64,000 nt of DNA from assembly GCA_009746045.1 (NCBI GenBank), contig RPFO01000497.1, positions 1,010,970 through 1,074,969 of the forward strand. The letters run 5' to 3'. The notes under the pieces are model-generated. The model did no database searches. It was not told where the DNA came from and saw only the letters and a list, made by a program, of their open reading frames with translations. Source of the DNA: Mesostigma viride. Its lineage: Eukaryota; Streptophyta; Mesostigmatophyceae; Mesostigmatales; Mesostigmataceae. The position numbers and the translations under genes were made by a program. Positions 1 to 64,000 of this stretch are shown here, piece by piece; the stretch's first letter is position 1, and each line of letters starts with the position of its first letter.

Positions 1-208
1 GCTGGAAAGGCCGGCATAAGTTTTTGGGAGGCGCTTACAGATGAATCACTCAAGAGTTTGGGTGTGGCCATGATCAGGGGCCGTGAAGTCCATGGGTGTG
101 GGGATGACGCGTCGGCCTGTCCCGTCTCCTGCAAGGCACGCCCCTCGCTTTGTGGTTTCCCACGTCCCATCTGGTCCTCACGGGGACATGTGTGGCTGCT
201 GTGTGCAG

Positions 209-307
209 GATGATTGCACCCCGATGCATACGGCGGCACAGCATGGCCACCTGGAGGTCGTGAAGCACCTGGTCGCGAGCGGTGCAGACAAGGAGGCCAA
301 CGAAGAG
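209..307 (+). CDS. Gene 1 ankyrin exon A1
   Basis: A 99-nt phase-0 exon encoding one ankyrin repeat. Variable residues are C3, T8, Q11-H12, and it ends N-E-E. The acceptor is GTGTGCAG and the donor GTCAGC. It is the first exon visible in the window; the intron before it runs off the left edge. Confidence 0.8.
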
Positions 308-3300
308 GTCAGCTTTTCGTTTTCCATGAGTTACAATTGATGTGCTTCCGCGCACGGTTTATGTATATCTGCAACACAACCATGTTGTAGGACGGGCAAG
401 GGCTCCACCACCGATGGTGTCAGGCTGGCTACCAACTTCCACTGGGCACGTTTGCGATCCCAGCACTGGGCGCACTGTCTCTGGGGAGTTGTGCCGTTGA
501 TAGCTGTGCACCCATGGGATGCCTGCTGCCCATGAGGTGGACGCCAGTAGGCCAGGAATCGTGGCTACAGGAAATCAGGATTATGGACGACCGATCTTAC
601 TTTTACTACCGTGCTCAGGTCGACGAGTTCGAGAGATAGCACGCATGGACCTGGTTGTGCTGAATAGTGTTTCAAAGACCTCGCGTGCACCGTGTGACAT
701 CATGTTCCGTGCCCCCAACACCATTTCTCTTGTGGCCATGGGTAAGAGGAGGGGGGACATCCCCCCCTAAAATCGTTCATGAGCGTACTCCAGAGTTTGG
801 CCTACCGCGCCGCCCGGCGCCAGCCAAAGTGAAAAATGGCTGAGTGCGCTCTGTCAGCCAAAAGGCTGCGCCGGATCGATTTGGGAGTGTGTTACGTGCT
901 ACGTGGCTTGTACGACACGTGGCACTTTTTGTAGAATCTCTTAGTAGAAGCTCTTAGTAAGCGATAGTATTAGCATATTCTCCAAGTAGAAGAATTTTAA
1001 TGATGATTAAACATTTTGTACTGCAGTGCTCCGGCTTCATGCTGGTTGTTGGTGCAACGGTGGTCTGCAACTAAAGAATGACGTCAAGCCGGGGGAAATT
1101 CGATGCCTATTGCCTGACGCCAGGTCCGGTGTCAGAGTCAACAACAACAACCTGACGCCTGCCTGAAAGTTGATACGTCTTCCTAGAATCAACCAATACT
1201 TGGTAAGTTCTCAGCGTAAGTTGTAAGTACAGCAGGGCCAAAGTGGACTCCTGCACTTAAAATCAAACGCCTGACCGAGCTAGCGGGATTACCAGAGCGC
1301 ACTCCTTTCCTAAAACCAGGCGCCGGACCGGTGGGAGGAGTTAGCTCCAGAAAATGTTTCTTCGCGCCGCCCTAAAAATTTCGACTGGAGTCCACTCCGT
1401 CGCAAAAATTCTGCCGCCGGACACATTTTTTCCCAGTTTTGGAGTCCGCTCCACGTCCGGAGGTGCCGCGCCGGACACACGAGTGAGTGTGCTGTTTTGG
1501 CTGGATGTCCCCCCTCCTTGGGTAAGCAAGGGTCGAATCTATTGATCTGAGGTGCGCGGTAAATTGACTCGATTTACTGAATTTTTTCACCACCATGCTT
1601 GTTGGTGATCTGAATAGGTCTATGGCTCATGTTGCCTGGCCTTAACCATCCTGACCACCTGGCTGTCCTGATGGTCATTTGTTTGCCGGGAGCCGTATGT
1701 AGTGCATTCAGCCTGTCCGTGCCATGCTGCCAGCAGCAGCTGTGTGGGATCTTTGCTACTGTTTTCAATGGCCCGACTCACTTGTGCACACGGACCACAC
1801 GGCTCATCCCCAGCCACATCAATAACTCAGTGGTTGTACTGATGCCCTTGTTTTATCCAGCGACGATAGTTAGGGTGGAGGCTACGTAAACGTTCTCATT
1901 TGCGGTACTTCGGTTAGACTGCGAATCGCGGCACAAATTTTGGGAGCCGATTGCCGGTCAGGCCCCTTGCTGAAGAGTTCGGTAGTGGCCATGCTCAGGG
2001 GCTGTGATGCCCATGGGTGTGGGCATGACGCGTTGGCCCGTTTGGTTCCTGCAGACACATCCCCCTCGCTTGCGGTCTCCCACGTCCTATCTGGTCCTCA
2101 CGGGGACACACGTGGCTGCTGCGTGCAGAGTCATCTTACACCACTGCACATTGCGGCACGGCATGGCCACCTCGAGGTCGTGAAGCACCTGGTCGTGAGC
2201 GGGGTGAACAAGGAGGCCAAGGGCCCGGTGAGTTTTTCCTTTACCCTGATGGCCGCAAGTGGATGTGACTATGGGCACGGTTTTGATATATCTGCTAGGC
2301 AGTCATGTTGTAGGATGGGCAAGGGGCTTTACGAAAGATGTTTTCAGATTTCTTAATGGACCGACTCTCTCACACGGATCACGCGGCTCATCCCCAGCCA
2401 CGTCAGTACAGCCTCGTCCTTTGTGACTTGTGATTGTACGGATGCCCTTGTTTTGTGTAGCGATATTGGCTAGGGTGGAGGCTACCTGCATGCTGTGCTT
2501 GGCGGTACTTTGGTTAAACAATGAGCGCTGGAAAGGCAGTCACAAGGTGTGGGAGCCACTTGCAAGGCAGTCGCTCAAGAGTTTGGCTGTGGCCGTGATC
2601 AGAAACGTGGTGTCCATGGGTGTGGGCATGACATGTAGGCCTGTTTGGTTCCTGTAGATACGTCCCCTGTGTTAGTTGTTTCCCACGTTCCATCTGGTCC
2701 TCATGGGGACATGCGTGGCCGCTGCATGCAGGATGATTTCACACCGATGCACTTTGCGGCACAGGAGGGCCACCTGGACATCGTGAAGCACCTGGTCACA
2801 AGCGGTGCGAACAAGAAGGCCAAGGCCAAGGTCAGCTGTCCCTTCACGCTAATGGCCTTAAGCGGATGTGCCTGCATGTACTGTTTTTGTATATCTGCAA
2901 CGCAATCATGTTGTAGGATGGGCAAGGGGCTCCACAACCGATTGCGTCAGGATTGACCTACCAACTTCACTGGGCGCTGTTGTGACCCCAGCATTGGGCA
3001 TGCTGCCTGTGGATTTGTGTTGTTGACAAGCCGGGCACCCATGGGATGCCCATTGCCCATGAGGTGGATGGCTCTGCCGGGCACGCATCGCGGCTACAGG
3101 AATCTGGATCACGGACGACCAAACTCACTTTCTCTACCGTACTCAGGGCGAGGGATCCGAGAGGTAGCACACGTACGACCTGGTTGTGCCACATGGTTTT
3201 CGAATACCACTCGCACACCCAGTGAGATCATGTTCCCCGGCCCCCGCCTCTTTCCCCGCTTTTATGGTTGCCATGGGTAAGGAATGGTTGAATCCATTGA

Positions 3301-6300
3301 CCCAAGGTGGGCGGTGAGATGGCTCCAGTTACCGAACCTTGTCACAACCAGGCCTTAGGTGATCTGAATAGGTTTCTTGTCCGCGTTGTCTGGCCTTTCC
3401 TATCCGGGCGGCCTGGCTGTCATCAGGGCCATTTGTTGGCTGGAAGGTATATGTAGTGCGTGCAGCCTGTCCTTGCCGTGCTGCCAGCAGCAGGTGCCTG
3501 GGATCTTTGCTGATGTTTTTAATGGCATAACTCTCTCACACGGATCACGCAGCTTATCCCCAGCCACGTCAGTAAAGCCCCGTCCTTTGTGCCTTGTGAT
3601 TGTACCGACGCCCTTGTTTTGTGCAGTGATATTGGTTAGGGTGGCGGCTACCTGGATGGTGTGCTTGGCGGTACTTTGGTTAAATAACGTGCGCTGCACA
3701 GGCAGTCACAAGTTGTGAGAGCCGCTTTCAGGTCAGTTGCTCAAGAGTTTGGCTGTGGCCGTGATTAGGGCCGTGATGTCCATGGGTGTGGGCATGACAT
3801 GTAGGCCTGTTTGGTTTCTACAGATGCATCCCCTGTGTCAGTTGTTTCCCGCGTTCCATCTGGTCCTCGTTGGGACATGCGTGGCCGCTGCATGCAGGAT
3901 GATTGCACACCGATGCACTATGCGGCATATAAGGGCCACCTGGACATCGTGAAGCACCTGGTCGCAAGCGGTGCGAACAAGGAGGCAAAGACCAAGGTCA
4001 GCTTTTCCTCTACCCTGATGGTCCCAAGCGGATGTACTTCCAAGCATGTTTCTTGTATGTCTGCAAGGCAATCATGTTGTAGGATGGGCAAAGGGCTCCG
4101 TTAGGCTCCGTTAGACTGCGTCAGGATTGACCTACCAACTTCACTGGGCGCTGTTGTGACCCCAGCACTGGGCATGCTGCCTGTGGATTTGTGTTGTTGA
4201 CAAGCTGGGCACCAATGGATGCCGGTTGCCCATGAGGTGGATTGCTCTGCCGGGAATCACGGCTACTGGAATCTGGATTCCTGACGACTAATGTCACTTT
4301 CTCTACCGTACTCAGGGCGAGGGATCCGAGAGGTAGCACACGCACGACCTGGTTGCGCCACATGGTTTTCGAATACCACTCGCACACCCAGTGAGATCAT
4401 GTTCTCTGGCCCCCACCTGTTTCCCCGCTTGTATGGTTGCCATGGGTAAGGAATGGCTGCATCCATTGACCCGAGGTGGGCGGTGAGATGGCTCCAGTTG
4501 CTGAACCTTGTCACAACCAGGCCTTAGTTGATCTGAATAGGTTTCTTGTCCGCGTTGTCTGGACTTTCCTATCCGGGCCGACTGGTTGTCATCAGGGCCA
4601 TCTGTTGGCTGGAAGGTATATGTAGTGCGTGCAGCCTGTCCTTGCCGTGCTGTCAGCAGCAGGTGCCTGGGATCTTTGCTGATGTTTTTAATGGCATAAC
4701 TCTCTCGCATGGATCACGCGGCTGATTCCCAGCCACGTCAGTAAAGCCCCGTCCTTTAAGACTTGTGATTGTACTGATGCGCTTGTTTTGTGCAGCGATA
4801 TTGGTTGGGGTGGCAGCTACCTGGATGGTGTGCTTGGCGGTACTTTGGTTAAACAATGAGCGCTGGACAGGCAGTCACAAGGTGTGAGAGCCGCTTGGAG
4901 GGCAGTCGCTCAATAGTTTGGCTGTGGCCGTGATCAGGGCCGTGATGTCCATGGGTGTGGGCATGACATGTAGGCTTGTTTGGTTCCTGCAGATGCGTCC
5001 CATGTGTCAGTTGTTTCCCGCGTTCCATCTGGTCCTCGTTGGGACATGCGTGGCCGCTGCATGCAGGATGATTTCACACCGATGCACTTTGCGGCACAGG
5101 AGGGCCACCTGGACATCGTGAAGCACCTGGTCACAAGCGGTGCGAACAAGAAGGCCAAGGCCAAGGTCAGCTTTTCCTCTACCCTGATGGCCTCAAGCGG
5201 ATGTGCCTTCATGCACAGTTTCGATATGTCTGCAAGCCAATCATGTTGTAGGATGGGCAAAGGGCTTCATTACACATGTTGTCAGTCTTGCTACCAACAT
5301 CACCGGGCGCTGCTGTGATGCCAGCACTGGGCATGCTTCCTGTGGGTATTGTGCTGTTGACAAGCTGGGCACCCATGGGATGCCGGTTGCCTATGAGGTG
5401 GATTGCTCTACCGGCAATAGTGGCAAGAGGAATCTGGAATAGTGATTATCGATCTCACTTTCACTCCCGTACTCAGGTCGAGGAATCCGAGAGATAGCAC
5501 GCATACGACCTGGGTGCGTAGGAGAGTTCTTCGCGCACCCTGTGAGATCATGTTCCGCGCCCCCCGCCCGTTCCCCCCTTTTATTGTGGCCACGGGTAAC
5601 GAATAGCCGAATTGATTGACCCGAGGTGCGCCGTGAGATGGCTCCATTTACTTTCCACCACCAGGCCTTCGGTGATTTCAATAGGTTTCTATCGTGCGTC
5701 GTCTGGCCTGCCCTATTCTTACCGCCTGGCTGTCCCTAGGGCCATCTATTTGTTTGCTGGGAGGTTTGTGTAGTGCGTTCAGCCTGTCCTTGCCGTGCTG
5801 CCAGCAGCAGGTGCCTGGGATGTTTTCTGATTTCTTAATGGCATAACTCTCTCACACGGATAATGCGGCTCATCCCCAGCCACGTCAGTAAAGCCCCGTC
5901 CTTTGTGACTTGTGATTGTACGGATGCCCTTGTTTTGTGCAGCAATATTGGTTAGTATGGAGGCTACCTGCATGGTGTGCTTGGCGGTACTTTGGTTAAA
6001 CAATGAGCGCTGGACAGGCAGTCACAAGTTGTGGGATCCGCTTTCAGGGCAGTCGCTCAATAGTTTGGCTGTGGCCGTGATCAGGGCCGTGATGTCCAAG
6101 GGTGTGGGCATGACATGTAGGCCTGTTTGGTTTCTACAGACGCGTCCCCTGTGTTAGTTGTTTCCCACGTTCCATCTGGTCCTCATGGGGACATGCGTGG
6201 CTTCTGTGTGCAGGATGACTGGACCCCGCTGCACTATGCGGCATATAAGGGCCACGTGGACATCGTGAAGCACCTGGTCGCGAGCGGTGCGAAGAAGGAC

Positions 6301-9300
6301 GCAAAGACCAAGGTCAGCTTTTCCTCTACCCTGATGGTCCCAAGCGGATTTACTTCGACGCATGTTTTTGGTATATCTGCAAGGCATTCATGTTGCAGGA
6401 CGGGCAAAGGGCTTCATCACACATGTTGTCAGTCTTGCCACCAACATCACTGGGCGCTGTTGTGACCCCAGCACTGGGCATGCTGCCTGTGGATTTGTGC
6501 TGTTGACAAGCCGGGCACCCATGGGATGCCGGTTGCCCATGAGGTGGATTGCTCTGCCGGGAATCACGGCTACTGGAATCTGGATTCCTGACGACTAATG
6601 TCACTTTCTCTACCGTACTGAGGGCGAGGGATCCGAGAGGTAGCACACGTACGACCTGGTTGTGCCAGATGGTTTTCGAATACCACTCGCACACCCAGTG
6701 AGATCATGTTCCCCGGCCCCCGCCTCTTTCCCCGCTTTTATGGTTGCCATGGGTAAGGAATGGTTGAATCCATTGACCCAAGGTGGGCGGTGAGATGGCT
6801 CCAGTTACCGAACCTTGTCACAACCAGGCCTTAGGTGATCTGAATAGGTTTCTTGTCCGCGTTGTCTGGCCTTTCCTATCCGGGCGGCCTGGCTGTCATC
6901 AGGGCCATTTGTTGGCTGGGAGGTATATATAGCGCGTGCAGCCTGTCCTTGCCATGCTGCCAGCAACAGGTGCCTGGGATGTTTGCTGATGTTTTTAATG
7001 GCATAACTCTCTCACACAGATCACGCGGCTGATTCCCAGCCACGTCAGTAAAGTTCCGTCCTTTGTGACTTGTGATTGTACGGATGCCCTTGTTTTGTGT
7101 AGCGATATTGGTTAGGGTGGCGGCTACCTGGATGGTGTGCTTGGCGGTACTTGGGTTAAATAACGTGCGCTGCACAGGCAGTCACAAGTTGTGGAAGCCG
7201 CTTTCAGGTCAGTCGCTCAATAGTTTGGCTGTGGCCGTGATCAGGGCCATGTGTCCATGGTTGTGGGCATGACATGTAGGCCTGTTTGGTTCCTGTAGAT
7301 ACATCCCGTGTTAGTTGTTTCCCACGTTCCATCTGGTCCTCATGGGGACATGCGTGGCCGCTGCATGCAGGATGATTGCACACCGATGCACTATGCGGCA
7401 TATAAGGGCCACCTGGACATCGTGAAGCACCTGGTCGCAAGCGGTGCGAACAAGGAGGCAAAGGACAAGGTCAGCTTTTCCTCTACCCTGATGGTCCCAA
7501 GCGGATTTCCTGCCACGCATGTACTTCCAAGCATGTTTCTTGTATGTCTGCAAGGCAATCATGTTGTAGGATGGGCAAAGAGCTCCGTTAGGCTCCGTTC
7601 GACTGCGTCAGGATTGACCTACCAACTTCACTGGGCGCTGTTGTGGCCCCAGCATTGGGCATGCTGCCTGTGGATTTGTGTTGTTGACAAGCCGGGCACC
7701 CATGGGATGCCCGTTGCCCATGAGGTGGATGGCTCTACCGGGCACGCATCGCGGCTACTGGAATCTGGATTCCTGACGACTAATGTCACTTTCTCTACCG
7801 TACTGAGGGCGAGGGATCCGAGAGGTAGCACGCCTACGTCCTGGTTGTGCCAGATGGTCTTCAAATACCACTTGAACACCCTGTGAGATCATGTTCTCTG
7901 GCCCCCACCTGTTTCCCCGCTTGTATGGTTGCCATGGGTAAGGAATGGTTGAATCCATTGACCCGAGGTGCGCGGTAAGATGGCTCCATGTACCTTGTCA
8001 CCACCAGGCCTTAGGTGATCTGAATAGGTTTCTTGTCCGCGTTGTCTGGCTTTTCCTATCCGGGCCGCCTGGCTGTCATCAGGGCCATTTGTTGGCTGGG
8101 AGGTTTGTGTAGTGCGTGCAGCCTGTCCTTGCCATGCTGCCAGCAGCACGTGCCTGGGGTCTTTGCTGATGTTTTTAGTGGCATAACTCTCTCACACGGA
8201 TCACGCGGCTCATCCCCAGCCACGTCAGTAAAGTTCCGTCCTTTGTGACCTATGATTGTACGGATGCGCTTGTTTTGCGCAGCGATATTGGTTAGGTCGG
8301 CGGCTACCTGGATGGTGTGCTTGGCGGTACTTTGGTTAAATAACGTGCGCTGCACAGGCAGTCACAAGTTGTGAGAGCCGCTTGGAGGGCAGTCGCTCAA
8401 TAGTTTGGCTGTGGCCGTGATCAGGGCCGTGATGTCCATGGGTGTGGGCATGACGTGTAGGCCTGTTTGGTTCCTGTAGATACGTCCCATGTGTTTCTTC
8501 TTTCCCACGTCCCAACTGGTCCTCATGGGCACATGCGTGGCCGCTGCGTGCAGGATGATTACACACCAATGCACGTTGCAGCAGAGGAGGGCCACCTGGA
8601 CATCGTGAAGCACCTGGTCGCAAGCGGTGCGAACAAGGAGGCAAAGGCCAAGGTCAGCTTTTCCTCTACCCTGATGGTCCCAAGCGGATTTCCTTCCACG
8701 CATGTTTTTGGTATATCTGCAACGCAATCATGTAGGTAGGATGGGCAAGGGCTTCACCACCGATTGCATCAGGATTGACCTACCAACTTCACTGGGCGCT
8801 GTTGTGACCCCAGCACTGGGCATGCTGCCCGTGAGTATTGTGTAGTTGACAAGCCGGGCACCCATGGGATGCCGGTTGCCCATGAGGTGGAGGGCTCTGC
8901 CGGGCAGGCATCGTGGCAAGAGGAATCTGGAACATGGATTATCGATCTCACTTCCACTCCCGTACTCAGGTCGAGGAATCCGAGAGATAGCACGCATACG
9001 ACCAGGGTGTGTCGGAGAGTTCTTCAAGTACCTGTTGGGCACCCTGTGAGATCATGTTCCGCGCCCCCCACTCGTTCCCCCCCTTTGTATGGTGGCCATG
9101 GGTGACGAATAGCCGAATTCATTGACCCGAGGTGCGCGGTGAGATGGCTCCATGTACCTTTCAACACCAGGCCTTGGGTGCTCTGAACATGTTTCTTGTC
9201 CGCGTTGTCTGGCTTTTCCTATCCGGGCGGCCTGGCTGTCATCAGGGCCATTTGTTGGCTGGGAGGTATATGTAGTGCGTGCAGCCTGTCCTTGCCATGC

Positions 9301-12300
9301 TGCCAGCAGCAGGTGCCTGGGATGTTTTCTGATGTTTTTAATGGCATAACTCTCTCACACGGATCACACGGCTCATCCCAGCCACGTCAGTAAAGCCCCG
9401 TCCTTTGTGCCTTGTGATTGTACTGACGCCCTTGTTTTGTGCAGTGATATTGGTTAGGGTGGCGGCTACCTGGATGGTGTGCTTGGCGGTACTTTGGTTA
9501 AACAATGAGCGCTGGAAAGGCAGTCACAAGGTGTGGGAGCCACTTGCAAGGCAGTCGCTCAAGAGTTTGGCTGTGGCCGTGATCAGAAACGTGGTGTCCA
9601 TGGGTGTGGGCATGACATGTAGGCCTGTTTGGTTTGTACAGATGCATCCCCTGTGTCAGTTGTTTCCCGCGTTCCATCTGGTCCTCGTGGGGAGATGCGT
9701 GGCCGCTGCATGCAGGATGATTTCACACCGATGCACTATGCGGCACAGGAGGGCCACCTGGACATCGTGAAGCACCTGGTCGCAAGCGGTGCGAACAAGG
9801 AGGCAAAGGACAAGGTCAGCTTTTCCTCTACCCTGATGGCCTCAAGCGGATGTGCCTCCATGCACAGTTTTGGTACATGCGCAAGGCAAACATGTTGTAG
9901 GATGGGCAAAGGGCTCCGTTAGGCTTCGATAGACTGCGCTAGGATTCACCTACCAACTTCACTGGGCGCTGTTGTGACCCCAGCACTGGGCATGCTGCCT
10001 GTGGATTTGTGCTGTTGGCAAGCCGGGCACCCATGGGATGCCCGTTGCCCATGAGATGGATGGCTCTACCGGGAATCTCAGCTGCAGGAATCCGGATTAC
10101 AGATGACCAATGTCACTTTCTCTACCGTACTCAGGGCGAGGGATCCAAGAGGTAGCACACGCACGACCTGGTTGCGCCACATGGTTTTCGAATACCACTC
10201 GCACACCCAGTGAGATCATGTTCTCTGGCCCCCACCTGTTTCCCCGCTTGTAATGTGGCCATGGGTAAGGAATGGTTGAATCCATTGACCCAAGGTGGGC
10301 GGTGAGATGGCTCCAGTTACCGAACCTTGTCACAACCAGGCCTTAGTTGATCTGAATAGGTTTCTTGTCCGCGTTGTCTGGCCTTCCCTATCCGGGCCGC
10401 CTGGCTGTCATCAGGGCCATTTGTAGGCTGGGAGGTATATGTAGTGTGTGCAGCCTGTCCTTGCCATGCTGCCAGCAGCAGGTGCCTGGGATCTTTGCTG
10501 ATGTTTTTAATGGCATAGCTCTGTCACACAGATCACGCGGCTGATTCCCAGCCACGTCAGTAAAGCCCCGTCCTTTGTGACTTGTGATTGTACGGATGCC
10601 CTTGTTTTGTGCAGCGATCTTGGTAAGAGTGGAGGCTACCTGGATGGTGTGCTTGGCGGTACTTTGGTTAAACAACGTGCGCTGGAAAGGCAGGTACAAG
10701 TTGTGGGAGTTACTTGCAGGGCAGTCGCTCAATAGTTTGGCTGTGGCCGTGATCAGGGCCGTGATGCCCATAGGTGTGGGCATGACATGTGGGCCTGTTC
10801 GGTGCCTGCAGATACATCCCCTGTGCCATTTGTTTCCCACGTTCCATCTGGTCCTCGTGGGGAGATGCGTGGCCGCTGCATGCAGGAAGATTTCACACCG
10901 ATGTTCTATGCGGCACAGGAGGGCCACCTGGACATCGTGAAGGACCTGGTCGCAAGCGGTGCGAACAAGGAGGCAAAGGCCAAGGTCAGCTTTTCCTCTA
11001 CCCTGATGGCCTCAAGCGGATGTGCCTCCATGCACAGTTTTGGTACATGCGCAAGGCAAACATGTTGTAGGATGGGCAAAGGGCTCCGTTAGGCTTTGAT
11101 AGACTGCGCTAGGATTGACCTACCAACTTCACTGGGCGCTGTTGTGACCCCAGCACTGGGCATGCTGCCTGTGGATTTGTGCTGTTGACAAGCCGGGCAC
11201 CCATGGGATGCCCGTTGCCCATAAGGTGGATGGCTCTACCGGGAATCGCAGCTGCAGGAATCCGGATTACAGATGACCAATGTCCGTTTCTCTACCGTAC
11301 TCAGGGCGAGGGATCCAAGAGGTAGCACACGTACGACCTGGTTGTGCCACATGGTTTTCGAATACCACTCGCACACCCAGTGAGATCATGTTCTCTGGCC
11401 CCCACCTGTTTCCCCGCTTGTATGGTTGCCATGGGTAAGGAATGGTTGAATCCATTGACCCAAGGTGGGCGGTGAGATGGCTCCAGTTACCGAAGCTTGT
11501 CACAACCAGGCCTTAGGTGATCTGAATAGGTTTCTTGTCCGCGTTGTCTGGCCTTCCCTATCCGGGCCGCCTGGCTGTCATCAGGGCCATTTGTTGGCTG
11601 GGAGGTATATATAGCGCGTGCAGCCTGTCCTTGCCATGCTGCCAGCAGCAGGTGCCTGGGATCTTTGCTGATGTTTTTAATGGCATAACTCTCTCACACG
11701 GATCACGCGGCTCATCCCCAGCCACGTCAGTAAAGTTCCGTCCTTTGTGACCTATGATTGTACGGATGCCCTTGTTTTGTGCAGCGATATTGGTTAGGGT
11801 GGCGGCTACCTGGGTGGTGTGCTTTGCGGTACTTTGGGTAGATAATGAGCACTCGAAAGGCAGTCATAAGTTGTGGGAGCCGCTTGCAGGTCAGTCGCTC
11901 AAGAGTTTGGCTGTGGCCGTGATCAGAATCGTGGTGTCCATGGGTGTGGGCATGACATGTAGGCCTGTTTGGTTCCTGCAGATGCGTCCTCTGTGTTAGT
12001 TGTTTCCCACGTTCCATCTGGTCCTCATGGGGACATGTGTGGCCGCTGCATGCAGGATGATTTCACACCGATGCACGTTGCGGCATATAAGGGCCACGTG
12101 GACATCGTGAAGCACCTGGTCACAAGCGGTGCGAACAAGAAGGCAAAGGACAAGGTCAGCTTTTCCTCTACCCTGATGGCCCCAAGCGGGTGTGCCTCCA
12201 TGCCATGTTTCTTGTATGTCTGCAAGGCAATCATGTTGTAGGATGGGCAGAGGGCTGCACCACCGATTGCGTCATTCATTACACATGTTGTCAGGCTTAC

Positions 12301-15300
12301 TACCAACTTTACTGGGCGCTGCTGCGATCCCAGCACTGGGCATGCTTCGTGTGGTTATTGTGCTGTTGACAGGCTGGGCACCCATGGGATGCTTGTTGCC
12401 CATGAGGTGGATGGCTCTACCGGGCAGGCATCGTGGCAAGAGGAATCTGGAACATGGATTATCGATCTCACTTTCACTCCCATACTCAGGGCGAGGAATC
12501 CGAGAGATAGCACGCATATGACCTGGGTGTGTCGGAGAGTTTTTATTCAAGTACCTGTTGGGCACCCTGTGAGATCATGTTCCGCGCCCCCCACTCGTTC
12601 CCCCCCTTTGTATGGTGGCCATGGGTAACGAATAGCCGAATTCATTGACCCGAGGTGCGCGGTGAGATGGCTCCATGTACCTTTCAACACCAGGCCTTGG
12701 GTGCTCTGAACATGTTTCTTGTCCGCGTTGTCTGGCTTTTCCTATCCGGGCCGCCTGGCTGTCATCAGGGCCATTTGTTGGCTGGGAGGTATATGTAGTG
12801 CGTGCAGCCTGTCCTTGCCATGCTGCCAGCAGCAGGTGCCTGGGATCTTTGCTGATGTTTTTAATGGCATAACTCTCTCACACGGATCACGCGGCTCATC
12901 CACATCCTCCGCGGATGTCCGGATGCCCTTGTTTTGTGCGGCGATATTGGTTAGGGTGGAGGCTCCCTGGATGGTGTGCTTGGTGATACTTTGGTTTGAC
13001 GATGAGCACTCGAAAGGCAGTCATAAGTTGTGGGAGCCGCTTGCAGGTCAGTCGCTCAAGAGTTTGGCTGTGGCCGTGATCAGAAACGTGATGTCCATGG
13101 GTGTGGGCATGACATGTATGCCTGTTTGGTTTCTACAGATGCATCCCCTGTGTTAGTTGTTTCCCATGTTCCATCTGGTCCTCGTGGGGACATGCGTGGC
13201 CGCTGCGTGCAGGATGATGCCACACCGATGCACTATGCGGCACAGGAGGGCCACCTGGACATCGTGAAGCACCTGGTCGCAAGCGGTGCGAACAAGGAGG
13301 CAAAGACCAAGGTCAGCTTTTCCTCTACCCTGATGGTCCCGAGCGGATTTACTTTCACGCATGCTTTTTTTTTTTTGTATATCTGCAAAGCAATCATGTT
13401 GCAGGATGGGCAAAGTGCTACATTACACATGTTGTCAGTCTTGCTACCAACATCACTGGGCGCTGTTGTGACCCCAGCACTGGGCATGCTGCCTGTGGAT
13501 TTGTGCTGTTGACAAGCCGGGCACCCATGGGATGCCCGTTGCCCATGAGGTGGATGGCTCTACCGGGAATCGCGGCTACTGGAATCTGGATTCTTGACGA
13601 CTAATGTCACTTTCTCTACCGTACTCAGGGCGAGGGATCCAAGAGGTAGCACACGTACGACCTGGTTGTGCCACATGGTTTTCAATTACCCCTTGCACAC
13701 CCAGTGAGATCATGTTCCCCGGCCCCCACCTGTTTCCCCGCTTGTAATGTGGCCATGGGTATGGAATGGCTGAATCCATTGACCCAAGGTTGGCGGTGAG
13801 ATGGCTCCAGTTACCGAACCTTGTCACCACCAGGCCTTAGGTGATCTGAATAGGTTTCTTGTCCGCGTTGTCTGGCCTTCCCTATCCGGGCGGCCTGGCT
13901 GTCATCAGGGCCATTTGTTGGCTGGGAGGTATATGTAGTGCGTGCAGCCTGTCCTTGCCATGCTGCCAGCAGCAGGTGCGTGGGATCTTTGCTGATGTTT
14001 TTAATGGCATAACTCTCTCACACGGATCACGCAGCTTATCACCAGCTTCATCAGTCCCCCATCCTCCGCGGGTGTCTGGATGCCCTTGTTTTGTGCAGCG
14101 ATATTGGTTAGGGTGGCGGCTACCTGGATGGTGTGCTTGGCGGTACTTTGGTTAAACAACGTGCGCTGGAAAGGCAGGTACATGTTGTGGGAGCCGCTTG
14201 CAGGGCAGTCGCTCAATAGTTTGGCTGTGGCCGTGATCAGGGCCGTGATGTCCATGGGTGTGGGCATGACATGTAGGCTTGTTTGGTTCCTGCAGATACG
14301 TCCCCTGTGTCAGTTGTTTGCCGCGTTCCATCTGGTCCTCACGGGGACATGCGTGGCTGCTGCATGCAGTTTGATTGCACCCCGATGCACGTTGCGGCAC
14401 AGGAGGCCCACCTGGACATCGTGGAGCACCTGGTCACAAGCGGTGCGAACAAGGAGGCAAAGGCCAAGGTCAGCTTTTCCTCTACCCTGATGGCCCCAAG
14501 CCGATCATGCACAGTTTCGATACATGTGCAAGGCAAACATGTTGTAGGATGGGCAAAGGGCTCCACCACCGATTGCGTCAGTCTTACTACCAACTTCACT
14601 GGGCGCTATTGTGACCCGAGCATTGGGCATGCTGCCTGTGGGTATTGTGCTGTTGACAAGCTGGGCACCCATGAGATGCCTGTTGCCCATGAGGTGGATG
14701 GCTCTGCCGGGCAGGCATCGTGGCAACAGGAACCTGGAACATGGATTATCGATCTCAGTTCCACTCCCGTACTCAGGGCGAGGAATCCGAGAGATAGCAC
14801 GCATACGACCAGGGTGTGCGGGAGAGTTCTTCAAAAACCTCTTGTGCACCCTGTGAGATCATGTTCCCAGCCCCTCACCCGGCGGCCTGCTGTGGCCATT
14901 GGTAAGGAAACGGCCAAATCCATTAATGCGAGGCGCGTGGTGAATATCCAGCAGCAGGAACTGAACATCTTTGCTGGTCTTCTGAATGGCCCGACAGCTC
15001 ATCCCCAGCCACAGTAAAGGCCCGTCCTCCGTGCTTGTACTTCTGCCCTTGTTTTCTGCAGTGAAGCCAGTTAGTAGGGCGGATACTACTTTCATGTTGT
15101 GATTCACAGTACTTTGGTTAACCTACGAAGCGCTGGAAATGCAGCCAGACGTTTTGGCACCCGCTTGTAGGTCATTAGCTGAAGATTTTGCCTGTAGCTG
15201 TGATCGGGGACTGTGATGTCCCTGGGTGTGGGCATGACGTGGGCAAGGCCTATTTGGTTCCTGCCCTCACACCCCCCTGCTTTGTGGTTTCCCACGTTCC

Positions 15301-18300
15301 ATCTACTCCTCACGGGGGCATACGTGGCTGCTGCGTGCAGGATGATTTGACCCCGCTGCATTTTGCGGCACAGGAGGGCCACCTGGACATCGTGAAGCAC
15401 CTGGTCGCGAGCGGTGCGAACAAGGAGGCAAAGGCCAAGGTCAGCTTTCCCTTCACGCTGATGGCCGCAAGCGGATGTGCTTCCATGCACGGTTTATGTA
15501 TATCTGCAGCGCAATCATGTTGTAGGATGGGCAAAGGGCTCCACCACCGATTGCGTCAGCCTTACCACCAACTTCACTGGGGGTTGCTACGATCCCAGCA
15601 CTGGGCACCCTGCCTGTTGAAATCGTGCTGTTGACAAGCCGGGCACCCATGGGATGCTTGTTGCCCATTAGGTGGATGGCCCTGCCGGGCTTGCATCGCG
15701 GCTACATGACTCTGGATCACGGACGACCGATCTCACTTTCACTACCATGCTCAGGGCGACGAATCCGAGAGATAGCACGCGTACGACCTGGTTGTGCCGG
15801 ATGGTTTTTCAAGTACCTCTTGCGCACCCTGTGAGATCATGTTACCCAACCCCCGCCCGCTCCTACGCTTTCCATATTGACAATCGGTAAGGAACTGCGG
15901 AATCCGTTGACCTGCGGTGCATGGTGAGATGGTCCCAGTTACTGAACCTTTTCACCACCAGGCCTTCTGTGATCAGAATATGTTTCACACCCACGTTTTC
16001 TAGACTTCCCTGTCCTGACTGCCTGGCTGTTGTGAGGACCATTTGTTTTCTTGGAGGCATATGCATTGCATTCAGCCTGTCCGTGTTATGGTGCGAGCAG
16101 CTGCTGCCTGGGACCTTTGCTGATGTTCTTAACGGCCCAATTCCCTCACACGGGCCATGCGGATCATCCCCAGCCACGTCAGTAAATCCCCGTCCTCGAT
16201 GGTTGTACGGATGCCTTGTTTTCTGCAGCGGTGGTAGTTAGTGTGGGGGCTACGGGGATGTAGTGCATGACGGTACTTTGGGTTACACCATGAAGCGCTG
16301 GAAAGGCAGGAACCAGTTTTTGGGAGGCGCTTACAGGTCAATCACTCAAGAGTTTGGTTGTGGCCATGATCAGGGTCGGTTCTGTCCATGGGTGGGGGCA
16401 TGTTCGGTTCCTGCAGACACATCGCCCTCGCTTTGCGGGTTCCCACATTCCATCTGGTGCTCACGGGGACATGCGTGGCTGCTGTGTGCAGAATGATAGC
16501 ACCCCGATGCATTTTGCGGCATGGAGGGGCCACCTGGAGGTCGTGAAGCACCTGGCCGCGAGCGGTGCGAACAAGGAGGCGAAGACCAAGGTCAGCTCTC
16601 CCTTCACGCTGATGGCCGCAAGCGGATGTGCGTGCATGTACCGTTTTTGTATGTCTGCAACGCAATCATGTTGTAGGATGGGCAAAGGGCTTCACGACAG
16701 ATGGTGTCAGGCTTGCTGTCAACCTCGCGGGCTCTTTCGCGATCGCAGCATTGGGCACACTGCCTGCGGGAGTTGTGCTGTTGACAAGCCGGGCACTCAT
16801 GGAATGTGTGCTGCCCATGAGGTGGATGTCTCTGCCGGGCACGCATTGGGGCTACAGGACTCTGGATCACGGGCAACCAATCTCACTTTCACTACCATGC
16901 TCAGGGCGACGAATCCGAGAGATAGCACGCGTACGGCCTGGTTGTGCTGGATGGTTTTTCAAGTACCTCTTGCGCACCCTGTGAGATTATGTTACCCACC
17001 CCCCGCCCGTTCCTGCGCTTTCTATATTGACAATGGGTAAGGATCATCCCCACGCCCGTCAGTAAATCCCTGTCCTGGGTAGTTGTACCGATGCCTTGTT
17101 TTTTGCAGCAATGGAAGTTAGTGTGGGGGCTACGGGGATGTAGTGCATGACGGTACTTTGGGTCACACTACGAAGCGCTGGAAAAGCAGGCACCAGTTTT
17201 TGGGAGGCGCTTACAGGTCAATCACTCAAGAGTTTGGCTGTGGCCGTGATCAGGGGCTGTGATGTCCATGGGTGGGGGCATGACGCGTAGGCATTTTCGG
17301 TTCCTGCAGACACATTGCCCTCGCTTTGTGGGTTCCCCCGTTCCATCTGGTACTCACGGGGACATGCGTGGCTGCTTCATGCAGGATGATGCCACACCGC
17401 TGCATATTGCGGCGGGGGAGGGCCACCTGGACATCGTGAAGCACCTGGTCGCGAGTGGTGCGAACAAGGAGGCAAAGATCAAGGTCAGCTTCTTATTTAC
17501 CCGATGGCCTCGCGTGGATGTGCTTCCGCGCACGGTTTATGTATATCTGCAGGGCAATCATGTTGTAGGATGGGCAAAGGGCTTTACGACAGATGGTGTC
17601 AGGCTGGCTTCCAACTTCACTGGCCGCTGTCGTGATCCCAACACAGGGCATGCTGCCTGTGGGAGTTGTGCTGTTGACAAGCCGGGCACCCCTGGGATGT
17701 GTGCTGCCCACGAGGTGGATGGCTGTGCATGGCAGGTGTCGTGGCTACAGGAACCTGGATCACGGACGACCAATCTCACTCTCACTACCACGCTCAGTGC
17801 GAAGAATCCGAGAGGTAGTCCGCGTATGACCTGGTTGGGCCGGATAGATATTCAAATACCACTTGCACACCCTGTGAGATGGCTCCATTACTGTACCTTT
17901 TCACCGCCGTGCCTTAGGTGAACTGATTATGTTTCTGCCAGCTTTGTCTGGCCTTCCCACATCCTAGCCGCCTGGCTGTCCTGAGGGCCATTTGTTTGCT
18001 GGGATGGACATATCAAGTACATGTCCGTGCCATGCTGCCACCAACAGCTGCCTGGGATGTTTGCTGATGGTCTTCATGGCACTTCTCTCTCTCACACACA
18101 TATCTCGAGGCTGATCCCCAGCCACGTCAGTAGAGCCTTGTACTCCTTGGTTGTACTGATGCCTTGTTTTATGCAGTGATGCTTAGAATGGATGCTACTT
18201 GGATGTTGTAGTAGATGGTAGTTTAGTTTTGACTGCGCAGCGTTGCAAGGCAGGTGCAAGTTATGGGAGCCGCCTGCAGGTCAAATCGCTCAAGAGTTCG

Positions 18301-21115
18301 GCTATGGCCGTGATCAGGGGGGCGTGATGTGTATGGGTGGGGGCATGGCGCGTAGGCCTGTTTCGGTTACTGCACTCACGTCCCCCAGCTTTGCGGTTTC
18401 CCACGTTCCATCCGGTCCTCACGAGGACATTCGTGGCTGGTGCGTGCAGGATGATTGCACCCCGATGCATCTTGCAGCAGGGAATGGCCACCTGGAGGTC
18501 GTGAAGCTCCTGGTCGCGCGCGGTGCAGACAAGGAGGCAAAGGAAGAGGTCAGCTTTCGTTTTCCATGAGCCACAATTGATGTGCTTCCATGCACGGTTT
18601 TGGTGTATCTGCAACGCAACCATGTTGTAGGATGGGCAAGGGCTCCACCACCGATGGTGTCAGGCTGGCTACCAACTTCACTGGGCACGTCTGCGATCCC
18701 ACTGGGCGCACTGTCTCTGGGGAGTTGTGCAGTTGATCAGCCGGGCACCCATTGGATGCCTGTTGCCCATGAGGTGGACGCCAATAGGCAAGGAATCGTG
18801 GCTACAGGAAATGAGGATTATGGACGACCGATCTTACTTTTACTACCGTGCTCAGGTCGACGAGTTCGAGAGATAGCACGCATGGACCTGGTTGTGCTGA
18901 ATAATGTTTCAATGGCCTCTTGTGCACCCTGTGAGATCATGCTTCGCGCCCCCCAACGCCTATTGCCCGTTTCTCTTGTGGCAATGAGTAAGCAAGGGTC
19001 GAATCTATTGATCTGAGGTGCGCGGTAAATTGACTCGATTTACTGAATTTTTTCACCACCATGCTTGTTGGTGATCTGAATAGGTTTATGGCGCATGTTG
19101 CCTGGCCTTCCCCATCCTGACCACCTGGCTGTCCTGATGGCCATTTGTTTGCTGGGAGCCGTATGTCGTACGTTCAGCCTGTCCGTGCCATGCCGCCAGC
19201 AGCAGCGGCGTGGGATATTTGCTGCTGTTCTTAATGGCCCGACTCGCTTGTGCACACGGACCACGCAGCTCATCCCCAGCCACATCAATAACTCAGTGGT
19301 TGTACTGATGCCCTTGTTTTACCCAGCGATGATAGTTAGGGTGGAGGCTACGTAAACGTTCTAATTCGCGGTACTTCGGTTAGACTGCGAATCACGGCAC
19401 AAATTTTGGGAGCCGCTTGCAGGTCAGGCCCCTTGCTGAAGAGTTTGGCTGTGGCCATGATCAGGGGCTGAATGTTTATGGGTGGGGGCATGACATGTAG
19501 GCATGTTTCGGTTCCTGCACTCATGTCCCCCCGCTTTGCGGTTTCCCACGTGCCATCTGGTCCTCACGGGGACATGCGTGGCTGCTGCGTGCAGGATGAC
19601 TGGACCCCGCTGCATTTTGCAGCAGGGAATGGCCACCTGGAGGTCGTGAAGCTCCTGGTCGCGAGTGGTGCAGACAAGGAGGCCAAGGACAAGGTCAGCT
19701 TTACCTTTACCCTGATGGCCGCAAGCGGATGTGCTTCCGCGCACGGTTTATGTATATCTGCTGGGCAATCATGTTGTAGGATGGGCAAAGGGCTTCACGA
19801 CAGATGGTGTCAGGCTTGCCACCGACCTCGCGGGCGCTTTTGCGATCATAACATTAGGCACACTGTCTGTGGGAGTTGTCAAGCCGGGCACCCATGGGAT
19901 GCCTGTTGCCCATGAGGTGGACGGCTGCATGGCAAAGATAGGCGTGTGCAGCAACCCATGGGAAAGTCCCTCTCTCTGCGTTGCATACTATAATGAGCAC
20001 GATTCGTTCCCAGCCATGCAGATGCGGCAGTCAAAAGTTGTGCGTGTCTAAACTTTATAGCGTTTTGAGAGTATGAACTTCCAAGTGCCACTTTGTGTTT
20101 TTATAGTAATAGTTCTTCTGTTCTTGTTGCATACACAGATACAACCTTGCACATCCTGATCTGATGGGATGGCTCAGATAGCTGCACGTCTGCACATCCT
20201 TGTTTGGCAGCTGCCTTGGTGCCAGTGGGCCGTGAGCCCTGCTCCGCATAGCAGCATTCAAGGTGCTTTCTTCATGGAACTTGGTTTTTCTTCTGGACTG
20301 GTCCGTTCTGTTTCTTTTGTATCATCCATGAAGCATTGGTAGCGCGCCGGTGGCGGCAGGCAGGCAGGCACTTTTTCAGGGGGGATCTCTCAAGGGCCCC
20401 TTGTTCTACTATCTTTCATAGGTGTCCATGCTACAAGTTTGATACATCGTTTCAACAGCAGCATTCATGTATTCTTTAATGTAACGTATGCGTAACACAT
20501 CTCATAAGTGACTGAGCGTGGAAATGCATCAGTAGCTTGCCATGACCATGACCTCATATGTGCCTCACATCTAAATGATATAATGATTGAAGTCATGGCA
20601 CGCCACTTGGTTGTTGTTTGAGCGCTTATAGGGAAACGGCAATGTGGCTATGGTCAGTAGCAAGTAGCAGAAGGCACGTGTGCCTGGCATTCAATGTCAT
20701 GTTACTCAGACATTGAATGCCGCAGATCTAGCACATGGACGTGACTTTGTGCTGCTAGTAGAGTTCGTGAAATGACCCTACAACAAAGGGCTGGGATCCC
20801 TTATTTACTTCCGATGTGCATTGTAAAGGACCCCTCAGTGCTAGGATTCCTTACTTCGTGCTGATGTGGGTTATAAATGGCCCCTTCAAGCTTGGATTCC
20901 TTAGTACTGATGTGCACTATTAATTACCCCTTGAGGCTCCGATTCCTTTGTACTGATATGCCCCTTTCATTCGCATGCTACATGGAGGTCGTTGCTGAGG
21001 ATGGAAAACACATTTGCAACTTGGCATGCTGTGTGTTTCATGGTTGAGACAGGGTGGATTGACCGCACTGGATGTTGCATCAACACCGGAGTTGCGCGAT
21101 TTTCTGAAGGAGTAG
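209..21115 (+). CDS. Gene 1: ankyrin-array protein, 5' part beyond the left edge (exons A1-A18 plus terminal exon)
   Basis: This is the 3' part of a multi-exon gene. Eighteen 99-nt ankyrin exons (A1-A18) are followed by a 63-nt terminal exon at 21053-21115. Each exon sits between a TGC(A/G)TGCAG-type acceptor and a GT(C/G)AG(C/T) donor, is in phase 0 at both ends, and joins in frame (...KEAKDK|DDxTPLH...). The visible part would encode 18 x 33 + 20 = 614 residues. Gene 2 (30814-58963) is its paralogue, so the missing 5' end probably encodes a U-box and a kinase; that is inference. In the exon entries, residues are numbered 1-33 within the exon, and exon residue r equals consensus ankyrin position r+2. 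No stop interrupts any of the 18 exons. Transcription and the exact subset of exons used cannot be seen from DNA. Confidence 0.8.
747..1518. mobile_element. Non-autonomous TIR DNA transposon (8-bp TSD, hAT-like size class)
   Basis: A 772-bp insertion in the intron between A1 and A2. The two ends carry a perfect 16-bp terminal inverted repeat: AGGAGGGGGGACATCC at 747-762 and its reverse complement at 1503-1518. It is flanked by an 8-bp direct repeat, TGGGTAAG (739-746 and 1519-1526). Empty sites in sister units carry a single copy of this motif (for example around 3275 and 4444), which confirms the insertion. No transposase-like reading frame is present, so it is non-autonomous. An 8-bp TSD fits hAT (also P or Merlin), but the TIR does not begin with the usual hAT CA, so the superfamily is uncertain. 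Confidence 0.9.
2129..2227 (+). CDS. Gene 1 ankyrin exon A2
   Basis: A 99-nt phase-0 repeat exon that starts S-H-L-T-P instead of D-D-x-T-P. Variable residues are L3, I8, R11-H12, and it has the only SGVN turn in the array (others SGA). It ends K-G-P and uses a GTGAGT donor, a different intron-start class from its neighbours (GTCAGC). Confidence 0.8.
2732..2830 (+). CDS. Gene 1 ankyrin exon A3
   Basis: A 99-nt phase-0 repeat exon. Variable residues are F3, F8, Q11-E12, T23 and K29; it ends K-A-K. It lies only 603 bp after A2, so about half a unit of intron has been deleted. The encoded repeat is identical to that of A5. Confidence 0.82.
3898..3996 (+). CDS. Gene 1 ankyrin exon A4
   Basis: A 99-nt phase-0 repeat exon. 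Variable residues are C3, Y8, Y11-K12; it ends K-T-K. It differs from A7 by one residue near the end. Acceptor GCATGCAG, donor GTCAGC. Confidence 0.83.
5067..5165 (+). CDS. Gene 1 ankyrin exon A5
   Basis: A 99-nt phase-0 repeat exon with F3, F8, Q11-E12 and K-A-K end. Its protein sequence is identical to A3, two exons upstream, which indicates a recent multi-unit duplication or conversion. Confidence 0.83.
6214..6312 (+). CDS. Gene 1 ankyrin exon A6
   Basis: A 99-nt phase-0 repeat exon. Variable residues are W3, Y8, Y11-K12. It has V15 (GHV instead of GHL) and a K-K-D-A-K stretch; it ends K-T-K. Acceptor GTGTGCAG, donor GTCAGC. Confidence 0.82.
7371..7469 (+). CDS. Gene 1 ankyrin exon A7
   Basis: A 99-nt phase-0 repeat exon with C3, Y8, Y11-K12 and a K-D-K end. 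It is nearly identical to A4, and the downstream introns also share features (an AGGCTCCGTT stretch), so A4 and A7 derive from one higher-order copy. Confidence 0.83.
8554..8652 (+). CDS. Gene 1 ankyrin exon A8
   Basis: A 99-nt phase-0 repeat exon. It has the only Y3 in the array, with V8 and E11-E12; it ends K-A-K. Its downstream intron matches that of A11 about 3.5 kb later almost base for base. Confidence 0.82.
9716..9814 (+). CDS. Gene 1 ankyrin exon A9
   Basis: A 99-nt phase-0 repeat exon with F3, Y8, Q11-E12 and a K-D-K end. The flanking intron is shared with A10 (a distinctive ATAGACTGCGCTAGG stretch follows both), so A9 and A10 are adjacent duplicates. Confidence 0.83.
10886..10984 (+). 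CDS. Gene 1 ankyrin exon A10
   Basis: A 99-nt phase-0 repeat exon with unusual substitutions: E1, F7 in place of the TPxH histidine, Y8, and D20 (K-D-L). Q11-E12; ends K-A-K. Loss of the TPLH histidine, which normally caps the first helix, may weaken this repeat or mark relaxed constraint. Confidence 0.78.
12056..12154 (+). CDS. Gene 1 ankyrin exon A11
   Basis: A 99-nt phase-0 repeat exon with F3, V8, Y11-K12, V15, T23 and K29; ends K-D-K. It combines the start seen in A3/A5 (D-D-F) with the centre of A6 (YKGHV), as expected of an exon recombinant. Confidence 0.82.
13213..13311 (+). CDS. Gene 1 ankyrin exon A12
   Basis: A 99-nt phase-0 repeat exon with A3, Y8, Q11-E12 and a K-T-K end. The following intron contains a T homopolymer near 13365-13377. 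Confidence 0.82.
14370..14468 (+). CDS. Gene 1 ankyrin exon A13
   Basis: A 99-nt phase-0 repeat exon starting F-D-C-T-P, with V8 and Q11-E12. It has A13 in place of the otherwise invariant helix-turn glycine (EAHL instead of EGHL), and E19. Acceptor GCATGCAG is followed by TTTGAT. The lost glycine is unique among the 38 repeats. Confidence 0.78.
15341..15439 (+). CDS. Gene 1 ankyrin exon A14
   Basis: A 99-nt phase-0 repeat exon with L3, L6, F8, Q11-E12 and a K-A-K end. It lies 971 bp after A13, in a unit whose intron is diverged from both main subfamilies. Confidence 0.82.
16492..16590 (+). CDS. Gene 1 ankyrin exon A15
   Basis: A 99-nt phase-0 repeat exon starting N-D-S-T-P, with F8, W11-R12 and A22 (HLA instead of HLV); ends K-T-K. 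W11-R12 occurs nowhere else in the two arrays. Confidence 0.82.
17385..17483 (+). CDS. Gene 1 ankyrin exon A16
   Basis: A 99-nt phase-0 repeat exon with A3, I8, G11-E12 and a K-I-K end. The acceptor is TTCATGCAG. It lies only 893 bp after A15. Confidence 0.82.
18450..18548 (+). CDS. Gene 1 ankyrin exon A17
   Basis: A 99-nt phase-0 repeat exon with C3, L8, G11-N12, L20 (KLL) and R24 (VARG); ends K-E-E. The end and the following intron match the A1 type rather than its immediate neighbours. Confidence 0.82.
19595..19693 (+). CDS. Gene 1 ankyrin exon A18 (last full repeat)
   Basis: A 99-nt phase-0 repeat exon with W3, F8, G11-N12, L20 and a K-D-K end. Its donor GTCAGC opens a 1,359-bp intron that runs out of the repeat array into the tail and ends at the terminal exon at 21053. 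Confidence 0.83.
20793..20968 (+). repeat. Degenerate ~50-bp minisatellite, 4 units
   Basis: Four diverged units start with GGATTCC or GATTCC at 20793, 20844, 20894 and 20940 and share a TACTGATGTGCA core. They lie in the last intron of gene 1. The duplicate locus at 58595-58815 has five units. Confidence 0.7.
21053..21115 (+). CDS. Gene 1 terminal exon (C-terminal ankyrin cap, stop TAG)
   Basis: After acceptor GAGACAG, a 63-nt exon in phase 0 encodes GGLTALDV...LRDFLKE and stops at TAG 21113-21115. The pattern G-L-T-A-L-D-V-A aligns with the D-D-x-T-P-L-H-x-A-A start of the repeats, so it is a half-repeat that caps the solenoid. The same exon ends gene 2 at 58901-58963 with one residue changed (V to F). 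Conservation of frame, acceptor and stop in both paralogues supports this as the true 3' end of the coding sequence. Confidence 0.82.
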   Translation, partial: GGLTALDVASTPELRDFLKE

Positions 21116-21118
21116 CTC

Positions 21119-21727
21119 TTGCGCCCACAGGCTGCCAGACCTGAGCAGGTGAAACTTGGCAGACATGCTGCCAGCTGCTTTGGCACAACGTGCTGCTTTG
21201 GCAAGGCATGTCTGGATGCGAGCTTATTGCAGGCACAAGGAATGGGGTGGGGACCGGCCACGAATACGCATCCACACGGTCTTGGCAGCATGGTACACCT
21301 TTGCTTGCTATCTGCAATGGCCCTCGTGTTTAGTGGGCGTACATTGTGTGCGTGTTTAGTGTGCTGGGTTGCCAAGGTTTGTGTCGATGCTGCCGCACGC
21401 ATGTGGTTGCGGGGACATGTAAGAGTTGGCACGCACTCTGCACACACACTAGACCGCATGGTGAAACTTGGCATGCCATCCGCAGCCCCTGGTGGGGCGA
21501 AGGTTCAGTATACATCACGCTGCCTATGGTATGGTAGTCTCCGAGATGTAGATGGCTGTCCGATGGAGCCTGTGTCATTACTATACAGCCATAATTGTGA
21601 GGCCCAAGGTGGCTCGTACTCAGTAGACTTTCTCCTTGGGTGTGGTCATGGGTCGCACAGCAGGGTAGTGTGCTTGGCTCATGAGTTTCATGGGCATTTG
21701 TGGGCAGGAAGACTGGGCAGGTTGTGA
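21119..21727 (+). other. Open frame of 202 codons in the gene 1 tail, function unknown
   Basis: This frame starts 3 nt after the gene 1 stop codon and has no recognisable domain. Its downstream part, ending in GRLGRL, stays open in the duplicate (59013-59585) with one in-frame 6-nt insertion. A 1-nt indel makes the upstream part differ between copies. It probably lies in the 3' UTR. Persistence of an open frame between such similar copies is weak evidence, and I do not assign a function. Confidence 0.2.
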
Positions 21728-22225
21728 CGATACAGGTCGGCTGGGTTGCTCCGCATCAGGGTTTGCATAGTTGATCTGATAGAGCGCTCATGCCCTATGC
21801 CCTCTGTCATCTGAATGACCAACGACCTCCATGGCCGATTTCTTGTCCTTTTAGCTAATCCGTGCACACATGCTGATGACGCCAACCAGGTGCCTCTGCG
21901 CCACCCAACATCTGTAAACTGTCAACAAACTAGACCATGATGTGCCATATACTAAGGAATCCTCCTCGCTTGGCATCACACCATACCTTGTGGACTACTA
22001 CCTACTTGTCACAATCCATGTACGCGCCCAGGCCCCTGCTGGAGGCGCATGTGAATACAATTTCAATCAATCATTGTGCGCACCACGTGCACAGTCATCA
22101 ACACCAAGGGCAATGCCGTAGAATGGATGCAACGCTGAACGCACAAAGCAAAATATTCTGCATGCACGGTAATCTCGGACACTTGGAGGCCAGCGCGGCG
22201 TGCCACTGCCATGACGGACTCTAGC

Positions 22226-22596
22226 ACATGCCATGCCACAACTGAAAAATCGTCCGAATAGGAATGTCATTCTATGCGACATGCCATGCCACAACTGAAA
22301 AAGTGTCCGAATCGGAATGTCATTCTATGCGACATGCCATGCCACAACTGAAAAAGTGTCCGAATAGGAATGTCATTCTATGCGACATGCCATGCCACAA
22401 CTGAAGAAGTGTCCGAATAGGAATGTCATTCTATGCGACATGCCATGCCACAACTGAAAAAGTGTCCAAATAGGAATGTCATTCTATGCGACATGCCATG
22501 CCACAACTGAAAAAGTGTCCGAATAGGAATGTCATTCTATGCGACATGCCATGCCACAACTGAAAAAGTGTCTGAATAGGAATGTCATTATATCGA
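22226..22596 (+). repeat. 53-bp minisatellite, 7 units
   Basis: Seven head-to-tail units of exactly 53 bp start at 22226, 22279, 22332, 22385, 22438, 22491 and 22544. Each contains ATGCCATGCCACAACTGAAA and GGAATGTCATTCTATGCGAC. Units differ by single bases. The paralogous locus (60098-60256) has three units. There are no unique spacers, so it is not a CRISPR array. Confidence 0.92.
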
Positions 22597-23998
22597 CGTG
22601 ATGTGGACGTAAGACCACCATCCATGCGTAATCAGGACTCGAAGCAGCTGGTGTGTGACAGATAGATGCATCCAACCACTCGTGTGTGATGAACCATATG
22701 TTTAGCTCGAGCACGTTTTTTTGATACCATGCTTCGCTTATACACATCAAACAGCTCCCGCGGGGCACCGGCCGGGGAACCTCTTCACGTCACAAAACGA
22801 TCTGGACTGTATTGGACCAAAATTATTGTTTGTGAAAGTTGAAAAGGCTATGTTGACTGCAATAATGGCGATGACCTTGACCATCGATTGTGAGTGCACG
22901 ATATGCCTCGCAAAAGTTAATGTAGACGCCCTGGGATGTGGTGACTTTTGTACAATTTTTTTTCCAATTTAGCGACAAGCATATTTTTCGGGGAATCGTT
23001 GCTGCTGAGGGGGGAACACTCGCATTATGCACTTCGTCCCGCAAGTGCAGCGGTTGTAAAAAGGACACCGTTGCATCAGCGCAGCCCGGTGTGCTATGTC
23101 CCGACCCATGGCAGACCTTTACTTTTAATGTCTTCTCTTCTATGTTAACGTCACCATTTGCCTGTCTCGATTTTCTTGTTAGTTTTCTTGTTTTTCGCAT
23201 TCTCTGTGAACAATGCCTTGTTGCTGATAAGACCCTGCGTTTGGGGTGTCTCTATGCTGGCCATGTGTTGCAACAGAAACACGATGAGTTCGATGGAGGG
23301 AACCTGCTCAACAGCTACAAGTGCGAGACAATTTTGCATGGCGGTGCACTTTAGATGGCGATCTCACGTATGACAGCCTGCCTTGCACGATTGACGCCAG
23401 CAAGTGCGTCAACTGCGACATAACGCTGCACAATGTTCGCGCTGTCAACTGTCCGCCCGTGGCAGATGTCGTATAATTGCAAGGCGGCGGCTGCCATGCT
23501 ATGGAAACCGTTTGCGAAGGAGTACTTGGTTATCTCCCCTTACCCCCGTGAGGCGTTGAATTCACTGGACAAGAGCGTGGGGGAGGGCGCAGCCGACCCG
23601 CCGCAGGGAAGGTGACATGACAATTTTCAGGAAAGAGCTATGAAGGTCAAGCATATGGTAACGGGTTTTAATGAAATAGAAGAACTACTGAGGGAAGTGA
23701 CACCAGCAACGTAGCCACAGTGTGGGCCGAGGCTAGAGGGGGGTGGGGGATAGCACTTCTTCTATTTTTGTGGCCCCCTTCGCTGCCACCTGGGCATCCC
23801 CCCTCCATGGAGAGTGCTCCCTCAAGATATAGCAGTGTCTACCAATGATGTTGAACTCAAGAGGGTAGGTGCTGTTCACCAAGGACCATGACTACAAGAC
23901 GGTAGCATGGGGGGCTGTTAGATGAGGATGATGTGGTCAATGGCAACCTCCCTCGTGAGGTGGAGGAGTTTGTGGCAGAGAAACTAAAATGATATGTG

Positions 23999-24862
23999 CC
24001 ACCGCGGAGACCCCCGCCTCGTCATCCACGTCGGGGGCGGCCGGGCGGTCCCTGGGGGCACCTCCCCCCCTCGCGCATCAAGATGGGGGCATCGGACGGC
24101 GGCGGTTCCCCCGGGGACGCGAACGCTTCCGGCGGTGGCAGCGCGGATAACAACCACACGCCAGGTGGCAGCATGATCCGCGGCCCCCCTGTCTCGACCC
24201 CGTTCCTGGTCGGGTCGGACCAGGAGATCATGGAGCGCATGCTGGCGGTGCGCTGCAAGTGCGTTGTCCAGCTCATGCTGCAGGAGACGCTGGGCACGAT
24301 CCACTCGGCCAACTTTGAGCGGCTTGCCTTCTCCCACCACGTGGCCATCTTCGGCACGCTGCGCGAGTCGGTCGACTTTGCGGCCGCGTTCAACGGCGAC
24401 CACGACCTGCGTCAGCGGCTACGCATCGGCGCACAGGGCGCGGCGCCCAACCTGCTGCGGCAGGAGGCGGAGGGCTCGCTCGTCTACCTCAAGGCGCTCC
24501 GCCAGGAGCTCATGTGCATGCTCCAGGGCGAGGTCTGGGACCGGCTGCGCGCCGAGTGCGAGACGCGGCTGCTGGAGGTGTGCCGCTGGACGCTGCACAC
24601 GGCGGTGGAGAGCCAGGGCTCGCAGGCGCGGGAGGGGAGTGAGCTGTGGCGGTTCATGGCATTCCGCTCGCCGCTGGTCGTGGAAGCGATCACGACGTAC
24701 GCGCAGCTGCCCGAGGAGATCTTCCTGCGCTCGCTGCCCGTGTTCTACCCACTCATCACGGGCCTCGTGTGCAGCGAACAGAGCGAGATCCGGTCCTCGC
24801 TCTCGGAGCTGCTCACAAGCCGCATCACGCCCATCCTCAACATCAAGCCGCTCGGGAGTTGA
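23999..24862 (+). pseudogene. 5'-truncated C-terminal part of a BIG-type (Sec7) ARF guanine-nucleotide exchange factor
   Basis: An uninterrupted frame ends at TGA 24860-24862. After a Gly/Ser-rich linker (first Met codon 24083) it matches the C-terminal region of BIG1/BIG2 ARF-GEFs. Recognisable blocks are KCVVQLMLQE, a FAAAFN stretch, APNLLRQE, LLEVCRWTL, FYPLITGLV and a final SELLTSRITPIL. BIG proteins are large (about 1,700-2,000 residues) trans-Golgi exchange factors with a central Sec7 domain; only about the last 220 residues are here. The frame begins where the duplicated tail ends, so the fragment appears cut at a duplication junction and separated from its promoter and Sec7 domain. 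The intact open frame suggests a recent event. Alternatively it is the last exon of a working gene whose other exons are not recognisable here, which I consider less likely. Confidence 0.7.
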
Positions 24863-25072
24863 TCTGGGTTTGGCTGATGGTTGAACTTGGGGGAAGGGGA
24901 GGGGAGAGGTGTGGCGGCGAGTAGCAGAGGATGCGAGACAAAGAGGGCCCCATGATGTTTGTTTTTGAACATGATGCCGCTGTAGCCCTGGGCTTGTTGA
25001 CATCAGGCCATTCTATGAGGGCAGGGGGATGCAAGGTGGGGCGTTGCAACAGTGAGCTGCTGCTCTGGTGGA

Positions 25073-25098
25073 AGGGAGGGGGGGGGGAGGGGGGGGGG
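25073..25098 (+). repeat. G-rich run with G-quadruplex potential
   Basis: An almost pure G tract, interrupted only by single As, about 210 bp after the stop codon of the BIG-like frame. It has several runs of three or more Gs within 26 nt. Confidence 0.6.
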
Positions 25099-26106
25099 TC
25101 AGTTTGGCAAGTGGATGGATAGGTAGGCTGCAGAGGGAGTAATGCAATGGTTGTTGGGTGATTAGATGGAGGAGGCACGTATGCAAGGTGGTTAGGTTGT
25201 TTGTAAAATGTGGAGGTGTGGACTGGCTGCCATGTCTGCACAACAGAGATGGAGAAACGGGTACAGCTGTTTGCATGTTGCAGTGCAAAGTGGCAAAAAG
25301 GTTTGGGCAGAGTCCAGCATTCAGGGACACGTTAGATCACAGGGCTGGTAGTCATGTGGGCGCCATCAGGGTAGTTTTGTGTGCCATCATGTTTGGCACG
25401 GTTCCAAGTACCATCCTTGGATCACAAGCGCGTACGCGTGCTTCTTGCATTTCCAATGGAGGCTGCAAATTTTCTGACAATGTCTTGGGATTATGTATTG
25501 CTCGCAATTGAAGAGCTAGGTGACGGGGTACCTGTGTTGGCTGAGAGCTCAGAAGGGGGATGACGTATATGACTGTTGGCCACATGCCAAGTGGGGTTGT
25601 ATCAGACGGTGCCACGTTTACTGAGTACCAAAGCTACTGAGTCAGCATGCAGAACAACTGCCTCATCTCAGGTGAGACATCCAATCAGAATCTGAAAAGT
25701 ATAATGGATGCAGTAATTCGAATTCTGTGATTTTCTCACAGACATTGGCTCCACCAGTGCAACTCGTCACTAATCGGGCGTGCAGCATTCAGACCATATC
25801 AAGGAGACAACCAGCGCATATGTTTCGCTCATGTCAGTCAAGTGCATTTGCTATAGCTCGATCGTGCGCGCGTGCAAAGCACCTCGGCCGCGTGGAAGTT
25901 TACGGGCACTTAGCTCGCACCAACCAGACGTAGTAGACACATATCGTGGCCTTTTGGCGGGGCTGCGACTTGCTCAGCCTGGCAGGCTCCTCACGTGGGC
26001 CGGACGGGCCCAGCAAAGCTAGATGCCGGGCAAGGCCTGCAATTTCAAGGAGCAGCTCGTCGAGGACCGACCCGGGGCCATGGCCTCTCCGTGATTTGAA
26101 AAAAGA

Positions 26107-26122
26107 TTAATTAATTAATTAG
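26107..26122 (+). repeat. TTAA microsatellite
   Basis: Four consecutive TTAA units follow an A-rich stretch. No other meaning is evident. Confidence 0.7.
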
Positions 26123-26579
26123 GAACATCACTCCGTTGGGAGTCAATGTACGAGCACATATCCCTGAGAAGGGGCATATGGCTTTTAATACATTCTAGGC
26201 TACTTCCTGCAAGGGTGGGAATGTAAGCGACCCTTGCTCTAGGTGCACCAGGGCACCTGCACCCTCATAATCTTCACACTATGCCCAGCTAAGGGGGAGT
26301 ATGTTATCAAGGAGACAACCAGCGCAGGCCATGTTATGCGGGGGAAGATCATCATGGCTATACAAGAGCTAGGACATGGCTTCTCGACAGAGAGCATCTC
26401 TCTGCATGGCATAGCATGGCTAAATTCTTAATGCGACATCCATGGGGGTACCATTATAGGCAGGACGTGGCTGAATGCTAAAGGCATCATCCATGGGGGC
26501 CATTATGGGCGCACATGCGCGGGGGCCACATGCTAGGCTAAGCCTTACTAGTCTACACTACTGGTATATTCTGATCAGG

Positions 26580-26622
26580 CCGGCACTTCGCAAAGGTGAA
26601 AACCATTTGCGTTCAGTGCCGG
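26580..26622. repeat. Imperfect inverted repeat (hairpin)
   Basis: The arms CCGGCACT and AGTGCCGG enclose a second arm pair, CGCAAA and TTTGCG. Together they form a long interrupted stem around an A-rich loop. It lies next to the tRNA-like segment on the opposite strand and may belong to the same element. Confidence 0.55.
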
Positions 26623-26656
26623 GCCGCGGAAAACGCGGAAAAACGCGATCTGCAAA

Positions 26657-26745
26657 TGAATCCGACCGGAATCGAACTGGGGACCTCTCGCACCAAATTT
26701 CGCTGACTATAGGACGGACGTCTGCGGTTACCACATGGCATCGCC
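26657..26745 (-). mobile_element. tRNA-like segment, possible SINE head
   Basis: On the minus strand, AGTTCGATTCC (26668-26678) is one base from the tRNA B-box consensus. A TGCCATGTGGTAACC stretch about 50-60 nt upstream resembles an A box. The T-stem pairs poorly and no 7-bp acceptor stem forms, so it is not a functional tRNA. A degenerate tRNA-derived SINE or tRNA pseudogene is the best reading. Confidence 0.3.
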
Positions 26746-26997
26746 AACTCACACCTACAGTCATCCGCAATTAAAGTTCTCCTGTCCGGGGAGTGATGCA
26801 AGCCTTTCGGATTTGGTACTTGATAAATCACTCGAGATCTGTGTTGAGCTAGGAGTACTACACACGTGTCTGCACGCGAGACTGGTATATATTCCTAGTC
26901 TTAGGTGGCAGGGGGGTGAAAAAAGATGATAGATCGATATGCAAGGCCAAGTGGGCTCACCCGTTATAGAGGACAATTAACCCCCCCACAGCTATAT

Positions 26998-27028
26998 GCT
27001 TCCGCTGGTCTCCCCGATATGCGGAAGC
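26998..27028. repeat. Perfect 8-bp inverted repeat
   Basis: GCTTCCGC (26998-27005) and GCGGAAGC (27021-27028) are separated by 15 nt. No associated gene was found and the function is unknown. Confidence 0.5.
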
Positions 27029-30000
27029 TGGTTATCTCCTTGATATGGGGAAGCGCGGGAAGCGTGCTAGGCATGCAAGACCCCAAGGGCCTGGCACACT
27101 CTAGATAAAGACCGGTAGAATTGTTTGTAAGAATATAGAATAGCTAGACCGGGCACCCATCCATATCCATTGGGGACAATGCCCTGTGACTCCCCAACGG
27201 GAGCTCGCGCATGAGTTTTTTAATTATAATATATCTCGACCAAATGGTGCCATGGACAAATCACACTGTTCCCGTGTGCCAAAGCATGAGTTTTGGGTGA
27301 GAAGAACCTACACGTTCTTCGTGCGCTCGATCAAACACGCCGGATCGACATTGCCCAAGTTGCGCTTACCGTTTTCTGTCATGACAATCGAGCCCCGGCC
27401 CCACTGTGCGCTGGCTTTCACACTAGCTGCTATAAACAAGTGCTGTGCACCCCAATCGCTGCCATACATTACACACAATGTCCTGGCGGTGGTGTGTGAT
27501 TCCAATGTGCGCATTGTCCAGCTTGCACGCGCCATGCACGCTGGCCAGTTGCGGCATCCTAATCGCAACGGCACTGATGCAATGAGCTGCTAGCTGCAGC
27601 CCGTCACTAGGACTAAACAATCACATTGTGCGTCCACATTAAAAGTATCGCATTTTACCACTTCCGTTAGTTGCTGGCAGCAAATGATGCAATTCCATCA
27701 TACTGTAGCAGTTTCTATAGACATCAAATTGCCACCATCTGTCAACACGCCCGCGCTCGCTAAGCTGCCTTGCATCAGTAACGTGTCAGACTGTGGATTT
27801 ACAAACATTTCAGCGCCACATGTGCCCTGCATTAATTAGTTTAATCTGCACACCTTGTTTGCGCTGGCTTCACTTGCTGTAGACTACGACGCAAACACGC
27901 ACAACTCGACCCCTTGACCGGAGGCCCCCCCGCCCTTCCGGTCTCCCCACAAATTCCCATGACCGGCCTTCCTTCACACATGGCCATGCACCACCCCAGT
28001 GTGCCCCGCCCTCAACACTTCACCTGCCATGTGCGCGGTACACCCGCACGCCAGCTGTGCGGGTGGACCGCTGCTTGGCCGAGCGCCTGCAGTTCGAGGA
28101 GGTCGCACGCCCACGGCCCCCCCCACCGCTATCGGCCATCGCCCGCGCTGCCCTAAAGAAGACCGGAGGCCACCTGTGCCGCGCCGTTGGCCTGTCCTGC
28201 CAAGACCCTGAATGCAGGGTTCTTGAGTGATGCTATTGGCCAACTAGAAAAAGAACAGGGGCCACGCTTGAGTGATCCACGCTAGAGTGACCCAGAAAAA
28301 ATGATGGGGACCTGGCAGGGACGAGGGCAAAGCTTCACTAAGCCCCACAATGGGCTTGCAATGCCATGAACAACTGGATGCGGAGAAAACCAGCACATAT
28401 GCAGTATAGGGGTGTTAGGTGCCCCCCCTTGGACCAAGTACACGAGGGGAGAAGAGTGCGGTGAGACGGGCATGCACCTTGCAAGGACAAGGGGTGAGAG
28501 AGCGACAATGTGTGTCGACCAGATTGTCCCGATGCCAGCTGGCCACCAGAGTGCCGCGCCCTGGGGGGGGGCTGTTACGCGCTGATGACCACCGCACCGT
28601 TTGCCTCTCACCCCTCTGTCTGTGCACACTCGTGGTCATGACACCAGAGGCACTCCGCACTAGAGTCCACACTAGTCTACTCGCACCAGAGGCACATGCG
28701 CGGTCACAGGCGCACTTTGCAGTTGCCGATGCAGTGAGTGAGGATGCCCCATGGCATGCCACCGCAGAAGCTCATGCGCACCGCTGCCTGTTTTGGGTCA
28801 TGGCCCTCCTCAACTCTACATAAGTTGACACGGTATTCCGGGAGGTGCGGTTGCGCAGAGACTGTGGTACTAGGCTCGCTCACGTTTAATGCAAGCTCAC
28901 GCAAACACGAGCCTTGTGGGCCGTGGCCATGGCTGGCCGAGCGGTTTGGAAATCCGGCATGACACGTGGAGTAAAAGATATTACGACATGGACCAGGTTC
29001 CTGCACGGATGTCAGCGTCCAGCAAGCGAGCCTCGAAAACAAAGCGGTTGAAGAGCAGGAGCTGCTGCAATGAGTGCCTCTGCGCCCTCCATCAGAATCA
29101 TCCTTTGCATTATAAGATGATGTGCCCGCATCAAGACCAGTCACAGCACACGACAAACACGCAGCAGCGCTCCACTAGATGTGAGCAGGTGCAAGGGTGC
29201 GGGCAAGCGGGCACCTTCCCTGATAAGACACTTGCGTACTCACAGGCTTGAAGAAGGCCTTCCATCCGTTTACTGTCCACCATTCCCTCATCAACCTCCC
29301 GTTGGCCCTGGCCGAGACGGAGCAGCGGTGGCGCATGTGTGCCAAGTGCGTGGCCGCTCTTCCTGCCACCATTAAACTTGCAGCCTTGGTTGGTTCCATG
29401 CTTTCCAGGAGTGCTACTATCCTCATGCCTCCCTAGGCGCTATCAGTTCGAAGGGCAGGCGGCAGTGTTGCAACCTGCGCCTGCAGGAATGCATCGTTGT
29501 GATGCTATTCCAATACCAATCCAGAATCCCCAACCGGCCAACCCATTAATCCTCATCCCACCCCTTCGAGCCTTGCGCTGCGTCCACGCCCCCCTGCCTC
29601 CAGGTCTCGCTGAAAATAGCCAGACAAAATGCCGCCACTGCTGCATCGTCAACTGAGCCCAGAGATATCGATGACCCTGGCTGTAGCACCCCACGGCTGC
29701 CTCACTCAAACGTTGCCATGCTTTGGTCGTTGCGCTCGGCGTCATCCCTCGGCTGTGCATGGCTGGCCTTTCAACTAGAGTAAACAATTACTGCTTTGTT
29801 GACACTCTCAACAGTGCACGTTATCCGCCATTATGAGATGTTGCCCAACTCCTGCTTCTCGTGGCCTTTTGAACCATAGTGGCCGAGTTAGGTACGCCTG
29901 AACACGTCGACTCGTGAATGGCAGGCGGTCCTTCTAAATCTGGTGGCGCCGGGCTGCTCCGTCGCAAATCGAAGCCAATGTATGGAAACCAACGTCTCAC

Positions 30001-30813
30001 ATGCCGAGATTTCAGCAGGTACCGCTCTCTCAATTTCTATCGTTCCGTTCCAGGTAATAGATGGAAATGGCCGCATGAGATAATGCACGCATTCCATGGT
30101 AGCCTGCAATCTCGCATTTGACTCGAAAAGAATGTACTGCAGTACGCAGATGCCATGTTTCGTCCTCATGGATATCCTTTTGATAGTCGCCGCCCGATTC
30201 CGCATTATCTCTTGACATGACATCGAAGTTCGCCTGTCTTTAACCTTTTTCGCTTTGCGGTTTCCATGCTTCTACTAGCTGTATCGTAAACGAGCAAGGG
30301 AAACCGAGGTCCGACTTCCCAGTTCCGAGACTTCAATCTTGATATAATTTGATATGTACACCATGTGTACTGTAGTTTGCACCTGGTTTGCATATACCTA
30401 GATCGGTAGGGTCGGCATAGAAAACATGTTATGCTTACATACTTACCGTGCGATCAAGATGAACGGGGATGCAAAACTCGAGGCAGCGCACCGGTCGCTG
30501 GCCGAAATGCTGTATTGCATATCCTGAAAGAAATCCTGGAAGCACATCCTGTAAAACAGCACCAGTATTCACCAAAACGTTTTGTCACTGACAAATTTCT
30601 CATATTGTGACCCACCTGCACAACTCAGTACATTTACCTTCATCGCTTTGCCACTTCATAATGAGATTAGCCTGCTGCTGCAAGCCGCAAACTCATGGGA
30701 TCAGGGATGGCAAACATGTAGCAATGTTACCTTTATGATTGATTTACAACGCTCAATTAATTGCACTGAAGCGACACATACCTTGTAAATCAACTTCCAA
30801 GGGCAGTGAGTGA

Positions 30814-32055
30814 ATGGACCCCCCGGCGCAATTCCTGTGCCCCATCTCCTGTGACATAATGCGAGATCCCGTCATCTTAGTGGGATCTGGCCAAGTCTAC
30901 GAAAGGAACTTTATAGAACAGTGGTTCACTCGAGGCAATGAGACCGACCCGCTCACAAACGTGAGGGTTTCTGACAAAACCCTGGTCCCTGTTGTAGCGC
31001 TGCGCTCGCTTATTGAGCAATGGATGGAGCAGCAGAGAGATACGCAGCGTCTTGGAATAGCAGGCATGGAAGCCGGCTCTATTCCGCTCATAAGCCAGGA
31101 CACATTGGTCTTGGGCGAGCTCCTTCATAACGGGGCCATGGCTGCCGTATCGGTGGCGGTCCTAAAACCAGCGGGGCAGGAAGTTGTGGTGAAAATGTTC
31201 CATGCCAGAGGGCTGACAGATGATGAGTCCGCCAGGTTCCGCAAGGAGGTGCAAATACTGCACCAGGCATCGGTCTTTTGCCACAACGTGTGCCGCCTCA
31301 TCGGGGTGGCCAGCATTAACGGCCAGCCCTGCATGATCATGCCGCGTTACAGCGCCTCGCTGCAACAGGTGCTGCTTCAGCATCAGCAGACTGGCAGCAA
31401 TGGAGGTGCAGCTACCTCACAAGGCTTGCCATTGGACCGCATTCTGAGCATCAGTCAGGATGTTGCCTTGGCCATTGCGGACCTGCATGAACGGGGCATC
31501 ATGGTGCTGGATTTGAAACCTGACAATATCTTGCTGGACAAGTATGGGCGGGCGGTGGTGGCCGATTTTGGGATCTCAGCCCTCCGAACCAGCACAATGT
31601 CGCGCTACAATCCCACATTCGGCGCTCAGGGCACGGCCAACTACATGGCGCCGGAGCAGTGGATTCCCGAAGAGTTTGGGGGCATAACCACCGCAGCGGA
31701 TGCATGGGGTTTCGGGTGCGTTTTGGTGGAAATGGCATCCGCCACTGCCCCCTGGGCTGGCTTGAACAATTTCCAAATCATGACACGTGTCACTCCCCCA
31801 CGCATGATGTCTCCAGCCATCCCAGACAGCCTGCCCAGCTCGTTGCGGGACCTTCTACGCCGCTGCTTTGCGTACCAGCCAACCGACAGGCCCGCCTTTG
31901 CAGAGATCCTGGTGATGTTGCGGCAAGGGGCGGTGAGCCAGATAGCTCCGCAGCATACCGCTCCCCAGCCACAACCCCCAGGGTCCCCAGCCACGGCTCC
32001 ACTCCCTGCCAGCCCTCAACAACCTGGGCAAGCAACCACTGCATCATCCCCACTG
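30814..32055 (+). CDS. Gene 2 exon 1: U-box and protein kinase domains
   Basis: The start ATG at 30814 is immediately preceded by an in-frame TGA, so translation cannot begin further upstream in this exon. Residues about 5-73 form a U-box: FLCPI at 7-11, a conserved DP at 18-19 and YERNFIEQWF at 29-38. Residues about 98-370 form a kinase domain: candidate ATP-binding lysine K127 in VVVK, E145 in the C-helix, catalytic segment VLDLKPDN with D233 and N238, DFG at 251-253, APE at 279-281, DAWGFG at 296-301 and R359 near the end. The usual HRD is VLD and the glycine loop is poorly conserved. Residues 375-414 are a Pro/Ala/Gln-rich linker. The donor is CTG|GTGAGG at 32056. If this intron is retained, the frame runs 13 more codons to TAA (32095-32097), ending C-F-C-C-V. 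Confidence 0.88.
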
Positions 32056-35000
32056 GTGAGGAGGATGGGTGATGCCACGTGTTTCTGCTGCGTCTAAGTC
32101 TCCCCCTGCATGGCTTGGCTGTTTGTGAGAGAATGTGCAAAGAACCTGCGCTGCCAAAACGAGAGACCTGTGCTGAAGCGGAAAGTGGTTGGCATAAACC
32201 TTGTGGGCGTTGTGTGGTTGGTATCCCCTGGTATTTGCTGTGTTCGATCTTACACGGGTTGGCTAATACAGTAGAGGCATGCTAGACTTGGGGAGCTTAC
32301 ATATTACACATGACTGAAACGTGCACGTTTATACACTACTATGGTTGAGCTTGTTGGGTATTGTTGCCCTCTCACTTGCAAGGAAAGCAGCGTGGCATTA
32401 TTGGCTTTCCGGCAGTTATTTGCTCCTGCATCAATTGCAATTCATCTTGATGCTGCGACATGGCCAGGCATTTTCTGCATTGTCCTATTCCCTTTTGCCC
32501 TTCCATCGGCTTGCATATGCTCATGGTGCACCACGTTTTGTGCTTGTACCCCTTTCCTGACAGGACGCTCGCCCGTCAGTGCAGTCAGCTGGCAGAGAAG
32601 GCCCAGTGGATGATTCTTGGATCGCCATGCTGCTGAGCGACATGAACGTCACAGACAATGTATGCTATTTTTGGAGCACTTGCCTTACATGTTCCTTTTC
32701 TCCCTGCTTGGACTGGAAGGGAATGTCACTCCGCATGGTGCAGTCCAGAAGGCCTCTCCCAGAGGTGCAGGTATAGAAGGTGCCATGTCACTGTAAAAAG
32801 CACGACATGTGTTTCCAAAGGGCTCAGACCTGGATACATGTTGAGTGCGTCTGGGGGGGATGAAACAGCGGCTAGCCCAGAACACCAGGTTCAGAACTGA
32901 AGTTTAGCTTTGCAAATATGCTTGAGTGATTTTTATTAATTTTCTTGTTCTCATCATGGGCATGTGGACAACACAACCTGGATACAGCCCCAGTATTTGC
33001 TTGCTTTTGGTTATATGGACCCATTTTCGGAACTCTGGACCAATAAAACAAATTTCTGCATGGTGCAGAAGTGCCGGTTATTTGAGCCTGTACTCGGTAT
33101 GCACTTGCCTGGCACTCCTTACCTTATAATAACCCGGTATATGCCTGACCACCGTAAATGCCTTGAGTTTGACTTTGGTTCAGACTTTGTGGGCGTAGCA
33201 GGCACGTTCAGGGAGTACTGGGATGAGGAAACTGATTTTTCTTCACCAGCTGTCGATATCAGGCGGTGAGCCATGAGAAATCTGCCTTGATCTTGCAGCC
33301 TGTGGAAGTTCAGGTTTGGGTAGCCTATGTAATTCTGGTGCTGGACAACCTGCCAGTGTGTGCTGCCAAGGGTTTGAACGCGGGCATGACACAATCCACT
33401 CAGCTCTGCAGCCATGCTGCTGGTCCCTCCTTTTGGTCATCTATAGTCCAGCACTGTTTTGTCTCAATGTTCTGTGGTGGCTTTGATGGCCTCATCTTTA
33501 GTACGTTGGCTACACTTCCTGAAATTGGTTGACCATGGGTGCGGTATTTCCCTCACAACTCCTCTACGTTGACTACCTCTACTTTATCGGATGAGGATGG
33601 GGGATGCCACGTGTTTCTGCTGCGTCTAACTCTCCCCCTGCATGGCTTGGCTGTTTATGAGAGAATGTGCAAAGAACCTGTGCTGCCAAAACAAGAGACC
33701 TGTGCTGAAGCGGAAAGTGGTTGGCATAAACCTTGTGGGCGTTGTGTGGTTGGTATCCCCTGCTATTTGCTGTGTTCGATCGTACACGGGTTGGCTAATA
33801 CAGTAGAGGCATGCTAGACTTGGGGAGCTTACATATTACACATGACTGAAACGTGCATGGTTATACACTACTATGGTTGAGCTTGTTGGGTATTGTTGCC
33901 CTCTCACTTGCAAGGAAAGCAGCGTGGCCTTATTGGCTTTCCGGCAGTTATTTGCTCCTGCATCAATTGCAATTCATCTTGATGCTGCGACATGGCCAGG
34001 CATTTTCTGCATTGTCCTATTCCCTTTTTGCCCTTCCATCGGCTTGCATATGCTCATGGTGCACCACGTTTTGTGCTTGTACCCCTTTCCTGACAGGACG
34101 CTCGCCCGTCAGTGCAGTCAGCTGGCAGAGAAGGCCCAGTGGATGATTCTTGGATCGCGATGCTGCTGAGCGACATGAACGTCACAGACAATGTATGCTA
34201 TTTTTGGAGCACTTGCCTTACATGTTCCTTTTCTCCCTGCTTGGACTGGAAGGGAATGTCACTCCGCATGGTGCAGTCCAGAAGGCCTCTCCCAGAGATG
34301 CAGGTATAGAAGGTGCCATGTCACTGTAAAAAGCACGACATGTGTTTCCAAAGGGCACAGACCTGCATACATTGTGAGTGCGTCTGGGGGGGATGAAACA
34401 GCGGCTAGCCCAGAACACCAGGTGCAGAGCTGAAGTTCAGCTTTGCAAATATGCATGAGTGATTTTTATTGATTTTCTTGTTCTCATCATGGGCATGTGG
34501 ACAACACAACCTGGATACAGCCCCAGTATTTGCTTGCTTTTGGTTGTATGGACCCATTTTCGGAACTCTGGACCAATAAAACAAATTTCTGCATGGTGCA
34601 GAAGTGCCGGTTATTTGAGCTTGTACTCGGTATGCACTTGCCTGGCACTCCTTGACCTTGTGCAGTAAAAACCCGGTATATGTCTGACCACCATAAATGC
34701 CTTGAGTTTGACTTTGGTTCAGACTTTGTGGGCGTAGCAGGCACGTTCAGGGAGAACTGGGATGAGGAAAACTGATTTTTCTCCACCAGCTGTCGATATC
34801 AGGCAGTGAGCCATGAGAAATCTGCCTGGATCTTGCAGCCTGTGGAAGTTCAGGTTTGGGTAGTATATGTAAGTGTGGTCCTGAAGAGCCCCGGTCTATC
34901 TTGCAAGTGTTTGAAGACGCGCATGACACAATCCACTCACCTCTGCAGCCATGCTGCTGGTCCCTCCTTTTGGTCATCTATAGTCCAGCACTGTTTTGTC

Positions 35001-38000
35001 CCAATGTTCTGTGGTGGCTTTGATGGCCTCATCTTCAGTACGTTGGCTATACTTCCTGAAATTGGTTTACCATAGATGCTGTATTGCCCTCACAACTGCT
35101 CTCCGTTGACTACCTCTACTTTATCGGATGCTGTGTCCAGGTTGGGCAGACCCCGTTGCATCATGCAGCAAAGGTGGGGCATCTCAACACGGTCCAACGC
35201 CTGGTTGCGAATGGTGCCGACATGGAAGCTAAGGACCAGGTCAGTTTCGGGTTCGTCCTAGCGGCCAAAGTTGATGTAATCATGTTCAGCGTGTCATCTA
35301 CAGTGTTTTCAGAACAGTGGTATGCTCACTCATGACGCTTGATATTAGTGACCCGGCCTTTGTGACTACTAAATAGCCCCTAATTTTAATAAGCGAACCC
35401 CAGGGGTCCATGCCCAATCATTTCACACAACAAGACGCACAAGCTGCCGATTGTGACCTCGTTTATTCCAAACAGTTTTCAAGAAAAGAAGGCAGTGTTT
35501 GCCAACAGCAAGATTCTCACATTGTAGATCATTCTGGCTTTGTGGTTAACCCAAAACAGATCGATTCCGAGAAGTTGGGTGGAGGCTACTGGGATCAACC
35601 CTGTGCTATTACTGTATGATCAGATTGGCGGTGCTTTAATTGAACTACAAAGCGCTGGAAAGGCAGGCACAACTTGTGGGAGCTGATGCCGGTCAATCGC
35701 TTTGACTGAGTTGTGATCAGGGGCCGTGATGTTCATGATGTGGGCATGACCAGTTTTGATCCTGCAGGCACATCCCTCCGCTAGGTGGTTTACCACATTC
35801 CAACTAGTCCTGATAAGGAGATTCGTGGCTGCTGCGTGCAGGATGATTGCACACCGCTCTGCATTGCGGCAAAGAATGGCCACCTAGACATCGTGAAGCT
35901 CCTGGTCGCGAGCGGTGCGAACAAGGAGGCGAAGAACAAGGTCAGCTTTCCCTTGACCCTAATTGCCGCAAGTGCATGTGCTTCCACGCACGGTTTATGT
36001 ATATCTGCAACGCAATCATGTTGTAGGATGGGCAAAGGGCTTCAGGACAGATGTTGTCAGGCTTGCTATCAACCTCGCGAGCGCTTTTGCGATCCCAGCA
36101 CTGGGCATGCTGCCTATGGGAAATTGTGCTGTTGATCAGCCGGGCACCCATGGGATGCCTGTTGCCCATGAGGTGGATGGCTCTGTCGGGCTCGAATCGC
36201 GGCTACAGGAATCTGGATCACGGACGACGAATGTTACTTTTACTACCGTACTCAGGGCGAGGAACCCGAGAGATAGCATGCATGGACCTGGTGCCGAATA
36301 GTTTCTCAAATACCTCTTCGCCACCTGTGAGATCGTGGCCCCCGCACCCCACCCGGCCACCCCCTTCTGTTGTGACCATGGGTAAGGAACTGCCAAATCC
36401 ACTGCGGCGAGGTGTGCGGTGCGACGGTTCCATTTACTGAACCTTTCAACACCGGGCCTTAGGTGATCTGAATAGGTTTCTGGCCCGCATGTTCTGGCCT
36501 TCACCGTCCTGACTGCCAGGGTGTCCTGAGGGCCATTTGTTTGCTGGGAGGCATATGTAGCGCGTTCAGGCTGTCCTTGTTATGCTGTTAGCAGATGCTG
36601 CCTGGGATCTTTGCTGATGTTCTTCATGGACCGACTCTCTCGCACAGAGCATGCAGCTCATCTCCAGGCACGTCAGTAAATCCCCGTCCTCGGTGGTTGT
36701 ACTGTTGCCCCTTGTTTTTTGCAGCGATGGTAGTTAAACTGGGGGCTACTGGGATGTAGTGCATGACGGTACTTTGGGTTACACCAAGAAGCGCTGGAAA
36801 GGCAGGCACCAGTTTTTGGGAGGCGCTTACAGGTCAATCACTCAAGAGTTTGGCTGTGGCCACGATCAGGGGCTGTGATGTCCATGGGTGTGGGCATGGC
36901 GCGTAGGCCTGTTTCGGTTCCTGCACTCACGTCCCCCCGCTTTGCGGTTTCCCACGTCCCATCTGGTGCTCACGGGGACATGCATGGCTGCTGCGTGCAG
37001 GATGATGCCACACCGCTGCATTTGGCGGCAAGGAATGGCCACCTGGAGGTCGTGAAGCACCTGATCACGAGCGGTGCAGACAAGGAGGCCAAGGACAAGG
37101 TCAGCTTTTCGTTTTCCATCAGTTACAATTGAAGTGCTTCCATGCACGGTTTTGGTGTATCTGCAACGCAACCATGTTGTAGGATGGCTAGGGCTCCACC
37201 ACCGTTGGTGTCAGGCTTGCTGCCAACTTCACTGGGCACGTTTGCGATCCCAGCATCGGTCGCACTGTCTCTGGGGAGTTGTGCTGTTGATAGCTGTGCA
37301 CCCGTGGGATGCCTGTTGCCCATGAGGTGGACGCCAATAGGCCAGGAATCGTGGCTACAGGAAATCAGGATTATGGACAACGGATCTTACCTTTACTACC
37401 ATGCTCAGGTCGACGAGTTCGAGAGATAGCATGCATGGACCTGGTCGTGCTGAATAATTTTTCAAACTCTAGCGCACCGTGTGAGATCATGTTCCGTGCC
37501 CCCCAACGCCATTTCTCTTGTGGCAATGGGTAAGCAAGGGTCGAATCTATTGATGTGAGGTGTGCGGTAAATTGACTCGATGTACTGAAATTTTTTACCA
37601 CCATGCCTGTTGGTGATCTGAATAAAGTTTATGGCTCATGTTGCCTGGCCTTAACCATCCTGACCACCTGGCTGTCCTGAAGGCCATTTGTTTGTTGGGA
37701 GCCCTGTGTAGTACGTTCAGCCTGTCCGTGCCATGCTGCCAGCAGCAGCTGCGTGGGATGTTTGCTGCTGTTCTTAATGGCCCGACTCGCTTGTGCACAC
37801 GGACCACGCGGCTCATCCCCAGCCACATCAATAACTCAGTGGTTGTACTGATGCCCTTGTTTTATCCAGCGATGATAGTTAGGGTGGAGGCTACATAAAC
37901 TTTCTAATGCGCTGTACTTCAGTTAGGCTGCGAATCGCGGCACAAATTTTGGGAGCCGCTTGCAGGTCAGGCCCCTTGCTGAAGAGTTCGGCTGTGGCCA

Positions 38001-41000
38001 TGATCAGGGGCTGTGATGTCCATGGGTGTGGGCATGGCGCGTAGGCCTGTTTCGGTTCCTGCACTCACGTCCCCCCGCTTTGCAGTTTCCCACGTCCCAT
38101 CTGGTCCTCACGGGGACATGCGTGGCTGCTGCGTGCAGAATGATGCCACACCGCTGCATATTGCGGCAGAGGGTGGCCACCTGGAGGTTGTGAAGCACCT
38201 GGTTGCGAGCGGTGCAGACAAGGAGGCCAAGGACAAGGTCAGCTTTACCTTTACCCTGATGGCCGCAAGTGGATGTGCTTCCGCGCACGGTTTATGTATA
38301 TCTGCAGGGCAATCATGTTGTAGGATGGGCAAAGGGCCTCATGACAGATGGTGTCAGGCTTGCTATCAACCTCGCGGGCACCCATGGGATGCCTGTTGCC
38401 CATGAGGTGGATGGCTCTGCTGGGCTCGCATCGCGGCTACAGGATCATGGACGACCAATCTCACTTTTACTACCATGCTCAGGGCGACGAATCCGTGACA
38501 TAGCACACGTGTGACCTTGTTGTGCTGGAGATTCGTTTTTTCCCTCTTGCGCGGCTAGTGAGATCAAGTTCCTCACCCCCCACCCGTTCCTACGCTTTCT
38601 TTATTGACAATGGGTAAGGAACTGCCGAATCCGCTGACCTGCAGTGCATGGTGAGATGGTCCCAGTTACTGAACCTTTTCACCACCAGGCCTTCGGTGAT
38701 CCGAATATGTTTCACACCCACTTTGTCTGGACTTCCCCATCCTGACTGCCAGGCTGTCCTGAGGGCCATTTGTTTGCTGGGAGTTATGTGCAGTGTATGT
38801 TTGATTCCTTGCTGGTAGCTTCTGGGCTTTCTTTTTTTTCTGTGTTCCGCGGAATCTCAGATTTGAGGAGCTAGCGATTTCATGTTTGTTGCTTTCTGAC
38901 GACAGTATGTAAGACATTCAGCCTTACCTTGTTATGTTGTTAGCAGATGCTGCCTGGGACCTTTGCTGATGTTCTTAATGGCCCAACTCACGCGGGCCAC
39001 GCGGCTGCCCAGCCACGTCAGTAAATCTCTGTCCTCGGTGGTTGTACTGATGCCTTGTTTTCTGCAGTGATGGTAGTTAGTGGGGGGGCTACGGAGATGT
39101 AGTGCATGGCGGTACTTTTGGTTACACCACGAAGTGCTGGGAAGGCAGGCACCATTTTTTGGGAGGCGCATACAGGTCAATCACTCAAGAGTTTGGCTGT
39201 GGCCATGATCAGGGCTGTGATGTCCATGGGTGGGGGCATGACGCGAAGGCATGTTCGGTTCCTTCAGACACATCCCCCTCGCTTCTTTTGTTCCATCTGG
39301 TGCTCACGGGGACATGCGTGGCTGCTGTATGCAGGATGATGCCACACCGCTGCATGTTGCGGTGATGGAGGGCCACCTGGACATCGTGAAGCACCTGGTC
39401 GCAAGCGGTGCGAACAAGGAGGCCAAGGCCAAGGTCAGCTTCTTCTCTACCGTGATGGTCCCAAGCGGATTTACTTCCACGCATGTTTTTGGTATATCTG
39501 TGAAACAATGATGTTGTAGGATGGGCAAGGGCTCCACCATAATAGGTTGTCATGCTTGCTACCACCTTCACTTTGCGCTGTTGCGATTCCATTAGAAGCA
39601 CCTGGTGGTGGGTGGTGCAGACAAGGAGGCGAAGGAAGAGGTCAGCTTTTCAATTTCCATGAGCCACAATTGATGTGCTTCCATGCACGGTTTTGGTGTA
39701 TGTGCGACGCAACCATATTGTAGGATGGGCAAGGGCTCCACCACCGTTGGTGTCAGGCTTGCTACGAACTTCACTGGGCACGTTTGCGATCCCAGCATTG
39801 GTCGCACTGATTGTGGGGAGTTGGGCTGTTGATCAGCCTGGCACCCATGAGGTGGACGCCAATAGGCCAGGAATCGTGGCTACAGGAAATCGGGATTATG
39901 GACGACCGATCTTACTTTTACTACCGTGCTCAGGTCGACGAGTTTGAGAGATAGCATGCATGGACCTGGTTGTGCTGAATAATGTTTCAAAGACCTTTAG
40001 CGCACCCTTGGAGATCATGTTCCGCGCCCCCCAGTGCCATTTCTCTTGTGGCAATGGGTAAGCAAGGGTTGAGTATATTGACCTGAGGTGCGCGGTAAAT
40101 TGACTCGATGTACTGAAATTTTTTACCACCATGCCTGTTGGTGATCTGAATAGGTTTATGGCTCATGTTGCCTGGCCTTTATAACCATCCTGACCACCTG
40201 GCTGTCCTGATGGCCATTTGTTTGCTGGGAGCCGTGTTTAGTACGTTCAGCCTGTCCGTGCCATGCTGCCAGCAGCAGCTGCGTGGGATGTTTGCTGTTG
40301 TTCTTAATGGCCCGACTCGCTTGTGCACACGGACCACGCGGCTCATCCCCAGCCACATCAATAACTGAGTGGTTGTACTGATGCCCTTGCTTTATCCAGC
40401 GATGATAGTTAGGGTGGAGGCTACATAAATTTTCTAATTTGCGGTACTTCAGTTATGCTGCGAATCGCGGCACCATTTTGGAGCCGCTTGCAGGTCAGTC
40501 GCACAAGAGTTTGGCAGTGGCCATGATCAGGGGCTGTGATGTCCATGGGTGTGGGCATGACGCGTCGGCCTGTTCCGTATCCTGCAAGGCACGCCCCCCG
40601 CTTTGTGGTTTCCCACGTTCCATCTTGTCCTCATGGGGACATGCGTGGCTGCTGTGTGCAGATTGATAGCACCCCGATGCATTTTGCGGCATGTCTTGGC
40701 CACCTGGAGGCCGTGAAGCACCTGGTCGCGAGCGGTGCGAACAAGGAGGCCAAGGACAATGTCAGCTTTACCTTTACTCTCATGGCCGCATGTGGATGTG
40801 CTTCCGCGCGCGGTTTATGTATATCTGCAACGCAATCATGTTGTAGGATGGGCAAAGGGCTTCACGACAGATGGTGTCAGGCTTGCTATCAACCTCGCGG
40901 GCGCTGTTGCGATCCCGGCACAGGGCACACTGCCTGTGGGACTTGTGCTGTTGACAAGCCGGGCACTCATGGGATGTGTGCTGCCCATGAGGCGGATGTG

Positions 41001-44000
41001 TCTGCCGGGCACGCATCGCAGCTACAGGACTCTGGATCACGGACGACCAATGTCACTTTCACTACCATGCTCAAGGCGACGAATCCGAGAGATAGTGCGC
41101 GTACGACCTGGTTGTGGCAGATGGTTTTTCAAGTACCTCTTGCGCACCCTGTGAGATCATGTCACCCAACCCCCGTCGGTTCCTACGCTTTCTATATTGA
41201 CCATGGGTAAGGAACTGCCGAATCCATTGACCTGCGGTGCATGGTGAGATGGTCCCAGTTACTGAACCTTTTCCCCACCAGGCCTTCGTTGATCCGAATA
41301 TGTTTCACACCCACGTTGTCTGGACTTCCCCATCCTGACTGCCAGGCTGTCGTGAGGGCCATTTGCTTTCTTGGAGGCATATGCAGTGCATTCAGCCTGT
41401 CCTTATTATGTTGTTAGCAGCTGCTGCCTGGGACCTTTGCTGATGTTCTTAATGGCCCAACTCCCTCACACGGGCCATGCGGCTCATCCCCAGGCACGTC
41501 AGTGAATCCCCGTCCTTGGTGGTTGTACTGATGCCCTTGTTTTTTGCAGCGATCGTAGTTAGTGTGGGGGCTAGGGGGATGTAGTGCATGACGGTACTTT
41601 GGGACACACTATAAAGCGCGGGAAAGGCAGGCACCAGTTTGGGGGAGGCGCTTACAGGTCAATCACTCAAGAGTTTGGCTGTGGCCTTGATCAGGGGCTG
41701 TGATGTCCATGGGTGTGGGAATGACGCGAAGGCATGTTCGGTTCCTTCAGACACATCCCCCTCGCTTTGCGGTTTCCCACATTCCATCTGGTGCTCACGG
41801 GGACATGCGTGGCTGCTGTATGCAGGATGATGCCACACCACTGCATATTGCGGTGGAGGAGGGCCACCTGGACATCGTGAAGCACCTGGTCGCGAGCGGT
41901 GCGAACAAGGAGGCGAAGACCAAGGTCAGCTTTACCTTTGCCCTTATGGCCGCAAGTGGATGTGCTTCCGCTCACGGTTTATGTATATCTGCAAGGCAAT
42001 CATGTTGTAGGATGGGCAAAGGGCTATACGACAGATGGTGTCAGGCTCGCTAGTAGCTTCTGTTGGCACTGTTGCAATTCCAGCAGTGGGCACGCTGCAT
42101 GTCGGAATGGTGCTGTTGAAAAGCCGGGCATACATGCTACTCCTGTTGCCCATGATGTGGACAGCTCTGCCAGGCAGGAGTCGTGGCTACAGGAATTAGG
42201 GTCACGGACGACCGATCTCACTTTCACTATCATGGCGAGGAATCCGAGAGATCTTTTCTGCATCGATGGTAGTTAGGGTGCAGGCTCCTTGGCTATTGTG
42301 ATTGGCGGTACTTTGGCTAGACTACGAAGCGCTGGAATGTCAGGCAGGTAGATGGTTTGGGAGCCGCCTTCAGGTCAATCACTCAGGAGCTTGGCTGTGG
42401 CCATGATCAGGGGTCCGTGATGTTTGTGGGACGCGTAGGCCTGTTTGGTTCCTGCCCTCACATCCCCCCGCTTTGCGATTTCCCTCGTCCCATCTGGTCC
42501 TCACGCGGACATGCGTGGCTGCTGCGTGCAGGATGACTTGACCCCGATGCATACTGCGGCAGGGAATGGTCACCTGGAGGTCGTGAAGCACCTGGTGGCG
42601 AGTGGTGCGAACAAGGAGGCGAAGAGCAAGGTCAGCTTCTCTTTTACCCTGATGGCTGCAACTGGATGTGCTTCCGCGCACGGTTTCGGTGTATGTGCAA
42701 TGCAATTATGTCGTAGGATGGGCACAGGGCTTAACCACCACCAATGGTGTCAGGCTTGCTATCAACTTCAATGGGCACCATTGGCATTTCCAGCACTGGG
42801 CACACTGTCCATGGGTGTGGGCATGACATGTAGGCCTGTTTGCTGATGTTCTTAATGGCCCAACTACCTCACACGGGCCACGCGGCTTCCCAGCCACGCT
42901 AGTAAATCCCTGTCCTCGGTGGTTGTACTGATGCCTTGTTTTCTGCAGTGATGGTTGTTAGTGTGGGGGCTACGGGGATGTAGTGCATGGCGGTACTTTT
43001 GGTTACACCACGGAAGTGCTGGAAAGGCAGTTGTTTTTGGGAGAAAGGCAGAAGTTTTTGGGAGCTTCTTGCTGGTCAATCACTCAAAGAGTCTGGCTGT
43101 GGCCATGATCAGGGGCCGTGAAGTCCATGCGTGTGGGCATGACGCGTAGGCCTGTTCCGTATCTTGCAAAACACGCCCCCCCGCTTTGCGGTTTCCCACG
43201 TTCCATCTGGTCCTCTTGGGGACATGTTTGGCTGCTGCGTGCAGGATGACTGGACCCCGATGCATATTGCGGTGGGGGAGGGCCACCTGGAGGTCGTGAA
43301 ACACCTGGTCGCGAGCGGTGCAGACAAGGAGGCAAAGGGGCGGGTGAGTTTTGCTTGCCTTGATGGCCGCAAGTGGATGTGCTTGGGCGCACGGTTTTTG
43401 TATATCTGCAACGCAATCATGTTGTAGGATGGGCAAAGGGCTCCATGACCGATGTTTTCAGGCTAGCAACAAACTTCACTGGGCGCTGTTTCAATCTCAG
43501 CTTTGGGCACATTGCCTTTGGGAGTTGTGCTGTTGACAAGCCGGGCACCCATGGGATGCCTGCCGCCCATGAGGTGGATGGCTCTGCTGGGCAGGAATGG
43601 TGGCAACAGGACTCTGGATCACGGACGACCAATCTCACTTTCACTACCATGCTCAGGGCGACGAATCCGTGACATAGCACGCGTACAACGTGGTTGTGCC
43701 AGATGGTTTTTCAAGTACCTTTCGCGCACCCTGTGAGATCATGTTAGCCGCCCCCCCCCCCCGTTCGTGCGTTTTATGTATTGACCATTGGTAAGGAACT
43801 GCCGAATCCATTGACCTGCGGTGCATAATGAGATGGTCCCAGTTACTGAACCTTTTCACCACCAGGCCTTCGGTGATCCGAATATGTTTTACACCCACGT
43901 TGTCTGGACTTCCACATCCTGACTGCCAGGCTGTCGTGAGGACCATTTGTTTGCTTGGAGGCATATGCAGTGCATTCAGCCTGTCCTTGTTATGCTGTGA

Positions 44001-47000
44001 GCAGCTGCTGCCTGGGACCTTTGCTGATGTTGTTAATGGCCCAACTCCCTCACACGGGCCACAAGGCTTCCTAACCACGTCAGTAAATCCCCGTCCTCGG
44101 TGGTTGTACTGATGCCCTTGTTTTCTGCTGCGATGGTAGTTAGTGTGGGGGCTAGGGGGATGTAGTGCATGACGGTACTTTGGGTTACACTACGAAGCGC
44201 TGCAAAGGCAAGCACAAGTTTTGGGAGCTTCTTGCGGGTCAATCGCTTAAGAGTTTGGCTGTGGCCATGATCAGGGGCCATGATGTCCATGGGTGTGGGC
44301 ATGACGCGAAGGCATGTTCGGTTCCTTCAGACACATCCCCCTCGCTTTGCGGCTTCTTTCGTTCCATCTGGTGCTCACGGTAACATGCGTGGCTGCTGCA
44401 TGCAGGATGATGCCACACCTCTGCATATTGCGGTGGGGGAGGGCCACCTGGACATCGTGAAGCACCTGGTCGCGAGCGGTGCGAACAAGGAGGCCAAGAA
44501 CAAGGTCAGCTTTTCGTTTTCCATGAGTTACAATTGATGTGCTTCCATGCACGGTTTTGGTGTATCTGCAACGCAACCATGTTGTCGAACGGGCAAGGGC
44601 TCCACCACCGATGGTGTCAGGCTGGCTACCAACTTCACTGGGCGCTGCTGCAATCCCAGCACTGGGCGCACTGTCTCTGGGGAGTTGTGCTGTTGATAGC
44701 TGTGCACCCATGGGATGCCTGCTGCCCATGAGGTGGACGCCAATAGGCCAGGAATCGTGGCTACAGGAAATCAGGATTATGGACGACCGATCTTACTTTG
44801 ACTACCGTGCTCACGTCGACGAGTTCGAGAGATAGCATGCATGGACCTGGTTGTGCTGAATAATTTTTCAAATACCTCTTGCGCACCGTGTGAGATGATG
44901 TCCGGTGCCCCCCAACGCCATTTCTTTTGTGGGCATGGGTAAGCAAGGGTCGAATCTATTGACCCGAGGTGTGCGGTAAATTGACTCCATTTGCTGAATT
45001 TTGTTACCACCATGCTTGGTGACCTGAATAGGTTTCTGGCTCATGTTGGCCTTAACCCATAGTCCGCTGACCCATTTTTGGTACTTTCATACCCCTGAAA
45101 ATGAAAAAATCATAACTCACAGGCCACAACTCCAAATACCCCCTACCAAGATGCTAGGAGCAACTACACTTCAAGGGCTTTCAGAATATGCAATAATACA
45201 ACGGCTTTATCAAAGCATTTGGATGATAGCTCCAGTCACACTTGGCCAAAAGACGACCTTTTTTTCCCCAAGGAAAAGTCTACCCCCCCCCCTTTACTTC
45301 CCAGGGAGGGTAGGGAATCTCAATACCAACATTTGACAACTTAGTTGGATAGTCCAATGGTGGTTTCCTTGGGTCAGACCACCCGGATAACCCATTACCC
45401 CTATATAACGTGGTCATACATGTGTGTGGGTTACGCGCGTGTAAACAGCTATCTATGACATGAAACACAATAATGCATTACAACAAGCTATCAAAGGCTG
45501 CCATAAGTGCTGGAATACAAACACGTTGCCTACCTGCACGGACGGAGTGGTATTCTCCAAAAAAATGCCATAAACTGGGCACTTCCAGGGCTAATACCAC
45601 TCTTTACAACAGGCATGGAAGCTTACTGAAATATGCATGGATAAAATCGTCATTTATAATGCATGGGATACGTATTCCGCTGCAAACAACACGCAAATAC
45701 GTTGTCGTACCTGGCTCGTTCATGCCCTACCCGGATTCCGCTGGCCGGGACCCTCATTTCTCACACTTACTGATGCTCTACAGGCAATGGCCGCCATAGC
45801 CACACACTTCATGATCCGCCATGACTACCAGGTTGATGTTCCGTGCACAGATGGCCACTAAACTAGTCCGCATTCTCAGCAAACGCTGCAGCTGACGTCC
45901 CTTACCCAAACTGGATGCCCGGGCTGGCGCAGATTGCCCGGCCATAGGGAGAAAATCGACCTATGATAAACTATTACTCATCTGGAGCGATGACCAGGAA
46001 AGTTCTATTTTCCTACCTGTATTTTCCCAATCCTATAAATCTGTCCGTGCCTGACCTATGAAAGTCATGCATCGTCATTCTGAGCAACATTCTGAACCGT
46101 TTCAAGCCGTGAGACACAAAAAATTCGTGACAGCGGCACGTTGGCAGCCACATCTCATTACGCGCGCACGTGAGCGCAAAATTCGGGCCAAAGTCCCGTG
46201 ATACATTCTCAATGCACGTTGTAATTACCAGGCTATGGCGAATATTACCCCCAAACCTATGCATCACCTTCGTCCCTAAGTGTTCCCGGACCCACCGGAT
46301 CACTTACATCCGTCACAAGTGGCGCGGCGCTCGCGGCGCGGCGCGAAATTCGACCGTTAGTCAAACTACCCGAGAGGTCGGGTAGTTTACGGACTATGGG
46401 TTAAGCATCCTGACCACCTGCCTGTCCTGATGGCCATTTGTTTGCTGGGAGCCGTAGGTAGTACGTTCAGCCTGTCCGTGCCATGCTGCCAGCAGCAGCT
46501 GCGTGGGATGTTTGCTGCTGTTATTAATGGCCCGACTCACGTGTGCACACGGACCACGCGGCTCATCCCCAGCCACATCAATAACTCAGTGGTTGTACTG
46601 ATGCCCTTGTTTTATCCAGCGATGATAGTTAGGGTGGAGGGTACATAAACTTTCTAATTTGCGGTACTTCAGTTAGGCTGCGAACCGTGGCACAATTTTG
46701 GGGAGCCGCTTGCAGGTCAGGCCCCTTGCTGAAGAGTGTGGCTGTGGCCATGATCAGGGGCTGTGATGTCCATGGGTGTGGGCATGGCGCGTAGGCCTGT
46801 TTCGGTTCCTGCACTCACGCCCCCCCGCTTTGCGGTTTCCCACGTCCCATCTGGTCCTCACGGGGACATGTGTGGCTGCTGCGTTCAGCATGATGCCATC
46901 CCGCTGCATATTGCGGCACAGGAGGGCCACCTGGAGGTCGTGAAGCACCTGGTTGCGAGTGGTGCGAACAAGGAGGCGAAGACCAAGGTCAGCTTTACCT

Positions 47001-50000
47001 TTACCCTGATGGCCGCATGTGGATGTGCTTCCGCGCACGGTTTATGAATATCTGCATAGCAATCATATTGTAGGATGGGCAAAGGGCTTCACGACAGATG
47101 GTGTCAGGCTTGCTATCAACCTCGCGGGCACCCATGGGATGCCTGTTACCCATGAGGTGGATGGCTCTGCCTGGCTCGCATCGCGGCTAGAGTTCTCTGG
47201 ATCACGGACGACCAATCTCACTTTCACTCCCATGCTCAGGGCAACGAATCCGTGAGATAGCACGCGTGTGACCTTGTTGTGCTGGAGATAATTCTTTTTT
47301 CCTCTTGCGCACCCTGTGAGATCATGTTCCCCGCCCCCCGCCCGTTTCCGTGCTTTCTATATTGACAACGGGTAAGGAACTGCCGAATCCGTTGACCTGC
47401 AGTGCATGGTGAGATGGTCCCAGTTACTGAACCTTTTCACCACCAGGCCTTCGGTGATCCGAATATGTTTCACACCCACGTTGTCCGGACTTCCCCATCC
47501 TGACTGCCAGGCTGTCCTGAGGGCCATTTGCTTTCTTGGAGGCATATGCAGTGCATTCAGCCTGTCCTTGTTATGTTTGTAGCAGCTGCTGCCTGGGAAC
47601 TTTGCTGATGTTCTTAATGGCCCAACTCCCTCACACGGGCCACGAGGCTTCCTAACCACGTCAGTAAATCCCTGTCCTCGTGGTTGTACTGATGCCTTGT
47701 TTGATGCACTGATGGTAGTTAGTGTGGGGGCTACGGGGATGTAGTGCATGACGGTACTTTGGGTTGCACCACGAAGCGCTGGAAAGGCAGGTGCTAGTTT
47801 TTGGGTGCTTCTTGCGGGTCAATCGCTCAAGAGTTTGGCTGTGGCCATGGTCAGGGGCTGTGAAGTCCATGGGTGTGGGCATGACGCGTCGGCCTGTTCC
47901 GTGTCCTGCAAGGCACGACCCCCGCTTTGTGGTTTCCCACGTCCCATCTGGTCCTCACGGGGACATGCGTGGCTGCTGTGTGCAGGATGACTGGACCCCG
48001 CTGCATTTTGCGGCACTGGAGGGCCACCTGGAGGTCGTGAAGCACCTGGTCGCGAGCGGTGCGAACAAGGAGGCCAAGGACAAGGTTAGCTTTACCTTTA
48101 CCCTGATGGCCGCAAGTGGATGTGCTTCGGCGCACGGTTTATGTATATCTGCAACGCAATCATGTTGTAGGATGGGCAAAGGGCTTCACGACAGATGGTG
48201 TCAGGCTTGCTATCAACCTCGCGGGCACCCATGGGATGCCTGTTGCCCATTAGGTGGATGGCTCTGCCTGGCTCGCATCGCGGCTAGAGTTCTCTGGATC
48301 ACGGACGACCAATCTCACTTTCACTCCCATGCTCAGGGCAACGAATCCGTGAGATAGCACGCGTGCGACCTTGTTGTGCTGGAGATAATTCTTTTTTCCT
48401 CTTGCGCACCCTGTGAGATCATGTTCCTCGCCCCCCGCCCGTTCCTACGCTTTCTATATTGACAATGGGTAAGGAACTGCGGAATCCGTTGACCTGCAGT
48501 GCATGCTGAAATGGTTTCAGTTACATGAACTTTTTTACCACCAGGCCTTCGGTGATCCGAATATGTATCACACCCACATTTTCTGGACTTCCCCATCCTG
48601 ACTGCCAGGCTGTCGTAAGGGTCATTTGTTTTCTTGGATGTATATGCGATGCATTCGGCCTGTCCTTGTTCTGCTGTGAGCATCTACTGCCTGGGAACTT
48701 TGCTGATGTTCTTAATGGCCCAATCCCCTCACATAGGCCACGCAGCTCATCCCCAGGCACCTCAGTTAATGTTCGTCCTCGGTGGTTGTACTGATGCCCT
48801 TGTTTTTTTCAGCGATGGTAGTTAGTGTGGGGGCTAGGGGGATATAGTGCATGACGGTACTTTGGGTTGCACCACGAAACGTTGGAAAGGCAGGCACCAG
48901 TTTTTGGGAGGCGCTTACAGGTCAATCACTCAAGAGTTTGGTTGTGGCCATGATCAGGGGCTGTGAAGTCCCTGGGTGTGAGCATGACGCGTCGGCCTGT
49001 TCCGTATCCTGCAAGGCACACCCCGCGCTTTGTGGTTTCCCACGTCCCATCTGGTCCTCAGTGGGACATACGTGGCTGCTGCGTGCAGAATGATGCCACA
49101 CCGCTGCATTTTGCGGCATGGAAGGGCCACCTGGAGGTCGTGGAGCACCTGGTCGCGAGCGGTGCAGACAAGGAGGCAAAGGCCCCAGTGAGTTTTGATT
49201 GCATTGATGGCCGCAAGTGAATGTGCTTCGGCGCATGGTTTATGTATATCTGCAGGGCAATCATGTTGTAGGATGGGCAAAGGGTTTCACGACAGATGGT
49301 GTCAGGCTTGCTAGTAGCTTCTCTTGGCGCTGTTGCAATTCCAGCAGTGGGCATGCTGCATGTGGGATTTGTGCTGTTGAAAAGCCGGGCATACATGCTA
49401 CTCCTGTTGCCCATGATGTGGACAGCTCTGCCGGGCAGGAGTCGTGGCTACAGGACCCTGGATCAAGGACGACCAATCTCATTTGTAGTACCATGCTCAG
49501 GGCGAGGAAGCCGAGAGATAGCGCATATGACCTGGGTGTGCCGGATAAAATGCCTCCTGCGCACCCTGTGAGATCATGTTCCGCCCCCCCCGCATAGCCC
49601 CACCCTTGTGTTGTGGAAATCGGCAAGGTATGGCCAAATCCATTCACCTGAGGTGCGCGATGAGATGCTTTATTGATGAAGACGCTTTATTTACTCAACC
49701 TTTTCACCACTAAGCTCGTTGGTGATCTGAGTAGGCTTCTCACCTGCGTTGTCTGGACATGGTTGTGCTGAATAATGTTTCAAAGACCTCTAGCGCACCG
49801 TGTGAGATCATGTTCCGCGCCCCCAAGTGCCATTTCTCTTGTGGCAATGGGTAAGCAAGGGTCTAATCTATTGACCCGAGGTGTGCGGTAAATTGACTCC
49901 ATTAACTGAATTTTTTTACCACCATGCTTGTTGGTGATCTGAATAGGTTTATGGCTCATGTTGCCTGGCCTTCACCATCCTGACCACCTGGCTGTCCTGA

Positions 50001-53000
50001 AGGCCATTTGTTTGCTGGGAGCCGTATGCAGTACGTTCAGCCTGTCCGTGCCATGCTGCCAGCAGCAGCTGCAAGGGATGTTTGCGGCTGTTCTTAATGG
50101 CCCGACACGCTTGAGCACACGGACCACGCGGTCCATCCCCAGCCACATCAATAACTCAGTGGTTGTACTGATGCCCTTGTGTTACCCAGCGATGATAGTT
50201 AGGGTGGAGGCTACATAAACTCTTATGCGCTAACTTTCTAATGCGCTGTACTTCAGTTAGGCTGCGAAACGCGGCACAAATTTTGGGAGCCGCTTGCAGG
50301 TCAGGCCCCTTGCTGAAGAGTTTGGCTGTGACCATGATCAGGGTCTGTGATGTCCATGGGTGTGGGCATGGCGCGTAGGCCTATTTCGGTCCCTGCACTC
50401 ACGTCCCTCCGCTTTGCGGTTTCCCACGTCCCATCTGGTGCTCACGGGGACATGCGTGGCTACTGCGTGCAGGGTGATTTGACCCCGCTGCATATTGCGG
50501 CACGGGAGGGCCACCTGGAGGTTGTGGAGCACCTGGTCGCGAGCGGTGCCGACAAGGAGGCCAAGGACAAGGTCAGCTTTACCTTTACCCTGATGGCCGC
50601 AAGTGGATGTGCTTCCACGCACGGTTTATGAATATCTGCAGGGCAATCATGTTGTAGGATGGGCAAAGGGCTGTACGACAGATGGTGTCAGGCTTGCTAT
50701 CAACCTTGCGGGCACCCATGGGATGCCTGTTTCCTATAATTTTTTTAATACCTCTAGCGCACCGTGTGAGATCATGTTCCGCCCCCCCCGCATAGCCCCA
50801 CCCTTGTGTTGTGGAAATTGGCAAGGTATGGCCAAATCCATTCACCTGAGGTGCGCGATGAGATGGCTTTATTTACTGAACCTTTTCACCACTAAGCTCG
50901 TTGGTGATCTGAGTAGGCTTCTCACCTGCGTTGTCTGGACATGGTTGTGCTGAATAATGTTTCAAAGACCTCTAGCGCACCGTGTGAGATCATGTTCCGT
51001 GCCCCCCAACGCCATTTCTCTTGTGGCAATGGGTAAGCAAGGGTCGAATCTATTGATGTGAGGTGCACGGTGAATTGACTCCATTTACTGAATTTTTTTA
51101 CCACCAGGCCTGTTGGTGATCTGAATAAAGTTTATGGCTCATGTTGCCTGGCCTTCACCATCCTGATACCTGGCTGTCCTGATGGCCATTTGTTTGCTGG
51201 GAGCCGTATGTCGCACGTTCAACCTGTCCGTGCCATGCTGGCAGCAGCAGCTGCGTGGGATGTTTGCTGCTGTTCTTAATGGCCGGACTCACGTGTGCAC
51301 ACGGACCACGCGGCTCATCCCCAGCCACATCAATAACTCAGTGGTTGTACTGATGCTCTTGTTTTGTCCAGGGATGATAGTTAGGGTGGAGGCTACATAA
51401 ACTTTCTAATTTGCAGTACTTCAGTTAGGCTGCGAATCGAGGCACAAATTTTGGGAGCCGCTTGCAGGTCAGGCCCCTTGCTGAAGAGTTTGGCTGTGGC
51501 CTTGATCAGGGTCTGTGATGTCCATGGGTGGGGGCATGGCGCGTAGGCCTGTTTCGGTTCCTGCACTCACGTCCCCCCGCTTTGCGGTTTCCCACGTCCC
51601 ATCTGGTCCTCACGGGGACATGCGTGGCTGCTGCGTGCAGAATGATTTGACCCCGCTGCATATTGCGGCACAGGAGGGCCACCTGGAGGTTTTGGAGCAC
51701 CTGGTCGCGAGCGGTGCCGACAAGGAGGCCAAGGCCAAGGTCAGCTTTACCTTTACCCTGATGGCCGCAAGTGGATGTCCTTCCGCGCACGGTTTATGAA
51801 TATCTGCAGGGCAATCATGTTGTAGGATGGGCAAAGGGCTGTACGACAGATGGTGTCAGGCTTGCTATCAACCTTGCCGGCACCCATGGGATGCCTGTTT
51901 CCTATAATTTTTTTAATACCTCTAGCGCACCCTGTGAGATCATGTTCCGTGCCTCCCAACGCCATTTCTCTTGTGGCAATGGGCAAGCAAGGGTCAAATG
52001 TATTGACCTGAGGTGCGCGGTAAATTGACTCCAATAACTGAATTTTTTTACCACCACGCTTGTTGGTGATCTGATTAGGCTTATGGCTCATGTTGCCTAG
52101 CCTTAACCATCCTGACCACCTGGCTGTCCTGATGGTCATTTGTTTGTTTGGAGCCCTATGTAGTACGTTCAGCCTGTCCGTGCCATGCTGCCAGCAGCAG
52201 CTGCGTGGGATGTTTGCTGCTGTCCTTGATGGCCCGACTCGCTTGGGCACACGGACCACGCGGCTTATCCCCAGCCACATCAATAACTCAGTGGTTGTAC
52301 TGATGCTCTTGTTTTGTCCAGGGATGATAGTTAGGGTGGAGGCTACATAAACTTTCTAATTTTGCGGTACTGCAGTTAGGCCGTGAATCATGGTGCAAGT
52401 TTTGGGAGCCGCTTGCAGGTCAGGCCCCTTGCTGAAGAGTTTGGCTGTGGCCATGATCAGGGGCTGTGATGTCCACGGGTGGGGGCATGGCGCGTAGGCC
52501 TGTTTCGGTTCCTGCACTCGCGTCCCCCCGCTTTGCGTTTTCCCATGCCCCATCTGGTCCTCACGGGGACATGCGTGGCTGCTGCGTGCAGGATGACTGG
52601 ACCCCGCTGCATTTTGCGGCACTGGAGGGCCACCTGGAGGTCGTGAAGCACCTGGTTGCGAGTGGTGCGAACAAGGAGGCCAAGGACAAGGTCAGCTTTA
52701 CCTTCGCCCTGATGGCCACAAGTGGATGTGCTTCCGTGCACAGTCTTTGTATATCTGCAGGGCAATCATGTTGTAGGATGGGCAAAGGGCCTCACGACAG
52801 ATGGTGTCAGGCTTGCTATCAACCTCGCGGGCACCCATGGGATGCCAATTTCCCATGAGGTGGATGGCTCTGCTGGGCTCACATCGCGGCTACAGGACTC
52901 TGGATCACGGACGACCAATCTCACTTTCACTCCCGTGCTCAGGGCGACGAATCCGTGAGATAGCACGCGTGTGACCTTGTTGTGGTGGAGATTCTTCCAT

Positions 53001-56000
53001 TTTCCTCTCGCGCACCCTGTGAGATCATGTTCCTCGCCCCCCGCCCGTTCCTACGCTTTCTATATTGACAATGGGTAAGGAACTGCGGAATCCGTTGACC
53101 TGCGGTGCATGGTGAGATGGTCCCAGTTACTGAACCTTTTCACCACCAGGCCTTCGGTGATCCGAATATGTTTCACACCCACGTTGTCTGGACTTCCCCA
53201 TCCTGACTGCCAGGCTGTCATGAGGGCCATTTGTTTACGTGGAGGTATATGCAGTGCATTGAGCCTGTCTTTGTTCCGCTGTGATCAGCCGCTGCCTGGG
53301 AACTTTGCTGATGTTGTTAATGGCCCAACTCCCTCACACGGGCCACGAGGCTTCCTAACCACGTCAGTAAATCCCCGTCCTGGGTGGTTGTACTGATGCC
53401 CTTGTTTTCTGCTGCGATGGTAGTTAGTGTGGGGGCTACGGGGATGAAGTGCATGACGGTACTTTGGGTTACACCACGAAGCGCTGGAAAGGCAGGCACC
53501 AGATTTTGAAAGGCGCTTACAGGTCAATCGCTCAAGAGTTTGGCTATGGCCATGATCAGGGGCCGTGAAGTCCATGGGTGTGGGCATGACGCGTCGGCCT
53601 GTTCCGTATCCTGCAAGGCACGCCCCCCGCTTTGTGGTTTCCCACGTTCCATCTGGTCCTCACAGGGACATACGTGGCTGCTGCCTGCAGAATGACTGGA
53701 CCCCGCTGCATATTGCGGCAGGGAAGGGCCACCTGGAGGTCGTTGAGCACCTGGTCGCGAGCGGTGCGATCAAGGAGGCAAAGGGCCTGGTGAGTTTTGC
53801 TTGCATCGATGGCCACAAGTGGATGTGCCTCGGCGCACGGTTTTTGTATAACTGCAACGCAACCATGTTGTAGGAGGGGCAAGGGCTCCACCACCGATGT
53901 TGTCAGGCTGGCTAGCAACTTCACTGGGCACGTTTGCGATCCCAGGACTGGGCGCACTGTCTCTGGGGAGTTGTGCTGTTGATTGCTGTGCACCCATGGG
54001 ATGCCTGCTGCCCATGAGGTGGACGCCAATAGGCCAGGAATCGTGGCTACAAGAAATCAGGATTATGGACGACCGATCTTACTTTGACTACCGTGCTCAG
54101 GTCGACGAGTTCGAGAGATAGCATGCATGGACCTGGTTGTGCTGAATAATTTTTCGAATACCTCTAGCACACCCTGTGAGATCATGTTCCGCGCCCCCCA
54201 GTGCCATTTCTCTGGTGGCCATGGGTAAGCAAATCTATTGACCTGAGGTGCATGGTAAATTGACTCCATTAACTGAATTTTTTTACCACCATGCTTGTTG
54301 GTGATCTCAATAGGTTTATGGCTCATGTTGCCTGGCCTTAACCATCCTGACCACCTTGCTGTCCTGATGGTCATTTGTTTGCCGGGAGCCGTATGTAGTG
54401 CATTCAGCCTGTCCGTGCCATGCTGCCAGCAGCAGCTGCGTGGGATGTTTGCTGCTGTTCTTAATGGCCCGACTCGCTTGTGCACACGGACCACGCGGCT
54501 CATCCCCAGCCACATCAATAACTCAGTGGTTGTACTGATGCTCTTGTTTTGTCCAGGGATGATAGTTAGGGTGGAGGCTACATAAACTTTCTAATTTTGC
54601 GGTACTGCAGTTAGGCTGCGAACCGCGGCACAAATTTTGGGAGCCGCTTGCAGGTCAGGCCCCTTGCTGAAGAGTTTGGCTGTGGCCATGATCAGGGGCT
54701 GTGATGTCCATGGGTGGGGGCATGGCGCGTAGGCCTGTTTCGGTTCCTGCACTCACGTCCCCCCGCTTTGCGGTTTCCCATGCCCCATCTGGTCTTCACG
54801 GGGACATGCGTGGCTGCTGCGTGCAGAATGATTTGACCCCGCTGCATATTGCGGCACTGGAGGGCCACCTGGAGGTTGTGGAGCACCTGGTTGCGAGCGG
54901 TGCAAACAAGGAGGCGAAGAGCAAGGTCAGCTGATGGCCACAAGTGGATGTGCTTCCGCGCACGGTTTATGAATATCTGCAGGGCAATCATGTTGTAGGT
55001 TGGGCAAAGGGCTGTACGACAGATGGTGTCAGGCTTGCTATCAACCTCGTGGGCACCCATGGGATGCCTGTTTCCCATGAGGTGGATGGCTCTGCCTGGC
55101 TCGCATCGCGGCTACAGGACTCTGGATCACGGACGACCAATCTCTCTTTCACTACCATGCTCAGGGCGACGAATCCGTGAGATAGCACGCGTGTGACCTT
55201 GTTGTGGTGGAGATTATTTCATTTCCCTCTTGCGCACCCTGTGAGATCATGTTCCTCGCCCCCCGCCCGTTCCTACGCTTTCTATATTGACAATTGGTAA
55301 GGAACTGCCGAATCCGTTGACCTGCAGTGCATGGTGAGATGGTCCCAGTTACTGAACCTTTTCCCCACCAGGCCTTCGGTGATCAGAATATGTTTCACAC
55401 CCACGTTGTCTGGACTTCCCTGTCCGGACGGCCAGGCTGTCCTGAGGGCCATTTGCTTTCTTGGAGGCATATGCACTGCATTGAGCCTGTCCTTGTTCCG
55501 CTGTGATCAGCCGCTGCCTGGGAACTTTGCTGATGTTGTTAATGGCCCAACTCCCTCACACGGGCAGCGCGGCTCATCCCCAGGCACCTCAGTAAATGGT
55601 TGTACTGATGGCCTTGTTTTTTGCAGCGATGGTAGTTAGTGTGGGGGCTACGGGGATGATGTGCATGACGGTACTTTGGGTTACACTACGAAGCGCTGGA
55701 AAGGCAGGTGCTAGTTTTTGGGTGCTTCTTGCGGGTCAATCACTCAAGAGTTTGGCTGTGGCCATGATCAGGGGCCGTGACGTCCATGGGTGGGGGCCTG
55801 GCGCGAAGGCATGTTGGGTATCCTGCAAGGCACGCTTCCCGCTTTGTGGTTTCTTATGTCCCATCTGGTCCTCACGGGGACATGCGTGGCTGCTGCGTGC
55901 AGGATGATTTGACCCCGCTGCATAGGGCGGCAAGGAAGGGCCACCTGGAGGTCGTGAAGCTCCTGGTCGCGAGCGGTGCGAACAAGGAGGCCAAGGACGA

Positions 56001-58963
56001 GGTCAGCTTTTCGTTTTCCATGAGATACAATTGATGTGCTTCCACGCACGGTTTTGGTGTATCTGCCAGGCAACCATGTTGTAGGAGGTGCAAGGGCTCC
56101 ACCACCGATGTTGTCAGGCTGGCTAGCAACTTCACTGGGCACGTTTGCGATCCCAGGACTGGGCGCACTGTCTCTGGGGAGTTGTGCTGTTGATTGCTGT
56201 GCACCCATGGGATGCCTGCTGCCCATGAGGTGGACGCCAATAGGCCAGGAATCGTGGCTACAGGAAATCAGGATTATGGACCACCGATCTTACTTTGACT
56301 ACCGTGCTCAGGTCGACGAGTTCGAGAGATAGCATGCATGGACCTGGTTGTGCTGGATAATGTTTCAAAGACCTCTAGCGCACCGTTTGAGATCATGTTC
56401 CGTGCCCCCCAGTGCCATTTCTCTTGTAGCCATGGGTAAGCAAGGGTCAAATCTATTGACCTGAGGTGGGCGGTAAATTGACTCCATTAACTGAATTTTT
56501 TTACCACCACGCTTGTTGGTGATCTGAATAGGTTTATGGCTCATGTTGCCTGGCCTTAACCATCCTGACCACCTGGCTGTCCTGATGGTCATTTGTTTGC
56601 TGGGAGCCGTATGTAGTGCGTTCAGCCTGTCCGTGCCATGCTGCCAGCAGCAGCTGCATGGGATGTTTGCCGTTGTTCTTCATGGCCCGACTCGCTTGTG
56701 CACACGGACCACGCGGCTCATCCCCGGCCACATCAATAACTCAGTGGTTGTACTGATGCCCTTGTTTTATCCAGTGATCATAGTTAGGGTGGAAGGTACA
56801 TAAACTTTCTAATTTGCGGTACTGCAGTTAGGCTGCGAATCGCGGCACAAATTTTGGGAGCCGCTTGCAGGTCAGGCCCCTTGCTGAAGAGTTTGGCTGT
56901 GGCCTTGATCAGGGTCTGTGATGTCCATGGGTGGGGGCATGGCGCGCAGGCCTGTTTCGGTTCCTGCCCTCACGTCCCCCCGCTTTGTGGTTTCTTATGT
57001 CCCATCTGGTCCTCACGGGGACATGCGTGGCTGCTGCGTGCAGGATGACTGGACCCCGCTGCATATTGCGGCACTGGAGGGCCACCTGGAGGTTGTGGAG
57101 CACCTGGTCGTGAGTGGTGCCAACAAGGAGGCGAAGGACCAGGTCAGCTTTACCTTTACCCTGATGGCCGCAAGTGGATGTGCTTCCGCTCGCGGTTTAT
57201 GTATATCGGCAGGGCAATCATGTTGTAGGATGGGCAAAGGGCTCCATGACCGATGTTTTCAGGCTTGCTACCAACTTCACTGGGAGCTGTTTCAATCTCA
57301 GCTTTGGGAACATTGCTTGTGGGAGTTGTGCTGTTGACAAGCCGGGAACCCATGGGATGCCTGTTTCCCATGAGGTGGTTGGCTCTGCTGGGCTCGCATC
57401 GCGGCTACAGGACTCTGGATCACGGACGACCAATCTCACTTTCACTCCCATGCTCAGGGCGACGAATCCGTGAGATAGCACGCGTGTGACCTTGTTGTGC
57501 TGGAGATTATTCCATTTTCCTCTTCCGCACCCTGTGAGATCATGTTCCGCGCCCCCCGCCCGTTCCTACGCTTTCTATATGGACAATTGGTAAGGAATTG
57601 CAGAATCCGTTGACCTGCGGTGCATGGTGAGATGGTCCCAGTTACTGAACCGTTTCACCACCAGGCCTCAAGCTGTTCACCTATGGGATGACGATGTTCA
57701 CCTATGGAATGCTTGTTTTGTTGCCCATGAGGAGGACGGCTACATGGCAAAGATAGGCGAGTGCAACAACCCATGGGAAAGTTTCTCTCTCTGCGCTGCA
57801 TAGTATAATGAGCACGATTCGTGCCCAGCCATGCATATGCTGTAGTCAAAGTTGTGCGTGTCTAAACTTTAGAGCGTTTTGAGAGTATGAACTTCCAAGT
57901 GCCACTTTCTGTTTTTATGGTAATAGTTCTTGTTGCATACACAGATACAACCATGCACATCCTGATCTGATGGGATGGCTCAGATAGCTGCACGTCTAGA
58001 CATCCTCGTTCGGCAGCTGACTTGGTGCCAGTGAGCCGTGAGCCCTGCTCCGCATAGCAGCATTCAAGTTGCTTTCTTCATGGAACTTGGTTTTTCTTCT
58101 GGATTGGTCCGTTCTATTTCTCTTGTATCATCCATGAAGGCATTGGTAGCGCGCCGGTGGCGGCAGGCAGGCACTTTTTCAGGGGGGATCTCTCAAGGGC
58201 TCCTTGTACTACTATCTTTCATAGGTATCCATTCTACAAGTTTGATACGTCGTTTCAACAGCAGCATTCATGTATTCTTTTATGTAACATATGTGTAACG
58301 CATCTCATAAGTGACTGAGCGTGGAAATGCATCAGTAGCTTGCCATGACCATGACCTCATATGTGCCTCACATCTAAGTGATATAATGATTGAAGTCATG
58401 GCACGCCACTTGGTAGTTGTTTGAGCATTATAGGGAAACAGCAATGTGGCTATGGTCAGTAGCAAGTAGCAGAAGGCAAGCGTGCCTGGCATTCAATGTC
58501 ATGTTACTCAGACATTGAATGCCTCAGATCTAGCTCATGCACGTGACTTTGTGCTGCTAGTAGAGTTCGTGAAATGACCCTACAACAAAGGGCTGGGATT
58601 CCTTATTTATTTCCGATGTGCATTGTAAAGGACCCCTCAGTGCTAGGATTCCTTACTTCATGCTGATGTGGATTATAAATGGGCCCTTAAAGCTCGTATT
58701 CCATAGTACTGATGTGCACTATACATTACCCTATAAGGCTCTGATTCCTTAGTACTGAGGTGCACTATACATTACCCCTTGAGGCTCAGATTCCTTGGTA
58801 CTGATGTGCCCCTTTCATTCGCATGCTACATGGAGGCCGTTGCTGAGGATGGAAATCGTGTTCGCAACTTTGCATGCCGTGTTTTGCATGGTCGAGACAG
58901 GGTGGATTGACCGCACTGGATTTTGCATCAACACCGGAGTTGCGCGATTTTCTGAAGGAGTAG
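30814..58963 (+). CDS. Gene 2: complete U-box / protein kinase / ankyrin-array gene (spliced)
   Basis: Proposed structure: exon 1 30814-32055 (U-box and kinase), linker exons 32564-32659 and 34097-34192, ankyrin exons B0-B4 and B6-B20 (20 x 99 nt), terminal exon 58901-58963. All junctions are phase 0 with GT-AG borders, giving 414 + 32 + 32 + 660 + 20 = 1,158 residues. The half exon B5 (39596-39640) would add 15 if spliced. A U-box binds E2 ubiquitin-conjugating enzymes, the kinase domain keeps its key catalytic residues, and the ankyrin solenoid would bind a target. The product therefore looks like a cytoplasmic recognition protein coupled to phosphorylation and ubiquitin transfer (inference). 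No signal peptide or membrane segment is seen. Exon choice in real transcripts is unknown, and the uniform symmetric exons would allow many isoforms. Confidence 0.78.
32066..33593 (+). repeat. 1.53-kb tandem duplication, copy 1 (linker exon unit)
   Basis: The sequence from GATGGGTGATGCCACG to TTATCGGATG is repeated directly at 33594-35130. The offset is 1,532 bp at the left end and 1,537 bp at the right, and most differences are single bases. Copy 1 includes the 3' end of the U-box/kinase frame, the intron and one 96-nt linker exon. Confidence 0.9.
32564..32659 (+). CDS. Gene 2 linker exon 1
   Basis: A 96-nt phase-0 exon after TTTCCTGACAG and before donor GTATGC. It encodes 32 residues beginning DARPSVQSAG and ending LLSDMNVTDN, with no recognised domain. 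It is kept intact in the duplicate at 34097-34192, with one silent change (GCC to GCG), which supports coding use. Confidence 0.65.
33594..35130 (+). repeat. 1.53-kb tandem duplication, copy 2 (linker exon unit)
   Basis: This is the second copy of the unit at 32066-33593. It still carries the short relic GATGCCACGTGTTTCTGCTG from the end of the exon 1 frame, which shows that the duplication began inside that frame. It ends at TTATCGGATG, 10 nt before ankyrin exon B0. Confidence 0.9.
34097..34192 (+). CDS. Gene 2 linker exon 2 (duplicate)
   Basis: A 96-nt phase-0 exon that is a tandem copy of 32564-32659 with the same acceptor and donor and an identical protein sequence. Using both copies, either one or neither keeps the reading frame. 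Confidence 0.6.
35141..35239 (+). CDS. Gene 2 ankyrin exon B0 (first, most diverged repeat)
   Basis: A 99-nt phase-0 exon after GTGTCCAG, starting V-G-Q-T-P-L-H, with H8, K11-V12 and an N-T-V-Q-R-L helix; ends K-D-Q. The donor is GTCAGT. It is the most diverged repeat in codons and flanks, and its intron start is only distantly related to the array introns. It is plausibly the N-terminal cap and the ancestral exon from which the array grew. Confidence 0.82.
35842..35940 (+). CDS. Gene 2 ankyrin exon B1
   Basis: A 99-nt phase-0 repeat exon with C3, C7 in place of the TPLH histidine, I8, K11-N12, L20; ends K-N-K. Acceptor GCGTGCAG, donor GTCAGC. Confidence 0.82.
37001..37099 (+). CDS. Gene 2 ankyrin exon B2
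   Basis: A 99-nt phase-0 repeat exon with A3, L8, R11-N12, an I-T-S-G-A-D turn, and a K-D-K end. The intron start is the TTTTCGTTTTCC type seen in A1 and A17. Confidence 0.83.
38139..38237 (+). CDS. Gene 2 ankyrin exon B3
   Basis: A 99-nt phase-0 repeat exon starting N-D-A-T-P, with I8 and E11-G12; ends K-D-K. The acceptor is GCGTGCAG followed by AATGAT. Confidence 0.83.
38801..38910. other. ~110-bp insertion in the intron after B3
   Basis: Relative to sister introns, about 110 bp of unrelated sequence, including a T-rich tract, interrupts the block that normally reads GGCATATGCAGTGCATTCAG. Both junctions carry TATGT (38796-38800 and 38906-38910), a possible 5-bp target duplication. No terminal repeats are visible. 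Confidence 0.45.
39335..39433 (+). CDS. Gene 2 ankyrin exon B4
   Basis: A 99-nt phase-0 repeat exon with A3, V8, V10, M11-E12 and a K-A-K end. M11 is unique in the arrays. The acceptor is GTATGCAG. Confidence 0.82.
39596..39640 (+). pseudogene. Half ankyrin exon B5 (5' half deleted)
   Basis: Only the last 45 nt of an ankyrin exon remain, encoding K-H-L-V-V-G-G-A-D-K-E-A-K-E-E before a normal GTCAGC donor. A deletion fused intron sequence to the middle of the exon and removed the usual acceptor. The deletion left ATTAG directly before the remaining codons, in phase 0 and after a T-rich stretch, so a shortened exon could still be spliced in frame. It may equally be a dead remnant. Confidence 0.7.
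40662..40760 (+). CDS. Gene 2 ankyrin exon B6
   Basis: A 99-nt phase-0 repeat exon starting I-D-S-T-P, with F8, C11-L12 and A17; ends K-D-N. The last codon is AAT, so the base before the GTCAGC donor is T rather than the usual G, which weakens this splice site. Confidence 0.78.
41826..41924 (+). CDS. Gene 2 ankyrin exon B7
   Basis: A 99-nt phase-0 repeat exon with A3, I8, V10, E11-E12 and a K-T-K end. V10 (AV instead of AA) is shared with B4, B9 and B10. Confidence 0.82.
42532..42630 (+). CDS. Gene 2 ankyrin exon B8
   Basis: A 99-nt phase-0 repeat exon with L3, T8, G11-N12 and a K-S-K end. It lies 706 bp after B7; the intervening intron is shortened. Confidence 0.82.
43245..43343 (+). CDS. 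Gene 2 ankyrin exon B9
   Basis: A 99-nt phase-0 repeat exon with W3, I8, V10, G11-E12 and a K-G-R end. It uses a GTGAGT donor and the TTTGCTTGC intron start. Confidence 0.82.
44406..44504 (+). CDS. Gene 2 ankyrin exon B10
   Basis: A 99-nt phase-0 repeat exon with A3, I8, V10, G11-E12 and a K-N-K end. The following intron holds the piggyBac-like insertion. Confidence 0.82.
45056..46400. mobile_element. Non-autonomous piggyBac-like element
   Basis: A 1,345-bp insertion in the intron between B10 and B11. It is flanked by TTAA on both sides (45052-45055 and 46401-46404), whereas sister introns have a single TTAA in CCTTAACCATCC. The ends are an 11-bp inverted repeat: CCCATAGTCCG at 45056-45066 and its complement at 46390-46400. 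A TTAA target and TIRs beginning CCC are hallmarks of the piggyBac superfamily. No transposase frame was found, so it would need an element elsewhere to move. Confidence 0.88.
46363..46388. repeat. Subterminal hairpin of the piggyBac-like element
   Basis: AAACTACCCGA and TCGGGTAGTTT form a perfect 11-bp stem around a GAGG loop, immediately inside the right terminal repeat. No matching hairpin lies at the left end. It may be a transposase-binding or folding feature. Confidence 0.75.
46889..46987 (+). CDS. Gene 2 ankyrin exon B11
   Basis: A 99-nt phase-0 repeat exon starting H-D-A-I-P, with I8, Q11-E12 and a K-T-K end. It is the only repeat in which the TPLH threonine is replaced (I4). The acceptor is GCGTTCAG. 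Confidence 0.8.
47986..48084 (+). CDS. Gene 2 ankyrin exon B12
   Basis: A 99-nt phase-0 repeat exon with W3, F8, L11-E12 and a K-D-K end. The donor is GTTAGC, unique in the arrays. The protein sequence is identical to B16. Confidence 0.82.
49089..49187 (+). CDS. Gene 2 ankyrin exon B13
   Basis: A 99-nt phase-0 repeat exon starting N-D-A-T-P, with F8, W11-K12 and E19; ends K-A-P before a GTGAGT donor. Confidence 0.82.
50473..50571 (+). CDS. Gene 2 ankyrin exon B14
   Basis: A 99-nt phase-0 repeat exon starting G-D-L-T-P, with I8, R11-E12 and E19; ends K-D-K. The unit that follows is shortened and its downstream part is shared with the B15 unit. Confidence 0.82.
51641..51739 (+). CDS. Gene 2 ankyrin exon B15
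   Basis: A 99-nt phase-0 repeat exon starting N-D-L-T-P, with I8, Q11-E12 and E-V-L-E in the second helix; ends K-A-K. Confidence 0.82.
52592..52690 (+). CDS. Gene 2 ankyrin exon B16
   Basis: A 99-nt phase-0 repeat exon with W3, F8, L11-E12 and a K-D-K end. Its repeat is identical to B12, 4.6 kb upstream, although the exons between them differ. Confidence 0.83.
53691..53789 (+). CDS. Gene 2 ankyrin exon B17
   Basis: A 99-nt phase-0 repeat exon starting N-D-W-T-P, with I8, G11-K12, E19 and I27 in the turn (GAIK); ends K-G-L before a GTGAGT donor. The acceptor is GCCTGCAG. Confidence 0.82.
54827..54925 (+). CDS. Gene 2 ankyrin exon B18
   Basis: A 99-nt phase-0 repeat exon starting N-D-L-T-P, with I8, L11-E12 and E19; ends K-S-K. 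The GTCAGC donor survives, but about 15 nt directly after it, present in sister introns, are deleted. Confidence 0.82.
55903..56001 (+). CDS. Gene 2 ankyrin exon B19
   Basis: A 99-nt phase-0 repeat exon with L3, R8 (the only Arg at this normally hydrophobic site), R11-K12 and L20; ends K-D-E. Confidence 0.8.
57044..57142 (+). CDS. Gene 2 ankyrin exon B20 (last full repeat)
   Basis: A 99-nt phase-0 repeat exon with W3, I8, L11-E12, E19 and V23; ends K-D-Q. Its donor opens a 1,758-bp intron that ends at the terminal exon at 58901. Confidence 0.83.
58595..58815 (+). repeat. Degenerate ~50-bp minisatellite, 5 units
   Basis: Units start near 58595, 58646, 58696, 58742 and 58788 and share GATTCCTTAGTACTGA-like cores. 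There is one more unit than at the duplicate locus 20793-20968. Confidence 0.7.
58901..58963 (+). CDS. Gene 2 terminal exon (C-terminal ankyrin cap, stop TAG)
   Basis: After GTCGAGACAG, 63 nt in phase 0 encode GGLTALDF...LRDFLKE and stop at TAG 58961-58963. This corresponds to the gene 1 terminal exon with V8 changed to F. The acceptor, length, frame and stop are all conserved, although the flanking sequence has acquired indels. Confidence 0.82.
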   Translation, partial: GGLTALDFASTPELRDFLKE

Positions 58964-59012
58964 CTATTGCGCCCGCAGGCTGCCAGACCTGAGCAGGTGA
59001 AACTTCGCAGAC

Positions 59013-59585
59013 ATGCTGCCGGCTGCTTTGACAAAACGTGCTGCTTTGGCGAGGCATGTCTGGATGCGAGCTTATTGCAGGCACAAGGAATGGGGTGGGG
59101 TACCGGCCACGAATACGCATCCACACGGTCTAGGCAGCATGGCCCACCTTTGCTTGCTATCTGCAATGGCCCTCGTGTTTAGTGGGCGTACATTGTGTGC
59201 GTGTTTAGTGTGCTGGGTTGCCAAGGCCTGTGTCAATGCTGCCGCACGCGTGTGGTTGAGGGGACATCTAGGAGTTGGCATGCACTCTGCACACACACAA
59301 GACTGCATGGTGAAACTTGGCATGCCATCCGCAGCCCCTGGTGGGGCACAGGTTCAGTATACATCACTCTGCCTATGGTATGGTAGTCTCCAAGATGTAG
59401 AAGATGTAGATGGCTGTCTGATGGTGCCTGTGTCATTACTATACAGTCATATTTGTGAGGTCCAAGGTGGCGCGTTCTCTGTAGACTTTCTCCTTGGCCG
59501 TGGTAATGGGTCGCACAGCAGGGTAGTGTGCTTGGCTCATGAGTTTCATGGGCATTTGTGGGCAGGAAGATTGGGCAGGTTGTAA
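59013..59585 (+). other. Open frame of 190 codons in the gene 2 tail, function unknown
   Basis: This is the counterpart of 21119-21727. The shared part ends GRLGRL and contains an in-frame 6-nt duplication (GATGTAGAAGATGTAGAT). The N-terminal part is in a different frame from copy 1 because of a 1-nt indel. No domain was recognised. Confidence 0.2.
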
Positions 59586-60097
59586 CGATCCAGGTCGGCT
59601 GGGTTGCTCCGCATCAGGGCTTGCATAGTTGATTGGATAGAGCGCTCATACCCCGTGCCTTCTTCCAACTGAACGAGCAACGACCTCCATGGCCGATTTC
59701 TTGTCCTTTTAGCTAATCCGTGCACACATGCTGATGACGCCAGCCACCTCCGCGCCACCCAACATCTGTAAACTGTCAACAAACTAAACCATGGTGTGCC
59801 ATATACTAAGGCATCCTACTAGCTCGGCATCACACCATACCAGCTGCGGACTAGTACCTACTTGTCACAATCCATCTACGCGCCCAGGCCCCTGCTGGAG
59901 GCGCATGTGAATACAAGTTCAATGAATGATTATGCGCACCACGTGCACAATTATCACCGCACGCAGTCATCAACACCAAGGGCAATGCCGTAGAATGGAT
60001 GCAACGCTGAACGCACAAAGCAAAACATTCTGCATGCACGGTAAGCTCGGACACTTGGAGGCCAGCGCGGCGTGCCACTGGCATGACGGACTCTAGC

Positions 60098-60256
60098 ACA
60101 TGCCATGCCACAACTGAAAAAGTGTCTGAATAGGAAAGTCATTCTATGCTACATGCCATGCCACAACTGAAAAAGTGTCTGAATAGGAAAGTCATTCTAT
60201 GCTACATGCCATGCCACAACTGAAAAAGTGTCTGAATAGGAATGTCATTCTATGCG
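60098..60256 (+). repeat. 53-bp minisatellite, 3 units
   Basis: Three 53-bp units start at 60098, 60151 and 60204, homologous to the seven-unit array at 22226-22596. The first two units carry GGAAAGTC where copy 1 has GGAATGTC. Confidence 0.92.
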
Positions 60257-61686
60257 ACGTGCTGTGGACGTAAGACCACCATCCATGCGTAATCAGGACT
60301 CGAACTTCGAGTCTCGAAGCGGCTGGTGTGTGACAGATAGTTGCATCCAACCCCTCATGTGTGATAGACAGCCATAGGTCTAGCTCGCGCACATTTTTTA
60401 AATACCAGCCTTTGCTTATACACACTAATTGGTTCCCGTGGGGCACTGACCGGGGAAACTCTTCACGTTACTGAACGATCTGGACTGTTTCAGACCGAAA
60501 TTTCTGTGTTTGCGAAAAGGCTATGTTGACAATAATGGCAATGACCTCGATCATCGATTTTAGTGCACGATATGCCAGACGCAAAATTTAATGTAGACGC
60601 CCTGGAAGGTGGTGACTTTCGTAATCTTTTTACTTCCAATTTAGCGATAGGCATATTTTTTGGGGGATGGTTGGTTGCTGCCGAGGGAGGAGCTTCGGAA
60701 CGCGCGCATTGTGCACTTCGTTCCGCAAGTGCAGCGGGTGTTAAAAAGTACACTGTTGCATTAGCGCAGCCCGAGTGGGCTATGTCCTGACCCATGGCAA
60801 GCCTTTACTTTTAACAACTCTTCTATGGTATGTATGTGTTACCGTTTGGTTGTCTCGATTTTCTTGGTAGTTTTCTTGTTTTTCGCATTCTCTGTGAACA
60901 ATGCTTTGTTGCTGATAAGACCCTGTGTTTGGGGTGTCTCTATGCTGGCCATGTGTTGCAACAGAAACAGGATGACCCTCCCTACGGTTACAAGTGCGAA
61001 ACAACTGTGCATGGCGGTGCACTTCAGATGGGCGATCTCACGTTACTATCACAGCCTGCCTTGCACGATTCATGCCAGCAAGTGCGTCAACTGCGACATA
61101 ACGCTGCAGAATGTTCGCGCTGTCAACCGCCCGCCCGTGGCAGATGTCGTATAATCGCAAGGCGGCGGCTGCCATGCGATGGAAACCATTTGCCAACGAA
61201 TACTTTGTTACCTCCCCTTGCCCACGTGACGTGTTGAATTCAATGTTCAAGAACGTGGGGGAAGGCGCAGCCGACCAGCCGCAGGGAGGATGCCGTGACA
61301 AATTTGAGCAAAGTGCTATGAAGGTCAAGCGTGTGGTAACGGGTTTTAATGAAACAGGAGAACTACTGAGGGAAGGTGACACCAGCAACGTAGCCACAGT
61401 GTGGGCCGAGGCTAGAGGGGGGTGGGAGATAGCACTTCTTCTATTTTTGTGGCCCCCTTCGCTGCCACCTGGGCATCCCCCCTCGCTGGAGAGTGCTCCC
61501 TCAAGATATAGCAGTGTCTACCAATGATGTTGAACTCAAGAGGGGAGGTGCTGTTCGCCAAGGACCATGACTACAAGGGGGACGGTAGCATGGGGTTGGG
61601 GGCTGTTAGATCAGGATGATGTGGTCAATGGCAACCTCCCTCGTGAGGTGGAGGAGTTTGTCGAAGAGAAACTAAAATGATATGTG

Positions 61687-63461
61687 ACTCGCCAGGCGCC
61701 GCCCAGCACGGCTGGGTCTTTTTTCACGCCCATGGTGCCCCTGCCAAGATAAGAAGTGCTGCTTTGGCATCTAGGGAAGACCGTGTGGAGCCTAGGGGCT
61801 AGGTGACAGCCCCACCTCGCCATTTGGCGATGGCAAGGATGTGTTGATGGACTACGGCAGCAAGGGTGAGGGAAATCATGGTGGCACAACAGGTGAGGGC
61901 AGTGGCAGGGGAGATGAGGGTGAGGGCGAGGGCAGTGGAGCTCCCGCAGCACATACCCAGGTGTCGATTCCCCGCGCCGTGGATGCGGGTGTTGCCCCCA
62001 CAGTGCTGGCTGTGCTGCCTTCTAACACCCCTGAGAAGCCACATATTGGGTATTTCTACGACGAGGAGGGGTTCAAGGCTACGGGGGCAGCCAATGAGGC
62101 AGAGCTGCGTGCTTAGCACCGGATTGAACGCCGGATTAATATGTCAACGAGCACCGTGATGAGCCAATGAAGAAGGAGAAACCCATGGGTTTTGGCACTT
62201 AGGGGGAGTGACCCTCGGGGATGTGATGTGGATGTTGGACAACAACACGATGGTGCATCCTTGATATACAAGGCCAACAAGAAGGGGCCCCTTCACCCCC
62301 CCCCTCCCGAGAAGGTGACCAAGAAGCAGTTGAAGAGGTGGACGTGGCATATGAGGCCTGGCAGCATGAGAACAAAGAGCAAGAGGAGACGGGTTTGACC
62401 CGCAAGGAGTGGGTTCCCCAAACATTTTAGGACATGCATGCTTACAATGGTGCAGCATACGCGGGCGTTGCAGTTTTCTGCATGCCGTAACTGCGAACGG
62501 TTATGTATACTTGTTGAGCAAATATAAAGTATCTTGTCTAGTTATAGTAACAATGGCATTTATCTCTAATCCACCCTTGCATGATGTGCTATGGATGTGT
62601 TGGCGGTGGGCTGTGCTGGTTGCACCGGGCTTGTTGTCCTTAATTATTAAATAATGCCTTCAATGCTGTACAGCTTGGAGGCGTGCCTTTTTCTCCATCT
62701 TCCACTCAGCTCGGCTGTCAATGACGTGCGTCATGGTCAAAGCAGGCGATCAATCGAGAGTAATATGAAATAGGCTGGCCTCCACCCCGCGATTCATAAA
62801 AAGACGCTTTATAGAGACAACTGTGTGTTATTGTTGCGTGTTATTATTGATTGAACTGATCATCGACAGCCATGCTCAACAGAGCGTGCTCTTAGTCAAA
62901 GAAAATCTTTGATCCGCCCGTTCGTAGGCCATCACTATGTATTTACAGGCCTCTGAACAAATACCACAAAGATGCTTGAGCCCGGGCACCCAAGTACTTA
63001 GCCCGATCTGAGAGGGTCTTCCTATGGGCGACGACACCGACTTCAGCATCTGAGGCTCCTTCAGGCAACAAGAAAATGCTTCTGGACCCCATCCGCCTTG
63101 CTCCCATCCACCTTGCATCAATGAGCAGCCGGATGTCAATGACGTATCCATCTTCTTGGTAGGTCTAAAAATACGACTCTGGGGTCAAGTCTCCTCCCAC
63201 CATTGGCCCCCCCGCACGCACGCAGTGTTATTGCACGGAATGCTGACCAAGCCTAGGCAACCCTCTCCACCATGGGTACGCGCAAGGCATGCCACACATC
63301 CCCTGCTGAGAGGCCCGTAGCGATGCCATGCGATGGGCATACCCGAAGGGCATGTCCCAGTGTTTCGATAGGCTCCCACTTGCCCGCATGCTCACCGGCC
63401 CATGGGAGCAATCGCCTCCAGCGCGCGTAGGACTAAGTAGAAAGGGCGGTCATTCCCTGGC
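61687..63461. other. Region right of the duplication, no supported gene
   Basis: A Gly/Glu-rich frame at 61841-62116 and nearby fragments (for example 62192-62398) look protein-like but are broken by stops and match nothing I recognise. They may be a decayed gene or retroelement. The right part is probably the 3' UTR and flank of the minus-strand DRG gene. A minus-strand TGTAAA near 62945 could be a polyadenylation signal of the green-algal type, but this is weak. Confidence 0.35.
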
Positions 63462-63512
63462 CTACACCTTCTTGACAATCTGAACCACATCCTCGTCATG
63501 CAGCTCGTGCTC
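63462..63512 (-). CDS. Last exon of a DRG-family (developmentally regulated) GTPase
   Basis: On the minus strand, after acceptor CAACCCACAG, 17 codons read EHELHDEDVVQIVKKV and a TAG stop. DEDVVQIVKK is the near-invariant C-terminus of the TGS domain of DRG1/DRG2 GTPases, ribosome-associated translation factors. The preceding exons, with the G domain and most of the TGS domain, are not recognisable before the right edge and presumably lie beyond it. The call rests on a short but highly characteristic peptide joined to a good splice acceptor. Confidence 0.6.
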   Translation of the reverse strand, partial: EHELHDEDVVQIVKKV

Positions 63513-64000
63513 CTGTGGGTTGCGCACGCCCACAACCGGGAAGGTAGCGGCATGACACAGTTTGCACGGTTGACGGGGAAGCGTTATCAGCATACATGAA
63601 ACTAATGCTGCCCAAAGCTTGGAGCAGGGGAACGCGTGCTGTGAGCAACTACATCGCCGTGTGCATGGATCGCTGCCAGGGGGCTCTGCCAGGAGGCACT
63701 TGCCCACGGGGCCCAGTTAGGAAAACGGAGGGTGGTTGCATTAAAGGAGGGGGCTGAACCAGCCGCGGCGAAAAGAGCTAGAAGAAAAAGTAGGAGGGGG
63801 GAGGTTCCAGAGGGGTGGGGTGGGGGGTGGACATGGCCAACACAGAGGCAGCTCTTATGGGCAAGGCAAGAAGGGGGACACATGGCCCCAAGATTGTTCC
63901 AGCACGCTTGTAGAAAACCAACAACCGGGTGGTGCTTTGGGATAGGGGTAGCGGGGTGTCAGGGACACCTCTCGGAAGGGGTGAGGTGGAGCAAAAGAGA
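63513..64000 (-). other. Probable intron of the DRG-like gene
   Basis: Sequence upstream of the last DRG-like exon. The open frames here match nothing I know. No second DRG exon (expected to read like ...ALVWGTS...) is visible, so the intron appears to extend past the edge. Confidence 0.35.

What the first reader, a model, noticed from the sequence alone, without database searches (positions are those of the whole stretch)
30814..58963. One gene fusing a U-box and a kinase to a long array of one-exon-one-repeat ankyrin modules
Seen: a U-box/kinase exon, two linker exons, 20 full 99-nt ankyrin exons and a capping terminal exon, all phase 0 and open. Known: U-boxes recruit E2 enzymes, kinases phosphorylate targets, ankyrin solenoids bind proteins. 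Brown-algal LRR-ROCO and NB-ARC-TPR genes use exon-per-repeat arrays as candidate immune receptors. Inference: this is a modular recognition receptor with a combined phosphorylation and ubiquitination output, an architecture I do not know as a described system.
Basis: partly seen in the sequence, partly recalled or inferred. Interest (0 to 1): 0.92.

Follow-up and report, generated by a model that had tools for sequence, protein, structure and literature searches.

The report
Algal U-box kinase with variable ankyrins
A green alga near the root of the land-plant lineage appears to carry a gene that joins a ubiquitin-ligase and kinase head to a long row of ankyrin binding units, one per exon, whose contact surface has been pushed to vary, as expected of a modular recognition protein.

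Summary
One plus-strand gene (30814-58963) can be read as 24 phase-0 exons: U-box/kinase head, two linker exons (a 1.53-kb tandem duplication), 20 ankyrin exons of exactly 99 nt, and a cap with stop. The closest proteins are from Mesostigma viride, a streptophyte green alga. A second array of 18 exons plus cap lies upstream (209-21115). The head belongs to a Mesostigma family, at least 17 gene ids: 10 with ankyrin tails, 3 WD40, 1 USP7-like, 3 none recognised. Between repeats, variation piles up at codons 1, 3, 8, 11, 12 and 32, mostly amino-acid changing; four of the six are positions that designed ankyrins randomise (recalled); the scaffold is conserved. This resembles brown-algal LRR-ROCO genes and fungal NLR repeats. 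I read it as a cytosolic recognition E3/kinase, possibly nonself-sensing; binding, catalysis and immunity are inferred. New variant of a known kind.

The parts
30814..32055 (+). Exon 1: head, U-box (residues 4-75) and protein kinase (102-366), 414 aa
   Evidence: Pfam; donor GTGAGG read; same 3' end (SSPL) before the linker in P0001
32056..32097 (+). Read-through of the exon-1 donor to a TAA; would give a head-only product ending CFCCV
32564..32659 (+). Linker exon A, 96 nt, 32 aa
   Evidence: resembles the linker in P0001
34097..34192 (+). Linker exon B, tandem duplicate of A, identical peptide
35141..35239 (+). Ankyrin exon 1, divergent first repeat (VGQTPLHHAAK...)
   Evidence: same position and sequence type in P0001 and P0002
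35842..57142 (+). 19 further 99-nt phase-0 ankyrin exons, starts 35842, 37001, 38139, 39335, 40662, 41826, 42532, 43245, 44406, 46889, 47986, 49089, 50473, 51641, 52592, 53691, 54827, 55903, 57044
58901..58963 (+). Cap exon with stop (GGLTALDFASTPELRDFLKE)
   Evidence: 95% identical to the cap of P0001
209..19693 (+). Second array of 18 ankyrin exons, probably the tail of a neighbouring gene of the same kind whose head lies outside the window
21053..21115 (+). Cap exon of the upstream array, 100% identical in protein to the P0001 cap; stop at 21113-21115
   Evidence: stop from the open-frame boundary at 21116
39595..39636 (+). Partial ankyrin-exon match inside an intron, probably a relic; the 99-nt stretch extrapolated from it has an in-frame stop outside the matched part. 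Left out of the gene model
   Evidence: E 2.4e-7, model positions 54-95 only

Best explanation
This is one member of a Mesostigma family of modular proteins: an N-terminal U-box plus non-RD kinase head spliced, through a short phase-0 linker, to a long ankyrin solenoid built from one-exon-one-repeat units. Shown here: the anatomy, the family, and between-repeat variation concentrated at predicted contact positions. Inferred: the ankyrin solenoid binds a particular protein; binding brings it (or an associated protein) to the U-box and its E2 for ubiquitination, with the kinase phosphorylating the target or regulating the head. Repeat duplication, exchange of exons and perhaps alternative splicing renew the binding surface while the head stays fixed. 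The most likely role is recognition of fast-changing, possibly nonself, proteins inside the cell.
For: Gene model and open, constant-length exons. The same order in Mesostigma gene models, in P0001 with joins where the window's splice sites predict. The NIES-296 genome paper built its models from ab initio, homology and PASA with full-length isoform sequencing (PMC6947507 passages), but I did not verify that the Mesvir1 models are that annotation, nor which evidence backs each model. Family with interchangeable tails: at least 17 gene ids, 10 ANK, 3 WD40, 1 USP7, 3 none recognised. Selection pattern: pN 0.474 against pS 0.134 at the six most variable codons, 0.325 against 0.201 for an eight-codon set taken from designed ankyrins, scaffold pN 0.078-0.093 against pS 0.231-0.241. 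Variation at codon positions 1+2 of the six codons 0.472 (95% bootstrap 0.427-0.513) against flanking intron 0.203 (0.191-0.216), third positions of the same codons 0.235, scaffold positions 1+2 0.072. The two arrays share the ranking of variable sites (Spearman 0.74). The head is 98% identical to P0001, while the best window match of its four canonical repeats is only 26-28 of 33 residues. Kinase residues K127, E145, D233, K235, N238 and D251 are present.
Against: No transcript, protein or function data were seen. The six-codon set was chosen from the same data; with the strict seven DARPin positions (recalled) the enrichment is weaker (permutation p 0.014). Some intron triplets vary as much as the hot codons (intron maximum 1.67, 95th percentile 1.31, against exon maximum 1.64). 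Pairs of repeats with the most similar flanks also have raised pS, which points to exon exchange or gene conversion and weakens simple rate comparisons; pairs are not independent. In P0003 the variable sites agree only moderately (Spearman 0.36). The glycine loop is degenerate and 2 of 16 other Mesostigma heads aligned have lost the catalytic Asp (P0126, P0127), so kinase output is not universal. An immune role rests on analogy.
Confidence: 0.55

Rival explanations
1. A housekeeping E3 ligase/kinase in which the ankyrin array is a generic scaffold for host substrates; array length and sequence drift because long repeat arrays are recombination-prone.
For: Recent repeat pairs show signs of exchange, including raised synonymous difference; intron triplets can be as variable as hot codons.
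Against: Drift does not predict pN above pS at predicted contact sites with a conserved scaffold, nor the same ranking of sites in two arrays.
Confidence: 0.25
2. The head and the ankyrin array are separate transcription units, or the usual product is head-only.
For: The exon-1 frame runs through the donor to a stop; P0005 and P0235 are listed with U-box and kinase only.
Against: Mesostigma models P0001, P0002, P0003 and P0004 join head, linker and ankyrins, P0001 where the window's splice sites predict. I did not scan for a separate promoter of the array.
Confidence: 0.08
3. A decaying or silent copy in a tandem cluster.
For: A partial ankyrin match inside an intron and a duplicated linker show an active duplication history.
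Against: 38 of 38 exons open with splice sites; head open and kinase motifs kept.
Confidence: 0.07

Closest known systems
Brown-algal LRR-ROCO genes (Teng 2024, PMC11378527, passages; Zambounis 2012, recalled and cited therein)
   Same: One repeat per exon, constant exon length and phase, positively selected sites on the concave face (shown there for one kelp protein), alternative splicing, candidate immune receptors
   Different: There LRR exons of 72 bp in phase 2 on a ROC-COR GTPase in brown algae; here ankyrin exons of 99 nt in phase 0 on a U-box/kinase head in a streptophyte
Fungal NLRs with ANK, WD or TPR repeats (Dyrka 2014 as I recall the author; PMC4986451, passages)
   Same: Interchangeable repeat types; one ankyrin locus with five positively selected positions, mapping with one exception to the concave surface; repeat exchange
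   Different: No NACHT or NB-ARC domain here; within-array identity 74-75%, below that paper's 85% high-conservation cut
Plant U-box/kinase proteins such as PUB33 (recalled; Linum PUB33 hits)
   Same: U-box and kinase in one chain
   Different: Recalled order is kinase then U-box, without ankyrins; here U-box is N-terminal and ankyrins follow
Animal kinase-ankyrin proteins RIPK4 and ANKK1, and plant ankyrin-RING ligases XB3/XBAT (recalled)
   Same: Kinase-ankyrin or E3-ankyrin pairing
   Different: As recalled, neither joins both activities; no exon-per-repeat hypervariable array known to me
RING-like kinase ankyrin protein of Chlamydomonas sp. UWO241 (P0010)
   Same: Kinase with an ankyrin stretch and a weak RING match at the N-terminus
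   Different: RING below the curated cut-off, short ankyrin part, remote (35% identity over 58%)

Membership tests
U-box E3 ligase | U-box domain match | tested here: met
   PF04564 7e-18, residues 4-75
U-box E3 ligase | E2-dependent ubiquitination | not testable with these tools
   Needs an assay
Active protein kinase | VAIK Lys, helix-C Glu, catalytic Asp, DFG Asp | tested here: met
   K127, E145, D233, D251; glycine loop degenerate (LHNGAMAAV)
Non-RD kinase | No Arg before the catalytic Asp | tested here: met
   VLD here; 22 of 23 aligned rows lack Arg (two of them lack the Asp as well), P0014 has it. The link of non-RD kinases to immunity is recalled plus a search listing
Plant PUB-kinase class | Kinase followed by C-terminal U-box (recalled) | tested here: not met
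   U-box 4-75 precedes kinase 102-366
NLR | NB-ARC or NACHT domain | tested here: not met
   None among the 15 Pfam matches of the joined protein
Brown-algal LRR-ROCO | ROC-COR domains and 72-bp phase-2 LRR exons | tested here: not met
   No such domains; 99-nt phase-0 exons
High-internal-conservation repeats of fungal NLRs | At least 85% identity between repeats | tested here: not met
   Mean 74.1% and 75.4% in the two arrays
Diversifying repeat-recognition gene | Excess amino-acid change at contact positions | tested here: met
   simple counts, no site-model test, with the caveats given
Immune receptor | Ligand from a pathogen or symbiont and defence output | not testable with these tools
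   No ligand or phenotype data

The most novel reading that the evidence does not exclude
At the base of the streptophytes, outside the NLR and receptor-kinase lines of land plants, a U-box/non-RD-kinase head serves as a fixed output platform onto which exon-encoded recognition tails (ankyrin, WD40, even a deubiquitinase) are swapped, giving an intracellular, combinatorially spliced nonself-recognition repertoire that marks its target directly by phosphorylation and ubiquitination.
Probability: 0.25. Interest if true: 0.85.

Novelty: new variant of a known kind. Interest (0 to 1): 0.66.

Why it matters
If transcripts and binding confirm it, a unicellular relative of land plants has evolved its own repeat-exon recognition system with a direct ubiquitin/kinase output, parallel to fungal NLRs and brown-algal ROCO genes. 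A 'Candidatus Megaira' genome was recovered from Mesostigma sequencing data (PMC10132079 passages), so an intracellular target can be sought. It would also be a natural counterpart of designed ankyrin libraries and of engineered ankyrin-E3 degraders (recalled).

Tried and rejected
Brown-algal origin: rejected, the closest proteins are Mesostigma viride models. Viral origin: one scan of viral contigs with a head alignment found 17 pattern matches, none a relative. Relatives with the same three domains outside Mesostigma: none recognised in the 120 rows listed by each of three protein searches (of 263, 360 and 324 matches). These score only 8000 candidates and limit length, and some Pfam cells in the listings are cut, so absence is weak. 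U-box plus kinase without listed ankyrins does occur in unnamed environmental proteins (P0007, P0011, P0014, P0229-P0234, P0236-P0238, P0241) and in named Linum and Closterium rows (P0160, P0208, P0223, P0225, P0248). Sequence searches of solved structures gave ankyrins and designed ankyrins for the repeats (60 of 462 listed) and only kinases for the head (60 of 2369 listed), so added little. Hypermutation as the cause of the variable codons: less likely because third positions of the same codons stay near the intron level (0.235 against 0.203), not excluded. A Pfam scan of eight other open frames in the window found nothing. Mutually exclusive use of the two linker exons was considered and could not be tested. 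Allele versus paralogue for P0001: not settled.

Full report
What is there. The window is most likely nuclear DNA of Mesostigma viride: the 427-residue open frame at 30814-32094 matches Mesostigma gene models, the closest at 98% identity (P0001, Mv20885-RA.1); the taxonomy is Streptophyta, Mesostigmatophyceae. That frame contains a U-box and a protein kinase. A donor, CTG|GTGAGG, lies at 32055/32056; ignoring it, the frame ends at a TAA at 32095.

Gene model. Downstream come two linker exons of 96 nt with the same 32-residue product. They sit in a tandem duplication of about 1.53 kb, 1462 of 1522 aligned bases identical. Then a divergent first ankyrin exon at 35141, 19 typical ankyrin exons, and a cap exon at 58901-58963 with a stop. 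All 24 exons have lengths divisible by three; joined, they give 1158 residues. Pfam finds a U-box at 4-75, a kinase at 102-366 and 20 ankyrin stretches, and no NB-ARC, NACHT, ROC, COR or LRR among its 15 matches. Introns of this model range from 508 to 2384 nt.

More than chance. Of 38 ankyrin exons in the window (20 here, 18 upstream), 38 are exactly 99 nt, open, preceded by AG and followed by GT. Read in the other two frames, 34 and 36 of 38 contain stops. All 38 rows of both flanking alignments carry at least one gap by my count, which does not fully exclude end gaps. Against this, segments right next to the exons are often open in the same frame (stops in only 13 and 16 of 38 at -99 and +99), so open frame alone is modest evidence.

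Is it one gene? No RNA was available. The best substitute is other Mesostigma gene models. P0001 runs SSPL, DSRPSV...NVADN, VGQTPLHHAAK..., ankyrins, GGLTALDVASTPELRDFLKE: the order and breaks fit the splice sites predicted in the window. P0002 and P0003 show the same head-linker-ankyrin order, and P0003 ends in a similar cap. Liang et al. 2019 (PMC6947507; abstract and passages) annotated strain NIES-296 by combining ab initio, homology and PASA on full-length isoform data; I did not verify that the Mesvir1 models are that annotation. By eye, P0002 ends by reading into the intron after its second ankyrin. P0122 and P0123, named as Mv15771-RA.2 and -RA.8, are identical except for a 69-residue insertion that covers about two repeats. 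P0124 and P0125, named as Mv15768-RA.3 and -RA.1, share an identical 534-residue N-terminal part and then have different ankyrin tails and different hydrophobic C-termini. These suggest that tails vary by splicing, but model error is possible.

The family. Three searches gave 17 Mesostigma gene ids with this head, a lower bound: 10 with ankyrin tails (Mv20885, 16313, 25117, 00682, 02527, 15771, 15768, 15767, 11263, 15769), 3 with WD40 (00007, 00010, 15825), 1 with MATH and USP7-type deubiquitinase domains (21868, possibly a fused model), 3 with no recognised tail (07228, 19453, 22079; the last judged from the search listing only). Runs of neighbouring id numbers suggest tandem clusters. Of 16 other Mesostigma heads aligned with the window's, 14 keep the catalytic Asp; P0126 has Asn and P0127 Gly. 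Arg before that position is missing in 22 of 23 aligned rows. Outside Mesostigma I saw U-box plus kinase in unnamed environmental proteins and in Linum and Closterium rows, and a kinase with a weak RING match and a short ankyrin part in Chlamydomonas sp. UWO241. As far as the listed Pfam cells show, some of which are cut, no row outside Mesostigma has U-box, kinase and ankyrin together. One viral scan found no relative.

Variation between repeats. Among 37 typical exons 35 protein repeats are distinct. The largest amino-acid variety is at positions 11, 3, 32, 8, 12 and 1. Over all 666 pairs, pN and pS are 0.474 and 0.134 at those six codons and 0.078 and 0.241 elsewhere; with eight codons taken from the positions randomised in designed ankyrins, 0.325 and 0.201 against 0.093 and 0.231; flanking intron 0.212. 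The set of six is post hoc, and pairs are not independent. The eight-codon set includes position 32, which by my recollection is fixed in DARPins; it gave permutation p 0.00068 on nonsynonymous differences. The strict seven gave p 0.014 on amino-acid differences, and five of them, picked afterwards, p 0.0007. Four of the six hot codons (1, 3, 11, 12) belong to the strict seven; 8 and 32 do not. The DARPin positions are recalled; the paper passages I read say only that surface positions of 33-residue repeats are randomised (PMC8683736). Bootstrapping exons 2000 times, positions 1+2 of the six codons exceed intron and their own third positions in all replicates.

Results that weaken this. Single intron triplets reach the same variability (maximum 1.67, 95th percentile 1.31; exon maximum 1.64). 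In the four pairs with flanks at least 95% identical, intron difference is 0.040 but synonymous sites also differ (0.116-0.232), so exons look exchanged between units rather than only mutated in place. Against P0003's eight repeats the ranking of variable sites agrees only moderately (Spearman 0.36, p 0.04), and position 8 is little variable there; the two window arrays agree well (0.74), P0001 0.62 on four repeats. Between the arrays, positions 6, 16 and 17 differ most by array, as expected if units are homogenised within each array.

How it probably works. Shown: head, tail, family, variation. Inferred: the solenoid binds a protein through the variable face; the U-box with an E2 marks it, and the kinase phosphorylates it or controls the head; target change is met by duplicating and exchanging exons. 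I give 0.55 to a recognition E3/kinase and a lower weight to a strictly immune role. A 'Candidatus Megaira' genome was recovered from Mesostigma sequencing data (PMC10132079), a possible but untested source of ligands.

Compared with what is known. It works like brown-algal LRR-ROCO genes (one repeat per exon, concave-face selection, alternative splicing; PMC11378527 passages) and like fungal NLR repeats (ankyrin, WD and TPR tails with diversifying sites mostly on the concave surface; PMC4986451 passages), but belongs to neither by tested features. I found no paper describing it in searches of the held open-access library, which lacks most subscription journals. The architecture exists in gene models, so the finding is a new variant of a known kind rather than a new category.

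Noticed in passing
209-21115: A second ankyrin-exon array (18 exons) with its own cap exon, apparently the tail of a neighbouring gene of the same family.
   Followed up: partly
19904-23998 and 57719-61686: The 3' flanks of both arrays are duplicated (92.9%, 91.5% and 86.4% identity in three blocks), showing segmental duplication of the gene end.
   Followed up: partly
23993-24859: Open frame with a BIG2 C-terminal domain (Pfam 2.2e-31), part of a Sec7-type ARF-GEF gene or fragment (that link is recalled) between the two arrays.
   Followed up: no
32056-35121: A 1.53-kb tandem duplication gives two linker exons encoding the same peptide; their joint or exclusive use is unknown.
   Followed up: partly
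39595-39636: A partial ankyrin-exon match inside an intron, probably a relic.
   Followed up: no
P0121 (Mesostigma Mv21868), not in the window: The same U-box/kinase head is joined to MATH, UCH and USP7 C-terminal domains, an E3/kinase with a deubiquitinase in one model; may be a fused gene model.
   Followed up: no
P0122-P0125, not in the window: These ankyrin family members end in a strongly hydrophobic segment (Kyte-Doolittle 2.08-2.48) 5-8 residues from the C-terminus, as in tail-anchored proteins; by eye the window gene's cap has none.
   Followed up: no
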